Of a stretch of 64,000 bases of DNA, positions 1-64,000 are shown piece by piece. The stretch lies in contig NZ_BAAAOH010000001.1 in the NCBI RefSeq assembly GCF_039530225.1, positions 4,154,001 through 4,218,000 of the forward strand, given 5' to 3'. This stretch comes from Microbacterium pumilum (lineage in GTDB: Bacteria; Actinomycetota; Actinomycetes; Actinomycetales; Microbacteriaceae). The notes beneath the pieces were generated by a model that saw nothing but the letters and a program-made list of their open reading frames with translations, had not been told where the DNA came from and ran no database searches. Each line of letters begins with the position of its first letter. The first letter of the stretch is position 1. Position numbers and translations under genes: made by a program.

Positions 1-84
1 TTCGATCTGGTACGCCGCCGTTGCAACTCCCCAGAGAAAGCCCTCGCCGAACGGGCCGAGGTCAACAGAGTGCGAGATCCCCAT
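1..84 (-). CDS. GH1 family beta-glucosidase, N-terminal fragment cut by the window edge
   Basis: Reading the minus strand from an ATG at 84 gives 28 codons with no stop before the window edge. The fragment contains FGEGFLWGVATAAYQIE, the conserved N-terminal signature of family 1 glycosidases (F-x-W-G-x-A-T-x-x-Y-Q-x-E), in which the Gln belongs to the glycone-binding site. A purine-rich AAAGGGGG lies about 5 bases before the ATG. There is no signal peptide, so the enzyme is probably cytoplasmic and acts on imported beta-glucosides. It is divergent from the GH30 gene and shares the palindrome at 106-116 with it. Only the N-terminus is visible, so substrate specificity cannot be judged. Confidence 0.82.
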   Translation of the reverse strand, partial: MGISHSVDLGPFGEGFLWGVATAAYQIE

Positions 85-105
85 TACATCCCCCTTTCTC
101 TAGAG

Positions 106-116
106 CTTAGACTAAG
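106..116. promoter_or_regulatory. Palindromic operator CTTAGACTAAG between GH1 and GH30
   Basis: This is a perfect 11-base palindrome around a central A, 22 bases before the GH1 start and about 100 bases before the GH30 start. The same sequence occurs upstream of the GH3 gene (8649-8659), and a one-mismatch copy occurs upstream of the GH5 gene (4730-4740). The shared position before four glucan-hydrolase genes suggests a binding site for one regulator. The neighbouring GntR/FCD protein is a candidate, but this is inference. Confidence 0.6.
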
Positions 117-217
117 TAGTGCCACTATGTCCACTGAGGATTCGGCCGTGGCATTCTCGGCAGGAGTTCAGCAGCCAGCGTTCGGCGAGGGCGCGTGCGG
201 GATTGGGAGAATCGACT

Positions 218-1764
218 ATGCGAACATCGGACGGCTCGCGACAGAACGGAGGCCGACGCCTGCGCTCCCACCTCACGCTCGCGACGCTCGCTCTCTTGAC
301 AGTGCCGCCGCTCGCTGTTGGACTGCTGGGCTGCTCGCCCTCTGCGCCACCGGCACCAGAGCGAACCGATCCATCGTTGACGTCGAGGCATGGGCGACCT
401 CCGCCGATGGGTCGATGCGCCTCTCCCCGATCCCGACATCGAGCGACGATAACGAGACGGAACTCGTCCGCGTGGACCCGACCAGCGCGCGCCAGGTCAT
501 CGGTGGGTTCGGCGCCGCGTTGACGCACTCGTCCGCCGCCGTGCTGGAAGGGATGCCCGAGTCGTCTCGGAACGCGCTCCTTCGTGAACTGTTCGATCCT
601 GCGGGGGACGTGCGGCTCACCGTGTTGCGAATAGCCCTCGGAGGGTCTGATTTCGTGGTGGACCCCGCCTATACCTATGACGACATGCCCGCCGGCGAGG
701 AGGATTGGGATCTCGAACACTTCAGCACGGCAGCAGACGACGTCTCGTTGCGTCCTCTTCTCCGTCGAATACTCGAGATATCGCCTGAACTGACCATCAT
801 CGCGTCGCCTTGGAGCCCGCCCGCCTGGCTCAAAGACTCTGGACGTCTTGACGGCGGCCAGCTCCGGGATGACGACCGGGCTTACACCACTTACGCGACG
901 TACCTTTCGCGAGCTGTCGCGGACTATTCGGCCGCGGGCATTCCGATCGATTTCCTTACCGTGCAGAACGAGCCGCAGGCCCGCTTTCCGGACGGATACC
1001 CAGGCACTGACCTGCCCGTTCGCGACCAAGTGCGACTCATCGACGCCTTGGGACCACTGCTCGACAGGAGCGAGCCCCGGACCGAAATCCTCGCCTACGA
1101 CCACAATTGGTCTCTGCATCCGGCCGATGCGGAGGGCGTGAGCGACCCCGAGACGGAGTACCCATCTGATGTGCTGACCAGCTCGGCCGCTCCATGGGTA
1201 GACGGGGTGGCCTACCACTGCTACGCGGGCGATGCGTCGCGGCAGTCCGAGCTGCACGACAGGTTCCCGAGCGTGGGAATCTACGTGACCGAGTGTTCGG
1301 GATCGCACGGACCCGACGAGGATGGGGATCATATCTTCAGCAACACCCTGGCGTGGCAGGCGCGGAACCTGCTCATCGCATCGCTGGGCAACTGGGCGAG
1401 TACCGTGATGACGTGGAATCTGGCGCTGGATCCGGTCGGCGGTCCCCATGTCGGCGGATGCGCGACCTGCACCGGGGTTGTCACCGTCGATGACACGGGC
1501 AGCGTCACCCGCAACGCCGAGTTCTACGTCCTTGCCCATGCCGCCCGCTTCATCCCTCCCGGCTCCACCGCATTGAACACGGCCGAGGAAGGCGACTCGG
1601 CGCTCAGCCACACGGCATTTCGCACCCCTTCCGGAACAGTGGTGCTGCTTTTCAACGATGCTCCGGATCCGCGAATGACGAAGGTCATCGTCGGATCGAC
1701 GGAGACTCATCTGAATATTCCCGGTAGGTCCTTGATCACGCTCCGGTTCGGTTCGACCAGGTAG
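218..1764 (+). CDS. GH30 family glycosidase (lipoprotein), apparent frameshift near the N-terminus
   Basis: The body of the protein is a complete family 30 catalytic region, with the acid/base Glu in TVQNEPQ and the nucleophile Glu in YVTECSG. WSPPAWLK and the C-terminal beta domain are also present. Such enzymes hydrolyse beta-1,6-glucan or glucosylceramide-like beta-glucosides. The catalytic frame has no sensible start. A convincing lipoprotein signal (basic n-region, hydrophobic core, lipobox LLGC) begins at the ATG at 218 in another frame, with GGGAG 8 bases upstream. The two frames would be joined by losing one base between about 335 and 385. This is either a sequencing or assembly error or a genuine mutation that abolishes secretion. 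A start in the catalytic frame (ATG at 127) would give a protein with no export signal. Confidence 0.75.
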
Positions 1765-1807
1765 GTCTGTCATCGTCGGGCCTCGAGACGAGCGACTCTT
1801 GGCCACG

Positions 1808-4645
1808 TCAGTACGACGAGTAGACCGTGACCTCGTCGATTGACCACCATTGCGGAGCGATCCCAGTTTGGGTGATTCGTATGTACCGAGCCGTGGTTGG
1901 CTGAATCGAAATCGGCCGCTTCCAGCCGTAGGCGATGCCGGTCGCCGCCGTTGTCCAGCTCGACCCGTTGAGCGAGGTCTGCACTGTATATCCGCGCGGG
2001 TAGTCCCATTTCGCGTCGGTCGCAGTTTGCACGGTCACCAATGCGACGGATCTGTTCCCGCCCATGTCGATGCGATACCACTCCCCGCCAGCCATTGGCT
2101 GCCCGCTCGCCCAGGACACATTGTTCGCTCCATCGAGACCGCGCGCGGGGGAGGACCCGGGCGCGGTCGACGATGCTGTCGCCGTCCACCCTGCGTGGCT
2201 GATCGCAGTTGGCGAGTATGTGCTCAGACCCCCGGCGTACTTCGAGAGGATCGCGTTGAAGCGGTCATTCGCGACGAAGTTGGCCGTACCGAATCGCGAC
2301 AGCTTCGACTGGAACGTTGCCGCGTTGTCGCTGTTGATGATCGGGACCGGCTTCGGGTTGTTGTAGTACATGCCCCAGTAGGCGAATCCGTCACTTGCGA
2401 CGCCCTTCACCTTGTACGTCCAAGCGGACCACGACACATTGGCGGAGTTCAGTCCAGCCATGAATCGGGACCAGACATCGTCGTTGTAGTACAACGAGTA
2501 CTCGCCGTAGAGAATGGGCACTCCTGGATTGGAAAGCTTTGCGGGAAGTCCGTTCAGCTCGTTCGTGACGAGCTGATCCTGGGCACCCCAGTCTTTGGAG
2601 TTCGGCATGTCGTAGGGGTGGTACTCGTAGACGACATTCGTCCAGCCATACGTAGACGGCGGCGCTATCGCGTTGAGTCCGAAGAACGCACCGAGGAAGA
2701 TCGTGTGGTCGGGATCGATCGCACGCACGGTGTCGTACAACCGGTCGTAGTAGTCGCTTTTCTGCGCGACGTCATCCGCGTCCTCGCCATAGTCGATGAG
2801 CGGCTCGTTGATGAGGTCATAACCCGCGACGCCAGGGTTGCCGTTATAGCGGGTGGCGATGGCTGTCCAGATGGACTGGACCCAGTTCTGATAGGTCGCG
2901 CTGCCCCAGAATCCGTTGGGATTCGGCCCGATCCGACCGCAGCTACCCCACGGACATCCTCCGCCTGGCACTGTATGTACGTCGATGAGGACGTAGATCC
3001 CGCGTGCGCTGGCCTCGTTGATCACCCAGTCGATCTTCGCCCACGGGTTTACTTTCCACGTGCCATCCAGGTTCAGGAACTGATTCCAGCCGATTGGGAC
3101 CCGGATGAAGTTCATTCCCGACGTCTTGATCCTGTCGAGATCGGCCGCTGTGAACCATGTGTCCTGGTGGGTGTTCACGATCGACTGCGCCGTCGAGACT
3201 CCGAACCGGGAGACCATCGAGTTGTTCAGAGAGTAGTCGTCGTTGTGGAGACCAGCGGTGAGTTCGCCTACGGACCACCAGTTCCCTGCGGACCCGGTCT
3301 GCGTGAGACGGAAGTATCGGGCCGCCTGCGCTACGAAAGCGATGGTTGTGGCTTTTCGGGTTCCGACGCCCGTCGCCACCGAGGTCCAGGTTGACCCGTC
3401 GCGGGAGAGTTCGAGTCTGTAGCCGCGCGCCCAGTCGTTCTCGTCCGAGCTGTTCTTGGCCGTATCGAGGGTCACATTGTTCATGGTCACCAGCGCACCC
3501 GCGTCGACCGTGAGAGATTGGCCGTTCGTCTGGGCGGCCCCAGTCGTCCACCTGGTGGAGGTCGTTCCGTCGAGAACATTCTGAGGTGCGGCGCCCACCG
3601 ATGCCGAAACGGTCCACCCTCCGCGGTCCAGACTTGTTCCGCTATAGATCGCGACCTCCGCGACTGACCACCACTGAGGCGATGTGCCGTTGGAGACCAG
3701 CTTCAGATACCGCCCGTTCTTGCCGCCCTGGAAGTCGGCGAGAACCGCTCTGTTTGTGCCGTAACCGCTGGCGACTTGGGTCCAGTTCGTGTTGTCGTAG
3801 GAGACGAAGAGATCCCAGATGCGAGGAAAGTCGTTCGAGGTCGCGGGGCCTGAGTCGAACAGCACCTTGTCCATGTCGACGTTACGGCCGAGGTCGACGG
3901 TCAGCGATTGGCCGGGAGTTTGCGGTGCGCCGGTCTGCCAGACGGTCGAGACACTTCCGTCGAGAACCATCGCCGGCGTGGTACCCGGGGCGCTCGCCGG
4001 TGCGCTGGCAGTATGAGTGCCGTTCTGGAGGACCGGGTCGCTGAAGAGGTTGATCTCCCCTACAGACCAGGGTGTGCTCGCAGTGCCGGTCTGGGACAGT
4101 CGAACATATCGAGCGATCTGCGGACTGAACCGCAACACGTTGACGCCGTCGATACCCGCCTGGCTCGCGACACTCACCCACGTCACTCCGTCGGCGGATG
4201 TCTCCGCCTTCAGTTGGCGCGGATACTGTCCCAGATTGCTGGAGTTGTCGACGGACAGACGGTTGAAAACGGTGGGCGCTCCTAGATCCAGCCGAAGCCA
4301 CTCGCTCCCGGTTTGGTTTGCCCCTGTCGTCCAGCGTGACGTGCCCGATCCATCGGCCGCATTTGAAGCAGTGCCCGACGACGCCGTCACACTCCAGCCG
4401 GTTCGGTCGGCCGCGAACTCGCCCAGCGGCGACATCCAATCCTCTTGTGTCAACCAGCCTCCGATGTTCGTGCCGCGGAGATTGACGGTGTCACCCGTCC
4501 CAGACTGCGTTTTGAGGACGTTGCCGTTCGCTTTGAGAAAATCGTCGGAATCGAGCGACGCCGCCTGTGCGGGAGAAGCAGGCGCCAATCCGCTGACGAT
4601 AAGTGCTGCCATCGCGATTGCTGCTGCAAGCCATGCTTTTGTCAC
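1808..4645 (-). CDS. Secreted GH5 glucanase interrupted by three F5/8 type C (discoidin) modules
   Basis: The protein has 945 residues and a Sec signal peptide ending near residue 29 (AQA). GH5 signatures occur in two blocks. The first strand of the barrel (NLRGTNIGGWL, residues 55-65) is separated from the rest (DRIKTSGMNFIRVPIGWN onward, from about residue 475) by roughly 390 residues holding three discoidin-like carbohydrate-binding modules, each ending near WWSVGE or WSVGE. The acid/base Glu is in YDLINEP (about 610) and the nucleophile Glu in LYGEYS (about 713). A fourth discoidin module closes the protein (about 820-945). The start is a GTG preceded by GAGGAG. The sequence resembles exo-beta-1,3/1,6-glucanase-type GH5 enzymes. 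The gene is convergent with GH30. Confidence 0.85.
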   Translation of the reverse strand: MTKAWLAAAIAMAALIVSGLAPASPAQAASLDSDDFLKANGNVLKTQSGTGDTVNLRGTNIGGWLTQEDWMSPLGEFAADRTGWSVTASSGTASNAADGSGTSRWTTGANQTGSEWLRLDLGAPTVFNRLSVDNSSNLGQYPRQLKAETSADGVTWVSVASQAGIDGVNVLRFSPQIARYVRLSQTGTASTPWSVGEINLFSDPVLQNGTHTASAPASAPGTTPAMVLDGSVSTVWQTGAPQTPGQSLTVDLGRNVDMDKVLFDSGPATSNDFPRIWDLFVSYDNTNWTQVASGYGTNRAVLADFQGGKNGRYLKLVSNGTSPQWWSVAEVAIYSGTSLDRGGWTVSASVGAAPQNVLDGTTSTRWTTGAAQTNGQSLTVDAGALVTMNNVTLDTAKNSSDENDWARGYRLELSRDGSTWTSVATGVGTRKATTIAFVAQAARYFRLTQTGSAGNWWSVGELTAGLHNDDYSLNNSMVSRFGVSTAQSIVNTHQDTWFTAADLDRIKTSGMNFIRVPIGWNQFLNLDGTWKVNPWAKIDWVINEASARGIYVLIDVHTVPGGGCPWGSCGRIGPNPNGFWGSATYQNWVQSIWTAIATRYNGNPGVAGYDLINEPLIDYGEDADDVAQKSDYYDRLYDTVRAIDPDHTIFLGAFFGLNAIAPPSTYGWTNVVYEYHPYDMPNSKDWGAQDQLVTNELNGLPAKLSNPGVPILYGEYSLYYNDDVWSRFMAGLNSANVSWSAWTYKVKGVASDGFAYWGMYYNNPKPVPIINSDNAATFQSKLSRFGTANFVANDRFNAILSKYAGGLSTYSPTAISHAGWTATASSTAPGSSPARGLDGANNVSWASGQPMAGGEWYRIDMGGNRSVALVTVQTATDAKWDYPRGYTVQTSLNGSSWTTAATGIAYGWKRPISIQPTTARYIRITQTGIAPQWWSIDEVTVYSSY

Positions 4646-4698
4646 GCTACTCCTCAGCCAAAACTGCCCTGCCCCATCGGCACAGGTCCCCGGGCTCT

Positions 4699-4740
4699 AG
4701 TCTTCCTAAGCAATGCCCTTTGTCAAGTACTTAGATTAAG
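4699..4740 (-). promoter_or_regulatory. GH5 promoter with adjacent CTTAATCTAAG operator
   Basis: On the minus strand a consensus -35 TTGACA (4726-4721) is followed after 16 bases by AAGACT (4704-4699), a weak -10. Immediately upstream of the -35 lies CTTAATCTAAG (4740-4730), one mismatch from the perfect palindrome seen before GH1/GH30 and GH3. Operator placement directly behind a -35 box would fit either an activator or a repressor. Confidence 0.5.
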
Positions 4741-4976
4741 TTCGACAGAAAGCGATCGATCACATCATCGCCGGGCGATCGCAGACGCCGTACGCCGAAC
4801 TAGAGCAGTGCGCAAACAGCCCCGACCAAAGCCAGCGCCGCCAGTGAAACTGTTGTCACTGCGAGCCGCCACTCCCGGGTAGCGAACGGAACACGTTCTT
4901 CATCGTGAAGAGAGTCAAGAGAGTTCTCACCAGACAAAGCTTTCCCCCAATTCCGTGGCGACCACGGTGTAACCCC

Positions 4977-5002
4977 AAACTAGCATGCTTGCATGCTAGT
5001 TT
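4977..5002. repeat. Perfect 12-bp inverted repeat containing GCATGC
   Basis: Two arms AAACTAGCATGC and GCATGCTAGTTT are separated by TT. The half-site GCATGCTAGT recurs before the GntR gene (9140-9149), and GCATGCAAG recurs at 8970-8978. The repeat could be a GntR-family operator or a double site. It is not followed by a T-run, so a terminator role is less likely. Confidence 0.5.
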
Positions 5003-5043
5003 GTCCACGGTGGAGAAACGTGGGATCGCGTGGGTGCACAAGT

Positions 5044-5076
5044 GTGGGGTGGTGAGCGCCATGCCCACCACCCCAC
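5044..5076 (-). terminator. Stem-loop terminator downstream of the GH3 gene
   Basis: GTGGGGTGGTG (5044-5054) pairs perfectly with CACCACCCCAC (5066-5076) around an 11-base loop, starting 19 bases after the GH3 stop codon. There is no T-run, as is common for high-GC actinobacterial terminators. Confidence 0.65.
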
Positions 5077-5094
5077 GCTCAGACCCAGGTAGAT

Positions 5095-8000
5095 CTACCG
5101 GACGATGATGACTGAGACTCCCTTCGCGGGCTGCACCAGGTCGCTGCCGGGATACGACACTGACACGGGATGTGAGCCACGTGCGTGCTTGCCAATGGCG
5201 ATGACAGCCTTACCACCCGTGAGCACGCCCTCGAATGTCTTGCCATCCACCTCGACAGTCACGGTCCCCTCCGCTCGGACGCCGCTGAGAAGCGGCTTCA
5301 CCCGCACAGTCAGCGTGAACGCCGTCGCGGGAGTGCCCACGAGCTTGTTCGGCGTCGCCACCACCACAGCGGCTGAGCGGACGTACACGGGTTCACTGGT
5401 GCTCACACCAGATGGCCCCGACTTCGGCGTTGCGATGACCTGCACCGTCAGGTGCTTGCCCTGATCAGCCAGTGCGACGCGGTACACCGACTTCGTCGCG
5501 CCCTTGATCGACGCTCCGTCACGCAACCACTGATAGGTGAACTTCAGCCCGCCCTGATCCCAAACGCCAGGCGTCGCCTTCAGCACCTTGCCGACGGCCA
5601 CGTTTCCCTCGATCACGGGGATGGTCGTCGCCACCGGCACGATAACATCGCTGGACTTGACCTTCAGTTCGCCCGTCAGCCTCACGTCCGCAGACGAGGC
5701 GCCCACGAGCACCGGGACGACACCTGAAGGCAAGATCCACTCGTCCTGATCGACGTCCCAGTAGGACAGCGACTTGGAATTGAGCGTCACGGTGACCTTC
5801 TTCTTCTCACCCGGCTGCAGCGTGACCTGAGTCCAGCCTGCAAGAGCCTTCTGAGCGGTGTCGACAGCAGATGTCGGCAGCTGCCCGGCATACACCTGGA
5901 CAGTTTCACGTCCGGCAACGGCTCCGGTGTTCGTGACAGTCACGTCTGCACGGAACTGGTTCGGCTCACCCGCCTTGCCCTTGTCCACATGGGTCTTGAG
6001 CTTGGAATACTTGAAGTTCGTGTACGACAGTCCGTGGCCGAACGCGTACTGCGGCTCGATTCCGAACTCTTCATAACCGCGATACCCGACGAAGATTCCT
6101 TCTGAGAACTGCTGGTCCAGACCGATGCCCGGGTACTGCGCGGGCGTACTGACCGGTGTACTCGCTTCATCGACAGGCACCGTGATCGGCAGCCGACCGG
6201 ACGGGTTCACGTCACCGAACAGGATCCGGGCGATGGCGTTGCCCTGTTCCTGACCGCCGTACCACGCTTGAAGGATGGCGGGCACGCCGCTCTCCCAGTT
6301 GCTGGTCTGAATAGCCGCTCCCGAGGTGAGAACAACAATTGTCCGGGGATTAGCCGCTGCGACCTGCTGGATGAGCTCCTCTTGACCGTTCGGCAGATCC
6401 AGGTTGGGACGATCGGTGCCTTCCGACGAGTAGTCCCGCGCGAAAACGACAGCCACGTCCGACGCGGCCGCCAACTCGGCGGCTGCGGTCGCCTGTGGAG
6501 CGACGACGCCTTCGGGTACCGTCCAAGCGAGCTTCACCACGGGTGCCGCCCCGGATGCTCCCGGCGCGTCCGGAACATTGTTGATGTACTCGACACGGAC
6601 AGCATGCGGCTCGCCGGCGAGGAGTTCGACGTCAAGCGTGTTCGTGATCGGCGTACCGGACGAAGCCGTCGTGAAAATCGGCGCGTCGTCGAGATACACC
6701 GTCGTCGCTCCCTTTGACACGAGCGCCAACTGATACGTCCCGTCGGCCGGCGCGGTCACGGTGCCCGTCCAACGAATGGACAGATCGCGCGTGTTCAACG
6801 ACCGCGGCTGCAGCGGGAAGTGCGGTGAGGATGAGTTGAACCCGTCGAAGAGGAAGAAACCACCGTTCAATCCCACATATGGCTCGGTCCGATCCAGACC
6901 TGGCGTGCCCGAGAAGCTGTTGTTGAAGAAGTACTCAGCGCGGAGACCGTTACCATCTCCCGCCGAAGGCGTGAGGTAGTCAGACGAAATCGGCTGAGGA
7001 CCCGTGAGCAGCGCGGTTCCGGTGACCGGGTCTGTTCCCGCGATGTGCGTGACTTCAACGTCGTCCCCCGCGCGCGAGGTGATCCCCTCGAGCGGGCTGA
7101 CAGTGTAGGTGGGCTTCACCTGGGAGCTGCCTCCGCCCTGCACGGCGACATCTGCGTCGGCGCCGATCACAGCGATGGAATCAACGCCGTTGAGAAGGGG
7201 TAGCGTCGCCGCGTCGTTTTTGAGCAGCACCATACTGCTCTCCGCGATCTTCCTGGCCTCAGCACCGTGCTCCGCCTCGGGCAGCGGCGCGATAACAGGC
7301 GGCGTGTCGAACAGCCCGAGGGCGAACATCGGACGCAGGATGCGCGTCACGGCGTCGTCCACCCGAGCGATCGGGACCTCGCCGGAGTTAATTGCGTCAA
7401 TGAGCGCCTGCCCGAACCGGCTGGTGCCGGGCGTCTCAGCGGGGTTGAAGTTTCCGGGCATCTCCTGATCGAGTCCGCCGTTGATGGCGGGACCAGTGCT
7501 GTGGGTTGCGCCGTAGTCGCTCATCACCCAGCCCTGGAAGTCAAGCTGCTCCTTCAGAATCGTGTTAAGGAGTTCGTCGTTCTCGCACGCATAGATCCCG
7601 TTGATCTTGTTGAAAGAACACATCGCCGAGCCGGCGTGACCATCCTCAACTCCCATGGCGAACGGCCGCGTGTAGATCTCCTGCAGGGTGCGCTCGTCGA
7701 CTACGGCGTTTCCGCCGATGAGTCGGTTGTTCTCCTGTGTGTAGACGCTGTAGTGCTTGATATCTCCGATGACGGGCTGCGTCTGGATGCCTCGAACATT
7801 GGCAGCGCCGATCGTACCTGTCAGGAGCGGATCCTCACCGTACGCTTCGAACGCACGACCCGCCTGTGCGACACGAGCCATATCGATTGCGGGAGCGAGC
7901 AGGACGTTGTGACCGCTGCTGAACGCTTCCTCGGCTGCGAGTTGACCATACTGCTCGCTGAGCGCCGCGTCCCAGGTCGCAGCCAGTGCGAGGGGGGACG

Positions 8001-8394
8001 GAAGTTCTGTCGACCGCTGGCCGTTCACATCTGGGTTCGCGATGCGCGTACCGGCAGGGCCGTCAGCCATGGTCAATGCGGGGATGCCGAGGCGGGGAAT
8101 CGGGGCGTTGTAGAACCCGTAGTAGTTGTTGACCTCGCCGCGCAGCATGTCGACCTTCTCCTCGACGGTCATCTGCGCGAGAAGCGCCGCGGCACGATCA
8201 GTCGCTTCCTGCGAATCCTCCCAACCGGTAGAGGCGGACGGACCTGCGCTGACGGCGGTCTCCGCTGCGGCGGGCGCCGAAGTGTTGGTCGCCGCACTCG
8301 CAAACCCGGGCGTTGCAATCAGTAGAGCCGCGGAAGCGGCTAGCGCAACCGCCGCGCGCGTTCGACCCACAGCGGGCCTTGGGGATGAAGACAT
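5095..8394 (-). CDS. Secreted GH3 beta-glucosidase with PA14 domain
   Basis: The 1099-residue protein starts at an ATG with GAGGAG 7 bases upstream. A Sec signal peptide ends near residue 34 (ASA). The GH3 N-terminal barrel carries the nucleophile Asp in VMSDYGATHS (about residue 292) and the typical KHYSVYTQENNR loop. A PA14 module is inserted in the second GH3 domain (about 485-625), followed by the fibronectin-like GH3 C-terminal domain. Two Ig-like modules (from about 900) complete the chain. There is no sortase or lipid anchor, so it is likely secreted free. The role would be to remove terminal beta-glucose from glucan oligomers made by GH5 and GH30. Its upstream palindrome links it to those genes. 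Confidence 0.9.
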   Translation of the reverse strand: MSSSPRPAVGRTRAAVALAASAALLIATPGFASAATNTSAPAAAETAVSAGPSASTGWEDSQEATDRAAALLAQMTVEEKVDMLRGEVNNYYGFYNAPIPRLGIPALTMADGPAGTRIANPDVNGQRSTELPSPLALAATWDAALSEQYGQLAAEEAFSSGHNVLLAPAIDMARVAQAGRAFEAYGEDPLLTGTIGAANVRGIQTQPVIGDIKHYSVYTQENNRLIGGNAVVDERTLQEIYTRPFAMGVEDGHAGSAMCSFNKINGIYACENDELLNTILKEQLDFQGWVMSDYGATHSTGPAINGGLDQEMPGNFNPAETPGTSRFGQALIDAINSGEVPIARVDDAVTRILRPMFALGLFDTPPVIAPLPEAEHGAEARKIAESSMVLLKNDAATLPLLNGVDSIAVIGADADVAVQGGGSSQVKPTYTVSPLEGITSRAGDDVEVTHIAGTDPVTGTALLTGPQPISSDYLTPSAGDGNGLRAEYFFNNSFSGTPGLDRTEPYVGLNGGFFLFDGFNSSSPHFPLQPRSLNTRDLSIRWTGTVTAPADGTYQLALVSKGATTVYLDDAPIFTTASSGTPITNTLDVELLAGEPHAVRVEYINNVPDAPGASGAAPVVKLAWTVPEGVVAPQATAAAELAAASDVAVVFARDYSSEGTDRPNLDLPNGQEELIQQVAAANPRTIVVLTSGAAIQTSNWESGVPAILQAWYGGQEQGNAIARILFGDVNPSGRLPITVPVDEASTPVSTPAQYPGIGLDQQFSEGIFVGYRGYEEFGIEPQYAFGHGLSYTNFKYSKLKTHVDKGKAGEPNQFRADVTVTNTGAVAGRETVQVYAGQLPTSAVDTAQKALAGWTQVTLQPGEKKKVTVTLNSKSLSYWDVDQDEWILPSGVVPVLVGASSADVRLTGELKVKSSDVIVPVATTIPVIEGNVAVGKVLKATPGVWDQGGLKFTYQWLRDGASIKGATKSVYRVALADQGKHLTVQVIATPKSGPSGVSTSEPVYVRSAAVVVATPNKLVGTPATAFTLTVRVKPLLSGVRAEGTVTVEVDGKTFEGVLTGGKAVIAIGKHARGSHPVSVSYPGSDLVQPAKGVSVIIVR

Positions 8395-8648
8395 CGATAA
8401 CTCCTCGATCTGTTGAATGGAGGGTTCAAGTCACTGATGGGTCGACGGCGACCACGCCTTACGAGCGGCATCATCGCAGCGCCCACCACCGGCTCATGAA
8501 GAACCGGCACGTGAACAAACCCTTCAGGGGATGTTTCAACTTCTCAGCGACCTGAAATGCCTGATCCAGCTCGGATCCGACAAATCTGTTTAGTTGTGAG
8601 ACTGAGCAACGAGAGCGATCGCCAGACTCGCGGTACCTTATTCCGGTG

Positions 8649-8659
8649 CTTAGACTAAG
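8649..8659. promoter_or_regulatory. Palindromic operator CTTAGACTAAG upstream of GH3
   Basis: This exact copy of the 11-base palindrome at 106-116 lies about 255 bases before the GH3 start. On the minus strand the wider context GTCAAGGACTTAG resembles GTCAAGTACTTAG read on the plus strand before GH5, so the conserved block extends beyond the palindrome. Confidence 0.55.
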
Positions 8660-9189
8660 TCCTTGACTTAGATCGATGCAACCTCAATTCCTCGCGTCAC
8701 CCGCGGAGCGCGAAGGCTTGCCGGCAACCGAGAAACCGAGAAGACATTGAAGGGACGCGTCCGCGGAATACAAAGGGCCCGACGTGGGCGCGCCAACCGC
8801 TCGGCCTCGAGCCGAGCCGATCGCTCCGCAGCCGCGCGCAATTGCGGGCTGGATCGCGGATTCAAAACTATGAGACGGAAATGCTGTCGCGGTCATCCTG
8901 ACTACCTCGTCAGTAGAAGCCGTCAGCAGGGTCCGGGCTGAAGCGAATCGAACTTGATAACTGATACAAGCATGCAAGAACGCAAGAACGCAAGAACGCA
9001 AGTGATCTCAGCAACGTCGACTGCTACGGAAGCGGGATGCTTCCCGCTCGGAGTCGACATCAACCACCATTGTTCAGTCGCTCGTTTGCAGTCCGGGGCA
9101 CGCCGATGAACTCCGCCGGCATGCCGGGATCCGCAGGTAGCATGCTAGTCATCTACCCCGGAACTCGGTCCCGAAGGAGGAAGGGTCAA
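8660..9189. other. Intergenic region between GH3 and the GntR regulator
   Basis: No gene is supported in the roughly 800 bases between the GH3 start and the GntR start. The region holds the GH3 operator, the 8-base tandem repeat at 8974-9002, and a TAGCATGCTA palindrome at 9138-9147 about 40 bases before the GntR start. That position fits autoregulation. Short frames crossing it have no ribosome binding sites or recognisable domains. Confidence 0.5.
8974..9002. repeat. Tandem 8-bp repeat GCAAGAAC, 3.6 copies
   Basis: Three exact copies of GCAAGAAC are followed by GCAAG. The array directly follows a GCATGC motif and lies about 190 bases upstream of the GntR start. It may be a slippage-prone promoter element. 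Confidence 0.7.
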
Positions 9190-9894
9190 GTGAGCCTGTC
9201 GTCGCCGCGGACTGCGGTCCAGAGAGCCACATCGATCTACGAAGTTCTGCGGGAGCGGTTGGTATCCGGCGAGTACCCTCAGGGTGCTCGCATCTCCGTA
9301 GAGGAGGTACGCGCGGAACTCGCCGTGAGCAAGCAACCGGTCATGCAGGCGTTGCGGCAACTTTCAGCCGACGGCCTTGTCGAGATCATTCCCCAGGTCG
9401 GGAGCGTGGCGTCGATCTATCCGGTGCGCGAGATTGCTGACTTCTACGACGTGTTCGCCGGGATCGAGGGCGCGGCGGCAGCCGCAGCGGCCTCCCGTCG
9501 AGACGACGAACAACTAAGCGAGCTCCGAGAAATCTCTACACGTATCGCGAGCCTTCGCGGGCACCCAGATCCCGGGTTCAGATCTCACCACTACCGAAAT
9601 CTCAATCGGGATTTTCACGGGAAGATTCACGAGATGGCACGCTCGCAGATCATCGTGGAGTCCAGTCGGAGAATGTGGGACCTAAGCGACTTCCTGATCG
9701 CCACCGCTGGCGCTACTCAGCCGCTGGCGGGGGCCATCGGGTCACGCCATCACGATCACGAAGAAGTGCGCAACGCAATCGAACAGGGTGATGCGGACGA
9801 GGCCAGGGAGCAGATGGCTTCGCACATTCGCGGTACCTTCGCTCTCATATTCACCGAAGTCACGAACATCAACCTCGGTCGTCTCCCGCGGTAA
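9190..9894 (+). CDS. GntR family transcriptional regulator, FCD type
   Basis: The GTG at 9190 has a strong GAAGGAGGAA 7 bases upstream, giving 234 residues, typical of the FadR/FCD subfamily. The N-terminal winged helix reads SIYEVLRERLVSGEYPQGARISVEEV, with recognition helix VSKQPVMQALRQL. The all-helical FCD ligand domain follows, with the usual Asp and His residues (for example FHGKIHEM and RHHDHEEV) that hold a metal and a small acid ligand. It is divergent from GH3, and GCATGC-containing palindromes flank it, so it may regulate itself and the beta-glucan genes. The effector is unknown. Confidence 0.88.
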   Translation: MSLSSPRTAVQRATSIYEVLRERLVSGEYPQGARISVEEVRAELAVSKQPVMQALRQLSADGLVEIIPQVGSVASIYPVREIADFYDVFAGIEGAAAAAAASRRDDEQLSELREISTRIASLRGHPDPGFRSHHYRNLNRDFHGKIHEMARSQIIVESSRRMWDLSDFLIATAGATQPLAGAIGSRHHDHEEVRNAIEQGDADEAREQMASHIRGTFALIFTEVTNINLGRLPR

Positions 9895-10090
9895 TGGTTA
9901 TGACAATGACCCCGCTGAAGCATTTAACTCGCTGTTCAAGGCCGTGCTTGTCCGCCACCGCGGCCCTGGCGATCAATCGATGACCTCGTGTTCGCGGTCG
10001 CCGAACATATCGACTGGCTCAGCCATCGTCGCTCCAAGGCACCATCGGGATGATCCCACCCGTCGAGGCCGAGCAGCATTATCCCGATTC
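9895..10090 (+). pseudogene. IS3-family transposase remnant (C-terminal end)
   Basis: Three frames in succession translate to the end of an IS3-type OrfB DDE transposase: YDNDPAEAFNSLFKAVLVRHRGP, then DDLVFAVAEHIDWLSHRR, then GMIPPVEAEQHY. These match the family's usual ending (DNA-E-FN-YK-E, followed by IDW-NHRR and G-PP-E). At least two frameshifts separate the blocks, and the N-terminal catalytic region is missing. The remnant begins right at the GntR stop codon and lies beside the truncated LacI gene, so insertion and decay probably trimmed this regulator region. Confidence 0.8.
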
Positions 10091-10190
10091 ACACCACACG
10101 CGCGCCGCTTTGCCTACGGGTCAACGCGGGCCTACGATGAGCCCAAGGCGCCACAGGGATCAGGGATCAGTCCTATGCGGGGACGAAGCG

Positions 10191-10391
10191 CTACCGTTCG
10201 GGAGCGACCGGCGGCCTTCGTTTCAGTCCGAGTTGATGCGCTTCGTCGTTCAGCACGTAACCCAGATCGTGAATAGCGTTCTCGATCTTCACGCATGCAC
10301 CATTTGATACGAGGTGCGGGTGATTGAAATACCGGGAGACAGTCCCGCGAGAAACCCCCGCGGTCGTCGCGACGTCACGAATGGTTGCCAT
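10191..10391 (-). pseudogene. Truncated LacI family regulator (DNA-binding domain only)
   Basis: From an ATG at 10391 with GGAAGG upstream, the frame encodes ATIRDVATTAGVSRGTVSRYFNHP, a standard LacI helix-turn-helix and hinge start, then stops after about 66 residues. The sugar-binding domain is absent. The start lies inside the last codons of the YesL-like gene, so it looks like the last gene of the transporter operon. The IS3 remnant lies just downstream and probably caused the loss. It is not expected to sense a ligand. Confidence 0.7.
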
Positions 10392-11109
10392 CGACATTCC
10401 TTCCAGCACGAAGGCGTGGGGAGGTCATTGCGAACGTGAGAGACGAGCGGTCCGTCGATGAGAATCGTCGACTTCGACGCTCAGGGATGGCGACTACGGC
10501 AAGTACGGCAAGACCGAGCGATGGAAGGATCATGGGCACGAGAGCCCATGTTGCGACTCCGACGAAGATGACGGTGGACCCGAGGGAGAGGCTGCCCACC
10601 GGATCGATCCACACCTTGGTCGGGATGGCGCGGACCGCGCCCGCCCAGCCGGCATCGGGGTTCCAACAAGCGCTACCCATGAGGACGGAAACGCCGACGG
10701 CGATGAGTCCGATCCAGCCGACGGCGGCAAAGATGACGCCCCCGGGAAGCGAGGATAGATTGGCGAGCAGGATGTCGGCGACGAGAATCACCGCCATCGC
10801 GCTGGCCCCCAGTCCGACTGCGAGGCCGCCCGATAGCGCCTTCAAATAATCGCGCCAGAACTGTCGCTGGCGGGATTCGTCGGCGTTCAGATATCGGCGG
10901 AGGTGGCGGATGCCGGCAGCCAGCGCCGCAGGCAGCGTGACAACCATGATTCCTCCCGCTGTAACCAACACGCCCGTGAGTAGCACTTCGCCGAAGAGAG
11001 CAAACGCACCTACGGATCCCGGAAATCGGAGTGGTGGGCGCTCGACCTGCGTAGGGCCGGAGCCATCGCGATCGGCACGACGGACAGCCTGCAGTTGGCG
11101 ACGATCCAC
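10375..11109 (-). CDS. YesL-like (DUF624) membrane protein of the sugar-transport operon
   Basis: This is a 244-residue protein with about five to six hydrophobic segments and the layout of the YesL/DUF624 family: an RFPGSVGAFALFGEVLLTG-type first helix, a loop resembling F-RDYLKAL, and an RAIPTKVW-like motif. Such proteins commonly accompany CUT1 carbohydrate ABC transporters in Gram-positives. Their biochemical role is unknown. The GTG start follows the permease stop directly, and the end overlaps the truncated LacI gene, so it is translated with the operon. Confidence 0.7.
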   Translation of the reverse strand: MDRRQLQAVRRADRDGSGPTQVERPPLRFPGSVGAFALFGEVLLTGVLVTAGGIMVVTLPAALAAGIRHLRRYLNADESRQRQFWRDYLKALSGGLAVGLGASAMAVILVADILLANLSSLPGGVIFAAVGWIGLIAVGVSVLMGSACWNPDAGWAGAVRAIPTKVWIDPVGSLSLGSTVIFVGVATWALVPMILPSLGLAVLAVVAIPERRSRRFSSTDRSSLTFAMTSPRLRAGRNVDGNHS

Positions 11110-11110
11110 T

Positions 11111-12043
11111 TCAGCCCTTCAGACCCTGCGTGGCCACCCCGTCGACGAGGAACCGCTGGAAGACGAGGAAGAATGCGAGGACGGGGAGGAGGGCGATGAA
11201 CGATGCGGCCGCGGTGGCGCCGTAGTCGCTGGTGGAGGACTGGTCGTTGTAGAGGCGCAGCGCGATGGGCAGCGGGTAGTTCTCGGGGCTCGTCAGGTAG
11301 AGGAGAGGCCCGAGGAAGTCGTTCCATGCCCAGATGAACGCGAAGATCGAGCAGGTGATGAGGGCGGGTTTGATCAGCGGCAGGATGATCGACCAGAAGA
11401 TGCGGAAGTGACCGGCGCCGTCGATGCGGGCCGCCTCATCCATCTCGCGTGGCATCTGGCGGATGAACTGCACGAGCAGGAACACGAAGAACGCCTCGGT
11501 GGCGAGGAACTTGGGCAGCAGCAGCGGGATGAACGTGTCGACCAGGCCGAGATTGTTGAACAGGATGTACTGCGGGATGATCAGCACGTGGAACGGCAGC
11601 AGCAGCGTGCCGATCATCGCGGCGAACAGGATTCCAAGGCCCTTGAACTGAATACGAGCGAACGCGTACGCCGCCAGGGCTGAGGAGAAGACAGTTCCAA
11701 TCACGGAACCAACGGCGATGATCAGACTGTTGAGGAAGAACTTCGCCAGCGGCACGCCCGCGATTCCTTCGGAGACCTTCACGTAGTTCTCGAACGTGGG
11801 GCTGTTCGGGATCAGGCCTGGGTTGGAGCCGAACTCGGAATTCGGTTTGAGGGTGGCGAGAAACAGCCAAACCAGCGGATAGAGCACGACCGCGGTGATG
11901 CCGAGCAGCATCACGAACCAGACGATGGTCTGCCAGGTCTTGCGCTTCACCCGCCGTCGACGCGGGGCAGGAGGCATGGGTTCGTCGGTGAGCTGGCTTT
12001 CGAGCATCTGGACGCCGGAGGCGCCGAAGCTTGCAGTGGTCAT
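11111..12043 (-). CDS. Carbohydrate ABC transporter permease, MalG/CUT1 type
   Basis: The ATG at 12043 overlaps the stop of the preceding permease by four bases and gives 310 residues. Six membrane segments can be traced, and the EAA loop is present as EMDEAARIDGAGHFRIFWSIILPLIKPA. The C-terminus (FLVFQRFLVDGVATQGLKG) ends like MalG-type inner-membrane subunits. It forms the translocation pore with the neighbouring permease for an oligosaccharide. No ATPase gene is present here, so a shared MsiK-type ATPase elsewhere is expected. Confidence 0.93.
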   Translation of the reverse strand: MTTASFGASGVQMLESQLTDEPMPPAPRRRRVKRKTWQTIVWFVMLLGITAVVLYPLVWLFLATLKPNSEFGSNPGLIPNSPTFENYVKVSEGIAGVPLAKFFLNSLIIAVGSVIGTVFSSALAAYAFARIQFKGLGILFAAMIGTLLLPFHVLIIPQYILFNNLGLVDTFIPLLLPKFLATEAFFVFLLVQFIRQMPREMDEAARIDGAGHFRIFWSIILPLIKPALITCSIFAFIWAWNDFLGPLLYLTSPENYPLPIALRLYNDQSSTSDYGATAAASFIALLPVLAFFLVFQRFLVDGVATQGLKG

Positions 12044-13038
12044 CGGTCGTCTCCCGAGTAGTGGACCCAGGATCGCTGGGTGCGGAAAAGGATGTAGGCG
12101 ATGATCGCGACGACAATGAGCAGGACCCAAGCGATCGCCGACGCGTAGCCCATCTGGCCGTCGGAGAAACCTCTCTTGTAGAGATACAGGGTGATGAAGT
12201 TCGTCGACCCGGCGGGACCGCCGGAGCCGTTGGAGATGATGTAGGCCGACGTGAAGACCTGGAATGCGCCGATCAGGCCGAGCAGCAGGTTGAAGAAGAT
12301 CACTGGCGACAGCAGCGGAATCGTCACCGCCCGGAACCGGTGATACGGGCCGGCGCCATCCATCTCGGCAGCCTCGTACAGCTCTTTCGGGATCTGCTTC
12401 AACCCGGCGAGGAAGATCACCATCGTCGCGCCGAACTGCCAGATCGCCAAGAGGATCAGAGCGGGCAGAACCAGCGCGGGGTTGCCGATCCAGCCGCCCA
12501 GGTCGATGCCGATCGACGACAGGATGGTGTCGACGGGTCCGTCGTTGCCGAACATCGCCCGCCACACGATCGCGATCGACACCGACCCGCCGATCAACGA
12601 CGGTGCGTAGAACGAGGACCGGAAGAACCCCGCCCCCCGGTCACGGTAGTTCAGCAGCATCGCGACACCTAGCGCCGCGGCCAACGTGATCGGCGTGCCG
12701 ACTACCACGTAGACGAGGGTGATCTGCGCGGACTGTGTGAACGATGGGTCGCTCGTGAACATCCGGACGTAGTTGTCCAGCCCGATCCATTTCGGCGCAC
12801 TGAAGATGTTGTAGTTGGTGAACGAGAGGTACAGCGAGTAGGCCATCGGGAGGAGCGTGAGACCGAAGAATCCCAGCAGCCAAGGGACAAGGAACCCGTA
12901 CCCGGCAAGTGTCTCCTTCCGAAGCCGCGAACGTTGACCAGGCCGCGGAAGGTCGCTCTCACCGTAACGACGACGGAACAGACTGCGGCCCGACGCGGTC
13001 TTTCCTGTCGTGATCACTCTGGTTGATGTGGTTGACAT
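12040..13038 (-). CDS. Carbohydrate ABC transporter permease, MalF/CUT1 type
   Basis: Starting at the ATG at 13038 the protein has 332 residues. A cytoplasmic N-terminal arm is followed by six membrane segments (first at GYGFLVPWLLGFFGLTLLPMAYSLYLSF) and an EAA loop ELYEAAEMDGAGPYHRFRAVTIPLLSP. It pairs with the downstream permease. The longer open frame reaching 13194 runs back into the hairpin after the binding-protein gene and is unlikely to be translated. Confidence 0.93.
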   Translation of the reverse strand: MSTTSTRVITTGKTASGRSLFRRRYGESDLPRPGQRSRLRKETLAGYGFLVPWLLGFFGLTLLPMAYSLYLSFTNYNIFSAPKWIGLDNYVRMFTSDPSFTQSAQITLVYVVVGTPITLAAALGVAMLLNYRDRGAGFFRSSFYAPSLIGGSVSIAIVWRAMFGNDGPVDTILSSIGIDLGGWIGNPALVLPALILLAIWQFGATMVIFLAGLKQIPKELYEAAEMDGAGPYHRFRAVTIPLLSPVIFFNLLLGLIGAFQVFTSAYIISNGSGGPAGSTNFITLYLYKRGFSDGQMGYASAIAWVLLIVVAIIAYILFRTQRSWVHYSGDDR

Positions 13039-13150
13039 TCGTGACTCCGATGCGCTGGTGACGTCGAGCGAGGTATGGGGGCTGGACCCCAACCCGCTCG
13101 CGGGTGCCCTCAGTGCCGAACGCCGCACCGAGGGTGTTGGCGGCCAGCCA

Positions 13151-13185
13151 AGGTGGGAGAGCCCGAGGACGGGGCTCCCCCACCT
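13151..13185 (-). terminator. Stem-loop between the binding-protein and permease genes
   Basis: AGGTGGGAGAGCCC (13151-13164) pairs with GGGCTCCCCCACCT (13172-13185) with one mismatch and a 7-base loop, starting 5 bases after the binding-protein stop. In CUT1 operons such a hairpin often lets the binding protein be made in excess by partial termination or 3' protection. Confidence 0.55.
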
Positions 13186-13190
13186 GGGGG

Positions 13191-14504
13191 TCACTGGTTG
13201 AGGATGACGTCGATCTCAGTGAAGAGTTGATCGACGGCGTCGTCCACGGTGATGGTTCCGAAGCCGAGCTCTTGGCCGAGCTCCTTGAACTTGGCCTCGA
13301 CGGAGCCATAGCCGATGATCGGCACCGGGGGCGGGTCACCGAGACGGTCCGCAATCGACGCCTCATAGTCGAGGATCTGCTGCGCCGTGGCATCGAGCTC
13401 GACACCGTCGCGCTGGGTCGAAGAAGCCGGTAGTCCCCGGTTTGTACCAAAGATCGCGCCAGCTTCAGGGCTGTTCACCATGAAGTCGATGAACGTGGCG
13501 GCGGCCTGCGGGTGGTCGCTGGTCTGTGCGGCCGACAGCAGCATGCCCGCCTTCAGGTAGAGATCCTTGGCGCCCTCCTTGAAGACTGGCGGGGCGACGA
13601 GGTCCAGCTCGGGATAGGCCTCTCCCAGGTTGGCAAGATAGCCGGCGCCGAAGTTGTCCCATGTGATCTCGCTGAGCTGCTTTGCTGAGTCGAAGCCCGT
13701 TAGCGGCGCCAACTCTTCAATTCGCTGTTGCGGGATCACAACGCCGTCTTCGATGAGCGGGGTGCCTTGGTTCCAGAAGTCGGCCAGGTCCTCCTTGGTG
13801 AAGCCGATCTCGCCGTCCTCGTTGAAGACCGCCTTGCCCTCAGAGCGAAGCGCGAGTTCGAAAGTCTGAATGAAGCCGGTCGGGTTGCTCCCGCCCCACA
13901 CCTCGAGCCCGCCCGCATCGGCCGCGTCACGCGCGTCATACAGCCAGTCGATGTAGTCATCCCACGAGCCACCGCCGAATGGAGCGATGCCCACCTCGTC
14001 GGCGAGCGTCGGGTTCTCGAACATGCCGAGGGCGTTCGTCGAGACGGGCATCCCTGCTACGGCGTCACCGACCTTCGCGATGTTGAGCACATTCTCCTCG
14101 TATCCGTCGGTCGCGATAATGCTGCCGAGGTATGGGCTGAGGTCGGCGAGAAGACCGTTCTCTGAGTACTGGCGGACGTACGTCATATCCATCTGGAAAA
14201 CATCCGGCAGGTTCTTGCCAGCGGCTTCTGTCTGACGCTTCTCCCAGTACTCATCCCAGGCGAGGAACGTCGAGTTCACGGTGATGTTCGGGTATTCCTC
14301 ATTGAAGGCTTCGATTGCCTGGTTGTAGAGGTCGCCACGTACGTCGTTGCCCCAGAAGGCGAAGTCGAGGGTGACTTTCTCGTTAGGGTCGAACGTGGCT
14401 GCGGCATCGGGCGCGCTTCCTCCGCTGGCGCAGCCAGCCAGGATCAGGGCTGTGCCGGCCGCGAGTGCGGCGCCGGTGAATACCCGCTTCTTACTGTGGA
14501 ACAT
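13191..14504 (-). CDS. Extracellular sugar-binding lipoprotein of a CUT1 ABC transporter
   Basis: The ATG at 14504 has AAGGA 5 bases upstream and gives 437 residues. A lipobox (ALILAGCAS) follows a basic n-region, so the mature protein is lipid-anchored outside the membrane. Family 1 solute-binding features include VTLDFAFWGND near the start, NEEYPNITV, and a long alpha/beta two-lobe domain with FMVNSPEAGAIFGTNRGLPAS. It would capture oligosaccharides released by the locus glycosidases. Several LacI-type operators lie upstream. Confidence 0.93.
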   Translation of the reverse strand: MFHSKKRVFTGAALAAGTALILAGCASGGSAPDAAATFDPNEKVTLDFAFWGNDVRGDLYNQAIEAFNEEYPNITVNSTFLAWDEYWEKRQTEAAGKNLPDVFQMDMTYVRQYSENGLLADLSPYLGSIIATDGYEENVLNIAKVGDAVAGMPVSTNALGMFENPTLADEVGIAPFGGGSWDDYIDWLYDARDAADAGGLEVWGGSNPTGFIQTFELALRSEGKAVFNEDGEIGFTKEDLADFWNQGTPLIEDGVVIPQQRIEELAPLTGFDSAKQLSEITWDNFGAGYLANLGEAYPELDLVAPPVFKEGAKDLYLKAGMLLSAAQTSDHPQAAATFIDFMVNSPEAGAIFGTNRGLPASSTQRDGVELDATAQQILDYEASIADRLGDPPPVPIIGYGSVEAKFKELGQELGFGTITVDDAVDQLFTEIDVILNQ

Positions 14505-14523
14505 CTTCGTCCTTTCCATGAAA

Positions 14524-14535
14524 GTGTTCGTTCAC
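14524..14535. promoter_or_regulatory. LacI-type operator, one mismatch (GTGTTCGTTCAC)
   Basis: The site is 20 bases before the binding-protein start and matches the locus consensus GTGAWCGWTCAC at 11 of 12 positions, with the central CG typical of LacI-family operators. Confidence 0.5.
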
Positions 14536-14558
14536 TATTGGTGGTGTGGATCACTATA

Positions 14559-14570
14559 GTGAACGATCAC
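14559..14570. promoter_or_regulatory. LacI-type operator GTGAACGATCAC
   Basis: This is a perfect consensus copy 55 bases before the transporter operon and near its likely promoter. Binding here would repress transport genes until an inducer sugar is present. Confidence 0.7.
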
Positions 14571-14611
14571 CAAACTAGTCAACGTACTTTCTGAAGTTTC
14601 TGTACCGATTT

Positions 14612-14623
14612 GTGATCGTTCAC
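14612..14623. promoter_or_regulatory. LacI-type operator GTGATCGTTCAC before the lacI gene
   Basis: This perfect consensus copy lies 55 bases upstream of the LacI start at 14678 and 42 bases from the copy serving the divergent operon. Paired sites in a divergent promoter fit looping and autoregulation. Confidence 0.7.
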
Positions 14624-14677
14624 CGCGATCTTCCCGTACCGTGATGTGATCAGACCCTGAAGCAAGAGGAGCCGATC

Positions 14678-15691
14678 ATGATTGCCCGAGCGGCATCGGG
14701 GCGCCGCCCCACGATCATGGAAGTCGCGCGCTTAGCCGGAGTGTCTCATCAGACAGTTTCCAGGTATCTGCGATTCAACGGGGAAGGCCTGAAGCCACGC
14801 ACCCGCGAGAGCGTTCAGGCCGCGATCGCTGAGCTCAATTATCGACCAAACATCGCGGCGCGGTCGATGCGCGGCCGCGTGACGGGTCGGGTCGCAGTCG
14901 TCATGCCATCACTCACCTTCAATCCCAGCATGATGCTGTCCGGCGCAACACGCACCGCCCACGACGCCGGATACAAGGTCGAGATCATTAGCCCCGAGGG
15001 TGGAGCGGGTGCCCGTGCGACGCGAATCCTGGAGCTTGCCGACGGTCATATGGTCGACGGCATCCTGTCGTTCTCGTCTGTCGATATACCCGACGCGGAT
15101 CTACCGGCAGACACCGCAATCGTGATAGCTGCAGAGTTCGACGACGAAATGCGCGGGATCGGCCAGCTCGCCGACGCCGCCCCGATCGTCGAGATCATCG
15201 AGCGCCTTGCGATGCTCGGACATCGGCGCTTCTTCCACATCGCGGGTCCCGCCCAGTTTGCATCGGCCCGGGCCCGTGCCACGGCGTTCCGAGAAACCGT
15301 CGGCCGGCTCGGGCTGGAATCCATGGGAGTGTACGGCGGCGACTGGTCGGGCGAATCCGGAATAGCAGCGGTCCAGTCGATCCGAAGCGGACATGAACCG
15401 ACAGCCATCGTCGCTGCGAACGACCTCGTCGCCATGGGTGCTTTGCGCGCCGCCACACAGCGAGGGTGGGATGTCCCGGGTGATGTGAGCCTTACCGGAT
15501 GGGATGACGCCCCTGGGAGCGCCTTCCTCACTCCCTCGCTGACTTCGGTCGACCTGAATCTCGAGCGCATCGGAGGTAACGCGATGGCGCGGCTGATCGC
15601 GAAGCTCCGTGACGAGGCACCTCAGCCATCCGAGGAGTCCGTCAGCAGAATTGTCTGGCGCGAGTCCACCGGTCCCGCGCCGCACGGCTAG
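14678..15691 (+). CDS. LacI family transcriptional regulator of the ABC/GH2/GH115 regulon
   Basis: This 337-residue full-length LacI protein starts at an ATG with AAGAGGAG upstream. The helix-turn-helix reads PTIMEVARLAGVSHQTVSRYLRF, the hinge helix NYRPNIAARSMRG, and a periplasmic-binding-type sensor domain follows, ending with GDVSLTGWDDAPGSAFLTPSLTSV. It is divergent from the transporter operon. The perfect operators between them, and the copies before GH2 and GH115, make it the most likely binder of GTGAWCGWTCAC. Two paralogues downstream (36845 and 37975) have near-identical recognition helices, so assignment is not exclusive. Confidence 0.92.
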   Translation: MIARAASGRRPTIMEVARLAGVSHQTVSRYLRFNGEGLKPRTRESVQAAIAELNYRPNIAARSMRGRVTGRVAVVMPSLTFNPSMMLSGATRTAHDAGYKVEIISPEGGAGARATRILELADGHMVDGILSFSSVDIPDADLPADTAIVIAAEFDDEMRGIGQLADAAPIVEIIERLAMLGHRRFFHIAGPAQFASARARATAFRETVGRLGLESMGVYGGDWSGESGIAAVQSIRSGHEPTAIVAANDLVAMGALRAATQRGWDVPGDVSLTGWDDAPGSAFLTPSLTSVDLNLERIGGNAMARLIAKLRDEAPQPSEESVSRIVWRESTGPAPHG

Positions 15692-15756
15692 GTCGGACGA
15701 AAGGGAGCCCGTCGCCGCGATGGGCCGACCCGTGACAGCGCTTTCAGACTCCTACA

Positions 15757-18660
15757 TCACTGGGCGTCGCCGACAGCGAACCGCAGGTCGAGGCGAGCCG
15801 GAAAGAGCTCGCGCAAGTAGCGGGGATGCACTCCTGGCCCGCAGGAGGCTGAGCCGAGACCGTATTGCGCAACATCGAGATTCAGCCACACCCGATCCCC
15901 CGCTACTAGGTCATTCGGATGCTTCGCAGCGTCGAGATCCTCGCTCGTCCACCGTCGCGTGGTGAACGAGAACGGCTCCAGCGACGAGACGCGCAGCCCT
16001 CGATTGCCCCCAATCCCGAACACCACCCAACGGGCGTCCAGGCGGTTCCCGTTCTCTTGCGGCATCAAGTACGGTGTCTGGAGGTCGTCGACTTCGCTTG
16101 CATAGCGTCCCACGAGCTGGGCACGGGCGGAATCGGAGTATGCCTCACCCGGCCCGCGACCGAACCATTCGACAGTGTGTACGAAGGCCGGAAGGCCCAT
16201 CCGTATACCGAGCCGTGGCAGCGGTACCGTCCAGTCGCCGACCTGCTCGACCGTGAGCGACAACCGCAGGTCAGCTCCGTCGGTCGACCAGCGCCATGTG
16301 CTCAGCAGTGCGAGCCGCGACCCGGCCGCGCCGGTGCGGGTAATCACTTGCAAATCGGCATCCGTCCACCGGATGGAGTCCACGCGCTGCTGCATGCGAT
16401 GCAATCCCTCAGCCCGCCAGAACGGCTCGAGCGGCTCGCCGTAGTAGCCGAAGTCGTTGTCGATCGGTGCACGCCAGACATCCAGGCACGGCGAGACGAG
16501 GTCGATGCCTGCGAATCGCTGCAGCCTACCGCGCGCATCGAACTCGCCCGGGCCGACAAGAGGTGCGGCGACAAGAGGTGCGGCGACGGGTGCGTGGCGC
16601 ACTGCTGCCACCGACTGCGGAGGGCGGATTTGCCACTGCGACGCCGAGAGCTCGTGTCCGGCTGACGCCCAGGAGGTACTCGCTGCGAGAACGATGCGGA
16701 CGGTGAACCAGGTCTCGGCGTCCGTAGCAGGGAAGTCCGGCAGCGGCACGACTGACTCGCCTCGCGCCGAGATATCCGGAAGGGGGAACGATCCCCGTGC
16801 GCGTGCGATCCCCTCCTCCTCGAGTACCCACTCCGCTGAGAATAGGGAGGTCCCGACGATGTCCTGAGCATTTGTTACCCGGATGCCACCCGTCACCAGG
16901 TCGAGGCGCACGGGCTCAAGCACCTTTTTGAGCTCGAGCAGTCCCGGCGACGGGGTGCGGTCGGGGAAGAGGAGCCCGTCGGCGACGAAATTGCCGTCGT
17001 GCAGTTCTTCCCCGAAGTCGCCGCCGTACGCCCAGAAGGTTCGGCCGGAGGTGTCCGTCGTGCGAAGTCCGTGGTCGATCCACTCCCAGACGAACCCGCC
17101 CTGGAGCCGCGGATAGCGGTCGAACAGCTCTTGATACTCGGAAAGACCGCCCGGGCCATTGCCCATGGCGTGGGCGTACTCGGCGAGGATGAACGGTTGT
17201 GCATTCCGATGCGCGGTGAGCGCAGGGTCGTCGAGTGGCGGCTCATCGCCGCGTCCGATCTGTTCGACCTCTTCGTAGGTGAGATACATGCGGCTGTAAA
17301 CGTCAACCTGAGCGCTGGTGAAGTCGCGCTCATAGTGGATCAGACGAGTCGAGTCGAGCTCTCGTGCCGCCGATGACATCGCCTCCACGTTGACGCCCGG
17401 GCCGCACTCGTTTCCAAGAGACCACATGACGATGCTCGGGTGGTTGCGATCGCGAGCCACCATGCGCCGCATCCGGCTGACCAGCGCACTCTGCCAGCGC
17501 ACGTCGTCGACCGGATTGCCGGCACCGGGGTCGTCACCCTCGGCGCCGAACCCGTGCGTCTCGAAGTCGCACTCGTCGATGACCCAGAGGCCGTATTTAT
17601 CGCAGAGTTCGAGAAAATGCGGGTGCGGTGGGTAGTGGCTCGTGCGCACAGCGTTGATGTTGTGGCGTTTCATCAGCAGCACATCGGACAGCATCGTCTC
17701 GGCGTCCACTGCCCGACCCTGCTCGGGATGGAAGTCGTGACGGTTGACGCCACGGAACTGAACGCGACGGCCGTTGACCTTGATCAGACCATCGTCGACC
17801 TCGACCCTGCGGAACCCGACAACGATTTCGATGATCTCTCCGGAGCCGACAATGCGGCCGCGGTAGAGGCGGGGCTGTTCCGCCGACCAGGGCTCGACCT
17901 GATCGATCGCGATGAGCTGGCCCACTGGCGCGTCGATCCCCAGCTCCTCTACGACCACGGTCGCGGGCACGTCTGTGTCCACGCGGAGGAAGCCGGTACC
18001 GGTCTGCGCATCGAAGTCCGCCTGGATACGGTGGTCCCCGATTGATCCCGCGCGCCGCAGCTCCACGCTGACGTCGCGAAAAATCCCCGAAAGCCACCAC
18101 ATGTCCTGGTCCTCCAGGTAGCTGTTCGAGGACCATTGGAGCACGCGCACGGCGACCACATTCCGCTCCCCTGGTCGGACGCTCTCAGTGATGTCGAACT
18201 CATTCGCAAGGCGGCTACCGCTCGTGGAGCCGAGCTCGATCCCGTTTACCCACACAGTGGCGAACGAGTCCACACCCTCGAACCGGAGGAATACTCGGCC
18301 CTCACGCCAGAGTTCGGGTACGTCGAAGGTGCGGACGTAGTCGCCGGTGGGGTTATCGTCGGGAACGCGCGGCGGGTCGAGCGGGAACGGGTACGCCTGG
18401 TTCGTGTAGATCGGTGCGCCGTGGCCGCGGAGCTGCCAGTGAGAGGGTATGTCGATGTCGCTCCATGCCGCGGGCAGACCGTCGAGGAAGTCGATCGGCG
18501 CGGATGGGTCGGGGCTCAGTCGGAAGCGCCAGCGACCGTTCAAGTCGATGCGTGGCGCGTCCGATCGAGCCCAAGCACGCGGCGGAAGAACTCCGCGGGC
18601 AGTCTCGAACCGCTCATAGGCGCGTTCAGTGTTGCCGGTCGACGGCACGGGGCTCCTCAT
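15757..18660 (-). CDS. GH2 beta-galactosidase, LacZ type
   Basis: From the ATG at 18660 the protein has 967 residues, close to LacZ length. The modules are the sugar-binding jelly roll (HWQLRGHGAPIYTNQAYPFPLDPP), an Ig-like domain, and the TIM barrel with HDFHPEQGRAV. The acid/base Glu is in SLGNECGPG (about 418) and the nucleophile in FVWEWIDHG (about 524). The C-terminal beta-galactosidase small-chain domain ends with PHTVEWFGRGPGEAYSDS-type sequence. It has no signal peptide, so it is cytoplasmic and would trim imported galacto-oligosaccharides. A TTG at 18708 is an alternative start. A LacI operator lies at 18722-18733. Confidence 0.92.
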   Translation of the reverse strand: MRSPVPSTGNTERAYERFETARGVLPPRAWARSDAPRIDLNGRWRFRLSPDPSAPIDFLDGLPAAWSDIDIPSHWQLRGHGAPIYTNQAYPFPLDPPRVPDDNPTGDYVRTFDVPELWREGRVFLRFEGVDSFATVWVNGIELGSTSGSRLANEFDITESVRPGERNVVAVRVLQWSSNSYLEDQDMWWLSGIFRDVSVELRRAGSIGDHRIQADFDAQTGTGFLRVDTDVPATVVVEELGIDAPVGQLIAIDQVEPWSAEQPRLYRGRIVGSGEIIEIVVGFRRVEVDDGLIKVNGRRVQFRGVNRHDFHPEQGRAVDAETMLSDVLLMKRHNINAVRTSHYPPHPHFLELCDKYGLWVIDECDFETHGFGAEGDDPGAGNPVDDVRWQSALVSRMRRMVARDRNHPSIVMWSLGNECGPGVNVEAMSSAARELDSTRLIHYERDFTSAQVDVYSRMYLTYEEVEQIGRGDEPPLDDPALTAHRNAQPFILAEYAHAMGNGPGGLSEYQELFDRYPRLQGGFVWEWIDHGLRTTDTSGRTFWAYGGDFGEELHDGNFVADGLLFPDRTPSPGLLELKKVLEPVRLDLVTGGIRVTNAQDIVGTSLFSAEWVLEEEGIARARGSFPLPDISARGESVVPLPDFPATDAETWFTVRIVLAASTSWASAGHELSASQWQIRPPQSVAAVRHAPVAAPLVAAPLVGPGEFDARGRLQRFAGIDLVSPCLDVWRAPIDNDFGYYGEPLEPFWRAEGLHRMQQRVDSIRWTDADLQVITRTGAAGSRLALLSTWRWSTDGADLRLSLTVEQVGDWTVPLPRLGIRMGLPAFVHTVEWFGRGPGEAYSDSARAQLVGRYASEVDDLQTPYLMPQENGNRLDARWVVFGIGGNRGLRVSSLEPFSFTTRRWTSEDLDAAKHPNDLVAGDRVWLNLDVAQYGLGSASCGPGVHPRYLRELFPARLDLRFAVGDAQ

Positions 18661-18721
18661 CGGGTCGAAGGTGGTGCGGTGAGGGGTGGGGTCACCGAGT
18701 TGGGGCAATTGTAGTCATAAA

Positions 18722-18733
18722 GTGATCGTTCAC
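18722..18733. promoter_or_regulatory. LacI-type operator upstream of GH2
   Basis: GTGATCGTTCAC is a perfect consensus copy 62 bases before the GH2 ATG (14 bases before the alternative TTG). Confidence 0.7.
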
Positions 18734-18853
18734 CTTACTCTTTGAAGACTATCGGCGTCCATGTACGTCGTCAACGAGCCGCTCCCAAGGTACGGTCCCA
18801 GTTCGGCAGTCGCGCGGCGCAGAAGGCGATGCTCGACACATTTGACCTGGAAT

Positions 18854-18887
18854 GTGATCGTTCACTACAATGCCAGTGAACGATCAC
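18854..18887. promoter_or_regulatory. Paired LacI-type operators upstream of GH115
   Basis: GTGATCGTTCAC (18854-18865) and its reverse complement GTGAACGATCAC (18876-18887) are 22 bases apart centre to centre, about two helical turns. They lie just before the GH115 start chosen at 18915. Two repressor dimers could bind on the same DNA face. Confidence 0.75.
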
Positions 18888-18914
18888 TCCGCTGAGGCCG
18901 TCCCAGGAAGAACA

Positions 18915-21900
18915 ATGTCGTCTACGCCGCATCGTCACCATCAACTCACCCGCGACCGAGGCGCCGGTGCGACGATTGCCGAACGCGGTGAGCGGGTCGC
19001 TGTGGCCGTGGCTACCTCAGAACGAGCGGTTCAGCGTGCGGCGACAAACCTCGCGGCGGACATTGGCAGACTCGTCGGCGCCACGGTGACCCTTAGCGAT
19101 GACCCGGTCGGTGCCCGGATCGTGGTTGGCACGATTGGTCGCTCCCCTGTCGTCGATTCTCTGATCGTCTCCGGGCGCCTTGACGTGTCAGCGCTGTATG
19201 ACGAGGACGGTGCCGTGCGGTGGGAGGGCTTCACGATCGCGGTCGTGGACGAGGTGCTCTATCTAGTGGGCACGGACCGCCGCGGCACCGTCTATGCGGT
19301 GTACGAGTTCGCCAGGGCGATCGGGGTGTCCCCGTGGCACTGGTGGGCAGATGCACCGATTCATCCGCGTGACCATGTGACCGTCGCGAGCGACACGCGG
19401 ATCTCGGACTGGCCTTCCGTGCGCTACCGCGGCGTCTTCATCAACGACGAGGAGGAGCTGTACCACTGGGCGCGTCAGCACACCGCCGACGACACCATCG
19501 GCCCCGAGACCTACGAGCGAGTGTTCGAGCTCCTGCTGCGACTCGGGGGAAACTACATCTGGCCGGCCATGCACATCGGTGCGTTCAATCACGACCCGGA
19601 GAACGGCCGTCTCGCGAACGAGATGGGCATCGTGGTCGGCACCAGTCATTGTGACATCCTGCTTCGCAGCAACAATCACGAGTTCCAGCCGTGGGCGGAC
19701 GCGCGGGCCGAGCCCGTCGAGTATGACTACTCGCTCGCAGGCGCGAATCGCGAGAGCCTCCGTGACTATTGGCGGGACAGCGTCGAGCAGAACAGCGACT
19801 ACGAGGTGACATGGACGCTCGGCGTCCGCGGTGTGCACGACTCGGGTTTCGAGACGAAGGCAATCGACAGCGACGAAACGCTCGATGAGAATGGGAAGGC
19901 TCGCGCGCGCGTGGCACTGCTGCAGGAAGCAATCCACGACCAGCGAAGCATTTTGTCCGAGGCCCTCGGTGTCACCCCGGACCACGCGCCCCAGCTGTTC
20001 ATTCCGTACAAGGAAGTCCTTCCCCTCTACGACGCTGGGCTCGAGGTTCCAGATGACGTGACGCTCGTTTGGGCGAATGATAACTTCGGCTATCTTCGTC
20101 GCTTCCCGTCAGAGACCGAACGCGCGCGTGCAGGCGGGCACGGCCTCTATTACCACTCGTCGTACTGGTCGAACTACACGACGAGCTACCTGGGCACCTC
20201 GTCCACCCCGCTCTCTCTTATGCGCTCTGAACTGACGAAGGCCTGGGCGGGCGGCATCCGCCATCTGTGGATTGACAATGTCGGTGGCCTCAAGCCTCTG
20301 GAGATCGAGACCGAGTTCTTCCTCCGCAGCGCGTGGGAGGCAGGTCGCGAAACGTCGACCTCTGACATTCGCGACTTCGTCGCCCGATGGGTCGACGACA
20401 CCTTCTCCGGCTCTCTGGGAACACGCGCCGCCGATATTTACGCCCGGTACTACCAACTCAACAACCAGCGAAAGTACGAGCACCTCTCGGCCGAAGTGTT
20501 CGCCCAGATCGGGTATGGAGATGAAGCCGGCCGCCGTCTGGCCGGCCTTCACGCGCTGTTCGACGAGGCGAACGCTCTACTCGCCGAGCTGCCCGCTGCG
20601 GAGCGCGACTCCTTCTTCGAGGTGTTCGCCATCAAAATCCACATGGCCTACCTGGTCAACGCCGAGTTCGTGTACGCGGATCGCAGCACCCTCGCCCACG
20701 GCCAGGGCAAGTTCGCTGCCGCTGACGCACATCTCGCGACCGCTCGCCGTTTCGGCGATCACCGTCGTCAGCTCATTCACTTCTACAACCGCATCATGTC
20801 GGAGGGTCGCTGGGATGGAATATTCACGCCGGAGGCTTTCCCACCGCCGGTCATGCCGCTGCACGCAGCGGGAACACCCGCGTTGCGGATCGATGGCGCA
20901 GGTTTGGGCGTCCTCGTGTGGGGCGCAGGCACAACCACCGAGCGCACAATCATTTTCGAGCCGTACGGCCGCATTGAGAAGTGGATCGAGGTCTTCGCCA
21001 CCGGTTTGCCGGGCACTCGGTTCCGCGTCGAGTCCGACCCCTGGATAGAGGTGTCACCGCCGGAGGGGATCGTCGACTCCGAGCGCCGGCTCGTCGTGCG
21101 TCTTACTGACGATGCCGACGCGCTGGGAGGTCGTAGCGGGCGAATCCGGGTGATCGCTCCCGAAACCGGTGACGTCATCGACATCTCAGTGACTGTGCGA
21201 TGTGAATCCGGTAGGGGCACGGACGCCACGGGTTGGATTGAAGCCGAAGGCGTGCTCTGCATCGATCCGGCACAGCCTGACAGGCTCACTTCCCATGGAG
21301 ATCAGGCGTGGGTGATCGTGCCCGATCTCGGCCGGTACGGCAACGCGGCGCTCCAGATGCACGCCGGCACAGCCGCAGGTAGTGATGACGCGATCGCGAC
21401 GGCATCGTTCGACGTGCATTTCACGACAGCTGGGGCTCACATCCTCGAGCTTCACCGCTTGCCATCGCTCGACTCGACAGGGCGAATCCGCGTCGGGGTG
21501 AGCATCGACGGCGGAGCACCGCTCACCGTAGAGAGCCCGTCCACCGACGAGCATCGCGGCAACTGGCGCTCCGGTGTCCAGGACAACGTCGAGAGGCTGC
21601 GTGTGGACCTACCGTCCCTCACCGCGGGCAACCACACGATCAATCTGCACGGGATCGATCCGTGGTTCACGATCTCCAAGCTCGTCATCTTCACCGCCGA
21701 GCCCGCCCACTCCAATCTTGGACCTGAATTCAGCGCACACAGCGAACGTGGTTCGACCTTCGGCGTCGAAGTGGATCCGGCGGCGATAGACCTCGGCGAG
21801 ATGGATGCCTTGCTGCGCGACCTCTATCGGTGCGCGCCGGATGACGTCCCCCTCGCCGACCAGCTCTATGCCGACCGTCGGTTCTGGGACGGCGAGACGA

Positions 21901-22583
21901 CGAATCGGAAGGCGATCGCGGTCGCTCAGCAGCGTCTCAGTTCATGGCCGTCGAAGTCGTCCCCGCCGACCACGAAGGACCTGATGGCGGATGTCGGTCT
22001 AGGCCCGCTAGCCCAGAAGAACGGGGTGATCGCGTTCGAGGTCGAGGATGCCCTCGCCGATACCAAGCACGCCTGGCGCACGCAGGCCGACGGCGACTCG
22101 TCGGACTGGGTGCAGACCCAGGCCGAGACGGCAGCTCGCACTGGACTCGCTATGCATGTGCGACCACGCGGGCTCTCCTGGGAGGAGCCCCTCGAGGCCC
22201 CGGGTATGCACTTCGCGATAGACGTCATCGGCGGCGGGACTTTTCGCGTATGGCTACTGTTGTCGTTCCAGGACGATCAGGACGACTCTTGCGTCATCGC
22301 GCTCGACGGCGTCCCTCAGCTTGTCGAAGAGCAGTTCTCCGGCGGATCGCTTTGCACCTACGGTGCCCGTCAGGCCTGGATCTGGGCACACCTCTCAGAT
22401 CTCGAGATCGACGAAGGCCCCCACACCTTCTCCATTCACGCGCGAAAGTCGGGCCTGCGGATCGATCGCGTCTACCTTACCCTCGGCGACGAACTGCCGC
22501 CCGTCGATGCAAATTGGCACGCAACAACGCGTGGCGCTCCCGCTTCCGCCGCTCCCGTGCTGGCTAGCCGATCCGCCAACTGA
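18915..22583 (+). CDS. GH115 alpha-glucuronidase
   Basis: The ATG at 18915 with AGGAAG upstream gives 1222 residues. The earlier ATG at 18870 overlaps the operator and is less likely. The central region has family 115 motifs: RGVFINDEEELYHWA, LLRLGGNYIWPAMHIGAFNHDPENGRLANEMGIVVGTSHCD and WIDNVGGLKPLEIETEFF. C-terminal beta modules follow from about residue 690. These enzymes remove alpha-1,2-linked (4-O-methyl)glucuronic acid from xylan or arabinogalactan side chains. No signal peptide is visible, so it probably acts on imported oligomers. The next genes process uronate-derived mannonate, which supports the call. Confidence 0.92.
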   Translation: MSSTPHRHHQLTRDRGAGATIAERGERVAVAVATSERAVQRAATNLAADIGRLVGATVTLSDDPVGARIVVGTIGRSPVVDSLIVSGRLDVSALYDEDGAVRWEGFTIAVVDEVLYLVGTDRRGTVYAVYEFARAIGVSPWHWWADAPIHPRDHVTVASDTRISDWPSVRYRGVFINDEEELYHWARQHTADDTIGPETYERVFELLLRLGGNYIWPAMHIGAFNHDPENGRLANEMGIVVGTSHCDILLRSNNHEFQPWADARAEPVEYDYSLAGANRESLRDYWRDSVEQNSDYEVTWTLGVRGVHDSGFETKAIDSDETLDENGKARARVALLQEAIHDQRSILSEALGVTPDHAPQLFIPYKEVLPLYDAGLEVPDDVTLVWANDNFGYLRRFPSETERARAGGHGLYYHSSYWSNYTTSYLGTSSTPLSLMRSELTKAWAGGIRHLWIDNVGGLKPLEIETEFFLRSAWEAGRETSTSDIRDFVARWVDDTFSGSLGTRAADIYARYYQLNNQRKYEHLSAEVFAQIGYGDEAGRRLAGLHALFDEANALLAELPAAERDSFFEVFAIKIHMAYLVNAEFVYADRSTLAHGQGKFAAADAHLATARRFGDHRRQLIHFYNRIMSEGRWDGIFTPEAFPPPVMPLHAAGTPALRIDGAGLGVLVWGAGTTTERTIIFEPYGRIEKWIEVFATGLPGTRFRVESDPWIEVSPPEGIVDSERRLVVRLTDDADALGGRSGRIRVIAPETGDVIDISVTVRCESGRGTDATGWIEAEGVLCIDPAQPDRLTSHGDQAWVIVPDLGRYGNAALQMHAGTAAGSDDAIATASFDVHFTTAGAHILELHRLPSLDSTGRIRVGVSIDGGAPLTVESPSTDEHRGNWRSGVQDNVERLRVDLPSLTAGNHTINLHGIDPWFTISKLVIFTAEPAHSNLGPEFSAHSERGSTFGVEVDPAAIDLGEMDALLRDLYRCAPDDVPLADQLYADRRFWDGETTNRKAIAVAQQRLSSWPSKSSPPTTKDLMADVGLGPLAQKNGVIAFEVEDALADTKHAWRTQADGDSSDWVQTQAETAARTGLAMHVRPRGLSWEEPLEAPGMHFAIDVIGGGTFRVWLLLSFQDDQDDSCVIALDGVPQLVEEQFSGGSLCTYGARQAWIWAHLSDLEIDEGPHTFSIHARKSGLRIDRVYLTLGDELPPVDANWHATTRGAPASAAPVLASRSAN

Positions 22584-22607
22584 AGATCCCGCAGGAGAGA
22601 AACCCCG

Positions 22608-23807
22608 ATGGAGCACACCTGGCGCTGGTTCGGCCCCAATGACCCGATCAGTCTCGATGAGATTCGCCAGACAGATGCGACCGGCATCGTGACCGCGCTT
22701 CACCACATTCCCAATGGGGAGGTGTGGCCCATCGAAGAGATCCTCAGCCGCAAAGCGGTCATCGAGGCTGCGGGGATGACGTGGTCGGTGGTGGAGTCGG
22801 TACCCGTCCACGAGCACATCAAATGGGGTGGTCCTGAGCGCGATCGTGCGATCGTGAACTACGCGCAGACACTGCGCAATCTCGGGGCATGTGGTTTGCG
22901 GACCGTCTGCTATAACTTCATGCCGGTGATCGACTGGGCGCGGACCGAGCAGCGCTACGCGTTGCCCAATGGCGGCTTCGCCATGCGATTCGACTTCGTA
23001 GCTCACACGGCATTCGACCTGTTCGTGCTGCAGCGGGTTGGTGCCGAGCAGAATTACAACCCCGCTGAGATCACTCTGGCAAGGGAGTACTTCCAGACCG
23101 CCAGCGAGGGCGATGCCGCCGAGCTCAATGCCACTGTGCTGCTGGGTCTGCCCGGTTCTGAGGAGACGTACGACCTCGACTCCCTCCGCTCGAGCCTGGC
23201 CAACTACGCCGGCCTTACCTCGCTCGACATCCGTGAGAATCTGGGCGACTTCTTGCGGGCCATCGTCCCCGCGGCAGAAGAAGCAAACGTCCGCCTGGCG
23301 ATCCACCCCGACGACCCGCCGCGCAGCTTGTTCGGACTGCCGCGCGTCGTGTCCAATGCCGACGACGCGCAATGGCTGCTTGAGGCGGCCCCATCATGGG
23401 CGAACGGTCTCACAATGTGCATCGGCTCGTATGGATCGATCGCGACGAACGATGTGGTCGAGATGACGCGACGGTTCGCCGACCGCATCTATTTCGCTCA
23501 CCTGCGCAACGTGACAATCGAGGCGGACGGCAAGAGCTTTTTCGAGGACGACCACATCGACGGGGGCTCGGATATGGTTGCGGTTATCAGCGAGCTGGTC
23601 CGCGAGGAGCGCCGTCGAACATCCGCCGGCGAGGACGCCGCCGTTATCCCGATGCGACCAGACCACGGGCACCTCCTCCTCGATGACCGGTCCCGCACGA
23701 CATACCCCGGGTATGCGCTCATCGGCCGGCTCAAGGGCATGGCGGAGTTGCGCGGAGTCGAACTCGCCGTCTCGCGCGGTCTGGACACTTTGTCACCTGT
23801 TGGGTGA
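22608..23807 (+). CDS. uxuA: Mannonate dehydratase
   Basis: The 399-residue protein converts D-mannonate to 2-keto-3-deoxygluconate by dehydration with a divalent metal. The UxuA fold is shown by TWRWFGPNDP, TGIVTALHHIPNGEVWPIEEI, AIHPDDPPRSLFGLPRVVS, the GLTMCIGSYG segment, and DHGHLLLDD near the end. The start has GCAGGAGAG upstream and sits 24 bases after GH115. It overlaps the kinase gene by four bases. The earlier steps from glucuronate (UxaC and UxuB) are not in this window and must be encoded elsewhere. Confidence 0.95.
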   Translation: MEHTWRWFGPNDPISLDEIRQTDATGIVTALHHIPNGEVWPIEEILSRKAVIEAAGMTWSVVESVPVHEHIKWGGPERDRAIVNYAQTLRNLGACGLRTVCYNFMPVIDWARTEQRYALPNGGFAMRFDFVAHTAFDLFVLQRVGAEQNYNPAEITLAREYFQTASEGDAAELNATVLLGLPGSEETYDLDSLRSSLANYAGLTSLDIRENLGDFLRAIVPAAEEANVRLAIHPDDPPRSLFGLPRVVSNADDAQWLLEAAPSWANGLTMCIGSYGSIATNDVVEMTRRFADRIYFAHLRNVTIEADGKSFFEDDHIDGGSDMVAVISELVREERRRTSAGEDAAVIPMRPDHGHLLLDDRSRTTYPGYALIGRLKGMAELRGVELAVSRGLDTLSPVG

Positions 23808-24718
23808 GCGACACCATGGACCACGAACTGCTGACCATCGGTGAGACGATGGCACTCGTCAGCGCCGGCAAGGAAGGCGGTCTGACGATGGGCGCGTCGC
23901 TGGCGCTGAGTGCCGGTGGCGCCGAGAGTAACGTCGCCATCGGAGCGGCCCGTCTCGGGGTTCGGGCCGCGTGGGCGTCGCGCGTGGGAAACGATCCACT
24001 GGGTGCGCTCGTGACCGGAAGCGTCCTCGGTCGGGGCGTGGACACTTCTGCGGTGACCGCAGACCCGCTCAGACGTACCGGCCTCATGGTCAAGGAGCCT
24101 TCACCGACCGGCTCCAGAGTCTTCTACTATCGGACAGACTCGGCCGCTTCGAGCCTCTCCCTGGCCGACATCGCACGGTTTCCGGCTGCTCGCGTGGTGC
24201 ATGTCAGCGGCGTGACGCCTGCGTTATCGGACTCCGCCCGCACCATGGTCGAGAACATCCTGAACGGAGCAATGGCGCCTGCCATCACAAGCTTCGACGT
24301 CAACTTCCGACCCGCACTCTGGGGATGCCACGATGTGGCGGCATCCGTGCTCCTGAAGCTCGCCCGTCGCGCCGACATAGTTTTCGTCGGCCGCGACGAG
24401 GCCGAGTCATTATGGGGTACGACTACCGTCGACTCGGTAAGGAGGCTGCTCCCGGCAGTCTCCCACCTCATCGTGAAGGACGGCGCGATCGAAGCCGTCG
24501 AGTTCCACTCCAGCGCAACGGTGCGGATTGCCGCTTCAGCGGTCGAGGTCGTCGAGCCGGTCGGGGCAGGGGATGCCTTCGCAGCGGGCTGGATTGCCGG
24601 GTATCTGCGAGGCAACGACGCCGCGGTTCGACTCCAGATAGGCCACGAATCGGCAGCAGCCGTGCTACGCAGCCCCTACGACACCGCAATCCCCGACGAG
24701 GAAGAAGCAGGACGATGA
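23804..24718 (+). CDS. 2-keto-3-deoxygluconate kinase (PfkB family)
   Basis: This 304-residue PfkB/ribokinase-fold sugar kinase carries the GGAESNVAIGAARLG sugar-binding signature near the N-terminus and the second PfkB signature EPVGAGDAFAAGWIAGYL with the catalytic Asp. Position between mannonate dehydratase and KDPG aldolase points to phosphorylation of KDG at the 6-position. The GTG at 23804 overlaps the uxuA stop. An ATG at 23816 is an alternative start. The stop overlaps the aldolase ATG by four bases. Confidence 0.92.
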   Translation: MSDTMDHELLTIGETMALVSAGKEGGLTMGASLALSAGGAESNVAIGAARLGVRAAWASRVGNDPLGALVTGSVLGRGVDTSAVTADPLRRTGLMVKEPSPTGSRVFYYRTDSAASSLSLADIARFPAARVVHVSGVTPALSDSARTMVENILNGAMAPAITSFDVNFRPALWGCHDVAASVLLKLARRADIVFVGRDEAESLWGTTTVDSVRRLLPAVSHLIVKDGAIEAVEFHSSATVRIAASAVEVVEPVGAGDAFAAGWIAGYLRGNDAAVRLQIGHESAAAVLRSPYDTAIPDEEEAGR

Positions 24719-25347
24719 GCGACGAGTACTTCAGCGAGACATTCGGGGAGGTTCCCGTCATGGGCATCTTCCGCAGGCAGGGCCTTGAGCGCACCATGCA
24801 GCTCGCTGAAGCCGCCTGGGACGTCGGGGTGCGCATCATGGAGGTTCCGGTGATGGCACCCGACGATCTCTCGGTACTTCGTGTCATCGCGTCCGCCGCG
24901 CGTGAGCGTGGCTTCGACGTCGGGGCGGGAACCATCGTGTCGGCAGACCAGCTCGATGCTGTCGCGGATGCAGGCGCAGCTTTCACGGTCGCTCCCGGCT
25001 TCGATCCGATCGTCGCCGCTGCAAGCGTCGCTCGCGGTCTCCCCCACGTCCCTGGCGTCGCAACCGGAACCGAGATCCAAGCGGCGCTCCGCGCCGGCTT
25101 CACCTGGCTCAAAGCCTTTCCCGCGGAGCGGCTCGGCCCTGCCTGGATACGACACCAGCATGGCCCTTTCCCCCAAGTACGATTCGTCGCGACCGGGGGC
25201 GTTACGCCGGAGACGGCGCAGTCGTTCCTCGACGCCGGCTGCCGCGTCGTTGCACTTGGCTCGGCCTTCGACAGCGAGGAACAAATCACCAAGCTGACGC
25301 CGATCCTCGGGAGACCGACGTCGACCTCTCCGCTGTCTCCTGAGTAA
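24715..25347 (+). CDS. eda: KDPG aldolase (2-dehydro-3-deoxyphosphogluconate aldolase)
   Basis: The ATG at 24715 overlaps the kinase stop (ATGA) and gives 210 residues, the usual class I KDPG aldolase size. The motifs VPVMGIFR, VRIMEVPVM, VGAGTIVSADQLDAVADAGAAFTVAPGFD, the Schiff-base Lys in TWLKAFPAE and FVATGGVTPE are all present. It splits KDPG into pyruvate and glyceraldehyde-3-phosphate, the last step of the uronate branch. A longer frame starting inside the kinase gene is not used. Confidence 0.94.
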   Translation: MSDEYFSETFGEVPVMGIFRRQGLERTMQLAEAAWDVGVRIMEVPVMAPDDLSVLRVIASAARERGFDVGAGTIVSADQLDAVADAGAAFTVAPGFDPIVAAASVARGLPHVPGVATGTEIQAALRAGFTWLKAFPAERLGPAWIRHQHGPFPQVRFVATGGVTPETAQSFLDAGCRVVALGSAFDSEEQITKLTPILGRPTSTSPLSPE

Positions 25348-25360
25348 AGCGGACACGACA

Positions 25361-26035
25361 GTGACCTATCACCTCGCAGGCGACTCGACGGTGGCACCGA
25401 TGAAGCCCGAGGAGGAGCCGATGACCGGCTGGGGTGAGTGCCTCGCTGAGTTCGTTTCTGGTCCAGTGCGCAATCTGGCGTTCGGCGGGGCGACGACCGA
25501 ATCCTTCGTCACCTCAGGATCATGGGCGGTGCTGATCGAGGAGGTCGAGCCGCGCGACACAGTGGTCATCCAGTTCGGACACAACGATCAGAAAGTGCCG
25601 GGGGTGTTGGATGCTCGCGGCGGGTACACGGCACGGTTGCGCAAATTCGTTGATGAGACTCGAGCCCGTGGGGCTACAGCGGTCCTGTGCACATCGTGCG
25701 AACGCCGCCATTTTGATGGCGATCGCATCACGCCCTCCCACGGCGACTATCCCAACGCCGTGCGAGACCTTGCGGATGAGATCAATACCCCACTCGTAGA
25801 TCTGACCGCGTTCACGACGTGGCTGTATGAAGACTTGGGAGTCGCGGCCTCGGCCAGCTTGTTTTCACATTATGCGCCGCGAGAGACAGCGGCGTGGCCT
25901 GATGGTCTGGTCGACGACACGCACTTCCGGCTCCACGGTGCGCGCCGGATAGCCGCATTCGTAGGAGGATCGCTCGGCGCGATCGAGCGGCGGGACGGCA
26001 ACCTGCCTGCACTTGGCCCGTCGCTCATCAGCTGA
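25361..26035 (+). CDS. SGNH-family esterase, rhamnogalacturonan acetylesterase-like
   Basis: The 224-residue protein begins with a GTG and shows block I AGDSTVA (catalytic Ser), block III FGHNDQK and block V DDTHF (Asp and His), the order of the CE12-like rhamnogalacturonan acetylesterases. There is no signal peptide, so it would deacetylate oligosaccharides inside the cell. It follows the aldolase by 13 bases and is probably cotranscribed. The actual acetylated substrate (pectin, xylan or another glycan) is not determined by sequence. Confidence 0.82.
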   Translation: MTYHLAGDSTVAPMKPEEEPMTGWGECLAEFVSGPVRNLAFGGATTESFVTSGSWAVLIEEVEPRDTVVIQFGHNDQKVPGVLDARGGYTARLRKFVDETRARGATAVLCTSCERRHFDGDRITPSHGDYPNAVRDLADEINTPLVDLTAFTTWLYEDLGVAASASLFSHYAPRETAAWPDGLVDDTHFRLHGARRIAAFVGGSLGAIERRDGNLPALGPSLIS

Positions 26036-26139
26036 TACTGAGGCTTCGTGCCCGGACTCAGGATTCAGGATGATCGACACCGGACCCGGTCCCTGATCAT
26101 GCTTGGCCCACGTCAGACTAGTCGAGAGAGGGTGACCTC

Positions 26140-27270
26140 GTGTCCAATCAAGTGAAGCGCGATCTTCGGGGCATCGAGGGGCTGGAGGCCTTGACGAGAC
26201 GGCGACCCTTCTCGTCGCGAAACGCCGTCGAAATCCCAGGGCTGCTCGCCGACGTGCTGGGGATGCCGGAGGTTCCCCCGGAGACTGCGATCGAGGAAAC
26301 CGGGTCATGGCACAAAGATGGCGTGGAAGGTGTCGCTCTGCGTTGGTCCACCGGGTTCGGGTCGGCTACAGATGGCTGGCTGCTGCGCCCCGTCGGTGAA
26401 ACGGGGCCACTCCCCGGCCTGGTCGTCCTCCATTGCCATGGCGGCATGAAGCGGTACGGGAAGGAGAAGGTGGCTGACCGTCACCACCCCGTCCCCGCGC
26501 CGGTCGTGGCGTTCCGGGCCGAATGCTACTCAGGCCGAGCTGTGGCGAACGATTTCGCACGAGCGGGCCATGCAGTATTGGTCCACGATGCGTTCGGCTG
26601 GGGAAGTCGGCGCGTGCCGGTGGATTACATGCCGGAGCGCAGCGAGCACATCGCCAGCCTCGAGCTGAAGGAGCATCTCGCTGCTGGCCATGCGGTCGGC
26701 GAGGCTACCGAGTACGACGTGCACGCCGCCCCGCACGAGGACATCATGGCCAAGACGCTCGGGGTTCTCGGCACTTCCTGGGCCGGGGTGATTGCACGAG
26801 ACGATCTCATCGCCACCTCGGTGCTCGCCCAGCATCCCGCAACGGCGAAGGGCGGCGTAGCAGTCGTTGGATTCTCCGGCGGTGGCGCACGCGCTGTGCT
26901 GGCATCAGCCTTGAGCGACAGCATCCGCGCGACGGGAGTGATGGCGATGATGTCGACGTTTGACGGCATCCTGGACGGATACCTCCATGCTCACAGTTGG
27001 ACGATGATGAGTCCCGGGATCGGACGCGTCGCGGATTGGCCGGAGATCGCCGCCGCACGGGCACCCCGCCCTCTGTTCGTCGGCTATGCCGAGCGGGATG
27101 CCCTGTTTCCGCTGACGGGCATGCGCGCCGCGCACGACATCATCAGCCGGCGGTATGCGACGTCTCAGGCGGCGGAGCAGTACCGAGCGCACTGGGCGAA
27201 CGCGACTCACTCGTTCGATGCCAGCACGCAGCGCGCGTTCCTTACCTGGCTGAACGAGTCGCCGCGCTGA
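26140..27270 (+). CDS. Alpha/beta hydrolase, acetylxylan esterase-like
   Basis: The 376-residue cytoplasmic protein begins with a GTG. The nucleophile elbow is GFSGGGAR, the acid is probably the Asp in YAERDALFP, and the base is the His in ATHSFD near the end. An oxyanion region reads VVLHCHGGMKRYG. The overall layout is that of dienelactone-hydrolase-like or acetylxylan-esterase-like enzymes often found with glycoside hydrolases. It is the last plus-strand gene of the uronate operon and would remove ester groups from imported oligomers. The specific ester is unknown. Confidence 0.75.
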   Translation: MSNQVKRDLRGIEGLEALTRRRPFSSRNAVEIPGLLADVLGMPEVPPETAIEETGSWHKDGVEGVALRWSTGFGSATDGWLLRPVGETGPLPGLVVLHCHGGMKRYGKEKVADRHHPVPAPVVAFRAECYSGRAVANDFARAGHAVLVHDAFGWGSRRVPVDYMPERSEHIASLELKEHLAAGHAVGEATEYDVHAAPHEDIMAKTLGVLGTSWAGVIARDDLIATSVLAQHPATAKGGVAVVGFSGGGARAVLASALSDSIRATGVMAMMSTFDGILDGYLHAHSWTMMSPGIGRVADWPEIAAARAPRPLFVGYAERDALFPLTGMRAAHDIISRRYATSQAAEQYRAHWANATHSFDASTQRAFLTWLNESPR

Positions 27271-27502
27271 CGAACCTGCTGAGACCTCTTGGCTGAGCAG
27301 GTGCGGCTGGTGCCGGTGATGGGGACGCCTTGAGTAATTTGGACAGTGGGACGGAGGTTACTGGCGAGACTGCGCGAGGGCTACTCCACACGAGGCATCA
27401 CAGCGATGTTGCGTTGCCCTGAGGTGCAACCTCGCACGCCGAATTGCATGATGCGGCTGCGGCCGTCGCCCAGCCTCGATGCCGTGGCTGCCCCGACGCC
27501 GC
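27271..27502. other. Intergenic region between two convergent genes
   Basis: No intact gene is supported. A short stretch (27361-27480) translates to LARLREGYSTRGITAMLRCP, which faintly resembles a recombinase or ParB-like helix-turn-helix. It lacks start, frame continuity and length, so I treat it as possible debris only. Confidence 0.3.
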
Positions 27503-27538
27503 CAGGCCGCCGACCTTCGGGGTGAGGTCGGCGGCCTG
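27503..27538 (-). terminator. Perfect 13-bp stem-loop terminator of the GH53 gene
   Basis: CAGGCCGCCGACC (27503-27515) pairs perfectly with GGTCGGCGGCCTG (27526-27538) around a 10-base loop, 15 bases after the GH53 stop. It may also end transcription from the opposite esterase gene. Confidence 0.8.
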
Positions 27539-27552
27539 TCGGGCGCTGCGTG

Positions 27553-30500
27553 CTATTTGACGGTGATGCTCGCGCTCTTCGCAGCCGATGTATTGCCGGC
27601 GTTGTCGGTCGCGGTGTAGCTCAGGGTGTGGGTTCCCTTGCCGGTGACTGGAACGGGTCCGGCGTAGGTGGTCCAGGCGCCCTGGTCGAGGCTGTACTTA
27701 ATCACGCCGACGCCGGATACGGGGTCGGTGGCGGTCAGGGTGACCGGTACCGTGCCGACCTGACTGTTCGTGAACGCCGCCGCCGTAACCGGTGAGGCGG
27801 TGTCGCGTTTGGTCACGATCGTTTTCACCTGGGACACGTTGCCCTTGATATCGGTCGCCCGATAGGTCCAGGTGATCTGTCCCGCCGGCACCGAGATCGC
27901 GACCGTGTACGGCTTCCACGCTCCCCCGTTGACCTGATACTCACGGGACGCGACCCCCGACGGGTCCGTCGCGGTGATCGCGAGAGTCACCGCTGCGGTG
28001 CCCTTGTACCAGCCGTTGCTTCCGGTCGGCGCGGCGGGGCTGATCACCGCGGACACCGTCGGCCCGGTGGTGTCGGGCGCGACCACGGTGATCGTCGCGG
28101 TCTTGGTCGCCGAGGTGTTCCCAGCGTTGTCGATCGCGCTGTAGTACAGGCTGTGACTTCCTGCCCCGGTCACCGGGATCGCACCGGTGTAGGTGATCCA
28201 GGGGCCCTGGTCCAGCGAGTAGACGATCTGCCCGACACCGGATGTCGCGTCCGTCGCGGTCAACGTGACCGGGACGGTGCCCACCCCACCGTTCGTGAAC
28301 GACGCGGTGGCGACCGGTACGACGATGTCACGTTTGATCACGACCGTCTGGGTGGCCGCGATGTTGCCGGCCTTGTCGGTGGCCCGGAACGAGTACGTCG
28401 TGGTCCCCGATGGTGCGGTCAGCGGTGCGGTGTAGACCGTCCACGTTCCCGTCCCGATCTTGTACGCCACCGACTTCAGACCGGATGTCGCAGCGCCGGG
28501 CACGGTCGGGTCGGTCGCGGTCGCCTTCAGCGACACCGTCCCGGTGAACCAGGAGTTCAGCCCGGTCGGAGCGTCCGGGGTGGTGGTCACGGAGAGCACC
28601 GGTGCGGTGGTGTCGGGCGATGCGATCCGCACCGTCACCGTCTTGACCGCCTCGGTGTTACCGGCCAGGTCGGTGCTTGCGAACGTGACGACCCGGTCTC
28701 CGGCGCCATCGACATAGAACGCGGCGGAGTACTGCGTCCACGTCCCGCCATCGACCTGATACCAGGTGGAACCAACGCCCGAGGGGGTGTCGGTGCGGGT
28801 CAGCGTCACCTTCACCGGCGCGGAGCTGGCCCCGTCGAGATCGTTGAACGTGGCGGTGGTGACGGGGGCGGTGGTGTCGCGCTTGACCGTGATCGTCTTG
28901 ATCGCCGACACGTTGCCCTTGGTGTCCGTGGACCGGAACCCGTACGTCGTGGTCCCCGCCGGTGCACTGATCGGCGCCGTGTAGACCGTCCACGCTCCCG
29001 TGCCGATCCGGTACTCGGTCCTCGCGACACCGGAGACGTCCGTCGCGGTCGCGGCGACCGTGACCGTGCCGGTGAACCACCCGTTCGCGCCGTTCGGCGA
29101 CACCGGGGTCGTGGCCACGCTCAGCAGCGGCGCCGAAGTGTCGGGCCCGACGAGGACCTGACTGGTCTTCACTGCACCGGCGTTGCCCGCCGTATCCGTC
29201 GCCGAGTACTCGACCGTGTGGACGCCCGCGCCGGTGATCGTGAACGGTGCCGTGTAGGTCTTCCAGCTGCCCGAATCGACCCGGTAGGTGATCGATGCGA
29301 CACCCGACACCGCGTCCGTCGCGGCCAGGGTGACCTTCGACGAGGTGGTGTTGACTGCGGCGGCGGTGGATGTCGCCGCCGGGGCGTCCTCATCGCGCTT
29401 GACCGTGATGGTCTTGAAGCCCGACACGTTGCCCTTCCCGTCCGCTGCCCGGAACGTGTAGACCGTGGTGCCGACCGGCACCGCGATCGGACCCGAGTAC
29501 GTCGTGAACGCACCCGACCCGGCACGGTACGTGATGGCCTCGATCCCGGACTGGGTGTCCGTCGCCGTGAGCGTCAGCGTCACCGGGGAGGTGAACCAGC
29601 CGTTCGCACCATTCGGGGTCCCCGGCGTAGTGGTGCCGTTCACCACCGGAGGTGTGGAATCGACCGGAGCGAACGTGACGGTGGCCGACTTCGCCTGCTC
29701 CACGTTGCCCGCCTTATCCGTGCCGGCGAAAGTGATGGTCGCGTTCGCGGCCACCTCGAACGCACCCGTGTACGGTGTGTTCGCTCCACCGTTGACGGAG
29801 TACGAGATGCCCTGCACTCCCGAGCCACCGTCCGTGGAGCTCAGCGTGACCTCCACCGGTCCGGTCGCCTGACCGTCCTGGTCATCGAACGACGCGACCG
29901 AGACCGGCGCCGTGGCATCCCGCTTCACGGTGACCGTCTCCGGAGCGGAGACGTTGCCCTTCGCGTCGGTGGCACGGTACTCGACCTCCACCGCTCCCTC
30001 CGGGACCACGATCGCGGTCGTATAGGTCGTCCACGCACCCCCACTGAGGCGGTATTCGATCGACGCCACCGCGCTGCGCTCGTCGACAGCCGACAGGCTC
30101 ACCGAGACCGCACCCGTGTACCAGCCGTTCTGGCCGGACGGTGCGGCCGGTGCCGTCGCCGCGGTGACGACCGGCGCCTCCGTGTCGGCGACCGCGATCT
30201 GGATCGTCGCCGACTTCACGGCCGACACATTCCCCGCCACATCCACCGCCTCGTACGCGATCGTGTGGGTTCCCGCACCAGACACCGACACCGGGGTCGT
30301 GTAGGTCGTCCACGCGCCACCATCCAGGCTGTAGACGATCGACCCGACACCCGAGCCGGCATCCGTCGCCGACAGCGTCACCGCAACCGGACCCGTCGAC
30401 GCACCCGAATCATCATCGAACGTCGCAGCCGTGACCGGAGCAGTGCCGTCACGCTTGACCGTGACCGACTCCGGGTCGGACACATTGCCCTTCCCATCCG

Positions 30501-33500
30501 TCGCCCGGTACGAAACCGTCGTCGAGCCCTCGTCGAGCACGATCGGGGCGGTATAGGTCGCCCAGTCGCCGGAACCGATCCTGTACTGAACAGACGCGAC
30601 ACCCGACCGGTCGTCCGTCGCCGACAGCGTGAGCGAGACCGTGCCGGTGTACCAACCGGCATCGCCGGTCGGGTTCGCGGGGTTCACCTTCGCGACGACC
30701 ACCGGGGCGGTGGTGTCCGCAGCCACGATCGTGACCGACGCGGACTCCACCTGACCCGCGTTGCCGGCGATGTCGATCGCGCGGTACGACACCTCATGCT
30801 CGCCCGCACCGGCAACCGACACGGGTCCGGAGTAGGTGAGCCAGGAGCCGCCGTCGACGGAGTAGGAGATCGTGTCGACGCCGGAAGCGGCATCCGTCGC
30901 CGACAGCGTCACCGCCACCGGGCCCTCGGTCGTGCCGTCTGCGTCATCGAACACTGCCGACGCCGCCGGCGCGACCGTGTCGCGCTGCACCGACACCGAC
31001 TGCACCGCCGACACGTTGCCCGCAGTATCCGTCGCCCGGTAACCGAACAACGATGCACCCTGCGGCGCAGCGACGGGACCCTCGTACACCGTCCACGCGC
31101 CTGCCGCTCCGATCCGGTACTCGATCGAATCGATCTCGGAGTCATCCGTCGCGGCGAGCGCAACGCTGACAGCGCCGGTATACCAGCCCGCCAGACCGGT
31201 CGGACTCGCGGGACTCACCGTCGCCACGACCACCGGATCGGTGGTGTCGACCAAGAACGGCGCCGTTGCGGGCGATTCCGACGTGCCGAGCGAGTTCGTG
31301 GCCTTCACTCTTGCCGTCCAGCTTCCGCCCGGGGCGTCCTGGAAGATCACCGACGTAATCGAACCGTCGACTGACTTCTGCAGCGGCGGCCCCGACTGCG
31401 GCGTGAGCGTGATCTCGTAACCGGTAATCGGGTCATCGCCATCATCGGGGGCAGTCCAAGAGACTTGTACGTCCTGACCCGTGACCTTCACCTGCGGCAC
31501 CTCGATGGCTGCGGGCGGGAAACCTCCGCCGTCGACGTCGACACGCATGCGCGCACTGATGGGCGTGGGATCGCCGTAGACCCAGAGCTTCACCGTGATG
31601 TAGGCCGAGCCGCGCTTCACACCATGCACCTCAGCGGTTGCGGGCGAGTCCACCGACGCAGTCACTGTGGCAACCGTTGGGTCGGAGGAAGACCATTCGA
31701 CATTGGCGATGTCTGACAGCCCGTCACCGCCCGTGGGCTTCGCAATGAGGTTCTTCTCCTCGCTCGATTCGAGCGAAATCGAGTCGTCGTTCGGAAATAC
31801 CGTCGCACCGTCGTCATCGACCACGGCGAACTGTTCAGAAGCGTGAGGCGTATCCGTGACGATCACGTGAACGACGGCCTTGACCGTCGGGTTCGACTTC
31901 GAGGCCACCGTGATGTCGGCTTCGGCAGGCACGACATCGCCCAATGAGTCATATGTATGCGCGGCATAGACGAGACCATTGTCAGTAACTTTCACGGCAT
32001 CCTCGTCAGAGGACGTCCAGGTCAATTCCTGCGACGCGGTCGCGGGCACCACTGACGCGGTGAGCCGGTGGCTCACAGCGAGGGTGTCGGTCACAGGCAG
32101 CAGGCGAATCGTCGTCTTGTCTACCTCGACCTTCTTGGCCTCAGCTGCTGTGCCGTAGACGACCACATCGTCCAGCGCAGGGAACCAGGTGCCGCTTCCG
32201 CTTCCCGTCGTCCAGAACTGGAAGCGACCGAGATCACCGGCGTAGTCCGTGTTGGGATCGAAGGGCACGGTGCGGGTCGCTGTGACACTCGCGTTGTCAC
32301 GTGCGGTCAATGTGAATGTGACTTCCTTCATACCCGTGTCGATTTCGGCGTGCACTCGGTACCACGCGGCTGTGGTCGCGAATCCGGTGCCGACATTCGC
32401 CATGCCGCCGACAAGAGCCGTGGAGTTCGCCGCGGTGAGCTGCCCGCCAGTGCCGTAGGCGATCTCGGCCTTGTTGACATATCGGAGGGTCAGGTAGCGA
32501 TTTCCTGCGCTGTCAGTGAGAGCGAGGTACGCTCCATTCGCTGACCCCGGCGTCCCGACGTTGTAGGTGAAGTCCGTGACGATCTTCGAGCTCGTCACAG
32601 GATGCGCGAGCACTTTCTGGAGCGCGCTCGCTCCTGTGCCGCTGCGGGAAGTGAGGACCAGTGCTTTGCCCCCGTTTCCAGTTGTGACTCGAGCCGTCAT
32701 GACCGGAACGGATGCAGCCTGCGTCAAACCCCACGTATATGTCGTGCCACGGGACTCGAAGGTCTCGCTGAGCGTCGGTACATAGACATCCGCGTGCGTC
32801 GCGACACCGCCGTCGCGAGTCGCTGCCGTGATCCTCGCGACGCCGGCCGACACGGCAGTGACCTTGCCGGTCGCGTCCACCGTGGCGACGTCCGGCGTGT
32901 CGGACCTCCACACGATGTCGGCGTTCGTTGCCGCTGCGGGCTGGACAGTGAGGGCAAACGTCCGGGTAGGCGCCGAGCCGACAGGTTCGTCCGCGAAGAA
33001 GTCGGACCGGAATACGTGCGTTGTCGCATCGAGCACGAGCCCTGTGACAAGTTGCGCGGCATCCGTAACCGTCACTCGTGCAGTCGCGGTCAACGCGCTG
33101 CCGTCTGTCGTCGTGGCGGTGATGTCCGTGGTTCCGGCCGCGACAGCGGTCACCTTCCCGTGTGCGTCGACCGTCGCGACTGCGGGGGTTGACGACGCCC
33201 AGGTCAGCGCTCCATCCGCATCGGCGGGTAGGACGACCGCTTGCAGCCCGCGCGTCGACCCCGTCTGCAGTCGGATGTCGGAAGAGACGAATGTGAGGCT
33301 GGTCGCCTTGACGCCGCTGACCGTCACGGTGGCTGTCGTGGACACCGCAGGATTGTCCTGCGAGACCGCGGTGATCGTCGTCTGGCCGTCGGCAACGCCC
33401 GTCACGACGCCGGACGCATCAACTTTCGCAACGAGGGGGTTCGCGGAGGACCACGTGAGCCTGTAAAGCGTGGCGGTCGAGGGCACGATGTGCGCTCCGA

Positions 33501-36500
33501 GGGAGGCCGTTGCACCGATGGCCACTGCCGCATTCGGCTTGTCAAGGGTGATCCCTGTGACCGCCACTTTGGTAGAAACCACGTGCACCGTGATGCTCGT
33601 GCCACCGTCTGCCGTAGCGATCTTGAGGTCGGTGGACCCGGCGTCTCGTACGTTCAATTGAACGGTGTTCCCGGTGCCGGAGTAGGCGCGCAGCTTGCCC
33701 TTCGGGGTCTGCCACGTCTCCCCGAAGAAAGATGCGACCGAGGGATCCGACGACGTGAAAGTCAGCATCCGATCACTTGCGGAGGTCGCCAAGGTCGATG
33801 TCAGCTGCAATGTGTCGAGTGCTTTGACTGTCAGAGTCTGACCGTCGGTGAGCGTGGTCGTGCCACTGGTCACAGTGAGGTCTCCCTGCGCAGCTTTGAA
33901 CGGCGCCGACACAGTTACGCTCGCGGTTGCCACATTGCCGCTCGCATCGGTTGCGGTCACCGTCGTCGTTCCAGAAGCGATACCCACGACGTACCCATAC
34001 CGACTGACGGTCGCGACGGACTTGTCGGCCGATGAGTAGGTAACATCCGAATCCGTGAGGACCTGGTCCGTCGGAGAGACCACCGGTTGGAGGCGCTGAC
34101 GATCGCCGACGGTGAGGTCGATGGTCCCGTCGATGAGCGTGATCCCCGTTGGGGGCGTTGCTGCGACAGCGTAGGGCGCGTGAACCCCAGGCTCATTCAG
34201 AGGTGTCTGCATACTCGCAGGCTTGCTCTTGACCGTGCCGCGCATGAGATAGGCATTGAGGCTGTCTAGCGCATCGCCTGACTTGCCTGGCTGAGCAGAT
34301 CCCGCCGCGATGACGGCGGGATTGCCGTTGTTGAACATCGTCCGGGTGCTGACATCCGCGGGGACGCCTTGCTTCGATCCGATTCCGCTGACGGGGATCC
34401 AGTCGATCTCCCAATAATAGAAGCCGCGTGTTTGGCCGTACGGGTTGGGAACGTCGAACGGAGCCTGCATATAGTCGAGGAGCCAGTTGTACTGACCGTT
34501 GACGCTCCGCGCGTAGTACTGAGCTTCCGGGGTGATGACATTGTCAGAAGCCCAAGTGGCCTTGTAGTTCGTGAACGAAACAGCGGTCTCGACGTTCACG
34601 TAGTCAAGGTAGCGGAGCGCTGGATCGCCGTTGATCGTCTCAGCCATGTTGAGGATGTTTGCGCTGGCCCGGCCACCGTACAACGAGAAAGAGGCGCCGT
34701 CGATCTTGGCTCCGTTGTTGATAAGGCCCTTGAAGAAGCTCTGTGCCGCGGTCGTGGAGTATCCGTTGGCGGTATGGGCGTATCCGGGTACTTCCGGGGT
34801 CACGGCTCTGAGTGCGTCGTTGATGGCGGTGATGATCGCCGCGTGCCCGGTTGAGGTTTCCCCCTGCCCAATTGGCCAGACCAGGCCACCGTTCTGTTCG
34901 TTGCCCTGCTTCACGCCCACGATCTCGACACCCGTAGCCCTGATGGCTGTGAGCGTGTCGGTCACGTAGTTGTAGACCGCAGATCGGATGTGGGCGAGAT
35001 CAGAGTTCGCCAGTTTGCCGTCGTATGCCTGTTTGATCCACTCCAGAGGGGTAAAAGCCTTGCTGCTGCTGATGAACGAGTCGCTGAGGTGAAAGCTCGG
35101 CAGGTAGCTGAGACCCAGTTCGTGTGCCCGCTCTGCCAGCGCGGCGGAGTGGAGCTTGTCGAAGTAGCCGTCCCAGGATCGTTTATCGGTGTCAGGGTAC
35201 GCACCACCCCCGGGGATCCCGTCGGTCACCTTGACGCGGTTCAGGCTTGCGTCGTACAACACTTGACCGGCATGTACGAAGATCATGCTCGTGATCGAGT
35301 TCACGCCACGGTTGGAGAGGATCCGCAGAGCGTCCTGCTGAACGCCGTTGACGAAGAACTTGCCTTCGTTGTCTTCCAGCACCTGGAGGTTGGAAACGTC
35401 CGCGCCGCGGAGGTAGGAATCGTCGAGGCTGAAGATATCGAAGTTATCCACCCAGGCGTTGTCCGAGCCGTTCCCGGACCAGTCGTCTGCAGGCGCTACT
35501 GACGAGTCTGTGAACACTCCGACAGAGTCTCGATACGCCTGGTCTGCGATGGTGTTGGCGTAGATCGTGACCTGATGGTCGTTTGAGCCGGTCGTAAAGC
35601 TTGCGGTCACCAGAGACCAACCGTCGGATCCGGCCGGCGCCTGGCGGAGCACAGCACCCCCGGCTCCTCGGATACCGATGTTGACCCTGTTGCCGGTACT
35701 CATGCGCGTGACGAGCGTGCCGATCGAGCCGAATTGGTCGGTCTGCGCGGTACTGGTGTACGTATCTGCTCGTTGCACCTTCGTGCGTGCGCTGACGATA
35801 TAGCGAGTGTTCGGCTCGACCGGGACGGTCTGTCCGACTTCTCCGCCTGCGGCCAGTTGCACTGCACCGGCACCGCTGTCCGCGCCTTCTGTGATCGGGG
35901 TGACTTTCGCGCCGTCGTTCGCCGTCCAGCCGGTGAGGCCCGTGTCGAAACCCCAGTTCTGCAGTGGGTTCTCATCCTGCGAGTCGAGCGTCAGCGTGAG
36001 TGCGTCGACGTTCAGGGCTGCGGTACCGGCCGTGATCGTGACGGTCACCTGTCCGTTGTAGACGAGCACATTCCGGTGCGCGGCCTGGGCCCAGGTTGCG
36101 TTTCCGGGGAGGTAGACGTCGAGAAGTGCAATGGCGTCCGGCGCGCCGGTGGCGGATGCTGTGAGCGCGGCGGCGTTGTTGCTCTTGGACCCGTCCACCC
36201 ATGCTGCGAGGGTGTAGCTGCCCTGCGGTATGCCCGTGACGGTCTGGGTGATGGATGCTCCTGCCGCGAGTCGCACGTAACCGGACCCGTCTTGGGCGTG
36301 CCCATCGGAGAGGGCCGAGACCGTGCCCTTGGGTGTCCAGCCAGTGAGGCCCTGCTCAAACGAGAGATTCGTCGCGGCGACCGGCGATGCTAGGGGCACG
36401 GTCACAAGCTTGGCCGTGGGAAGGGCTTGCGCGGGACCCGGCACTGCGCACGCGACCAGCGCGATCGCGACGACTGCCGCGAGTTCCCGCCACCACCTGA

Positions 36501-36579
36501 GCCACCGAAAGCGATTCGCTGCCTCTGGCGCAAGTTGCGCTGAGAGCGTGGCTGGTTCGCGAGATGCGCACTTACTCAT
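27553..36579 (-). CDS. Giant secreted GH53 endo-beta-1,4-galactanase with Big2, FN3 and 14 tandem Ig-like repeats
   Basis: The ATG at 36579, with GGAGG 9 bases upstream, gives about 3008 residues. A long signal peptide ends near VPGPAQA. Two CBM61-like jelly-roll modules (about 45-385) precede the GH53 barrel (about 388-778). The acid/base Glu is in GVKQGNEQNGG and the nucleophile Glu in VNVETAVSF. Then come four Big2 repeats (about 800-1265), a laminin-G-like jelly roll (1273-1480), two more Big2-like modules, one fibronectin III module (about 1690-1776) and seven pairs of OmpL47-like Ig repeats (1777-3008). GH53 cuts beta-1,4-galactan of pectin side chains. No LPXTG, transmembrane or S-layer anchor is seen at the C-terminus, so how it is held at the cell is unclear. 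Confidence 0.88.
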   Translation of the reverse strand: MSKCASREPATLSAQLAPEAANRFRWLRWWRELAAVVAIALVACAVPGPAQALPTAKLVTVPLASPVAATNLSFEQGLTGWTPKGTVSALSDGHAQDGSGYVRLAAGASITQTVTGIPQGSYTLAAWVDGSKSNNAAALTASATGAPDAIALLDVYLPGNATWAQAAHRNVLVYNGQVTVTITAGTAALNVDALTLTLDSQDENPLQNWGFDTGLTGWTANDGAKVTPITEGADSGAGAVQLAAGGEVGQTVPVEPNTRYIVSARTKVQRADTYTSTAQTDQFGSIGTLVTRMSTGNRVNIGIRGAGGAVLRQAPAGSDGWSLVTASFTTGSNDHQVTIYANTIADQAYRDSVGVFTDSSVAPADDWSGNGSDNAWVDNFDIFSLDDSYLRGADVSNLQVLEDNEGKFFVNGVQQDALRILSNRGVNSITSMIFVHAGQVLYDASLNRVKVTDGIPGGGAYPDTDKRSWDGYFDKLHSAALAERAHELGLSYLPSFHLSDSFISSSKAFTPLEWIKQAYDGKLANSDLAHIRSAVYNYVTDTLTAIRATGVEIVGVKQGNEQNGGLVWPIGQGETSTGHAAIITAINDALRAVTPEVPGYAHTANGYSTTAAQSFFKGLINNGAKIDGASFSLYGGRASANILNMAETINGDPALRYLDYVNVETAVSFTNYKATWASDNVITPEAQYYARSVNGQYNWLLDYMQAPFDVPNPYGQTRGFYYWEIDWIPVSGIGSKQGVPADVSTRTMFNNGNPAVIAAGSAQPGKSGDALDSLNAYLMRGTVKSKPASMQTPLNEPGVHAPYAVAATPPTGITLIDGTIDLTVGDRQRLQPVVSPTDQVLTDSDVTYSSADKSVATVSRYGYVVGIASGTTTVTATDASGNVATASVTVSAPFKAAQGDLTVTSGTTTLTDGQTLTVKALDTLQLTSTLATSASDRMLTFTSSDPSVASFFGETWQTPKGKLRAYSGTGNTVQLNVRDAGSTDLKIATADGGTSITVHVVSTKVAVTGITLDKPNAAVAIGATASLGAHIVPSTATLYRLTWSSANPLVAKVDASGVVTGVADGQTTITAVSQDNPAVSTTATVTVSGVKATSLTFVSSDIRLQTGSTRGLQAVVLPADADGALTWASSTPAVATVDAHGKVTAVAAGTTDITATTTDGSALTATARVTVTDAAQLVTGLVLDATTHVFRSDFFADEPVGSAPTRTFALTVQPAAATNADIVWRSDTPDVATVDATGKVTAVSAGVARITAATRDGGVATHADVYVPTLSETFESRGTTYTWGLTQAASVPVMTARVTTGNGGKALVLTSRSGTGASALQKVLAHPVTSSKIVTDFTYNVGTPGSANGAYLALTDSAGNRYLTLRYVNKAEIAYGTGGQLTAANSTALVGGMANVGTGFATTAAWYRVHAEIDTGMKEVTFTLTARDNASVTATRTVPFDPNTDYAGDLGRFQFWTTGSGSGTWFPALDDVVVYGTAAEAKKVEVDKTTIRLLPVTDTLAVSHRLTASVVPATASQELTWTSSDEDAVKVTDNGLVYAAHTYDSLGDVVPAEADITVASKSNPTVKAVVHVIVTDTPHASEQFAVVDDDGATVFPNDDSISLESSEEKNLIAKPTGGDGLSDIANVEWSSSDPTVATVTASVDSPATAEVHGVKRGSAYITVKLWVYGDPTPISARMRVDVDGGGFPPAAIEVPQVKVTGQDVQVSWTAPDDGDDPITGYEITLTPQSGPPLQKSVDGSITSVIFQDAPGGSWTARVKATNSLGTSESPATAPFLVDTTDPVVVATVSPASPTGLAGWYTGAVSVALAATDDSEIDSIEYRIGAAGAWTVYEGPVAAPQGASLFGYRATDTAGNVSAVQSVSVQRDTVAPAASAVFDDADGTTEGPVAVTLSATDAASGVDTISYSVDGGSWLTYSGPVSVAGAGEHEVSYRAIDIAGNAGQVESASVTIVAADTTAPVVVAKVNPANPTGDAGWYTGTVSLTLSATDDRSGVASVQYRIGSGDWATYTAPIVLDEGSTTVSYRATDGKGNVSDPESVTVKRDGTAPVTAATFDDDSGASTGPVAVTLSATDAGSGVGSIVYSLDGGAWTTYTTPVSVSGAGTHTIAYEAVDVAGNVSAVKSATIQIAVADTEAPVVTAATAPAAPSGQNGWYTGAVSVSLSAVDERSAVASIEYRLSGGAWTTYTTAIVVPEGAVEVEYRATDAKGNVSAPETVTVKRDATAPVSVASFDDQDGQATGPVEVTLSSTDGGSGVQGISYSVNGGANTPYTGAFEVAANATITFAGTDKAGNVEQAKSATVTFAPVDSTPPVVNGTTTPGTPNGANGWFTSPVTLTLTATDTQSGIEAITYRAGSGAFTTYSGPIAVPVGTTVYTFRAADGKGNVSGFKTITVKRDEDAPAATSTAAAVNTTSSKVTLAATDAVSGVASITYRVDSGSWKTYTAPFTITGAGVHTVEYSATDTAGNAGAVKTSQVLVGPDTSAPLLSVATTPVSPNGANGWFTGTVTVAATATDVSGVARTEYRIGTGAWTVYTAPISAPAGTTTYGFRSTDTKGNVSAIKTITVKRDTTAPVTTATFNDLDGASSAPVKVTLTRTDTPSGVGSTWYQVDGGTWTQYSAAFYVDGAGDRVVTFASTDLAGNTEAVKTVTVRIASPDTTAPVLSVTTTPDAPTGLNSWFTGTVSLKATATDPTVPGAATSGLKSVAYKIGTGTWTVYTAPLTAPSGTTTYSFRATDKAGNIAATQTVVIKRDIVVPVATASFTNGGVGTVPVTLTATDATSGVGQIVYSLDQGPWITYTGAIPVTGAGSHSLYYSAIDNAGNTSATKTATITVVAPDTTGPTVSAVISPAAPTGSNGWYKGTAAVTLAITATDPSGVASREYQVNGGAWKPYTVAISVPAGQITWTYRATDIKGNVSQVKTIVTKRDTASPVTAAAFTNSQVGTVPVTLTATDPVSGVGVIKYSLDQGAWTTYAGPVPVTGKGTHTLSYTATDNAGNTSAAKSASITVK
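27556..31245 (-). repeat. Seven tandem copies of a ~527-bp double repeat inside the GH53 gene
   Basis: Each copy encodes a type A unit (P-G-NGWFTG-V, YRIG-GAWT-YT, FRATD-KGNVS) followed by a type B unit (VTLTATDA-SGV, YSLDGG-WTTY, YSA-DNAGN). The 14 units are similar but diverged in protein and in DNA, so recombination-driven copy change is possible. The domain resembles the OmpL47/chitobiase C-terminal-like Ig fold. Confidence 0.85.
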
Positions 36580-36648
36580 TGATCTAGTCCTCCATCGGAT
36601 GATCAGGTGCCGTCTCGGCACCCCGGGACCCCGACCCGTGCGGCGATC

Positions 36649-36691
36649 GTATCGATAACGCGCGAATCAGGTCAAGAAAATTATCGTTAAC
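36649..36691. promoter_or_regulatory. Two LacI-like operators upstream of GH53
   Basis: On the minus strand GTTATCGATAC (36659-36649) and GTTAACGATAAT (36691-36680) are two related, CG-centred near-palindromes 70-110 bases before the GH53 start. They differ from the GTGAWCGWTCAC class and may serve one of the two LacI proteins encoded on the other side. Confidence 0.5.
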
Positions 36692-36742
36692 TTTCGAGTC
36701 CTCACGTGCCTGTGGAATGAGTTTCCCTATGATTAGAGTCGA

Positions 36743-36754
36743 AAGATCGTTCAC
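36743..36754. promoter_or_regulatory. Degenerate LacI-type operator before the LacI gene at 36845
   Basis: AAGATCGTTCAC matches the GTGAWCGWTCAC consensus at 10 of 12 positions and lies about 90 bases before the regulator start. It could cross-link this regulator to the other regulon. Confidence 0.35.
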
Positions 36755-36844
36755 TTAGCTCGCGCTGCGAGACGACCGCCCGAGGATGGTGTTCGTCATG
36801 AACAAGTACGGCGCGGTCTGGAGAAAAGCTCATTGGAGGACGAG

Positions 36845-37855
36845 GTGCACAAGTCAAGACGTCCAACCATGAAGGATGTGGCTAAGCTCGCCGGCGTCTC
36901 CCACCAGACGGTGTCGAGATACCTTCATGTACCCGAGACGTTGAAGCCTCGAACTCATGCGGCCGTGAAGGAAGCGATCAACACGCTTGAGTACCACCCG
37001 AACCTGCTAGCGCGCTCGATGAGAACACCGCGAACCGGCATGCTCGCACTCGTGATGCCGGGGCACCCGATGCCGTATAGCCCGGCGAAAGTCCTCGCGA
37101 GCGCGACGGCGGAAGCTCATCGGTGGGGCTACCAGCTGGAGATCCTCAGCGTCGAGGGAGGTGCAGCGGAGAGGGCGGCCCGGGTCCTCGACCTGATAGC
37201 CGGCGGTCTTGTAGAGGGGGTTCTCTCACTAGCCGACTTGGATGGGATGGATAGCCTTCGTGCCCACGGAACGGTGGAGGTAGCCGCCTTCTACGACGAC
37301 AACCTCAACGGAATCGGCCCCTTTCTAGAAGCGACGCCGATCGCCCAGATTGTTCGAAGGATGGCCGAACTCGGTCACCGCCACTTCCTGCACATCGGAG
37401 GCCCCGAACAGAACCCCGCGTCGAATGCTCGACGTCGGGCTTTCGCTGCAGCCATCGAAGAGCTGGGATTGGTGTCAGCGGGTATGTCAATCGGTCCTTG
37501 GGATGGGGCCTATGCGCGGGACGTCGTCCTCCAGCTGCCGGCCGACTCCCTTATCACTGCAGTCGTCGCTGGCAATGACGAGTTGGCCGCGGGCGCGATC
37601 GCGGGAGCCGCGCTGCGCGGATGGCGGGTGCCGACCCGATTAAGTGTTTCGGGGTGGGATGACAATAGTGTCGGTGCATTCATGCCGCCCGCGCTCACGA
37701 GTGTTCGAGTCGATCATGCCTCCCTGGGAGAGCTCGCGATGTCGCGGCTGATCGCGTCTCTGCGCGGCGAGCAGCCGACAACTCCCCTTCCTCGCCCCCT
37801 AAACACAGTGATCTGGCGCGATTCGGTCACGGTCGCACCCAATGATCGACCCTGA
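36845..37855 (+). CDS. LacI family transcriptional regulator
   Basis: The GTG at 36845 with GGAGG 5 bases upstream gives 336 residues. The N-terminus reads PTMKDVAKLAGVSHQTVSRYLHV, with hinge YHPNLLARSMR, then a full sensor domain ending STRLSVSGWDDNSVGAFMPPALTSV-like. It is divergent from the GH53 gene and is a plausible regulator of it through the sites at 36649-36691. It is a paralogue of the LacI proteins at 14678 and 37975. Confidence 0.9.
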   Translation: MHKSRRPTMKDVAKLAGVSHQTVSRYLHVPETLKPRTHAAVKEAINTLEYHPNLLARSMRTPRTGMLALVMPGHPMPYSPAKVLASATAEAHRWGYQLEILSVEGGAAERAARVLDLIAGGLVEGVLSLADLDGMDSLRAHGTVEVAAFYDDNLNGIGPFLEATPIAQIVRRMAELGHRHFLHIGGPEQNPASNARRRAFAAAIEELGLVSAGMSIGPWDGAYARDVVLQLPADSLITAVVAGNDELAAGAIAGAALRGWRVPTRLSVSGWDDNSVGAFMPPALTSVRVDHASLGELAMSRLIASLRGEQPTTPLPRPLNTVIWRDSVTVAPNDRP

Positions 37856-37897
37856 CGAGAACCCGAGATCATGATCGGCGGCGGGCGCAGCGAGTCC

Positions 37898-37909
37898 AGT
37901 TATCGCTAC
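37898..37909. promoter_or_regulatory. Possible operator AGTTATCGCTAC before the third LacI gene
   Basis: The sequence resembles the CG-centred GTTATCGATAC and GTTAACGATAAT sites before GH53 and lies 66 bases before the LacI start at 37975. It is imperfect and assigned by similarity only. Confidence 0.3.
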
Positions 37910-37974
37910 AAGTGCGGCCGAGTAGCATTCTCACTGCCCACAACCCTGGAGCCAGACCCGCGAAGAAGGTGATC

Positions 37975-39009
37975 ATGACTGACGCGATGCATCGGCGCCC
38001 CACCATCTATGACATCGCCGCAGCAGCCGGCGTCTCGCACATGACCGTTTCCCGCTATCTCGAGTTCGACGGCGAGCGCACGAAGGAACTGAATCGCAAT
38101 GACATTCGCGATGCGATCGACAGGCTGGGATATCGCCCCAATCTTGCAGCGCGTGGCATGCGGACTAGTCGCACGGGCAGGCTCGCCATACTGTTGCCAC
38201 TCGGGACCGCTGCGAGCTCGGTGCATATGCTTGCCGGCGCCACCACGGAAGCTCGTCGGGCGGGATACGCGGTGGATGCCATCATTCTCGATGGGTCGGT
38301 CGCCGAGCGATCGGTGCGAATACTTGAGCTCGCTGAGGCGGGACTGTTCGAGGGACTACTCGCCCTCACACACCTCGCGTCTGACAGGCACGAGGAGATT
38401 GCCACTCGAGTTCCGGTAGTTGTGGGCGCTGAGTACGACGAAGAGATGCGCGGCATCGGAGATCTCGCGGACGCGTCCCCCATCTCGGCAATCATCGACA
38501 AGCTGTCACGCGATGGCCACGACGTTTTTCTGCATGTCGCTGGCGACCGAACGCACGCCACTGCCCGGAGCCGGGAGGCAGCCTACCTCGCCGCAATTGA
38601 GCGCCTCGGGCTCGAATCCGCTGGAGTTGTCGGCGGCGATTGGTCTGGTTCCACCGCTCGCCGAGCCGTCCTCGATCTTCCAGCGGACACGCGCGTGACG
38701 GCGATCATCGCGGCCAATGACGCTCTCGCTGCAGCGGCCATTCACGCCGCCGTCGAAAGAGGATGGCGGGTCCCACGCGATGTCAGCGTCACCGGATGGG
38801 ACAACAATCCAATCGGGCAATGGCTGCACCCTTCATTGACCAGTGTGCGCACTGATTACGAGGAACTTGGCCGGCGTTCGATGTCGAGGCTACTCGCCTC
38901 GGTTCGGGAAGAGCCTGCCCCTGACTCTTCCGAATCGGTGAGCTCAGTGCTTTGGCGCGGAAGTACAGGTCCAGCACCTGCACTGCCGACCCGCACCTCG
39001 ATGTCTTAG
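37975..39009 (+). CDS. LacI family transcriptional regulator
   Basis: From the ATG at 37975 with GAAGAAGG upstream the protein has 344 residues. The helix-turn-helix is PTIYDIAAAAGVSHMTVSRYLEF, the hinge YRPNLAARGMR, and the sensor domain ends RDVSVTGWDNNPIGQWLHPSLTSV. The second half of the recognition helix differs from the other two LacI proteins (HMTVS against HQTVS), so its target may differ. The target may be GH53 or genes outside the window. Confidence 0.9.
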   Translation: MTDAMHRRPTIYDIAAAAGVSHMTVSRYLEFDGERTKELNRNDIRDAIDRLGYRPNLAARGMRTSRTGRLAILLPLGTAASSVHMLAGATTEARRAGYAVDAIILDGSVAERSVRILELAEAGLFEGLLALTHLASDRHEEIATRVPVVVGAEYDEEMRGIGDLADASPISAIIDKLSRDGHDVFLHVAGDRTHATARSREAAYLAAIERLGLESAGVVGGDWSGSTARRAVLDLPADTRVTAIIAANDALAAAAIHAAVERGWRVPRDVSVTGWDNNPIGQWLHPSLTSVRTDYEELGRRSMSRLLASVREEPAPDSSESVSSVLWRGSTGPAPALPTRTSMS

Positions 39010-39489
39010 CCGTCGCAATCATCCGCTTTCTGGACGCGGATCATCTCTTCGTCGGCGAGCCGGAGTGCGACCGTTCCGCACGAGTGCGGACCGCTTGCGC
39101 ATCTGCCGAGGAGCCGGGCGTATGAGTTTCGGCTCGCAATCGAGTCGACCCGGCGACATCAGGAGTCAGGTTCGGGCACTGTCGGTCGGTGCAAGCTGCT
39201 CCAGAATTCGCGCTGTCTCGGGGTTGGCCTTCTGCTTCGATGTCCACGTTGGACAGTTGCGCCGCGATGTCCACGAACCACCACAAGCAACCACGAAGGT
39301 CGGACGCCTTCCGCTTCACTACTGCTCAGTGGGTCCCAGGAAGGGCCATTGAGACAGGCTGTTGATGACTCGATCAAATCTCACCAACTCGAGAGTCCCG
39401 GAGATCCTTGAATTTCCGGGACTCTCTTCTCGGGATGACAGGATTATTGCCTGCGACCCCATGACCGCTTTCGGCCGCCCGTGATCAGG
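39010..39489. other. Gene-free spacer between the LacI gene and the integrase
   Basis: I see no supported gene in these 480 bases. The only clear structure is the inverted repeat at 39391-39426. A weak minus-strand frame at 39041-39319 has no family features. Confidence 0.5.
39391..39426. terminator. 12-bp perfect stem-loop downstream of the integrase
   Basis: GAGAGTCCCGGA (39391-39402) pairs with TCCGGGACTCTC (39415-39426) around a 12-base loop, 64 bases after the integrase stop. It probably terminates the integrase transcript. Confidence 0.65.
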
Positions 39490-40677
39490 CTAGTCGGCCC
39501 TGGGAGCGAGACGCTCGAGCACTGCGGCCGACAGCGGATTCACAGTCTTGTCCGGCTCGGCGTAGTGCTCTCTTGTCGTAGCCGTCGACGAGTGTCCTAG
39601 CACTTCTGCCGCTGTCTCGATATCGACCTCGTTTGTGATCAGAGTTGCCCCGGTTCTTCGGAAGGAGTGCGGCGTGATCTCAATTCCGTCGAGCCCGACC
39701 GACTTGAGCATCCCCCGGAATGTGCGCCTGACGTTGTGGGGCGCAAGTGGCGTCCCGTTCCGAGTGAAGAACAGGAAGTGGTGATCGTCGGCTCCCCCGA
39801 GTCGGGCGAGCCGACGGCGAATGACCTCCGCAGCAAAGGCGGGCACAGCGACGACCCTATTGGAATCGTCCGTCTTCGGCTTCGGCTGTCGGATCAGGCC
39901 GTTGCCCTTCCGGACGACGAGTGTGCCATTGATGTCCACTGTCGGTGGACTCATCGTCATATCCACGTCGCACTTCCGAATCGCGAGCACCTCCCCGATC
40001 CGGGTGGCTGTGCCGAGCATGAGCTCTATGACATCGCGCACCTGACCGTCGGGGCGAGGACCGAGCACGTGCTCTCCTGTTCGCCATTCCCGGGCTGCCT
40101 GCCGAATCAGCGTGAGCTGCTCATCGGTCAGCGCCTTTGGCGTCTTCTTGGGCTTCTTCATCCGAGACGTGTCTTTGACGGGGTTGCGTGCGATGATCTC
40201 GCGGCGCACCGCGAAGCCCATCACCATGCTCAGGATTGTTCGGGAGTGCTTCATCCGTGGGTAAGACTTTGCACGCTGCGTCTGGAGGAATCGCTCAACT
40301 CTCCCCACCGTGACCTCGCGCACCGTGAGGTGCTCGAAGGTTGGAATGACCAGCGTGCGCAGTTCGCGCTCGTACGTCTCCTTGGTCCCATCCGAGAGGT
40401 CCGCGTTCATGAGCATGTCCTCTTTCCAGGCAGCGGCGAGGTCTTGGAAGGACGAGCCGGCTGATAGGGAGCCATTCGCGGCCTGCTGCTGGCGTTCTGC
40501 CAGACGTTGCTTGAGCTCGACTCGCGCACCGCTCCGGCTACCGGCTGTCGCGGTCACTTGGCGGCTCTGACCGTCCCAGTCGCGAAAGCGGGTCGATGCG
40601 TAGAACTTGCCAGGAGCTACCTCCCGGACGGCAATCTCACCGAACGTTCCGATCGGCGTCCGCGGCCGACCGGCCAT
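39490..40677 (-). CDS. Tyrosine recombinase (integrase) next to tRNA-Met
   Basis: The 395-residue site-specific recombinase has an N-terminal arm-binding region (TPIGTFGEIAVREVAPGKFYASTRFRDWDG), a core-binding SAM-like domain (about 75-165), and a catalytic domain. The catalytic residues are Arg in TATRIGEVLAIR, His and Arg in HSFRRTGAT, His in VLGHSS and Tyr in TREHYAEP. The start overlaps the stop of the upstream excisionase-like gene by one base (TGATG), so the two are co-translated. The position next to the 3' end of tRNA-Met is classical for a genomic-island integrase. The island would extend leftward. Confidence 0.92.
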   Translation of the reverse strand: MAGRPRTPIGTFGEIAVREVAPGKFYASTRFRDWDGQSRQVTATAGSRSGARVELKQRLAERQQQAANGSLSAGSSFQDLAAAWKEDMLMNADLSDGTKETYERELRTLVIPTFEHLTVREVTVGRVERFLQTQRAKSYPRMKHSRTILSMVMGFAVRREIIARNPVKDTSRMKKPKKTPKALTDEQLTLIRQAAREWRTGEHVLGPRPDGQVRDVIELMLGTATRIGEVLAIRKCDVDMTMSPPTVDINGTLVVRKGNGLIRQPKPKTDDSNRVVAVPAFAAEVIRRRLARLGGADDHHFLFFTRNGTPLAPHNVRRTFRGMLKSVGLDGIEITPHSFRRTGATLITNEVDIETAAEVLGHSSTATTREHYAEPDKTVNPLSAAVLERLAPRAD

Positions 40678-41030
40678 CAGCGCTCACTTCCTGCGAGGAG
40701 CGCCGTGGAATCAGGCTCGTGCAGCGAGTCGAGCCATCGTTTTACGTCAGATACTCGAAACCGCAGTTCACGCCCGACTCGGACGCCCTTCGGACCGCGG
40801 TCATGAAGTCGCAGATCGTAGATCGCCTGCACATCGACGCGCAGATACTCCGCGAGCTCGCTCGTCGTCACCATCGGCTCCAGGCCCAGCCCGGAAAGCT
40901 GTTCGCTGTTCATGACAGTCAGGTACGCAAGGTCGACCGAGACCGGCCGAACCGCATCGAGCACCTTCATACCGAGAGGGCGCAGAACGCCGCGTCGATC
41001 GGATACTTGCTGGATAATTGCTGAACTCAT
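40677..41030 (-). CDS. Excisionase-like helix-turn-helix protein
   Basis: This 117-residue protein has a MerR/HTH_17-type DNA-binding domain near its middle: VTTSELAEYLRVDVQAIYDLRLHDRGPKGVRVGRELRF followed by SDVKRWLD. Such proteins bend DNA and steer an integrase to excision. The first 40 residues have no recognisable fold, and the ATG at residue 40 is a possible alternative start. The gene is translationally coupled to the integrase and lies 57 bases from tRNA-Met. Confidence 0.8.
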   Translation of the reverse strand: MSSAIIQQVSDRRGVLRPLGMKVLDAVRPVSVDLAYLTVMNSEQLSGLGLEPMVTTSELAEYLRVDVQAIYDLRLHDRGPKGVRVGRELRFRVSDVKRWLDSLHEPDSTALLAGSER

Positions 41031-41086
41031 CGAGTCTCAGTCCCTTCAGGTGGGACAAGAAACCCTGATCAGTCGAGATTAATCTG

Positions 41087-41160
41087 TAGCAGGAGCGGGG
41101 CTTGAACCCGCGACCTCACGATTATGAGTCGTGCGCTCTCACCAACTGAGCTACCCTGCC
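41087..41160 (-). tRNA. tRNA-Met (anticodon CAT)
   Basis: The 74-base minus-strand sequence folds as a cloverleaf, with acceptor GGCAGGG paired to TCCTGCT (two G-U pairs), anticodon stem CACGA/TCGTG around loop CTCATAA, and a GGTTCAAGCC T-arm. The 5' end differs from the initiator type. A modified CAT tRNA for Ile cannot be fully excluded. It is the probable attachment site for the adjacent integrase. Confidence 0.93.
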
Positions 41161-41194
41161 GCACCGCATCCGGGTCGAACAAGTGGATGCTGCG

Positions 41195-41266
<72 letters not shown>

Positions 41267-41330
41267 GTACCACCCGCGTGCGGGCAACTAGAAGAGAATA
41301 CCAGAGCAGAGGCGAGCCTCTGAATCCGGG

Positions 41331-42917
41331 TCAGCCTCCGGCGTGTGCTCGCATCCACGGGATCGGGTCGATAGGCGTGGTGCCGTTCATCAGGATCTCG
41401 AAGTGAGTGTGGGCGCCGTACGAGCGGCCCGTGTTGCCGGTGCGGCCGATGACCGTGCCGACGGTGACGTGCTGTCCGACAGAGACCTGGAGCGAGCCGT
41501 ACTGCATGTGCGCGTAGTGGCTGGAGACGAGCTGGCCGTCGATCTGGTGATCGATGATGACGCTGACACCGTAGGCGCCGCCCGAGCTCGTCGCCTCGCG
41601 GACGACTCCGTCGGCGATCGCCTGGATCGGCGAGCCGGCGCCGGGCGTGAAGTCGACTCCCTCGTGCATGCGACCCGAGCGCATGCCGAAGCCGTAGCTG
41701 ATCGGCACGCCCACTGCGAAGGGCCACTGGATCGCCGAGTTAGGGTCGTTGACGAAGAAGTTCGAGAAGTTCTGGATGCCGGACTCGTGGGCGAGCTCGG
41801 CCAGCGTGACGGTCGAGTAGTTCTCGGTGCGCACGAGCTCGGCGTCTTCGACGGTGGCCGGGGCGACATACGCCTGGATCTCGTCGGGATCGATCTCGAT
41901 ATCCGTGTCACCGGGTGCCAGCACGGTCGAGGTGATGTCGACCCCGTTCGCGACGGCGACCGCCTCGGCGGGGGTCGTCATGCCTACGGTCAGCAGTCCG
42001 ACGATGCCCATCACGCCGATCGAGAACGATGCGGCCGTGAGGCGCTTGAACGCCGTCCCGCTCCTCGGGTTCGAGACCCGCGGTGCGGTCGACGCGTCAG
42101 GGCGATGACGCGGACGCCAGTGCGCCGGACGCGCGTCGGAGTGCGGCGCATCGGGCTGAGCCTGGGCCGAAGCCTGGATGGGGGTCTCTCCGGTGAAGGA
42201 GAACAGGCGGGCAGCGGCCTCGAATTCGTCGACGGATGCCGAGGGCCCGTTGCCGAGGAGCGGCTCATCGTCCACCGACTCGGCGATGGGCTCGTCGAAC
42301 GCGATCGGACCCGTGACGAGCGCCGGCTCGAGCAGCTCGAACGGCTCGGCGGGAGTGAGTACGGCGTCGGGGAGGCTCGACGCAGCCTCGGGCTGTGCGG
42401 ATGCGGTCAGATCAGCCAGGTGTACGGAAGCGGTCAGACCAGCGAGCTTCGCGGATTCGTCGTCGACGAGCGGCGACACGACGATGGCCGACTGCTCCCC
42501 AGTCTGCGTCACACGGCGTGCGCGGCGGCTGATAGGCGAGCCCGCAGGCGTGCTGGTGTCGGCATTCACCGGACTCGGGACGACGGAGTCGACCGGAATG
42601 GAGACAGCGGCGGCGGCGACGGCAGTTGCGACGAACTCTGCGGCGGACGGGGCCGCGGCATCCGTCTCCGTTGCAACAGGGACCGAACGACCCCACACCA
42701 CACCAGGACGCTCGAGGGCCGACTCGGCGATCCGCCGTCTGAGCTCTGCGCGTGAGGCACCGGGGGTCTCCGACCCCGCCTGGACGGGCGTGGCGGATGT
42801 CCGGCTGGAGCGGCGAGTGGGCGCAGGGCCAGCCAGTGGTGCGTCGAAAAGCAAGCGGGGAGGGCTCTCGGTCGTGTCGCTCGGGAGGCAACGGTACGGT
42901 CGTCGGGCTCTGATCAC
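41331..42917 (-). CDS. M23 family metallopeptidase (LytM/peptidoglycan hydrolase type)
   Basis: The C-terminal third is an M23 peptidase domain with the zinc ligands HEGVDFTPG (HxxxD) and HTHFEI (HxH), plus GVPISYGFGMRSGRM. A single membrane segment (SFSIGVMGIVGLLTVGM) about two-thirds along, followed by TPAEA, suggests a membrane-anchored enzyme with a long, disordered, Ala/Ser/Pro-rich cytoplasmic N-terminus. It would cleave peptide bridges of peptidoglycan at the surface. The start is uncertain. I used the GTG at 42917 because a promoter-like TAGTCT lies just before it, but the frame is open to a GTG at 43034. Confidence 0.85.
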   Translation of the reverse strand: MIRARRPYRCLPSDTTESPPRLLFDAPLAGPAPTRRSSRTSATPVQAGSETPGASRAELRRRIAESALERPGVVWGRSVPVATETDAAAPSAAEFVATAVAAAAVSIPVDSVVPSPVNADTSTPAGSPISRRARRVTQTGEQSAIVVSPLVDDESAKLAGLTASVHLADLTASAQPEAASSLPDAVLTPAEPFELLEPALVTGPIAFDEPIAESVDDEPLLGNGPSASVDEFEAAARLFSFTGETPIQASAQAQPDAPHSDARPAHWRPRHRPDASTAPRVSNPRSGTAFKRLTAASFSIGVMGIVGLLTVGMTTPAEAVAVANGVDITSTVLAPGDTDIEIDPDEIQAYVAPATVEDAELVRTENYSTVTLAELAHESGIQNFSNFFVNDPNSAIQWPFAVGVPISYGFGMRSGRMHEGVDFTPGAGSPIQAIADGVVREATSSGGAYGVSVIIDHQIDGQLVSSHYAHMQYGSLQVSVGQHVTVGTVIGRTGNTGRSYGAHTHFEILMNGTTPIDPIPWMRAHAGG

Positions 42918-43035
42918 CTCCGCGGTTCGGGCTGCGAAGGTAACGATTGGGTAAAGACTATCCTGTCGCGCCTGAGAAAGCCATGTATAAACCGAGTGAG
43001 TCTCGGGTTTTGGCTCGGGGGCGCCGGCAACCACT

Positions 43036-43839
43036 CTATGACGGACCGACCGCCGCCGCGAATAACGCGTCGAAGAGTCCTGGACCGGACGCGACCGTCA
43101 GGACACTGGAGGGCGTGTTTCCCGGTCCGGCTCCCCCGGCGATACCGCCCGCCTCGCGGACGAGCAGGGCACCGGCGGCGTGGTCCCACGGCTGCAGCCC
43201 GCGTTCGAAGTACCCGTCCAGTCGTCCCGCGGCGACGAATGCGAGGTCGAGTGCAGCCGAGCCGATGCGGCGCAGATCCCGGGCGAGCGGCATCACCCGT
43301 GCCACGCGCTCGAGGTCTCCGGCGTGCGTCGCCGGGTCGTAGCCGAAGCCGGTCGCGAGCAGCGCACCCGCCGCCGAAGGTTCCGCGTTGACCGCCAGGC
43401 GGACGTCGTCGAGCCATGCGCCGCCGCCCTTCGCGGCGTGGAACAGCTCGCCGTTCGCGGGGCTGAAGACCACGCCGGCGAGCACATTCCACATCGCCGG
43501 CAACGGCTCGCCCTCGACCGCGGCGATGCTCACGGCGTATGCGGGGATGCCGTATGCGTAGTTGACGGTGCCGTCGATCGGATCGACCACCCACGTGATG
43601 CCGGTCGTGCTCCCCGAGGCTGCGGACTCCTCGCCGAAGAACCCGTCTCCGGGGCGGAGCTCCGCCAGTCGCGCGCGGATCAGCTCTTCGACTTCCCGAT
43701 CGGCCTCGGTGACGATGTCCGCGATCGCGGACTTCGTGGCTGCGATGGCGACGCCCTCGCTGCGCCTCCGGCGGGCGAGCTCTCCCGCCTCCCGCGCGAT
43801 CTCTATGGCGATGTCGCGCAGGTCTTCGGCGTGAGGCAT
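43036..43839 (-). CDS. Inositol monophosphatase family protein
   Basis: The ATG at 43839 gives 267 residues. The metal-binding motifs of the family are present: the Glu pair in FFGEESA, WVVDPIDGTVNYAYGIP, and LQPWDHAAGALLVREAGG. Members dephosphorylate inositol-1-phosphate, histidinol phosphate or PAP-like nucleotides with magnesium. The sequence does not settle which. It is divergent from the oxidoreductase gene, 41 bases away. Confidence 0.92.
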   Translation of the reverse strand: MPHAEDLRDIAIEIAREAGELARRRRSEGVAIAATKSAIADIVTEADREVEELIRARLAELRPGDGFFGEESAASGSTTGITWVVDPIDGTVNYAYGIPAYAVSIAAVEGEPLPAMWNVLAGVVFSPANGELFHAAKGGGAWLDDVRLAVNAEPSAAGALLATGFGYDPATHAGDLERVARVMPLARDLRRIGSAALDLAFVAAGRLDGYFERGLQPWDHAAGALLVREAGGIAGGAGPGNTPSSVLTVASGPGLFDALFAAAVGPS

Positions 43840-43880
43840 GAGTCCACGGTATCGTCGCGCGCTCGGGTTAGCGTTGGAGG

Positions 43881-45470
43881 ATGGCCGCCGAAGCCCTCGC
43901 CCACACCCACGACGTCGTGATCGTCGGGGGCGGACACAACGCCCTCGTCGCCGCCGCCTACCTCGCACGCACCGACTTCAGAGTCGTCGTGCTCGAGCGC
44001 CTCGACCACCTCGGTGGCGCCGCTGTGTCGGAACAACCATGGGCAGGCGTCGACGCCCGGCTCTCGCGATACTCCTACCTCGTGAGCCTGCTCCCCCAGC
44101 GCATCGTCGACGACCTCGGCCTGCACATCGAGCTGCGCCGGCGCCGATACTCCTCCTACACGCCTGATCCGGGCGACCCTGGGCGCGGCATCCTGATCGA
44201 CACTGCGGATGCGGCGGCCACCGCGCAGTCGTTCCTCCGGACCACCGGCGACGCGACCGAGGCGGCACGATACGCGCGGCTCGCCGATCGGCTGGGGGTC
44301 GCTGCGCGGGCGCTCTTTCCGACGGTGATCGAACCGCTCGTCCGCCGAGCCACGGTCCGCGAGCGTGTCGAAGACGACGAACTGTGGGCCGACCTGGTCG
44401 AGCAGCCGCTCGGGAGGATGCTGCGCTCGTCGCTCGAGACCGACATCGCCCGAGGCATCGCACTCACCGACGGTCTGATCGGCACCTTCTCGTCGTCGGA
44501 CGATGAGAGCCTTCGTCAGAACCGCTGCTTCCTGTACCACGTGATCGGCGGCGGAACCGGCGACTGGGACGTGCCGGTGGGCGGGATGGGCCGCGTGAGT
44601 GGAGAACTCGAACGAGCTGCGCGCGCTGCCGGCGCCGACCTGCGCACGAACTCCGAAGTGGCGGCCATCAGCCCCGATGGGGAGGTGTCGCTCTGGGTCG
44701 ACCGCGAGACGCTGCGCGGACGCCTGGTGCTGAGCGCGGTGGGCCCTGCGATTCTCGCCCGGCTGCTCGCGGCGGGCGGCGGGGGCGCCACCACCGGCTC
44801 GCCACCGGAGGGCGCGCAGGTGAAGGTCAACATGCTTCTGCGGCGACTCCCCCGGCTGCGCGACGATCGCGTCGCGCCCGACGCCGCCTTCGCCGGAACA
44901 TTCCACATCAACGAGACGCTCTCGCAGCTGAACGCCGCGTTCGCGACGGCGTCGGCCGGCGGCATCCCGAGCCCGCTTCCGGCCGAGATCTACTGCCATT
45001 CGCTGACCGATCCGTCGATCCTCGGACCGGAGCTGCGCGCCTCGGGCGCGCATACGCTCACGCTGTTCGGCCTGCAGGTGCCGCATCGGCTTGTGACCGG
45101 GATGGATCAGGATGCCGCTCGCTCAGCGATGCAGGATGCTGCGCTTCGGACGATCGACTCGGTGCTTGCGGAGCCCATCGCCGATTGCGTGTACCTGGGT
45201 CCGGACGGCTCCCCGTGCATCGAGACCCGCACGACCGCCGACCTCGAGGACTCGCTCGGGATGATCGGTGGCGACATCTTCCACGGCGACCTCTCGTGGC
45301 CATGGGCAGACGACGACGAACCGCTCGACTCCCCCGCTGCGCGATGGGGCGTCGAGACCGAGCACGCGCAGGTGCTGATGTGCGGCGCGGGCGCGCGTCG
45401 CGGCGGCGCCGTCAGCGGACTCGGCGGGCACAACGCCGCGATGGCGGCGATCGAGCTTCTTCGCGGCTGA
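43881..45470 (+). CDS. FAD-dependent oxidoreductase, phytoene desaturase/PYROXD2-like
   Basis: The 529-residue protein starts at an ATG immediately preceded by GGAG. A Rossmann dinucleotide motif VVIVGGGHNALVAAAYLAR is followed by VVVLERLDHLGGAA, and the C-terminus has the FAD-binding GAGARRGGAVSGLGGHNAA. Insertion HVIGGGTGDWDVPVGGMG is typical of the PYROXD2/carotenoid-desaturase-like group. The substrate is unknown. No carotenoid genes lie nearby, so a carotenoid role is not implied. Confidence 0.9.
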   Translation: MAAEALAHTHDVVIVGGGHNALVAAAYLARTDFRVVVLERLDHLGGAAVSEQPWAGVDARLSRYSYLVSLLPQRIVDDLGLHIELRRRRYSSYTPDPGDPGRGILIDTADAAATAQSFLRTTGDATEAARYARLADRLGVAARALFPTVIEPLVRRATVRERVEDDELWADLVEQPLGRMLRSSLETDIARGIALTDGLIGTFSSSDDESLRQNRCFLYHVIGGGTGDWDVPVGGMGRVSGELERAARAAGADLRTNSEVAAISPDGEVSLWVDRETLRGRLVLSAVGPAILARLLAAGGGGATTGSPPEGAQVKVNMLLRRLPRLRDDRVAPDAAFAGTFHINETLSQLNAAFATASAGGIPSPLPAEIYCHSLTDPSILGPELRASGAHTLTLFGLQVPHRLVTGMDQDAARSAMQDAALRTIDSVLAEPIADCVYLGPDGSPCIETRTTADLEDSLGMIGGDIFHGDLSWPWADDDEPLDSPAARWGVETEHAQVLMCGAGARRGGAVSGLGGHNAAMAAIELLRG

Positions 45471-45503
45471 CCCGCGAGCCAGGCGGCAGCGGGCGGTCTC
45501 GGA

Positions 45504-46445
45504 TCAGGGGCGCGGCGGCAGCGGCGGGACCGGCGGAAGCGGAGGCGGCGGGGGGTAGCCCTCATACCCCGTGGGCGACGGCTCGGCGCTGCCCGTGGGC
45601 CCGATCGGCACTGCCGGGCGCTGCTCGGGAACACCGACGACATGGGCGCCCGGTGTCGGGTAGCCCGTGTAGTACGCGTTCCAGTCGGGCGAGCCGTCGG
45701 GCAGGATCGGCAGCGGCGTCACGCCGTCGATGTACGTCGGCCAGGGCAGCAGCTCCGGCTGACCCTGCGGCGGCGGGTACACCGTATGAGCCGGGGTCGG
45801 CCGCCCGTTCCTCGGCGCGAACAGCACGTTGACGAGCGGAATCAGCGCGGTGCCGACAGCCGCGAGGATCGCGACCGCGACGACGATCCGCCAGTACAGA
45901 TCGTGGAAGTCGACGTACTCGCCGAGGACCAGCGGCACGATCAGCAGCGCCGCGAGCCCGACCACGAGGGCGATGGTCACCACCGCGACCGTCTGCGTGA
46001 ACGCGGTGACGTACCGCTGGAAGGCGCGCACGTACGGCCGGAGGTGCAGAAGCGCGAGCTGCAGGATCAAGACGACGAGGAGGAACTGCACGAATCTCGT
46101 GAATCCACCCCACGAGTAGCGTTCCGGCATCCAGATGAAGACCGCCCCGATGAGCAGGGCGGCGACCCACGAGCCCATGCTCGCGAGCGCGAACCACGCC
46201 GGCCGACGCGGCGCGAGGTGAGCGTCGAGGATCGCGACTCCGGCGAATCCGACGAGCAGCAGGATGGTCAGAAACGCCCGACCGACGATCCCGTTCTGCG
46301 ACCCGGCGAGCACCCACACGACGCACACGATCGCCGCGGCGATCAGCGCGCCGATCGCCACCCAGATCGCGGCCCGGAGCAGCGGTGAGCTGGAGGCATC
46401 GGTTCCCGTGTGCGACGTCGCTGCACGGGGGTCGGGCATGGTCAT
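45504..46445 (-). CDS. Membrane protein with Pro-rich C-terminal tail, unknown function
   Basis: From the ATG at 46445 (GAGAGGA upstream) the protein has 313 residues. About six transmembrane segments occupy residues 25-200 (for example LLRAAIWVAIGALIAAAIVCVVWVL), followed by a soluble Pro/Gly/Tyr-rich tail ending in a run of prolines. I do not recognise the family. The tail looks cytoplasmic and disordered and could bind a partner. It is convergent with the oxidoreductase gene. Confidence 0.8.
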   Translation of the reverse strand: MTMPDPRAATSHTGTDASSSPLLRAAIWVAIGALIAAAIVCVVWVLAGSQNGIVGRAFLTILLLVGFAGVAILDAHLAPRRPAWFALASMGSWVAALLIGAVFIWMPERYSWGGFTRFVQFLLVVLILQLALLHLRPYVRAFQRYVTAFTQTVAVVTIALVVGLAALLIVPLVLGEYVDFHDLYWRIVVAVAILAAVGTALIPLVNVLFAPRNGRPTPAHTVYPPPQGQPELLPWPTYIDGVTPLPILPDGSPDWNAYYTGYPTPGAHVVGVPEQRPAVPIGPTGSAEPSPTGYEGYPPPPPLPPVPPLPPRP

Positions 46446-46508
46446 GGCGATCCTCTCTCTGCCGGCGCGCGGCCGCACGCCCATCCTGGCATGCGAGGAG
46501 CGGATGCC

Positions 46509-47066
46509 TCAGCCCGGAGTGCGGCCGAGATCCTCGACGAGTTCGGCTCCGACGAGTGCGAGCAGCGCACGGCCGGGCAGGAAGAGCTTGCTGCCTCGGA
46601 TGCCGCCGCCGATCACGACCTCCGGCGCCGCCGCGACCGCGCCATCCACGAGTATCGGCCAGCCCTGAGGCAGTCCGATCGGCGTGATTCCGCCGTACTC
46701 CATCCCGGTGAGAGCGACGGCCTCATCCATCGGCGCGAATGACGCCGAGCGCACATCCAGCCGTCTCCTCACCGCGCCGTTCACATCGGCTCGGGTGGTC
46801 GCGAGCACCATGCACGCGGCGAATCGGATGCCGCCACCGCGCTTGCCCTTCACCACGACGCAGTTCGCCGAGGCGTCGAGCGACACCCCATACCGCTCGC
46901 AGAATGCGGCGGTGTCGGCGAGCTCCGGGTCGATCTCGGCGACGCCGACAGTCTCGGCGACCTCGGGATCGAGTGCGCCGAGCGCATCAGAGACCGCTTC
47001 TGCGAGCAGTTCCGGATGCTGCGCCGCAGGCACGACCGTCAGGGAGCCGTTCGCCGTCCACCGCAT
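46509..47066 (-). CDS. YbaK/EbsC family aminoacyl-tRNA deacylase
   Basis: The 185-residue protein has the YbaK fold signatures: ANCVVVKGKRGGGIRFAACMVLATTRADVNGAVRRRLDVRSASFAPMDEAVALTG-like sequence with the conserved Lys, then EYGGITPIGLP and a glycine-rich IGGGIRGSKLFLPG end. Members hydrolyse mischarged tRNAs, such as Cys-tRNA(Pro), in trans. The start codon is an ATG about 100 bases from the att repeat. It is a housekeeping gene marking chromosomal sequence left of the element. Confidence 0.9.
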   Translation of the reverse strand: MRWTANGSLTVVPAAQHPELLAEAVSDALGALDPEVAETVGVAEIDPELADTAAFCERYGVSLDASANCVVVKGKRGGGIRFAACMVLATTRADVNGAVRRRLDVRSASFAPMDEAVALTGMEYGGITPIGLPQGWPILVDGAVAAAPEVVIGGGIRGSKLFLPGRALLALVGAELVEDLGRTPG

Positions 47067-47137
47067 CCGCCCAGGGTAATGGGCGACCCCGGGTAATCGA
47101 GCGAGCGAAGCGAGACGAAACGGCCCGGGTTAACGAC

Positions 47138-47164
47138 TGAAGCGCCCCCCGGGGGGGCGCTTCA
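47138..47164. terminator. Near-perfect GC-rich hairpin left of the element
   Basis: TGAAGCGCCCCCC abuts GGGGGGGCGCTTCA, and the plus strand continues into AAACGTTTT. It sits just outside the 54-bp repeat and would have been the terminator of the undisturbed tRNA-Tyr gene on the minus strand, though the T-rich side is on the plus strand. Confidence 0.6.
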
Positions 47165-47169
47165 AACGT

Positions 47170-47223
47170 TTTGTGGCGAGTGAGGGATTCGAACCCCCGA
47201 AGTCTAAGACGGCTGATTTACAG
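47170..47223. repeat. Left attachment repeat: 54 bp copy of the 3' end of tRNA-Tyr
   Basis: The 54 bases are identical to 60,320-60,373 and in the same orientation. They cover tRNA-Tyr from the anticodon loop to the 3' end plus 4 bases. Sequence diverges immediately beyond both ends. This is the att copy left on the chromosomal side. Confidence 0.95.
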
Positions 47224-47777
47224 CTGTCCGGGACAGCCCTTCCCCGCTGAACCGAGCCAAACCGATCTGATCGCTCTTGGCCCGACTTGCCCCTCAAGAT
47301 TCCGGCGGAATCTCGCACTGGGAGAGGTCAGTTCGGTTCAGTTCGGTTCGCCGTTCGGAGGCGCGGTCGGTGGGGTTCTCGTGGGGTTTCGCCCAGACCG
47401 CGTGCTGGGCGCTCGCACACGAGAACGGCGCGGTTGGGGCAACTCCCCTCCCGCGCCGTCCTGTTGGCCAGGTGGCCACGAGGGCCACAGCGGCGTGCCA
47501 ATCTACTGGGCACGCTCGCCGCACTGCTCTAGTAGCTCGGGTCTGGCATGGCACCGTAGGCGATGCCGCCGTACGCGCTCGGTGTGCGTATCGAGGTGCC
47601 ATAGTCGCTCTCTTTCGTCCTGGTCGTCGAGCGACTCAATTCCGCTCGGCACCCTTGTCGCGGGCGACGACCTTGCAACGTTTGCACTTCTGACCAGGAG
47701 ATTGTTTTGGCGCTCGACCAAATCACCCACATCAAACGCGGGAGACTTAAGAGACCGAATACCGACAGGAGACCCCG
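47224..47777. other. Left-end non-coding region of the element
   Basis: No gene is supported in these 554 bases. They hold a direct repeat of AGTTCGGTTC near 47,334, a nested stem arrangement at 47,548-47,602, and a short hairpin CGAGCG/CGCTCG near 47,630. The promoter for the first operon should lie before 47,778. Frames running through from the att repeat are open but have no start or ribosome site. Confidence 0.45.
47548..47602. ncRNA. Possible structured RNA (three-way junction)
   Basis: An outer 8-bp helix ATGGCACC (47548-47555)/GGTGCCAT (47595-47602) encloses GGC-GAT-GCC and TACGC/GCGTA, giving a three-helix layout of 55 bases. No known RNA family is recognised. It could be a DNA-level structure or chance, since the inner helices are short. 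Confidence 0.3.
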
Positions 47778-47996
47778 ATGGCTCGACCAAACATCCTCGG
47801 CGACAACAACGTCGTAGTGAAGACGCGAGTACCCGCAGCAGTGGCCGAGGCAATCGACCTGATCGTGTCCATGACGGGCGCTACCCCGGCTTCGGTGCTT
47901 CGAGACCTGATTACCGCGGGTCTCCAGCCGTACGCACTGGTCTCGTCGGAAATCGCTGCCGCACTGCCCACCACCACCTACAAGAAGGAGAACTGA
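47778..47996 (+). CDS. Small ribbon-helix-helix-like protein
   Basis: The 72-residue protein starts at an ATG with ACAGGAG upstream. The N-terminus NVVVKTRVPAAVAEAIDLIVSMTGATPASVLRDLI fits a ribbon-helix-helix DNA-binding fold (a beta strand with basic residues, then two helices). It is the first gene of the element's rightward operon, so it may regulate that operon or copy control. The fold call is from pattern only. Confidence 0.65.
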   Translation: MARPNILGDNNVVVKTRVPAAVAEAIDLIVSMTGATPASVLRDLITAGLQPYALVSSEIAAALPTTTYKKEN

Positions 47997-47998
47997 CC

Positions 47999-48616
47999 AT
48001 GCCCATCAAGCGCCGACTGACCGTAGAGGAGATCGCCTCGCGCAAGAGCCGATTTCCCGGCCTGCGAAACCCGGTGAGCACCCTCACCGAGCACACGTTC
48101 CTGACCGATGAGGAGAACGCTGCACTCCGCGATTCGCTCGACCACAACGAGACCACACAGGAATTCCTTGCACGGGTCACCGGCGACACGACGACCGCGG
48201 AGGATCGGGACACCCTGACCGCCGAGTTCGATCGGTCCCGCAACATGCGGATCGCCGCTGCACAGCGTCGCGACAGCGAGGCCAATGTTCGTGCTCGCGC
48301 CGAGTCACAGCCGGTCCGTCAGCGCCAGCCTGTGTCACCGTCGAACCCGTTCGGGGCATACCTGGACGAACGCCACGACAACCTCCCTGAGTACCCGGCG
48401 CGAGGCACCGCGCAGCTCACGCAGCTCCAGGAGGCCGCTCAGGACTACCGCAGCGCCGTGTCCGTCCTGGAGGAAGCGCTCGACAGCATGACCGACGACT
48501 TTGCCGAGGCCTTCGCCAAGGAGGACGCCCGTCGCGCCGTGCGGGACCGCATGACCAACACCGCCAACGAACGCATCCTGCGAGAAGCGTCACAGCGCCG
48601 CAATCGGATCGGCTGA
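47999..48616 (+). CDS. Element protein of unknown function (205 aa)
   Basis: The ATG at 47999 has AAGGAG upstream and follows the previous stop by 2 bases. The protein is hydrophilic and charged, with a Glu/Arg-rich N-terminus (MPIKRRLTVEEIASRKSRFPGLRNP), a Pro-rich middle (VRQRQPVSPSNPFGAYLDERHDNLPEYP) and a C-terminal helix-rich segment likely to form a coiled coil. I recognise no domain. A longer open frame begins inside the att repeat but lacks a ribosome binding site. Confidence 0.7.
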   Translation: MPIKRRLTVEEIASRKSRFPGLRNPVSTLTEHTFLTDEENAALRDSLDHNETTQEFLARVTGDTTTAEDRDTLTAEFDRSRNMRIAAAQRRDSEANVRARAESQPVRQRQPVSPSNPFGAYLDERHDNLPEYPARGTAQLTQLQEAAQDYRSAVSVLEEALDSMTDDFAEAFAKEDARRAVRDRMTNTANERILREASQRRNRIG

Positions 48617-48630
48617 GAGGAGCCACCATC

Positions 48631-49200
48631 ATGAGCACTGCAATCAAGCGCGTCAGCACCACCAACATCCCAGGCGAGGAGCCGCTCGACCGCGAAGGCC
48701 ACGACTACAAGCCGTTGCCCCCACGCGTCACGGACGGTCACTACTTCGACGCCCGCGTGCCCGCCGACATCATCGACCGAGTCCGCCGCGACGCCCGCAA
48801 CAGCGTGTACCCGAACAGCACCGTCGAAGCGGACACGATCCGCAAGACCGACGAGGCTGTCTTCGAGAAGGTGCGCATCCTGGAGGACTACCAGATCGGA
48901 CAGGCGCAGTCGATGCTCGAACGCAATAAGGGGCGAGTCGGCGCGGCGCTGAGCTACGTCGACCAGATCGACGCTTTGCGTGAACGGCTCCGAGCAGGCG
49001 AGGACACCAAGGTCATCGCCAAGGAGTTCAACGCTCTCGAAGGTCGGATTCGCAACCGCGAGATTTCCTTGCTCCAGGGCATGGCGGGCGAGGCCGAGAC
49101 CGTCGAAGCCGCGCTCGCAGACCCGGTCGGCAACGCGCAACACATCCTCCACCTCATGCCACTCGACTTCGGCCGCACCGCAGGACTTGTCCGCAACTGA
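48631..49200 (+). CDS. Element protein of unknown function (189 aa, helical)
   Basis: The ATG with GAGAGGAG upstream lies 14 bases after the preceding gene. The sequence is acidic and largely helical, with a probable coiled coil in the second half (LEDYQIGQAQSMLERNKGRV, QIDALRERLRAGED, EFNALEGRIRN). No catalytic motif or membrane segment is seen. The gene is followed by a strong hairpin (49,205-49,245) that may end or attenuate this first transcript. Confidence 0.7.
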   Translation: MSTAIKRVSTTNIPGEEPLDREGHDYKPLPPRVTDGHYFDARVPADIIDRVRRDARNSVYPNSTVEADTIRKTDEAVFEKVRILEDYQIGQAQSMLERNKGRVGAALSYVDQIDALRERLRAGEDTKVIAKEFNALEGRIRNREISLLQGMAGEAETVEAALADPVGNAQHILHLMPLDFGRTAGLVRN

Positions 49201-49204
49201 AACA

Positions 49205-49245
49205 GTGACGGGCTTGCAGCACAGCACGTCTGCAAGCCCCGTCAC
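49205..49245 (+). terminator. Stem-loop after the first three element genes
   Basis: GTGACGGGCTTGCAG (49205-49219) pairs with CTGCAAGCCCCGTCAC (49230-49245) with one bulged base and a 10-base loop. It starts 5 bases after the stop of the upstream gene. Confidence 0.6.
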
Positions 49246-49279
49246 CCGGAGGTACAGCCCGAAAGGAAGGTCACATCAC

Positions 49280-49768
49280 ATGTCCCTGATCGCTACTCTA
49301 CCGGAACGATCGTTCTACCCGCTGGTCACTCCGCTTGACCCTTATTTCAACGTGGTTTGGGATGTGGAACCCGAGCCCGAGTTCAGCATCACATCGCGTA
49401 CGCCGATGGTGCTCTTGCCAGCAGTCGCGCTCGCCACGCTCCGCTACGCCGTGGGAGCGCCATGCGACATGCACATCGCGTCCGCGGGCATGGTCAGCGA
49501 GGCGTCCGTCAGGCTGAGTGTGCTCTGGCTCAAGGGCTCGACGCTGTCGGCCTGGGAGATCGCGCTCATGTTCCAGATGCTCTGGTTCAACGGCACCGGG
49601 GACCGGCGCGACCGCCGCACCCCACTTAAGGGTCTCGACCTCATCCGGGCCACGGACGAGCTTGAGTGTGGCGGGTTGCAGTGGCACTGCGACATGCCCA
49701 CCAAGGACGACCCGTACACCTTCGAGCGAACCCGCCTGAAGGACGCACTTTCAAGGTTCGAACGTTGA
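49280..49768 (+). CDS. Element protein of unknown function (162 aa)
   Basis: The ATG at 49280 has GAAAGGAAGG 9 bases upstream, a strong reason to prefer it over the longer frame from 48,980. The protein is a mixed alpha/beta globular type with two Trp-rich stretches (NVVWDVEPE and ALMFQMLWFNGTGDRRDRR), an APCDMH segment and a Cys-containing C-terminal end. No family is recognised. It lies between the hairpin and the HTH gene. Confidence 0.7.
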   Translation: MSLIATLPERSFYPLVTPLDPYFNVVWDVEPEPEFSITSRTPMVLLPAVALATLRYAVGAPCDMHIASAGMVSEASVRLSVLWLKGSTLSAWEIALMFQMLWFNGTGDRRDRRTPLKGLDLIRATDELECGGLQWHCDMPTKDDPYTFERTRLKDALSRFER

Positions 49769-50127
49769 CATTCGACTTCCCGCGGGCAGGCAACAGCATC
49801 GCCCAATTGAGCCGACTCGAAAACGGGTAAACTCAACTAGACCGAGCTGAACGGCTCGATCACCAGCAGTATCAGCAAGATCCGCTGTTCCAAAGGCACC
49901 CGCGATGGGTTGACCCGAGGTTCGCGGCAAGCGAGTTCCAGGTGGAAAGCCGCCACTCCCGGCGACGGGGATTGGCGAGAACGTGTCGATCTCTCGAAGA
50001 TCAGGCAGACACCCAGGTCCGTAAAGCCGAGCAGCAGAACCATCCATCGACAAATCATGTCGAGGGGTTCTGTACTCGGCTTTCGTCGTTTCTGGACCCT
50101 CTCGGCATTCCCGAAGGGATTCCGCAA
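49769..50127. other. Gene-free region upstream of the HTH gene
   Basis: No gene is supported in these 359 bases. A frame opening at 49,942 runs into the HTH gene but lacks a good start. A TTGAGC-15-TAAACT pair near 49,806-49,832 is a possible promoter for the replication operon. Confidence 0.4.
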
Positions 50128-50337
50128 ATGGCTACCACTGACCCCACTCCCACCGTCTATCGCATCAGCACTGCACCAGAGCACCCGCTCGCGAAGAAAT
50201 ACGGCATCACTGAGCGCATGGTGCGCCGTGCCGTACAGACCGACCGGCTCAAGTACGCACGGCCCAACGGCTTGCACGTGCTGATTCTCGCCGAGGACAT
50301 CGAGGCCTGGATTCTCGACAGTCGCAACGACGCCTGA
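50128..50337 (+). CDS. Small excisionase-like helix-turn-helix protein
   Basis: The 69-residue protein starts at an ATG with GAAGGGA upstream. It has an HTH_17/MerR-type core: HPLAKKYGITERMVRRAVQTDRLKYARPNGLHVLILAEDIEAWI. Such small proteins serve as excision directionality factors or as activators. It precedes the replication gene by about 70 bases and is the only candidate excisionase in the element. Confidence 0.75.
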   Translation: MATTDPTPTVYRISTAPEHPLAKKYGITERMVRRAVQTDRLKYARPNGLHVLILAEDIEAWILDSRNDA

Positions 50338-50406
50338 CCCAGCCCGCGAGCGTCCACCAAGGCAAGCGCGCTCATGCACATCACACGACTTCACGAAGGA
50401 AGCTCC

Positions 50407-52341
50407 ATGAGCACCGAAGTACCGCCACAGCTACAGATGTGGCTCGACAGGCTGGATGCGGACTCGATCCAGCACACAGGCCATCAGCAATACAAGGCGC
50501 GCTGTCCCGCCCATGACGACGACCATGCGTCGCTGTCAGTCGGATGGGGTGACAAGGGCAAGGTCGTGGCGACCTGTCATGCCAACTGCACCTACTCCGA
50601 GATCGTCACGAAGCTCGGACTCACCAAGCGCGACCTCGAACCGCAGCGGAAGGTCGTGGCGAGATACGACTACAAGGACGAGGACGGCGTCCTGCAATAC
50701 CAGGTCACCCGTTGGGAGCCGAAGTCATTCAGCCAGCGCCGTCCGGACCCGGCACATAGGGGTCAGTGGATCAACAACATGGATAGCATCGAGCCGCTTC
50801 CGTTCCACCTGCCCGAGCTTGCCGAGATGGTCGAGCACGGTACCGAGGACGACTGGCTGTGGATCGTCGAGGGCGAGAAAGATGTGCTCGCCCTCGAAAC
50901 CGCATATGGTGCCATCGCCACTTGCAATCATCAGGGCGCCGGTAGCTGGACCGATCCGCACGCCGAGCATCTGATCGGCTTCAAGGGTTCCATCGCCATC
51001 GTCATCGACAATGACGACAAGGCGACCAAGCCGGGACAGAAGCACGCTCTGGAGGTCTACGAGTCGGTTCGCCGGGTAGCCGGCATCGAGGCTGAGCTGG
51101 TCTACCCCGTCGAGGGCAAAGACGCGGCTGATGTCGTCGGCAAGTACGACGAGGAGAGCGGCTTCGTCGCAGTCACGCCCGACATGCTCCGCGCCGAGAT
51201 CCAAGACGCGTCATCGAAGAACCCCGAAGCCGACGAAGTGTACGCCGCCATCGTGGCGCTGTTCATGGCCGAGGAGGACGCCCGCACAACACTGATCGCG
51301 GAAGTGCACTCGGACGGTGACATCCTCGCGATGACGCCGCCACGGTACGCCATCGAGGGCTGGCTGCCGGTCGGCTTCTTCTCGGACTTCTTCGGCGAGC
51401 CGGGGTCCAAGAAGACGTTCGTGATCAACGACCAGCTCCGGCACATACGCGCGGGCAAGGCATGGCACGGTCATGACGTCACCCGTGGCGCCACGTTGCT
51501 GTTTGAGGGCGAGGGTCTGGAGCAACTGCAGGACCGCATCATCGCCTGGGACGAGTACCACGGCAACCCCGAGATGGCTCCCGGTGGCCACGTCTCAACG
51601 CCCATCGACATGACAACGCCTGAAGGCGTGGCGCGAGTCGTGCGGACTGTCCGCGACTTCGAGCGGGCACATGGCGGCGAGCGTGTCGTCGCCGTCGCAT
51701 TCGACCCTGTCGTGGAGTACATGAACGGCGAGGAGAACGGCGAGGGGATGGAGCTGGTGACGCGCGGCTTCCGCGCCCTGGCTCGCTACCTCGACATCGC
51801 TGTCGTCCTGGGCGCTCACACCAACGCGTCAGGCGAGCGTGCGCGTGGCGGTGACCAGCTGAGAATGCGAGCCGGTGCCCACGTCCGTGTCGAGACCTTG
51901 AAGGACGACCGCGTCGGGCTGGTACAGGAGAAGCAGAAGAACGGCGAACGTCGCGCGCTGCAACTGTTGCCGGTGTCGTGCGGTCCGTCGCTCGTTCTCG
52001 AGAAGCTCGCCGCGATGTCGGCCAGCGAGTACTACGCCGACAAGTCGAACACCGACTTCCAGGATCGTGCGGCCAGCAAGCTTCAGTTCTCGAAGACCTC
52101 ATCGGTCGTCAAGCATTCCGCCGCCGATCAGATGCTCATCGACTACGTCCGCGATCATCCCGGCATCGGCAAGGGCAAGCTCGCGGACGCCACTTCGGGT
52201 CAGGGCGTCGGTAAGCCCACGCTCGAAACCCGGATCGACGCTCTGCTCGCTGACGGCACGTTCCGCGTCGAGCGCGAGGGCACCGCGCGCAACTCGCCGT
52301 CGCATTACTTCCTGGTCGAGACCACAGAGGAGGTCGAGTGA
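50407..52341 (+). CDS. Toprim/AAA ATPase replication protein (primase-helicase like)
   Basis: The ATG at 50407 with GAAGGAAG upstream gives 644 residues. A CHC2-like zinc site (C33, H36, C57, C61) is followed by a toprim domain (IVEGEKD near 151 and IVIDNDD near 196). A RecA-like ATPase follows, with a P-loop GEPGSKKTF (about 330) and a hydrophobic strand ending in Asp (VVAVAFDP, about 428). The C-terminus (575-644) is a winged-helix-like region. Proteins of this kind start or drive replication of plasmids and satellites. The P-loop has Lys where Gly is usual before the conserved Lys, which is odd. Iteron-like repeats lie just downstream. Confidence 0.82.
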   Translation: MSTEVPPQLQMWLDRLDADSIQHTGHQQYKARCPAHDDDHASLSVGWGDKGKVVATCHANCTYSEIVTKLGLTKRDLEPQRKVVARYDYKDEDGVLQYQVTRWEPKSFSQRRPDPAHRGQWINNMDSIEPLPFHLPELAEMVEHGTEDDWLWIVEGEKDVLALETAYGAIATCNHQGAGSWTDPHAEHLIGFKGSIAIVIDNDDKATKPGQKHALEVYESVRRVAGIEAELVYPVEGKDAADVVGKYDEESGFVAVTPDMLRAEIQDASSKNPEADEVYAAIVALFMAEEDARTTLIAEVHSDGDILAMTPPRYAIEGWLPVGFFSDFFGEPGSKKTFVINDQLRHIRAGKAWHGHDVTRGATLLFEGEGLEQLQDRIIAWDEYHGNPEMAPGGHVSTPIDMTTPEGVARVVRTVRDFERAHGGERVVAVAFDPVVEYMNGEENGEGMELVTRGFRALARYLDIAVVLGAHTNASGERARGGDQLRMRAGAHVRVETLKDDRVGLVQEKQKNGERRALQLLPVSCGPSLVLEKLAAMSASEYYADKSNTDFQDRAASKLQFSKTSSVVKHSAADQMLIDYVRDHPGIGKGKLADATSGQGVGKPTLETRIDALLADGTFRVEREGTARNSPSHYFLVETTEEVE

Positions 52342-52715
52342 TGGGCCATCCAATCGAGGGCGGGGACGCCTATGAGAACGCAATCCTGCGCCCCGAGCGC
52401 GGCCTGGAGGTCGCTCCTCGACTGACTGCCGGTTACGCCGCGCTGGTCGAATTGCTGGCTGATGGTGAAGAGCGGTCGCGCGCTGAGTGCTACGCCGCCA
52501 TCGAGGAATCCGGCGAGCGCGGTCTTGCAACTGCGACGGCGGCATCGCTGATCGAGAAGGCGATCTACTACGGCCAGCTCGTCGGGCGGTTCGGCTACGA
52601 GGCGCGTGTGGGCGCGTCGGGTCGAGCGCGGAACTTCCGAGTTTATCTCGCATATCGCCTCACTCCTGAGGGGTTGCGCACCGCGAATCAGCGTGAATCG
52701 GGCGGTGACCCGTGA
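52341..52715 (+). CDS. Small winged-helix-like protein downstream of the replication gene
   Basis: The ATG at 52341 overlaps the previous stop (TGATG) and encodes 124 residues. A helical core (LTAGYAALVELLADGEERSRAECYAAIEESGERGL, then ATAASLIEKAIYYGQLV) looks like a winged-helix layout followed by a beta hairpin RVYLAYRLTPEG. It may be an accessory replication or control factor. Its stop codon lies inside the first GTGACCC repeat unit of the iteron array. Confidence 0.65.
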   Translation: MGHPIEGGDAYENAILRPERGLEVAPRLTAGYAALVELLADGEERSRAECYAAIEESGERGLATATAASLIEKAIYYGQLVGRFGYEARVGASGRARNFRVYLAYRLTPEGLRTANQRESGGDP

Positions 52716-52817
52716 CCCGTGACCCGTGACCCCGGGATGGCGGGTCACTGTGACCCGGTGTAGTGACCCGCGATACCCGTTTACGGGGTCGCACGGGTCA
52801 CACACGGGACATGACCC
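52705..52817. repeat. Iteron-like array of GTGACCC, probable replication origin
   Basis: Four tandem exact GTGACCC copies (52705-52732) are followed by GGGTCAC (52742-52748), GTGACCC (52750-52756), GTGACCC (52763-52769), GGGTCAC (52795-52801) and a one-mismatch ATGACCC (52811-52817). Three further near copies belong to an ACCCG/CGGGT palindrome at about 52,774-52,789. Direct and inverted short repeats downstream of a replication-protein gene are typical of plasmid and satellite origins. Confidence 0.6.
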
Positions 52818-52875
52818 AAGGGGACGACCGACAGCAAGTGATTGATCAACAACTGATGGAGAAGGAGTGGAAGTC

Positions 52876-53715
52876 ATGAAGAACAACAACGAGGTCGAAG
52901 CTTTCGCCGATCGCCCGCTTTGCAACGCACCGACGAAGCATGGAGGTCCGTGTCGATCGCGTGCGTTGCGGAACTCAAGCCGATGCCGCTCACACGGCGG
53001 TGCCACACCCGCAGCCATTGACGCCGCGCGAGTGAGGGCGTTGCGCCAGGCCGACCCGCTGATGGCGAAGTTGCATGCCATCGCATTCAACGATGAGATG
53101 CCGCCACAGGTGCAGCTTGAGGCGATCAAGCACGCGCTCAAGGTCACGGGTGCATTCGAGGCGAAGCAGTCCGTCGAGATCGACATGATCGGCAAGCCGC
53201 GCGAGAAGACCTTCGAGGACTTCGCGATGGAAGCCCTGGTCGATGTTCTGCAACCGGGCGACGACGGCTATGAGGAGGATCTTCTCGAGAAGCTGCAGTG
53301 GCACCGTCAGGCACTCACCGAAGACTCGAACGTCATCGACGCCGAAGTGATCGAGGACGTCATCGTGTCGCGCGCGAAGCTCAGCCCCGACGAGCCGCCA
53401 ATCCAGAACCGCCACGACCGCGCGCTGACCGCTGAGGTTGCACAGTCGCAGCGCACCCGGCGTCCGGGTGCCGGCCAGCCCAAGCGACCGCCCACCGCTG
53501 ACTATGCAGATCTGGACGCCCCGACGAGCGATCGGCCGGTCGGTTCGTTCCGGAGCGATGACGTCGAGGCGATGAACGACCAGACCGATCACGAAGAGGC
53601 CGAGGTCGAGCGGGTGAAGGAAGCCGAGCGCCAGCGCAACCTCAAGCGGATCGTCAAAACCCCTCGCAACGGCACCGCGACGATGAGCACGCCTACGAGG
53701 AGGCGGCAGCGCTGA
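52876..53715 (+). CDS. Element protein with Cys/His zinc-binding-like N-terminus
   Basis: The ATG at 52876 with GAAGGAG upstream gives 279 residues. The N-terminus RPLCNAPTKHGGPCRSRALRNSSRCRSHGG has the C-x(8)-C-x(10)-C-H-type spacing of an HGG-C finger common in actinobacterial mobile-element and phage proteins. The middle is helical and acidic, and the C-terminus is basic with TPTRRRQR. Its function is unknown. Terminase small subunits carry similar fingers, but no large subunit is present. Confidence 0.68.
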   Translation: MKNNNEVEAFADRPLCNAPTKHGGPCRSRALRNSSRCRSHGGATPAAIDAARVRALRQADPLMAKLHAIAFNDEMPPQVQLEAIKHALKVTGAFEAKQSVEIDMIGKPREKTFEDFAMEALVDVLQPGDDGYEEDLLEKLQWHRQALTEDSNVIDAEVIEDVIVSRAKLSPDEPPIQNRHDRALTAEVAQSQRTRRPGAGQPKRPPTADYADLDAPTSDRPVGSFRSDDVEAMNDQTDHEEAEVERVKEAERQRNLKRIVKTPRNGTATMSTPTRRRQR

Positions 53716-53940
53716 CCCGGAGCCACACGAGGATGGCCGCTCCCACAAGAAGCCCGCTCCCGAGGGGTAGCGGTGGGGTACGGCCATCCCGTTGGCCCCT
53801 AGGCCAAGCTCGCACCGGAGCAGAATGCACCATGACTCGCCGTCGTACTGAGCAGTTTGCCTACTGGGGACCTAGTAGGCGATAGTAGCTCTCGTCAACA
53901 ACCGAACAAATGTTCGACTGACACGACCGAAGGAACGGCA

Positions 53941-54414
53941 ATGACCACTTCCAAGAAGACCCAGCCCACTGCTCCCCTGGCCCACCGCGTGCCCGCCGAG
54001 GTCAGCGACCTCATCGCCACCTACGCGGCATGGATCGAGGAGCAGACCGGCTACAAGGCCGACCCGATGAGCGTGTACCTGGGTAGCCAGCTCCGCAGCA
54101 CGTTCCAGAAGGGCGAGTCCAACCAGGCTCGACTGGCTCAGGCCGCGAAGGACCGTGCAGCGAAGGCGGCTGCAAAGGCAAAGGCTCGCGCCGAGCGTGA
54201 AGCGGCAGCGGCTTCTAGGGCTGCACAGAAAGCGGCTGAGGAGAAGGCCAAGGCACAGGACGCCGCCGACAAGGTAGCCCCGGTCAAGGTAAGCCCCAAG
54301 GCGCAGGCCAAGATCAACGCCGTGATGCCCAAGCCCGCGAGCAAGCCCGCTCGCCGTCGCCCGGCCAACGCGGCTGTGGCACCCGTCGCCACCGAGACCG
54401 TCGAGGCGGTCTGA
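53941..54414 (+). CDS. Ala/Lys-rich protein with ribbon-helix-helix-like start
   Basis: The ATG at 53941 with GAAGGAAC upstream encodes 157 residues. After APLAHRVPAEVSDLIATYAAWIEEQTGYKADPMSVYLG, a plausible small DNA-binding fold, the chain becomes a long Ala/Lys/Glu coiled coil and ends in a basic, Pro-rich tail (ASKPARRRPANAA). The tail resembles histone-like or nucleoid-binding tails of actinobacteria. It could package or tether element DNA. This is inference from composition. Confidence 0.6.
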   Translation: MTTSKKTQPTAPLAHRVPAEVSDLIATYAAWIEEQTGYKADPMSVYLGSQLRSTFQKGESNQARLAQAAKDRAAKAAAKAKARAEREAAAASRAAQKAAEEKAKAQDAADKVAPVKVSPKAQAKINAVMPKPASKPARRRPANAAVAPVATETVEAV

Positions 54415-54416
54415 GT

Positions 54417-54866
54417 ATGGCGAACCCGACACAGCGTCAGGTACGCGAGTACCTGATGGCTGACAACGGCTGGGCGGGCGAGGAAGTCGATGCCTTCCTC
54501 GCCCGCCACGGCGGTCTGCTCGATGGCGTCGGCGTCACCCGCGCCACGACCGAAGAGTGGACTCTCCTCGCGATGTCGCACAACGAGGAGCAGAGCCCGG
54601 AGGAGGTCGGCGTGGATGGCGTCACCCTCCCCGGCGCTCGCATCTGCCTCATCGCCACGACAGACGAGTACACACGGCTCGAACCTGGCGCGATGGGCAC
54701 GGTCGAGCTGATCGATGACGCGGGCACCGTGCACGTGCATTGGGACACCGGCGAGACCTTGGGCCTCATCCCCGGCGAGGACACCTGGGCACCGCTCCAC
54801 CCGCGATGGGACGCCCAGCATATGGAGCAGGTTCACCCCGCATCCGACGCCGAGGAGAACCGATGA
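54417..54866 (+). CDS. DUF4314 domain protein
   Basis: The ATG at 54417 lies 2 bases after the previous stop and gives 149 residues. The C-terminal part matches the DUF4314 pattern found in mobile elements: GARICLIATTDEYTRLEPGAMGTVELIDDAGTVHVHWDTGETLGLIPGEDTW-like, here from about residue 78. The N-terminal half is an unknown acidic helical region. The biochemical role of DUF4314 is not established. The stop overlaps the next start by four bases. Confidence 0.75.
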   Translation: MANPTQRQVREYLMADNGWAGEEVDAFLARHGGLLDGVGVTRATTEEWTLLAMSHNEEQSPEEVGVDGVTLPGARICLIATTDEYTRLEPGAMGTVELIDDAGTVHVHWDTGETLGLIPGEDTWAPLHPRWDAQHMEQVHPASDAEENR

Positions 54867-55051
54867 GCGACACACGCCCAGATGCACGCCGTCTGACTCG
54901 CACCACTTCCGCTCGTCGTGAGCGCGGACACTTGCGCGATCACCTGGTCGATCTCATGGACGCCAACGCTCCCATCAGCGAGACACAGCCCATCCGCGAG
55001 CGCATCCAGCAGCTCAACACGCAGATCGAACGAGAGGACGGCCACCGATGA
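54863..55051 (+). CDS. Small basic helical element protein (62 aa)
   Basis: The ATG at 54863 overlaps the previous stop (ATGA). The 62 residues form a charged helix-turn-helix-sized chain (LTRTTSARRERGHLRDHLVDLMDANAPI then IRERIQQLNTQIERED). No family is recognised. The four-base overlaps on both sides show that it is translated with its neighbours. Confidence 0.6.
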   Translation: MSDTRPDARRLTRTTSARRERGHLRDHLVDLMDANAPISETQPIRERIQQLNTQIEREDGHR

Positions 55052-55374
55052 ACGCCTCGTTCGACGGCTACTGGGCCATGTACGACGCCACCCTCGCGCG
55101 CATCCGTAACGAGAAGCCCGACACGTTCGCGGCCCTCAAGGTGATCCTCGACGAGTTTGAGCCGCCGTCGTCCGGAGACGCGTTCTTCCCAGGCGGGGCG
55201 GACGACGACCTCGCCGACGCTCTGCATGATGCCGGATGGGAGATCCACCTCAACGAAGGCACGTACGTATACATGGCACGTCACCCGGTCAGCCGCGCGA
55301 AGCTCCACCACATCGAGGGCGACCTGTACGACCGAACCCGGATCCACCCCACGAGCCAGGAGAAGAGCGCATGA
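55048..55374 (+). CDS. Element protein of unknown function (108 aa)
   Basis: The ATG at 55048 overlaps the previous stop by four bases. The protein is acidic and mixed alpha/beta (NASFDGYWAMYDATLARIRNEKPDTF, FFPGGADDDLADAL, HLNEGTYVYMARHP). No domain is recognised. Its stop overlaps the recombinase start (ATGA). Confidence 0.6.
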   Translation: MNASFDGYWAMYDATLARIRNEKPDTFAALKVILDEFEPPSSGDAFFPGGADDDLADALHDAGWEIHLNEGTYVYMARHPVSRAKLHHIEGDLYDRTRIHPTSQEKSA

Positions 55375-56042
55375 CCACGATGATCGGCTACCTGCGAGTG
55401 TCCACCGAGGAGCAGGCCACGTCTGGCCTTGGGCTGGAGGCTCAGCGCGACACAATCACCCGCTACGCCACGGCGCACGGCTGGGATGTGGTCTGGTACG
55501 TGGACGAGGGGCTGTCGGCCAAGTCGCTCGACCGTCCGCAGCTCCAGGCCGCGCTCACCCGCCTGCACCCCAAGAAGCGCGATGTGGCCGGTCTGCTCGT
55601 CGCGAAGCTCGACCGCCTCAGCCGGTCGGTGCACGACTTCTCCGGTCTGCTCAAGCTCGCGAACGCCCGGAAGTGGTCTGTCGTGGCCATCGACCTGGGC
55701 GTGGACACCAGCACGCCCACCGGGAAGCTGGTCGCGAACGTGATGATGTCCGTCGCTGAGTGGGAGCGCGAGATCATCGGCGAGCGCACGTCCGCCGCGA
55801 TGCAAGCCGCGCGTCGCCAGGGCAAGACGTTCGGCTTCCCGTCCGCACTCGACCCCGCCACGGGAGCACGCCTTGTTGAGCTCAGGGCCTCGCTGACCCT
55901 GGCCGGCACTGCCGACGCCCTCAACGCCGAGGGGCTGACCACCGCGACAGGCGGGCAGTGGAACGCCAACACCGTCGCGAAGGTGCACAAGCGCCTGACC
56001 ATCGACCCCACCAAGGAAATCGAAGCGGCACAAGCCGCCTAA
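55371..56042 (+). CDS. Serine recombinase (resolvase/invertase type)
   Basis: The ATG at 55371 gives 223 residues. The N-terminal catalytic domain has the nucleophile Ser in YLRVSTEEQ (Ser11), the Arg cluster in KLDRLSRSV, and an E helix near AEWEREIIGERT. A short C-terminal helix-turn-helix (GTADALNAEGLTTATGGQWNANTVAKVHKRL) ends the chain. This is resolvase size, not that of a large serine integrase, so it probably resolves multimers or flips a segment. It sits in an element that also has a tyrosine integrase. Confidence 0.9.
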   Translation: MTTMIGYLRVSTEEQATSGLGLEAQRDTITRYATAHGWDVVWYVDEGLSAKSLDRPQLQAALTRLHPKKRDVAGLLVAKLDRLSRSVHDFSGLLKLANARKWSVVAIDLGVDTSTPTGKLVANVMMSVAEWEREIIGERTSAAMQAARRQGKTFGFPSALDPATGARLVELRASLTLAGTADALNAEGLTTATGGQWNANTVAKVHKRLTIDPTKEIEAAQAA

Positions 56043-56060
56043 CCAGCAAGGAGCAACACC

Positions 56061-56321
56061 ATGGCAAGTTACACACCTGGAGCCGTCGTCACCGTGGGAG
56101 ACCTGGAAGTCGGTGACACCGTCTTCCTCCGCGAGCGCCGTTCGCAGACGGGAGGTCTGCCGCAGTCCATCCAGTCTGCCGTCGTCACGGCGGTGACCCC
56201 GCTTGCAGACGGGCGTGTGCGCGTGTACGTGCGCAACACCGGCTCTGGCGCATCCGTCCCTGCACGACTGCTGGGCGACCTGCCCGTGACGCGTACCTTC
56301 CGCGCGGCTGTCGCGGGCTGA
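56061..56321 (+). CDS. Small element protein (86 aa, beta-rich)
   Basis: The 86-residue protein starts with MASYTPGAVVTVGDLEVGDTVFLRERRSQ. Its regular pattern of hydrophobic residues and glycines suggests a small beta barrel, such as an SH3-like fold. The next gene has a related layout (VRPGHIVMESHEHPAVVVRVERPHNG), so the two may be diverged copies. Function is unknown. It starts 18 bases after the serine recombinase. Confidence 0.55.
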   Translation: MASYTPGAVVTVGDLEVGDTVFLRERRSQTGGLPQSIQSAVVTAVTPLADGRVRVYVRNTGSGASVPARLLGDLPVTRTFRAAVAG

Positions 56322-56324
56322 CCG

Positions 56325-56576
56325 ATGTCCACCGCGCACGAACTCACACCCCGCACCCGAGCCGTGCGCGCGGCCGACGTGCGACCCGGACACATCGTCA
56401 TGGAGAGCCACGAGCATCCTGCCGTTGTCGTTCGGGTCGAACGTCCGCACAACGGCACGCGGATCCGGCTCTACTGCCGGTTCGTGTGGCAGGCGTCCAC
56501 AGAGCCCACCTGGGCCATGCCCGAAGACCACACCCTGCGCGCCGACGACATCGTGCAAGTCGCCCGCAACCGCTAA
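56325..56576 (+). CDS. Small element protein (83 aa, beta-rich)
   Basis: The ATG at 56325 follows the previous stop by 3 bases. The chain (RAVRAADVRPGHIVMESHEHPAVVVRVERP, then LYCRFVWQASTEPTWAMPEDHTLRADDIVQV) is another probable small beta barrel with a KOW/SH3-like layout. No catalytic motif is seen. It ends 27 bases before the integrase start. Confidence 0.55.
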   Translation: MSTAHELTPRTRAVRAADVRPGHIVMESHEHPAVVVRVERPHNGTRIRLYCRFVWQASTEPTWAMPEDHTLRADDIVQVARNR

Positions 56577-56603
56577 TTCGCAATCCCCACCAAGGAGCAC
56601 CCC

Positions 56604-57800
56604 ATGGCAAGCGTCAGAGAAGTCCAACGAGCAGACGGCATCGCGTACGAGGCGCGTTGGCGCGACAACGGCAAGTATCGACAGCGCACGTTCACCGTCA
56701 AGCGCGAGGCTGAGCGGTTCGCGTACCGAATCGAGAACGAGCTTGCAGACGGGCAGAGCACCGACGCACTGGTGAAGAACGCCAAGCGGTTCCGCGAGGT
56801 CGCAGACGCGATGCTCGATGCGAGCAAGAAGCTCAAGCCGAAGACCCGGCGCGGGCTGGAGGACGCGCTCAAGCTGCACATCCACCCGACGTTCGGCGAC
56901 CGGCGCATCAACACGATCACGTCGCTGGACGTGGAGGCGTGGCTGGCCGATCTCGAGGTCAAGGTGTCCGCCAAGACCAAGGAGCCGCTGTCAGCGAGCA
57001 CCCGGCGCGGCATCGTCATCGCGCTGTCCAAGGTGTTCCGCTACGCGCTCAAGCACCGGCTGATCAACGCGAACCCCTGCGCCGTCATCGACAAGCCCAC
57101 CGCGCGCCGCGAGGAGCCTATCTTCCTGACGCCTGCCGAGGTCGCCGCGATCATGCAGCACGTCGGCGAGCGCGAACCGGTCTACGCGCTGGTCGTGCGC
57201 TTCGCCGCGTACAGCGGAGTGCGCCCCGGCGAGCTGGAGGCGCTACGTATTCGAGATATCAACTTCATGCACCGCCACGTCGAGGTCCGTCGCCAGGCGC
57301 AGTTCGCACCCGGCGAGGGCTGGAGCTACATCACCCCGAAGTCACAGGCGGGTCGCCGGGATGTGCCGTTGTCCGCGAGCCTCCTGCTGGCGCTCCGCGA
57401 GCACATCGCCGCCCACCCTTACCGGGCTGACCCCGACGCGCTCCTGTGGCCAGGGAGGCGCAAGGGTGGCCACGGCGACCACCGCGCGCCGCTGAGCTAC
57501 GACGCGCCGTTCCGCCACGAGAGCGTCTATCGCTCGTACGTCCAGCCTGCGATGATCGCCGCTGGCATCGAGCCGGTCGTCTGGTACGCCTTCCGCCACT
57601 ACTTCGCGAGCGCTTGCGCCGCAGCCGGTTACAGCATCCACGACGTGGCGAAGTGGATGGGCCACAGCAACATCCAACTCACGTACTCGACCTACATGCA
57701 CCTTTTCGTAGGGACGCACGACATGGACCGCCTCGACGCGCTAAGTGCCACCCCGCCCGTACAAGCGATCCCTCTGCGCGGTGTCGGAGGTATGTGGTAA
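56604..57800 (+). CDS. Tyrosine recombinase (integrase) of the tRNA-Tyr element
   Basis: The ATG at 56604 with CAAGGAG upstream gives 398 residues. An arm-type binding region (SVREVQRADGIAYEARWRDNGKYRQRTF) is followed by a core-binding domain (about 60-165) and the catalytic domain. The Arg is in SGVRPGELEALR (about 206), the box II Arg in WYAFRHYFAS, the Gly-His in WMGHSNIQ and the nucleophile Tyr in STYMHLF. In box II the usual His is replaced by Tyr (YAFR), as in some other actinobacterial integrases. It is located about 2.5 kb from the right att site and is expected to act on the 54-bp tRNA-Tyr repeat. Confidence 0.92.
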   Translation: MASVREVQRADGIAYEARWRDNGKYRQRTFTVKREAERFAYRIENELADGQSTDALVKNAKRFREVADAMLDASKKLKPKTRRGLEDALKLHIHPTFGDRRINTITSLDVEAWLADLEVKVSAKTKEPLSASTRRGIVIALSKVFRYALKHRLINANPCAVIDKPTARREEPIFLTPAEVAAIMQHVGEREPVYALVVRFAAYSGVRPGELEALRIRDINFMHRHVEVRRQAQFAPGEGWSYITPKSQAGRRDVPLSASLLLALREHIAAHPYRADPDALLWPGRRKGGHGDHRAPLSYDAPFRHESVYRSYVQPAMIAAGIEPVVWYAFRHYFASACAAAGYSIHDVAKWMGHSNIQLTYSTYMHLFVGTHDMDRLDALSATPPVQAIPLRGVGGMW

Positions 57801-57935
57801 CGCACACACGTGGCACACCACAACCCCTCTATTTGACACACTTTAGGTGCACAGCAAACGTGGAGGTTGACACCAATTGTGGAAATCGCTCCGACACGCT
57901 GGAGTTTGGGTGTGGGTGCATGTACACTCCAAGAC

Positions 57936-58496
57936 ATGGACCAGGATCCGCTCCGCACGACACTCGACACCCTCCGCCACGAGCGACATGGCGCTGAGCT
58001 GCGCGCGTCCGAGTTGCAGGACGAGCTGACAGACGTCGCACAGCGGCTGACACATCTCCGAGGAGCCATCGAGAACATCGAGGCATTGCTTGGAGAGCCC
58101 AGTGAGGATGACGCCGCCGTACTCAGAGACGACAACGAGGAAGTTTTTCATGCGGAGGCACAAGACCTCGACTTCATCTACACGCCCGACCAGCCGCCCC
58201 GCCTTGTCAACGACCCGTTTGAGCCGCCGCCCATCCGCAAGCGCGTTCCTTCGACAGATTGGGTAGCTGAGGTCGTCAACGCAATCGGTCGTCCGGCAGA
58301 CCGCGACACGATTTACCAGAAGTTCGAAGAGTTGAAGGGCATCCCTGATTCGTGGAATGCGAACCCTCGCAACTCGTTCAACAACGCGCTCGGTCGCGCG
58401 GTCGAACGGCATCTGATCGGCAAGTTCGGCGATCTTTTCGGTCCGAGGGGCTACAACCTCTCGGAGACATCCAGTTCGGCTAGCGAGGAGTCGTGA
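57936..58496 (+). CDS. Coiled-coil plus winged-helix protein beside the restriction-modification pair
   Basis: The ATG at 57936 gives 186 residues. A TACACT -10-like box ends only 8 bases before it, and no ribosome site is present, so translation may be leaderless. Residues 10-55 form a coiled coil (LRHERHGAELRASELQDELTDVAQRL) and a linker is acidic. Residues 105-175 look like a winged helix (VPSTDWVAEVVNAIGRPADRDTIYQKFEEL, then NNALGRAVERHLIGKFGDLFGPRGY), a layout like the HARE-HTH type seen in restriction and DNA-sensing proteins. Inverted GGAGT/ACTCC arms at 57,900-57,930 could be its operator. Function is unknown. Confidence 0.65.
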   Translation: MDQDPLRTTLDTLRHERHGAELRASELQDELTDVAQRLTHLRGAIENIEALLGEPSEDDAAVLRDDNEEVFHAEAQDLDFIYTPDQPPRLVNDPFEPPPIRKRVPSTDWVAEVVNAIGRPADRDTIYQKFEELKGIPDSWNANPRNSFNNALGRAVERHLIGKFGDLFGPRGYNLSETSSSASEES

Positions 58497-58562
58497 TGAC
58501 CGTGTAGGGAGTGGCCGAGGTCTACAAATCGCCGGACGCGGTGATCTCGGCCTACCGGCTCA

Positions 58563-58673
58563 ACAGGAATTCCAGTTCCTGTGAGTCGCAGCCTCGGAGG
58601 AGGTACAGGCCTGCGCTGGCCTGAGGGTTGGTGAGAACCTCCCGGAAGTCTACGGTCTGACGAGACCGTGGAC
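58563..58673. other. Hairpin-rich non-coding stretch between convergent genes
   Basis: Two strong stem-loops, ACAGGAA/TTCCTGT (58,563-58,582) and an 11-bp stem (58,648-58,673) with loop GACG, precede the terminator. No gene is supported in 58,497-58,726. Confidence 0.45.
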
Positions 58674-58679
58674 AAGCGC

Positions 58680-58713
58680 CGAGAGGGGTCGCCCAGCCGG
58701 GTGGCTCCTCTCG
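58680..58713. terminator. Terminator between the winged-helix gene and the nuclease gene
   Basis: CGAGAGGGGTCGCCC (58680-58694) pairs with GGGTGGCTCCTCTCG (58699-58713) with some G-U pairs and a 4-base loop. It may serve both convergent transcripts. Confidence 0.6.
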
Positions 58714-58726
58714 CTTGGGTTGAGCG

Positions 58727-59287
58727 TCAGAACCGACCGTCGCCGGCGTCCGTCAGCAGTTGCGCGACTGTCGAGAGACGGTCGCCGTACGGCGCCATCC
58801 AGGGGTAAGGATCGTCCGCCTGGAATCCTAACCACGCGGTGTCACTTCCACTGGCACCTGTGTGCTGTCCCATGTGTCCGATCACATATTCCAGCAGCAG
58901 GTCCTTCGGGAGCAACCAGGCATTGACCTCGAATGGACTGATGCCGAGGCACAGGCAGTGGTCGTAGTCCTGATCGCGTATCTGCTGAAACTTGAAGCCG
59001 CCCGACCGCCACAGCGTGGACATCTTGACTTCGATACGGTGACCGTTGATTATCCGATCCGCGTTGCTCGACGGCGAGCGGCGAACATCGAGACCTCTCG
59101 CGATCGCCCATTCCTGCACAAGCAACTCGCCGATCGCTCCCTTAGTACGCGACGGCACCCTCAGGATCCACTCGAATGGACTGCCCAACCATGGATCGTC
59201 ATCGGCCGCGACGTAATTAAGAGCGAGTGATGCCGCGCTGGCGGCCATCACTGCGAAGTCAGGATCTTCAGCTGGGTCTAGGTGCAC
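58727..59287 (-). CDS. Probable restriction endonuclease, PD-(D/E)XK fold
   Basis: The 186-residue protein shows an N-terminal helix KGAIGELLVQEWAIARG, then ADRIINGHRIEVKMS. The spacing of Asp to Glu-x-Lys fits the PD-(D/E)XK nuclease active site. No similarity to a named enzyme is claimed. The GTG start overlaps the methyltransferase stop by 20 bases, so the two are translated together. It is at the right end of the element, reading leftward. It is probably the nuclease half of a Type II-like system that protects or stabilises the element. Confidence 0.72.
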   Translation of the reverse strand: MHLDPAEDPDFAVMAASAASLALNYVAADDDPWLGSPFEWILRVPSRTKGAIGELLVQEWAIARGLDVRRSPSSNADRIINGHRIEVKMSTLWRSGGFKFQQIRDQDYDHCLCLGISPFEVNAWLLPKDLLLEYVIGHMGQHTGASGSDTAWLGFQADDPYPWMAPYGDRLSTVAQLLTDAGDGRF

Positions 59288-60185
59288 TCTCCGGATTGTG
59301 CACGATTGTGACCTGCGAGTCCAATGCGCCGTCGTCCAGTCGTCGCTGCATGACGGCGATCGCCTCTGGGTTGCTGTCGACCAAGACGAATCGTCGCCCG
59401 AGCTGCCGTGCCGCAGCGCCGGTTGTGCCGCTGCCGGCGAAGAAGTCGAGAATCCAGTCCCCTTCGCTACTGCTGGCCTGAATCATTCGTCGAATGATCC
59501 CGACCGGCTTTTGGGTTGCGTAACCCGTCCGCTCCTTGCTTGCGGGCGGCACAATCGTGTGCCACCACACGTCTGTGGGGAGCTTGCCGAGGGCAACCTT
59601 CTCTGGAGTCACGAGGCCTGGAGCCATGTACGGTTCCCGATCGACATCCTGACCGTTCCAGACGTAGTTTTCAGGGTCCTTGACGTACACGAGCACGTTG
59701 TCGTGCTTCGTCGGCCACTTCGTCTTTGATCGCGCGCCGTAGTCGTAGGCCCAGATGATTTCGTTTAGGAAGCTCTCGCGTCCGAACATCGCGTCGAGGA
59801 CTACCTTCGCGTAGTGGACCTCGCGGTAGTCAAGGTGCAGGTACAGGGTGCCATCCGGGGTCAGCAGACGCCACGCCTCGAGTAGTCGCGGTTCCAGAAA
59901 CGCCCAGTAGTCCGTGAATGCGTCGTCGTAGGAATGGAGGGTTCCCTTGACTGTGTCGTATGTCTGACCTTTGAAACCCACCCGCGAACCGGTGGCCGAT
60001 CGGCTGGTCTTCAGCGACTGCAGGCGCTGGGTCCGACCGGTATTGAAAGGCGGGTCTATGTAGATCACTCGAAAGCTCTCGTCGGGGAGCGTCCGAATGA
60101 AGTCGAGATTGTCGGCCTCGACTATGAGGTCGTCCCCCTCGGGAGTCCATGCTGTCTGAGAAGTTACGTTTTCACTCAAGGTCAC
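59268..60185 (-). CDS. Site-specific DNA adenine methyltransferase, beta class
   Basis: This 305-residue N6-adenine (or N4-cytosine) methyltransferase has the catalytic motif VIYIDPPFNTG near residue 40 and the AdoMet-binding FFAGSGTTG near residue 243. Motif IV precedes motif I, which defines the beta class. YATQKPVGIIRRMI, typical of the family, lies between them. The GTG start at 60185 lacks a strong ribosome site. It precedes and overlaps the nuclease gene and would protect host and element DNA at its own site. The recognition sequence cannot be read from the protein. Confidence 0.93.
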   Translation of the reverse strand: MTLSENVTSQTAWTPEGDDLIVEADNLDFIRTLPDESFRVIYIDPPFNTGRTQRLQSLKTSRSATGSRVGFKGQTYDTVKGTLHSYDDAFTDYWAFLEPRLLEAWRLLTPDGTLYLHLDYREVHYAKVVLDAMFGRESFLNEIIWAYDYGARSKTKWPTKHDNVLVYVKDPENYVWNGQDVDREPYMAPGLVTPEKVALGKLPTDVWWHTIVPPASKERTGYATQKPVGIIRRMIQASSSEGDWILDFFAGSGTTGAAARQLGRRFVLVDSNPEAIAVMQRRLDDGALDSQVTIVHNPESAPRPS

Positions 60186-60271
60186 GCGACAACGCTACCT
60201 CGGGTAACGGACTTCACCCGATCACCGGGTGGGGTTTCCGTGGGGATCGGCGGAACACTTTCGACATCGAA

Positions 60272-60315
60272 GAATGGCCCGGACTCCGCGACTCTTGCGG
60301 AATTCCGGGCCATTT
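60272..60315. terminator. Hairpin between the methyltransferase gene and the tRNA-Tyr gene
   Basis: AATGGCCCGGA (60273-60283) pairs with TCCGGGCCATT (60304-60314), followed by TTCGGGTTTG. It separates tRNA-Tyr from the methyltransferase gene, just inside the right end of the element. Confidence 0.65.
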
Positions 60316-60319
60316 CGGG

Positions 60320-60373
60320 TTTGTGGCGAGTGAGGGATTCGAACCCCCGAAGTCTAAGACGGCTGATTTACAG
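60320..60373. repeat. Right attachment repeat, 54 bp
   Basis: It is identical to 47,170-47,223 and forms the 3' part of the functional tRNA-Tyr. The element supplied this copy and so keeps the tRNA intact. Confidence 0.95.
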
Positions 60374-60405
60374 TCAGATCCCTTTGGCCGCTTGGGTAAC
60401 TCGCC
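60324..60405 (-). tRNA. tRNA-Tyr (anticodon GTA)
   Basis: The 82-base minus-strand sequence has acceptor GGCGAGT/ACTCGCC with discriminator A, anticodon loop CTGTAAA between CTGA and TCAG, and a long variable arm (GCCGTCTTAGACTTC) as expected for bacterial tRNA-Tyr. It is intact because the element restored its 3' half. Confidence 0.96.
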
Positions 60406-60492
60406 AAATGCGCCCCCGTCCAGCTTTTCCAGTCGACCGGAGGCGCGATCAACAATCGTACCCTGTGTCGCGCAGTGCTCGGAACCGAGGGG

Positions 60493-61410
60493 CTAAGTGC
60501 CGATGCTGTCGAGATCCAGAGATCGCAGAGCCGAAGGCGTCCGCAGCAGGGCGCCCTCGAAACGGCAGGTCGCGGCCGCGACATCCATCGCGGAACGCAG
60601 CACCGCCCCCCATGCTTCATCGGTCGACGGCGTGCCCTGCACAAGCGCCGCGATTGTGGCTGCGAGCGCGGCGTCACCCGCACCCATCGTGTCGATGATC
60701 CGGCCGGGGAAGGACGACACCGGGCTCGTCACGACGATCTCACCTGCCTCGAGCGTCGCGCCTGCGGAACCCTGTGTGGCGAGCACAGCGGGCACGCCGA
60801 GCCCGACCAGGCGGTCGCGCAACGCGTCGAGCGGATCGTCGTAGAGCATGATCGCGTCGTCTTCGCCGACCTTGACGAGAGCCGCGCCGGCTGCCAGCTT
60901 CTCGAATCCGGCCACGAACGCGTCCCGATCCGAAAGCATCCCCGATCGTGGATTGGGGTCGATCGCGTACGGCGCGTTCGAGGCGGCGAGGGCATCCGCG
61001 AACTCCTGCGTCTGCGCCTCGTCGTCGAAGGGGAAGCAGCTGACCACGACCATGTCGGCATCCGTGATCGCCGCCAGTTCAGCGTCGCCGAACTGGATGC
61101 GGCGACCCTTCGCCGCATCGTTGAAGACGTACACCGGCTCACCCGAGCCGCTGCGCGTGCTGACGGCTCGCGAGCTGCCGAGCGCAGACGGGGTCGCGAT
61201 GAGCTCGACGCCGAAGTCTTCGAGATATGAGCGGATGTGGGAACCCGCAGCGTCGTCGCCGACCATTGCGATGAGCGTCGCCGGGATGCCGAGCCGTGTC
61301 AGCCCGACCGCGACGTTCAGCGCCGCTCCGCCGACGAATTCCCGCACTCCGCTGTCGTCCCGCAGCTCGTCGATGAGCGCATCGCCGACGACCACCACAC
61401 CTGCCGTCAT
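60493..61410 (-). CDS. PfkB family carbohydrate kinase
   Basis: This 305-residue ribokinase-fold protein begins VVVVGDALIDEL, has FVGGAALNVAVGLTRLG at the sugar-binding site, and the ATP site DTMGAGDAALAATIAAL with the catalytic Asp. Fructokinase is the likely activity for this subgroup, but the substrate is not certain. It overlaps the preceding FBP gene by four bases (ATGA), so the two are cotranscribed. It lies just outside the element. Confidence 0.9.
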   Translation of the reverse strand: MTAGVVVVGDALIDELRDDSGVREFVGGAALNVAVGLTRLGIPATLIAMVGDDAAGSHIRSYLEDFGVELIATPSALGSSRAVSTRSGSGEPVYVFNDAAKGRRIQFGDAELAAITDADMVVVSCFPFDDEAQTQEFADALAASNAPYAIDPNPRSGMLSDRDAFVAGFEKLAAGAALVKVGEDDAIMLYDDPLDALRDRLVGLGVPAVLATQGSAGATLEAGEIVVTSPVSSFPGRIIDTMGAGDAALAATIAALVQGTPSTDEAWGAVLRSAMDVAAATCRFEGALLRTPSALRSLDLDSIGT

Positions 61411-61907
61411 ATCCGGCTCCCCGCTGTCACAAGCACTGACTCGACGAACGACTCGGTGCGTCGTCGCGTGCCGTCGATCTTACGGTCGACGCTGGCACGC
61501 ACCTCGTTCGGCGCGAGCGGGGCGGCGAGGCGGACTGTCTCGTGGCACGAGAGATCGCTGCAGATGTAGGTGCCGATGCTGTCGCCGTGGGCGCCCGCCG
61601 CACCCGATTTTCGGGCAGTGAAGAGCGACACCTGATCGGCGGGCTGCATCGTGTGGCACAGATTGCACAGCGCCGAGCGGGCGCTGGAGGTGCCCTCGGC
61701 GGCGCGCAGCACGACCCCCGTGGCTCGGCCGTCGACCTCGACGATGACGTAGCCCCGGCCCCGCGTGCGCGGATCGCGCCACGCGAGGAAGTCGAGGTGA
61801 TCCCAATCCACGAGCACGAAGTCGCTCGGCAGAGCCAGTATTCGAAGCTCGTCGTCCGCGGCATTCACGAACGACGCACGGACGTCGCCTTCGGTCAACG
61901 GGCGCAT
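61407..61907 (-). CDS. FBP domain protein (FusB/FusC-type zinc-finger family)
   Basis: The 166-residue protein has an N-terminal alpha/beta part (LTEGDVRASFVNAADDE) and a treble-clef zinc finger with CNLCH followed by CSDLSCHE, the layout of the elongation factor G-binding (FBP) C-terminal domain. FusB-type members rescue EF-G from fusidic acid. In actinobacteria most are not resistance genes, and no resistance is claimed here. Confidence 0.88.
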   Translation of the reverse strand: MRPLTEGDVRASFVNAADDELRILALPSDFVLVDWDHLDFLAWRDPRTRGRGYVIVEVDGRATGVVLRAAEGTSSARSALCNLCHTMQPADQVSLFTARKSGAAGAHGDSIGTYICSDLSCHETVRLAAPLAPNEVRASVDRKIDGTRRRTESFVESVLVTAGSRI

Positions 61908-62000
61908 GCAGCCTCCTCGCCGTTTCCCGACAGTCTACGAAGCTCACGACGACTCGGCACGGTCACATCGTGAGTCCGCGCAACACGATGACATCGACAG

Positions 62001-62020
62001 GTCGGATGCCGGCATCCGAC
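62001..62020. terminator. Perfect 20-bp palindrome after the nucleotidyltransferase gene
   Basis: The left half GTCGGATGCC is followed directly by its reverse complement. It lies 6 bases after the minus-strand stop at 62,026 and is a likely terminator. Confidence 0.5.
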
Positions 62021-62025
62021 GCCCT

Positions 62026-62817
62026 TCAATCGACCCACCCGAGGCGCGCGGCGACGGCATCCGCAGCACTCGCGGGGAAGCCGTTCCAGCCGGGCTCGAG
62101 GATCTCGCGCGCGAGGTTGAAAAGGATCCGCGCGGTGTCTTCGACCGGCGACTCGAGCGCTGCGGCGATGCGCGCCGCCCACTCGGGGAAATCCTGCTCG
62201 AAGCGGCGGAGGGGATCGATCGTGTCGCGGAGCGTGGTGGACCGATCGGCGAACCGGCCGCGGATCGCGCATACGAGGCACTGCACCGCCCACGAGCGGA
62301 TGAACTGACCGCCGTTCAGCACCTCGCCGCGCCGTGCGCGACCCACGCCGATGAGCAGCTTCACGAACACCAGCCGGATGTCGTTCGCCGGATCGAACCG
62401 GTCGGCCGCGGCCGCACGCGCCCGAGCCTGCGCGATGAGCGTCGCCGTGGTTGCCGCGTCGTCGTCGACGACGACAGTCGCGTCTCCAGCGCGCGAGCCG
62501 TCGAGCTCGCCTGCGTCCGAGAACGCGAACTCGAAGACGTGACCGTCGTCGTACACCGCGACGAAGCCGATGTCTCCCTCGCGTGCCGTGAGCACGAGCC
62601 GCTCCTGTTCGGGGAGCCACGACAGATCCGGCCGAAGCTCGGCTCCCCGTCCGGCCTCGACGAGGACGAAGAAGTCGTGATCCGACCACTCATCGCGACG
62701 CGATGCACCCTCGTCGGAGGCCGACCCGAGCAGTACGAGGCCGATGAGCCCGTCGCCGGCGCGAACCCCGTCGGCGAGACCGCGGCTCAGCGCAGCGAAA
62801 CGTTCCGGCTCGGTCAT
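62026..62817 (-). CDS. Nucleotidyltransferase-fold protein of unknown target
   Basis: The 263-residue protein has a GS-x(n)-D-x-D motif, VLLGSASDEGASRRDEWSDHDFFVLVE, the hallmark of the polymerase-beta-like nucleotidyltransferase fold. The middle includes VVVDDDAATTATLIAQ and a helical C-terminal half with CAIRGRFADRSTTLRD. No antitoxin gene is adjacent. The target is unknown. Its start overlaps the GH13 stop by four bases, so it may be translated with that gene. Confidence 0.8.
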   Translation of the reverse strand: MTEPERFAALSRGLADGVRAGDGLIGLVLLGSASDEGASRRDEWSDHDFFVLVEAGRGAELRPDLSWLPEQERLVLTAREGDIGFVAVYDDGHVFEFAFSDAGELDGSRAGDATVVVDDDAATTATLIAQARARAAAADRFDPANDIRLVFVKLLIGVGRARRGEVLNGGQFIRSWAVQCLVCAIRGRFADRSTTLRDTIDPLRRFEQDFPEWAARIAAALESPVEDTARILFNLAREILEPGWNGFPASAADAVAARLGWVD

Positions 62818-64000
62818 GCGGCATCCTCACTCGCGTCGGCCGAGACGACCTCGGCGGGTGTCGGCGTCTCGCCGTCCACGACGTCGCGCGACGGCTCCCC
62901 ATGAGCGGAGGCGCCGTCGCCGGCGGGCGCCGAGACTCCGGGCAGCATCCACGCGGCGAAGACCGGCCCCTCGGCCGACAGCAGCACCGCCCCGTCATCC
63001 GCCACGGCGAACGTCGCGTCGCCGTGCAGCGCCTGAGCCTCCGCGGCCCCGGGCATGGCACCCGACGGGAGCTCGATGTCGAGGTCACCGCGTGCGGCCA
63101 GCACCAGCACCGACTCTCCGGCCGACTCACGCACGAAGACCAGACCGGAGTCGTCGACGTGAAGCCACCGCAGTCCTCCCGTGCCGAGCACCGGATGAGC
63201 GCGGCGAAGGGTGACGAACACGCGGTACAGGGCAAGACGCTCGGCGACCTCCGGCCGGTCCATGTCGTCCCACGGCATCGGGGTTCGGCTGAGCTCACCG
63301 TCCAGACCGACCAGGCCGAACTCGTCTCCGGCGTACACGACGGGGAGCCCCGGCAGCGTCATCGAGAGCCCGACGGCAACGGGTATCGTGCCCGGCGCGG
63401 CATGGGTCGCGAACCGGGCGGTGTCGTGGGTGTCGAGCGGCTGCATGTTGCCCAGACGCACCCGCCACGGGATGCCGGCCGTGAAGCGGATGACGGAGTC
63501 GACGAAGTCGCGCGCAGTGTACCGGGGGATGCCGCCGATCGGCTGGCCGAAGAACCACGCGTCGGTCTGCTCCACACCATCGACGTGGGACCGCGCTTCG
63601 TGGGCGTCTTGGCTCAGCCATCCCCAGAGCGGCCGCGTGAAGCTCGGATACGTCATCGCACCATGCCAGCCATCGCCCTGAAGGTCGCTCACCGCGTCGT
63701 TCGTGACCTCGCCGAGCAGGATCGTGTCGCTGTTGATCCGCGCCATGGTCGCGCGCAGCAGCTGCCGCACTTCCGCATTGACGTCGACCGCCCCCATCCG
63801 ACCGGTCATATTCGCGACGTCGATCCGCCACCCGTCGGTCGAGAACGGCGGCCTCAGCCATCGCGCGACGATGGATTCCTCGCCTTCGACGAACCGGCGG
63901 CGGAGCTCCGGCGAGGTCCAGTCGAACTTCGGCAGGCTCGAGAATCCGAGCCACGACACGTACTCGGTGTTGGCGTCATCCGTGAAGTGATAGAGCTTCT
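62814..64000 (-). CDS. GH13 alpha-amylase family enzyme, C-terminal part (cut by window edge)
   Basis: The frame is open to the window edge (position 64,000), so the start lies outside. The barrel signatures include the nucleophile Asp in GWRIDVANMTG, the acid/base Glu in LLGEVTNDA, and HDTARFA with the transition-state-stabilising Asp. The C-terminal beta domain follows, with acidic, Ala/Pro-rich residues at the end. The N-terminal visible part reads SWLGFSSLPKFDWTSPELRRRF, as in alpha-glucosidase or neopullulanase-like enzymes acting on maltodextrins. Confidence 0.9.
   Translation of the reverse strand, partial: KLYHFTDDANTEYVSWLGFSSLPKFDWTSPELRRRFVEGEESIVARWLRPPFSTDGWRIDVANMTGRMGAVDVNAEVRQLLRATMARINSDTILLGEVTNDAVSDLQGDGWHGAMTYPSFTRPLWGWLSQDAHEARSHVDGVEQTDAWFFGQPIGGIPRYTARDFVDSVIRFTAGIPWRVRLGNMQPLDTHDTARFATHAAPGTIPVAVGLSMTLPGLPVVYAGDEFGLVGLDGELSRTPMPWDDMDRPEVAERLALYRVFVTLRRAHPVLGTGGLRWLHVDDSGLVFVRESAGESVLVLAARGDLDIELPSGAMPGAAEAQALHGDATFAVADDGAVLLSAEGPVFAAWMLPGVSAPAGDGASAHGEPSRDVVDGETPTPAEVVSADASEDAA

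Follow-up and report, generated by a model that had tools for sequence, protein, structure and literature searches.

Phage-inducible chromosomal islands (PICIs), in the parts of PMC6092414 on which we draw, have a layout of integrase, HTH/excisionase gene, fused primase-helicase, origin and TerS-like gene with no structural genes. They are typically ~15 kb, with their own attachment sites and divergent regulators that include a master repressor, and terS is present in some. Candidate PICIs and phiRv elements of Mycobacterium are defined, in the relevant sections of PMC10654092, by an integrase plus a major capsid protein. The Streptomyces satellites Mulch and Flayer have genes for both terminase subunits, portal, capsid and scaffold and, in the portion of PMC10690885 used, no primase, whilst the PICMIs of Vibrionaceae are ~6 kb and carry an integrase, a regulator and a primase, with no capsid-remodelling genes in the corresponding part of PMC10803314. 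In actinobacteria one survey sought satellites via capsid genes (PMC10654092, in part), and another, in the excerpt used, merely remarked that small elements could be satellites (PMC10023795); with capsid genes as the search criterion, capsid-less elements are therefore easily overlooked.

Here we analysed a window of 64,000 nucleotides from Microbacterium pumilum (NZ_BAAAOH010000001.1) that contains an integrated element. Judged from its genes, this is probably a phage satellite without a capsid gene and with a PICI-like mode of action, and it seems to belong to a poorly described set of actinobacterial elements of this type. The genes appear to serve self-copying and perhaps the marking of the element's own DNA for packing, with none recognised for a virus shell.

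The element and its site

The element occupies 47170-60373 and is bounded by a perfect 54-bp direct repeat (47170-47223 = 60320-60373), the longest listed pair in 46500-61000, where the next-longest is 29 nt at 72%. ARAGORN places a tRNA-Tyr(gta) at 60323-60405 on the minus strand. The right copy makes up the 3′ portion of this tRNA, the repeat running from the anticodon loop to the tRNA 3′ end plus 3 nt. Repeat pair and tRNA thus agree with the sequence-only reading, which had proposed an integrative element with exact 54-bp ends in tRNA-Tyr. A strong hairpin adjoins the left repeat and is probably the former tRNA-Tyr terminator. The GC content is 63.9% in the element against 70.4% in the left and 68.9% in the right flank. 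The features are as follows.

47132-47170: hairpin, probable old tRNA-Tyr terminator (inverted repeat; fold dG -27.5)
47170-47223: left attachment-site repeat, 54 bp, exact copy of 60320-60373
47778-47996, plus: g01, small protein, ribbon-helix-helix-like by eye, heads the leading operon (no Pfam match; L033 homologue 45% identical)
47999-48616, plus: g02 (L014 and L033 have partial homologues; Pfam gives no match above cut-off)
48631-49200, plus: g03, element-specific by family profile; helical model of low confidence (pLDDT 56.7)
49280-49768, plus: g04, element-specific by family profile
50128-50337, plus: g05, HTH_17 protein, putative excisionase/AlpA-like role (Pfam E 7e-6, 26.6 bits against a cut-off of 27)
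50407-52341, plus: g06, toprim primase fused to an AAA_25 helicase, probable replication initiator (Pfam AAA_25 2e-17; Toprim_3 2e-5, below cut-off; PHROG primase/helicase families)
52338-52715, plus: g07, small protein, winged-helix-like by eye (L033 homologue 51% identical)
52705-52801: GTGACCC iteron cluster in both orientations, putative replication origin (6 copies within 52716-52866; 0/500 shuffles)
52867-53715, plus: g08, HGG zinc-finger protein, small-terminase-like (phrog_3678 2e-5; weak phrog_10899 TerS 0.0017; relatives upstream of TerL)
53941-54414, plus: g09, N-terminal part common with Microbacterium phages (41 phage records, 36 Microbacterium)
54417-54866, plus: g10, DUF4314 protein (Pfam 7e-20)
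54863-55051, plus: g11, small ORF (ORF only)
55048-55374, plus: g12 (L033 homologue 67% identical)
55371-56042, plus: g13, small serine recombinase, resolvase/invertase type (Pfam Resolvase 3e-41; in 7/7 family elements)
56061-56321, plus: g14 (ORF only)
56325-56576, plus: g15, kept in two relatives (42% to L014, 48% to L033)
56604-57800, plus: g16, tyrosine integrase (Pfam Phage_integrase 1e-18; in 7/7 family elements)
57936-58496, plus: g17, cargo (no match in PADLOC or PHROGs, and none above the Pfam cut-off)
58727-59287, minus: g18, type II restriction enzyme, cargo (PADLOC REase_II 3e-104)
59268-60185, minus: g19, type II DNA methyltransferase, cargo (PADLOC MTase_II 4e-168; Pfam N6_N4_Mtase 1e-43)
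60320-60373: right attachment-site repeat inside tRNA-Tyr (direct-repeat search)
60323-60405, minus: tRNA-Tyr(gta), target gene, left intact (ARAGORN, Rfam)

Most parts named from the sequence were recovered independently: the toprim/AAA_25 protein, DUF4314 and both recombinases by Pfam, restriction-modification by the Pfam methyltransferase and PADLOC restriction enzyme matches, and the iterons by their six copies in a 151-bp slot, a density reached by none of the 500 shuffles. The claimed lack of recognised capsid or transfer genes also held, as 0/19 ORFs match such a family in Pfam or PHROGs. Capsid, portal, large-terminase, relaxase and FtsK families were absent from the element by these searches plus direct queries, and lysis families by Pfam and PHROGs.

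To look for the site without the element, the right-flank gene was searched for in 38 genomes. It is present in 16 besides our own, and for 12 of these the 14 kb around it were taken. The gene stands together with tRNA-Tyr in all 12, and the element proteins had no match in these regions except one 28%-identical integrase in L070. In two of the 12 (L061 and L062) the left-flank gene lies ~2 kb off with other sequence between, and no clean empty junction was found among the 12.

A conserved family and its wider relatives

The same gene order, which the sequence-only reading had proposed to seek in other actinobacteria, was found there. The window element and six syntenic Microbacteriaceae elements (n = 7; 9.9-13.2 kb) have in common g02-g04, the HTH gene, the fused primase-helicase, the HGG protein, the serine recombinase and the tyrosine integrase, in that order. 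Six of the seven lie in tRNA genes of five kinds with repeats of 35-61 bp; the exception, L014, has a 19-bp repeat only and no tRNA. Homologues of the g05 type adjoin the primase gene in the relatives. To our knowledge, PICIs do not usually have a small serine recombinase of this conserved kind. The cargo varies between elements and is defence-like in 6/7. Eight TerL, three portal and six capsid queries had no match in the seven elements, and TerL and portal queries found nothing in 12 bounded elements. A primase search in 148 relatives returned our own genome only, and the g04 profile, run on 396 genomes of the same order, our own and G226 only.

Both g03 and g04 are kept in all seven elements. 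A g03 profile built from five recovers the remaining two, a g04 profile from six recovers the seventh (L015, E 1e-14), and each profile matches 0/20 other HGG loci and 0/15 viral loci. Neither the g03 protein nor its profile had a match in IMG/VR, and the relatives' g03 and g04 proteins had none in phages. The g03 model was too poor for a structure search.

Iterons of 7 nt occupy the slot between primase and HGG genes in 6/7 family elements, the 7-mer scan finding none in the slot of L016. Five different 7-mers are used over the six elements, each at the point of highest 7-mer density in its element. The window element and L033 have the same iteron and Rep C-termini that are 68% identical; L013 and L015 have neither the iteron of the window element nor its Rep C-terminus (26-31% identity). 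The family offers a means of pairing Rep proteins with iterons. Outside the family, slot iterons are clear in L190 and L205 (0/300 shuffles), and a scan only gave 10 copies in the slot of L200. The best 7-mer of L192 is at the slot edge and the slot itself fails shuffling (92/300), whilst slot iterons are absent in L191, L195 and L197 (146, 10 and 244 of 300 shuffles).

An HGG match occurs in 31 genomes outside the family. From these 20 loci were fetched, leaving out G372, G893, G918, G945, G946, G961, G982, G993, G1101, G1147 and G1156. Taking as backbone the HTH, primase-helicase, often iterons, HGG packaging protein, serine recombinase and integrase, we find a phage major capsid gene as well in 5/6 other actinobacterial loci that have it; L191 has the backbone without capsid and without g03/g04. 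The order is present in L205 up to a contig edge. In four loci (L196, L199, L203 and L204) capsid and HGG genes occur with an incomplete backbone order, seven (L193, L194, L198, L201, L202, L206 and L207) show part of the organisation or another one, and TerL is present in L208 and L209. We tentatively raise the possibility that these loci form a superfamily of actinobacterial satellites, so far undescribed, in which the morphogenesis slot is exchangeable. One branch would carry a capsid gene and the Microbacteriaceae branch g02-g04, which may remodel or seize a helper capsid, and the HGG finger would represent a DNA-recognition module new to small terminases. Capsid gene versus g02-g04 on one backbone is a natural contrast, by which the choice of satellites between building and stealing capsids would become testable.

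Proposed packaging and helper, and competing readings

Relatives of the HGG protein stand near large-terminase genes. At least 15 HGG loci exist in IMG/VR, and in 11 of the 15 contigs listed a TerL-like ORF follows the gene at a distance of 0-1 genes. All ten such ORFs examined match TerL families, the eleventh being L030, a near-duplicate of L029. The HGG gene overlaps TerL in Mae-JY09; in the circular record D_HF5_3 it is the last gene and TerL the first. Sixteen isolate phages with an HGG match were named and nine inspected. HGG and TerL adjoin in two and are one gene apart in one, five apart in Montesquieu and FuzzBuster, eight in MO526 and Kozie and ten in MementoMori, where the annotated small terminase is another gene; for the ninth, Megan, no distance was assigned. 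The window's own HGG protein matched no phage. The g08 profile matches are phrog_3678 and, weakly, the TerS family phrog_10899. With Foldseek the HGG model had no PDB match with E ≤ 1e-3 and one such match in BFVD, a WRC protein of a myovirus. Seven weak matches in the BFVD top 50 (E 0.1 to 1.8) are named terminase small subunit, and no small-terminase match was significant.

The strongest competitor is an integrative plasmid-like element that replicates from its iterons and moves between cells by transformation, by passive transduction or through an oriT acting in trans, with the HGG protein as a DNA-binding protein of replication or partition. Plasmids too carry iterons, resolvase-type recombinases and DUF4314, and the primase matches 42 plasmid records, mainly via its N-terminal part among the best 30 of the 42 viewed; the primase protein had no match in IMG/VR. 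However, one HGG protein matched 15 phage records and 0 of 72,556 plasmid records, HGG relatives lie near TerL in phages, a phage capsid gene is present in related loci, and Pfam finds no relaxase or FtsK family. We therefore consider this reading unlikely. A conjugative element was rejected for the lack of any relaxase or FtsK match among the window ORFs (Pfam). The sequence-only reading had left satellite and mobilizable element side by side; the phage satellite is supported, but conjugative mobilization is not, given no relaxase or FtsK, an HGG protein that matches phages and no plasmid record.

A decayed, now immobile prophage, stripped of head, tail and lysis genes, would explain the phage relatives of the HGG protein, g09, primase-helicase and integrase, and in the prophage-like locus L208 the HGG, serine recombinase and TerL genes are consecutive (a tRNA-Asn precedes TerL). 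Yet the same genes recur in the same order in seven genomes, 6/7 at tRNA genes of five kinds, with g03 and g04 in 7/7 and iterons and Rep matched. Independent decay would therefore not account for the family, and we give this explanation very little weight. Similarly improbable is a defence island retained for its restriction-modification system with the mobility genes as relics, for although that cargo lies next to the integrase and relatives carry other defence-like genes, the cargo differs among relatives and the mobile core is conserved.

What is seen, in one family of conserved order, is a combination of tRNA attachment sites, integrase, HTH gene, primase-helicase, iterons, HGG protein and restriction-modification cargo, and from it we propose how a satellite of this kind would work. 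Helper infection would lift repression of the leading operon, by way of g01 or another regulator. The integrase and HTH protein would then excise the circle, which would be replicated once the primase-helicase binds the iterons, and the serine recombinase would probably resolve or otherwise process multimers. The HGG protein, as or with a small terminase, would guide the large terminase of the helper onto satellite DNA, with capsid, tail and lysis supplied by the helper. The cargo may shield the host from other phages. No Stl-like repressor was recognisable in the window element, and no repressor family matched in Pfam; a divergent small gene is seen by eye in L013, L014, L015 and L033 and none is evident in the window element.

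Krampusvirus-like Microbacterium phages are a candidate helper lineage because Krampus encodes a g09 homologue (gp42, 47% over 62 residues), matches HGG distantly and has the capsid type used by sister elements. The candidate lineage is thus one among phages of Microbacterium foliorum. A search of our own genome with one large-terminase family gave a single very weak match (E 1e-3), and the helper is therefore probably an incoming phage. The lower-GC 1-41 kb of the window was considered as a helper prophage and rejected, being by eye a carbohydrate-use island. Of 119 helicase loci in IMG/VR, 80 were searched, and none matched the other element genes queried.

Comparison with known systems

AICEs such as pSAM2 are actinobacterial, tRNA-integrated elements with a Rep/Xis/Int module and an FtsK-like Tra protein. 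Host group, tRNA site and module are alike here, but Pfam finds no FtsK-like Tra in the window element, nor the relaxase or FtsK/VirB4 transfer gene of an IME or conjugative element. The PICMIs (PMC10803314, in part) are likewise small with integrase, regulator and primase, but smaller, and no terminase is named in the main text. Mulch and Flayer (PMC10690885, in part) are actinobacterial too and differ in their terminase and capsid set and lack of a primase. Similarly, the Mycobacterium candidates (PMC10654092, in part) are small, integrated and in some cases at tRNA genes; our related loci have the capsid gene by which those are defined, but the window element does not. It also differs from capsid-forming PICIs in having no capsid, portal or TerL match of its own.

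Compared with PICIs in general, the window element has no recognisable Stl-type repressor, its candidate TerS-like protein bears an HGG zinc finger, it has a conserved serine recombinase, its integrase lies opposite the leading operon and its host belongs to a different phylum. The sequence-only reading had spoken of an undescribed type. This stands as far as the genes differ from those of PICIs and we found no account in the literature of a capsid-less actinobacterial branch, but the layout is that of PICIs as given in part of PMC6092414. The family thus provides a concrete gene signature for capsid-less actinobacterial satellites. Its 9.9-13.2 kb are somewhat under the typical ~15 kb and within a PICI range of about 10-15 kb. 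Like PICIs and SaPIs (PMC6092414, in part), and judged by its genes, the window element combines an integrase, an HTH/excisionase gene (HTH_17 just below the Pfam cut-off, with a putative excision role), a fused primase-Rep followed by a putative origin and a candidate TerS-like gene, free of structural and lytic genes, with its own attachment sites, element-only genes and accessory cargo.

Ends, gene content and surroundings of the element

The sequence-only reading had placed exact ends at a 54-bp perfect repeat and this was borne out, 47170-47223 being identical to 60320-60373. At the right end the repeat coincides with the 3′ part of tRNA-Tyr(gta) (60323-60405, minus strand), from within the anticodon loop to 3 nt beyond the gene. 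A strong hairpin adjoining the left copy is probably the former terminator of this tRNA. The host genome is one contig of 4.45 Mb. The right-flank gene and tRNA-Tyr are adjacent in 12/12 same-genus genomes examined, and the left-flank gene is also present, ~2 kb off, in two of them. None of the 12 carries element genes at the tRNA-Tyr site, except for one 28%-identical integrase (genome L070). Among relatives the element is rare: a primase search of 148 of them (E 1e-20) matched the own genome alone.

The 19 ORFs (g01-g19) were run against Pfam and PHROGs, identifying a toprim/AAA_25 primase-helicase, a protein with an HGG finger, DUF4314, a methyltransferase, a small serine recombinase and a tyrosine integrase; an HTH_17 protein fell slightly under the cut-off. 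PADLOC recognised the restriction enzyme and the methyltransferase of a type II system. By eye, g01 is ribbon-helix-helix-like and g07, the small protein after the primase-helicase, winged-helix-like. The earlier statement that no transfer or capsid genes are recognisable also held, as no ORF matched a relaxase, FtsK or capsid family, nor did any match portal, tail or large-terminase families. The AAA_25 P-loop (51394-51417) reads GEPGSKKT rather than ending in the usual GKT; that of the related element L015 is likewise atypical (GAPGAKKT), that of L013 is not.

Positions 1-41000 of the window have a lower GC content (63.5%) and contain a 3008-aa ORF together with, by eye, carbohydrate-use genes and LacI-type regulators. 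This region may be a separate genomic island, since integrase-like and xis-like ORFs adjoin a tRNA-Met/Thr:
39490-40677, minus strand, integrase-like ORF
40677-40874, minus strand, small xis-like ORF
41086-41266, tRNA-Met/Thr
None of the 16-mers of the tRNA-Met/Thr region is repeated elsewhere within the window.

A family of seven elements

Searching 398 genomes of the taxonomic family with the HGG protein matched 6, the own genome among them, and a separate scan yielded a locus in Cryobacterium psychrotolerans (Microbacteriaceae; L033). The same gene order, which the sequence-only reading had proposed to seek in other actinobacteria, was found in L013-L017 and L033. The seven elements measure 9.9 to 13.2 kb between repeats. 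Profiles of g03 and g04, two genes located ahead of the HTH gene (built from five and six elements, respectively), match 7/7 elements, those of L015 having been located by profile, and match none of 20 HGG loci outside the family or 15 viral loci listed.

Repeats, iterons and cargo of the seven elements
Element; repeat; site; iteron; cargo
Window; 54 bp; tRNA-Tyr; GTGACCC; type II R-M
L013; 35 + 18 bp, two mismatches between; tRNA-Tyr; CCCGACC; cytosine methylase + Vsr
L014; 19 bp only; no tRNA; CGAGGCG; PD-T4-10-like/DUF6575 protein (weak)
L015; 48 bp; tRNA-Thr; ACCGAAC/CCGAACC; BamHI-type R-M
L016; 40 bp; tRNA-Met; no cluster; PD-T4-6-like kinase
L017; 61 bp, third copy farther out; tRNA-Ser; GAGCCGC; SIR2-domain protein (Pfam only)
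L033; 45 bp; tRNA-Gly; GTGACCC; DUF2511 protein

Because the third repeat copy in L017 (1478-1527, 50 bp) is found 2 kb beyond the inferred left end, this element may be bordered by a second element or island. In 6/7 elements the cargo consists of known or plausible defence genes; PADLOC defence families also cover kinases and methylases that are not necessarily defensive.

The primase-helicase (Rep) is a mosaic protein. In the window element its N-terminal part is nearest L016 and L017 and its C-terminal part nearest L013, L015 and L033. For the L014 primase there are matches in L013 and L015, and no direct one to that of the window element. L017 (6884-9382) keeps the gene order with a helicase that is SF3/D5-like by eye; here the AAA_25 half seems to have been exchanged for another helicase type.

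Upstream of the HGG gene, in the slot that follows the primase (or g07), one 7-mer is clustered in both orientations in 6/7 elements, and in all six this slot is the whole element's densest 7-mer site (150-bp sliding window). The observed count was reached by 0/500 dinucleotide shuffles of the slot for the window, L033, L014, L015 and L017, and by 1/500 for L013; L016 has no cluster in this slot (144/500). In the Rep C-terminus the window element is 68% identical to L033, with which it shares an iteron, and 26-31% identical to L013 and L015, which have others.

The HGG protein and loci outside the family

The HGG proteins of six elements were aligned and used to scan IMG/VR, which gave at least 15 loci. 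In 11 of the 15 listed a large-terminase (TerL)-like ORF was seen by eye downstream of HGG, directly in eight (counting L025, despite a short opposite-strand ORF called between) and with one gene in between in three others (L019, L024, L031). All ten tested match terminases (6 Pfam terminase families, 4 PHROG terminase large subunit); the eleventh (L030) is near-identical to L029. The L015 HGG protein matched 24 phage records, or 16 named phages, and the spacing to TerL, which we read in nine of these, is variable:
Microcystis phage Mae-JY09: HGG overlaps TerL
D_HF5_3 (circular record): HGG last gene, TerL first
TripleJ: one gene
Montesquieu, FuzzBuster: five genes
MO526, Kozie: eight genes
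MementoMori: ten genes; the annotated small terminase is another gene, adjoining TerL
Megan: no TerL in the stretch examined
Counts for TripleJ, FuzzBuster, Kozie and MementoMori presume joined ends of a linear record. These positions place the HGG protein in the packaging neighbourhood; where it abuts TerL it is probably the small terminase, a candidate identity.

All six element HGG proteins tested match phrog_3678, and 4/6 weakly match phrog_10899 (small terminase; E up to 0.0017), whilst that of L017 matches phrog_2538 (small terminase) outside the finger. The predicted structure shows a well-predicted finger and three helices; a Foldseek search with it found no significant match to a small terminase. 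In the review PMC9611059, phage small terminases carry an HTH at the N-terminus; at that position a zinc finger would thus be unusual. The L016 HGG protein matched 15 phage records and none of 72,556 plasmid records.

An HGG profile matches 12/398 family and 28/394 class genomes, each count including the own genome. From the 31 HGG-matching genomes outside the window family, 20 loci were studied. In six (L190, L191, L192, L195, L197, L200) the window-family order of primase-helicase, HGG, serine recombinase and integrase is kept, the L191 primase being called by eye and that of L200 split across two ORFs. Except for L197, these six are bounded by repeats of 39-52 bp at tRNA genes and span 10.3-12.9 kb. 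Of the 20 loci, 9 encode a phage major head protein (phrog_3990; E at most 1.1e-95 in six tested), among them all of the six but L191. Six of the nine went into the capsid profile, which then found L196, L197 and L204; it has no match in the seven window-family elements. By profile, L191 has neither the capsid gene nor g03/g04, and its slot holds a PE/PPE-like protein (by eye). TerL queries on the 20 loci matched solely L208 and L209; in L208, a prophage-like Microbacteriaceae locus, HGG, serine recombinase, tRNA-Asn and TerL are consecutive. The L195 capsid matches 152 actinophage records (ten listed at 42-43% identity). In the 32 kb examined, phage Krampus has the same capsid type (35-41% identity), a 47%-identical homologue of g09 and, upstream of its terminase, an HGG match that is weak (E 1.7e-4).

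Among the 20, three Microbacteriaceae loci (L199 6500-15700, L203 4400-13100, L204 1000-8400) carry a capsid gene, HGG and a serine recombinase, and are perhaps a further satellite branch. By eye they adjoin a ComM-like gene; neither a tRNA nor a repeat was found. The L203 and L204 HGG proteins have two fingers by eye. Three mini-elements (L194 9423-15170, L207 5721-11530, L198 3799-10487) measure 5.7-6.7 kb, have tRNA repeats and retain HGG, L194 also the serine recombinase and integrase. With no primase match, these are derivatives or relics.

Comparison with phage satellites

We found no description of the window family in the literature searched, and earlier detection in the main satellite survey (PMC10085698) is possible. 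According to PMC10023795, small actinobacterial elements could be satellites. In PMC10654092, phage-related genes are said to be missing from many integrated mycobacterial elements, and candidate mycobacterial phage-inducible chromosomal islands (PICIs) are defined by a capsid gene. PMC11389934 refers to new types of satellite in Cyanobacteria and Actinobacteria; for the latter, the work identifiable among its references is the Streptomyces study. No clear master repressor was found in the window element, so we describe it as PICI-like and not as an established PICI. PICIs, as outlined in PMC6092414, have an integrase, xis, a fused primase-Rep followed by the origin and, in some, a terS homologue, with element-specific genes and no structural genes. 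The anatomy of the window element agrees with this, and by analogy it would work like a PICI.
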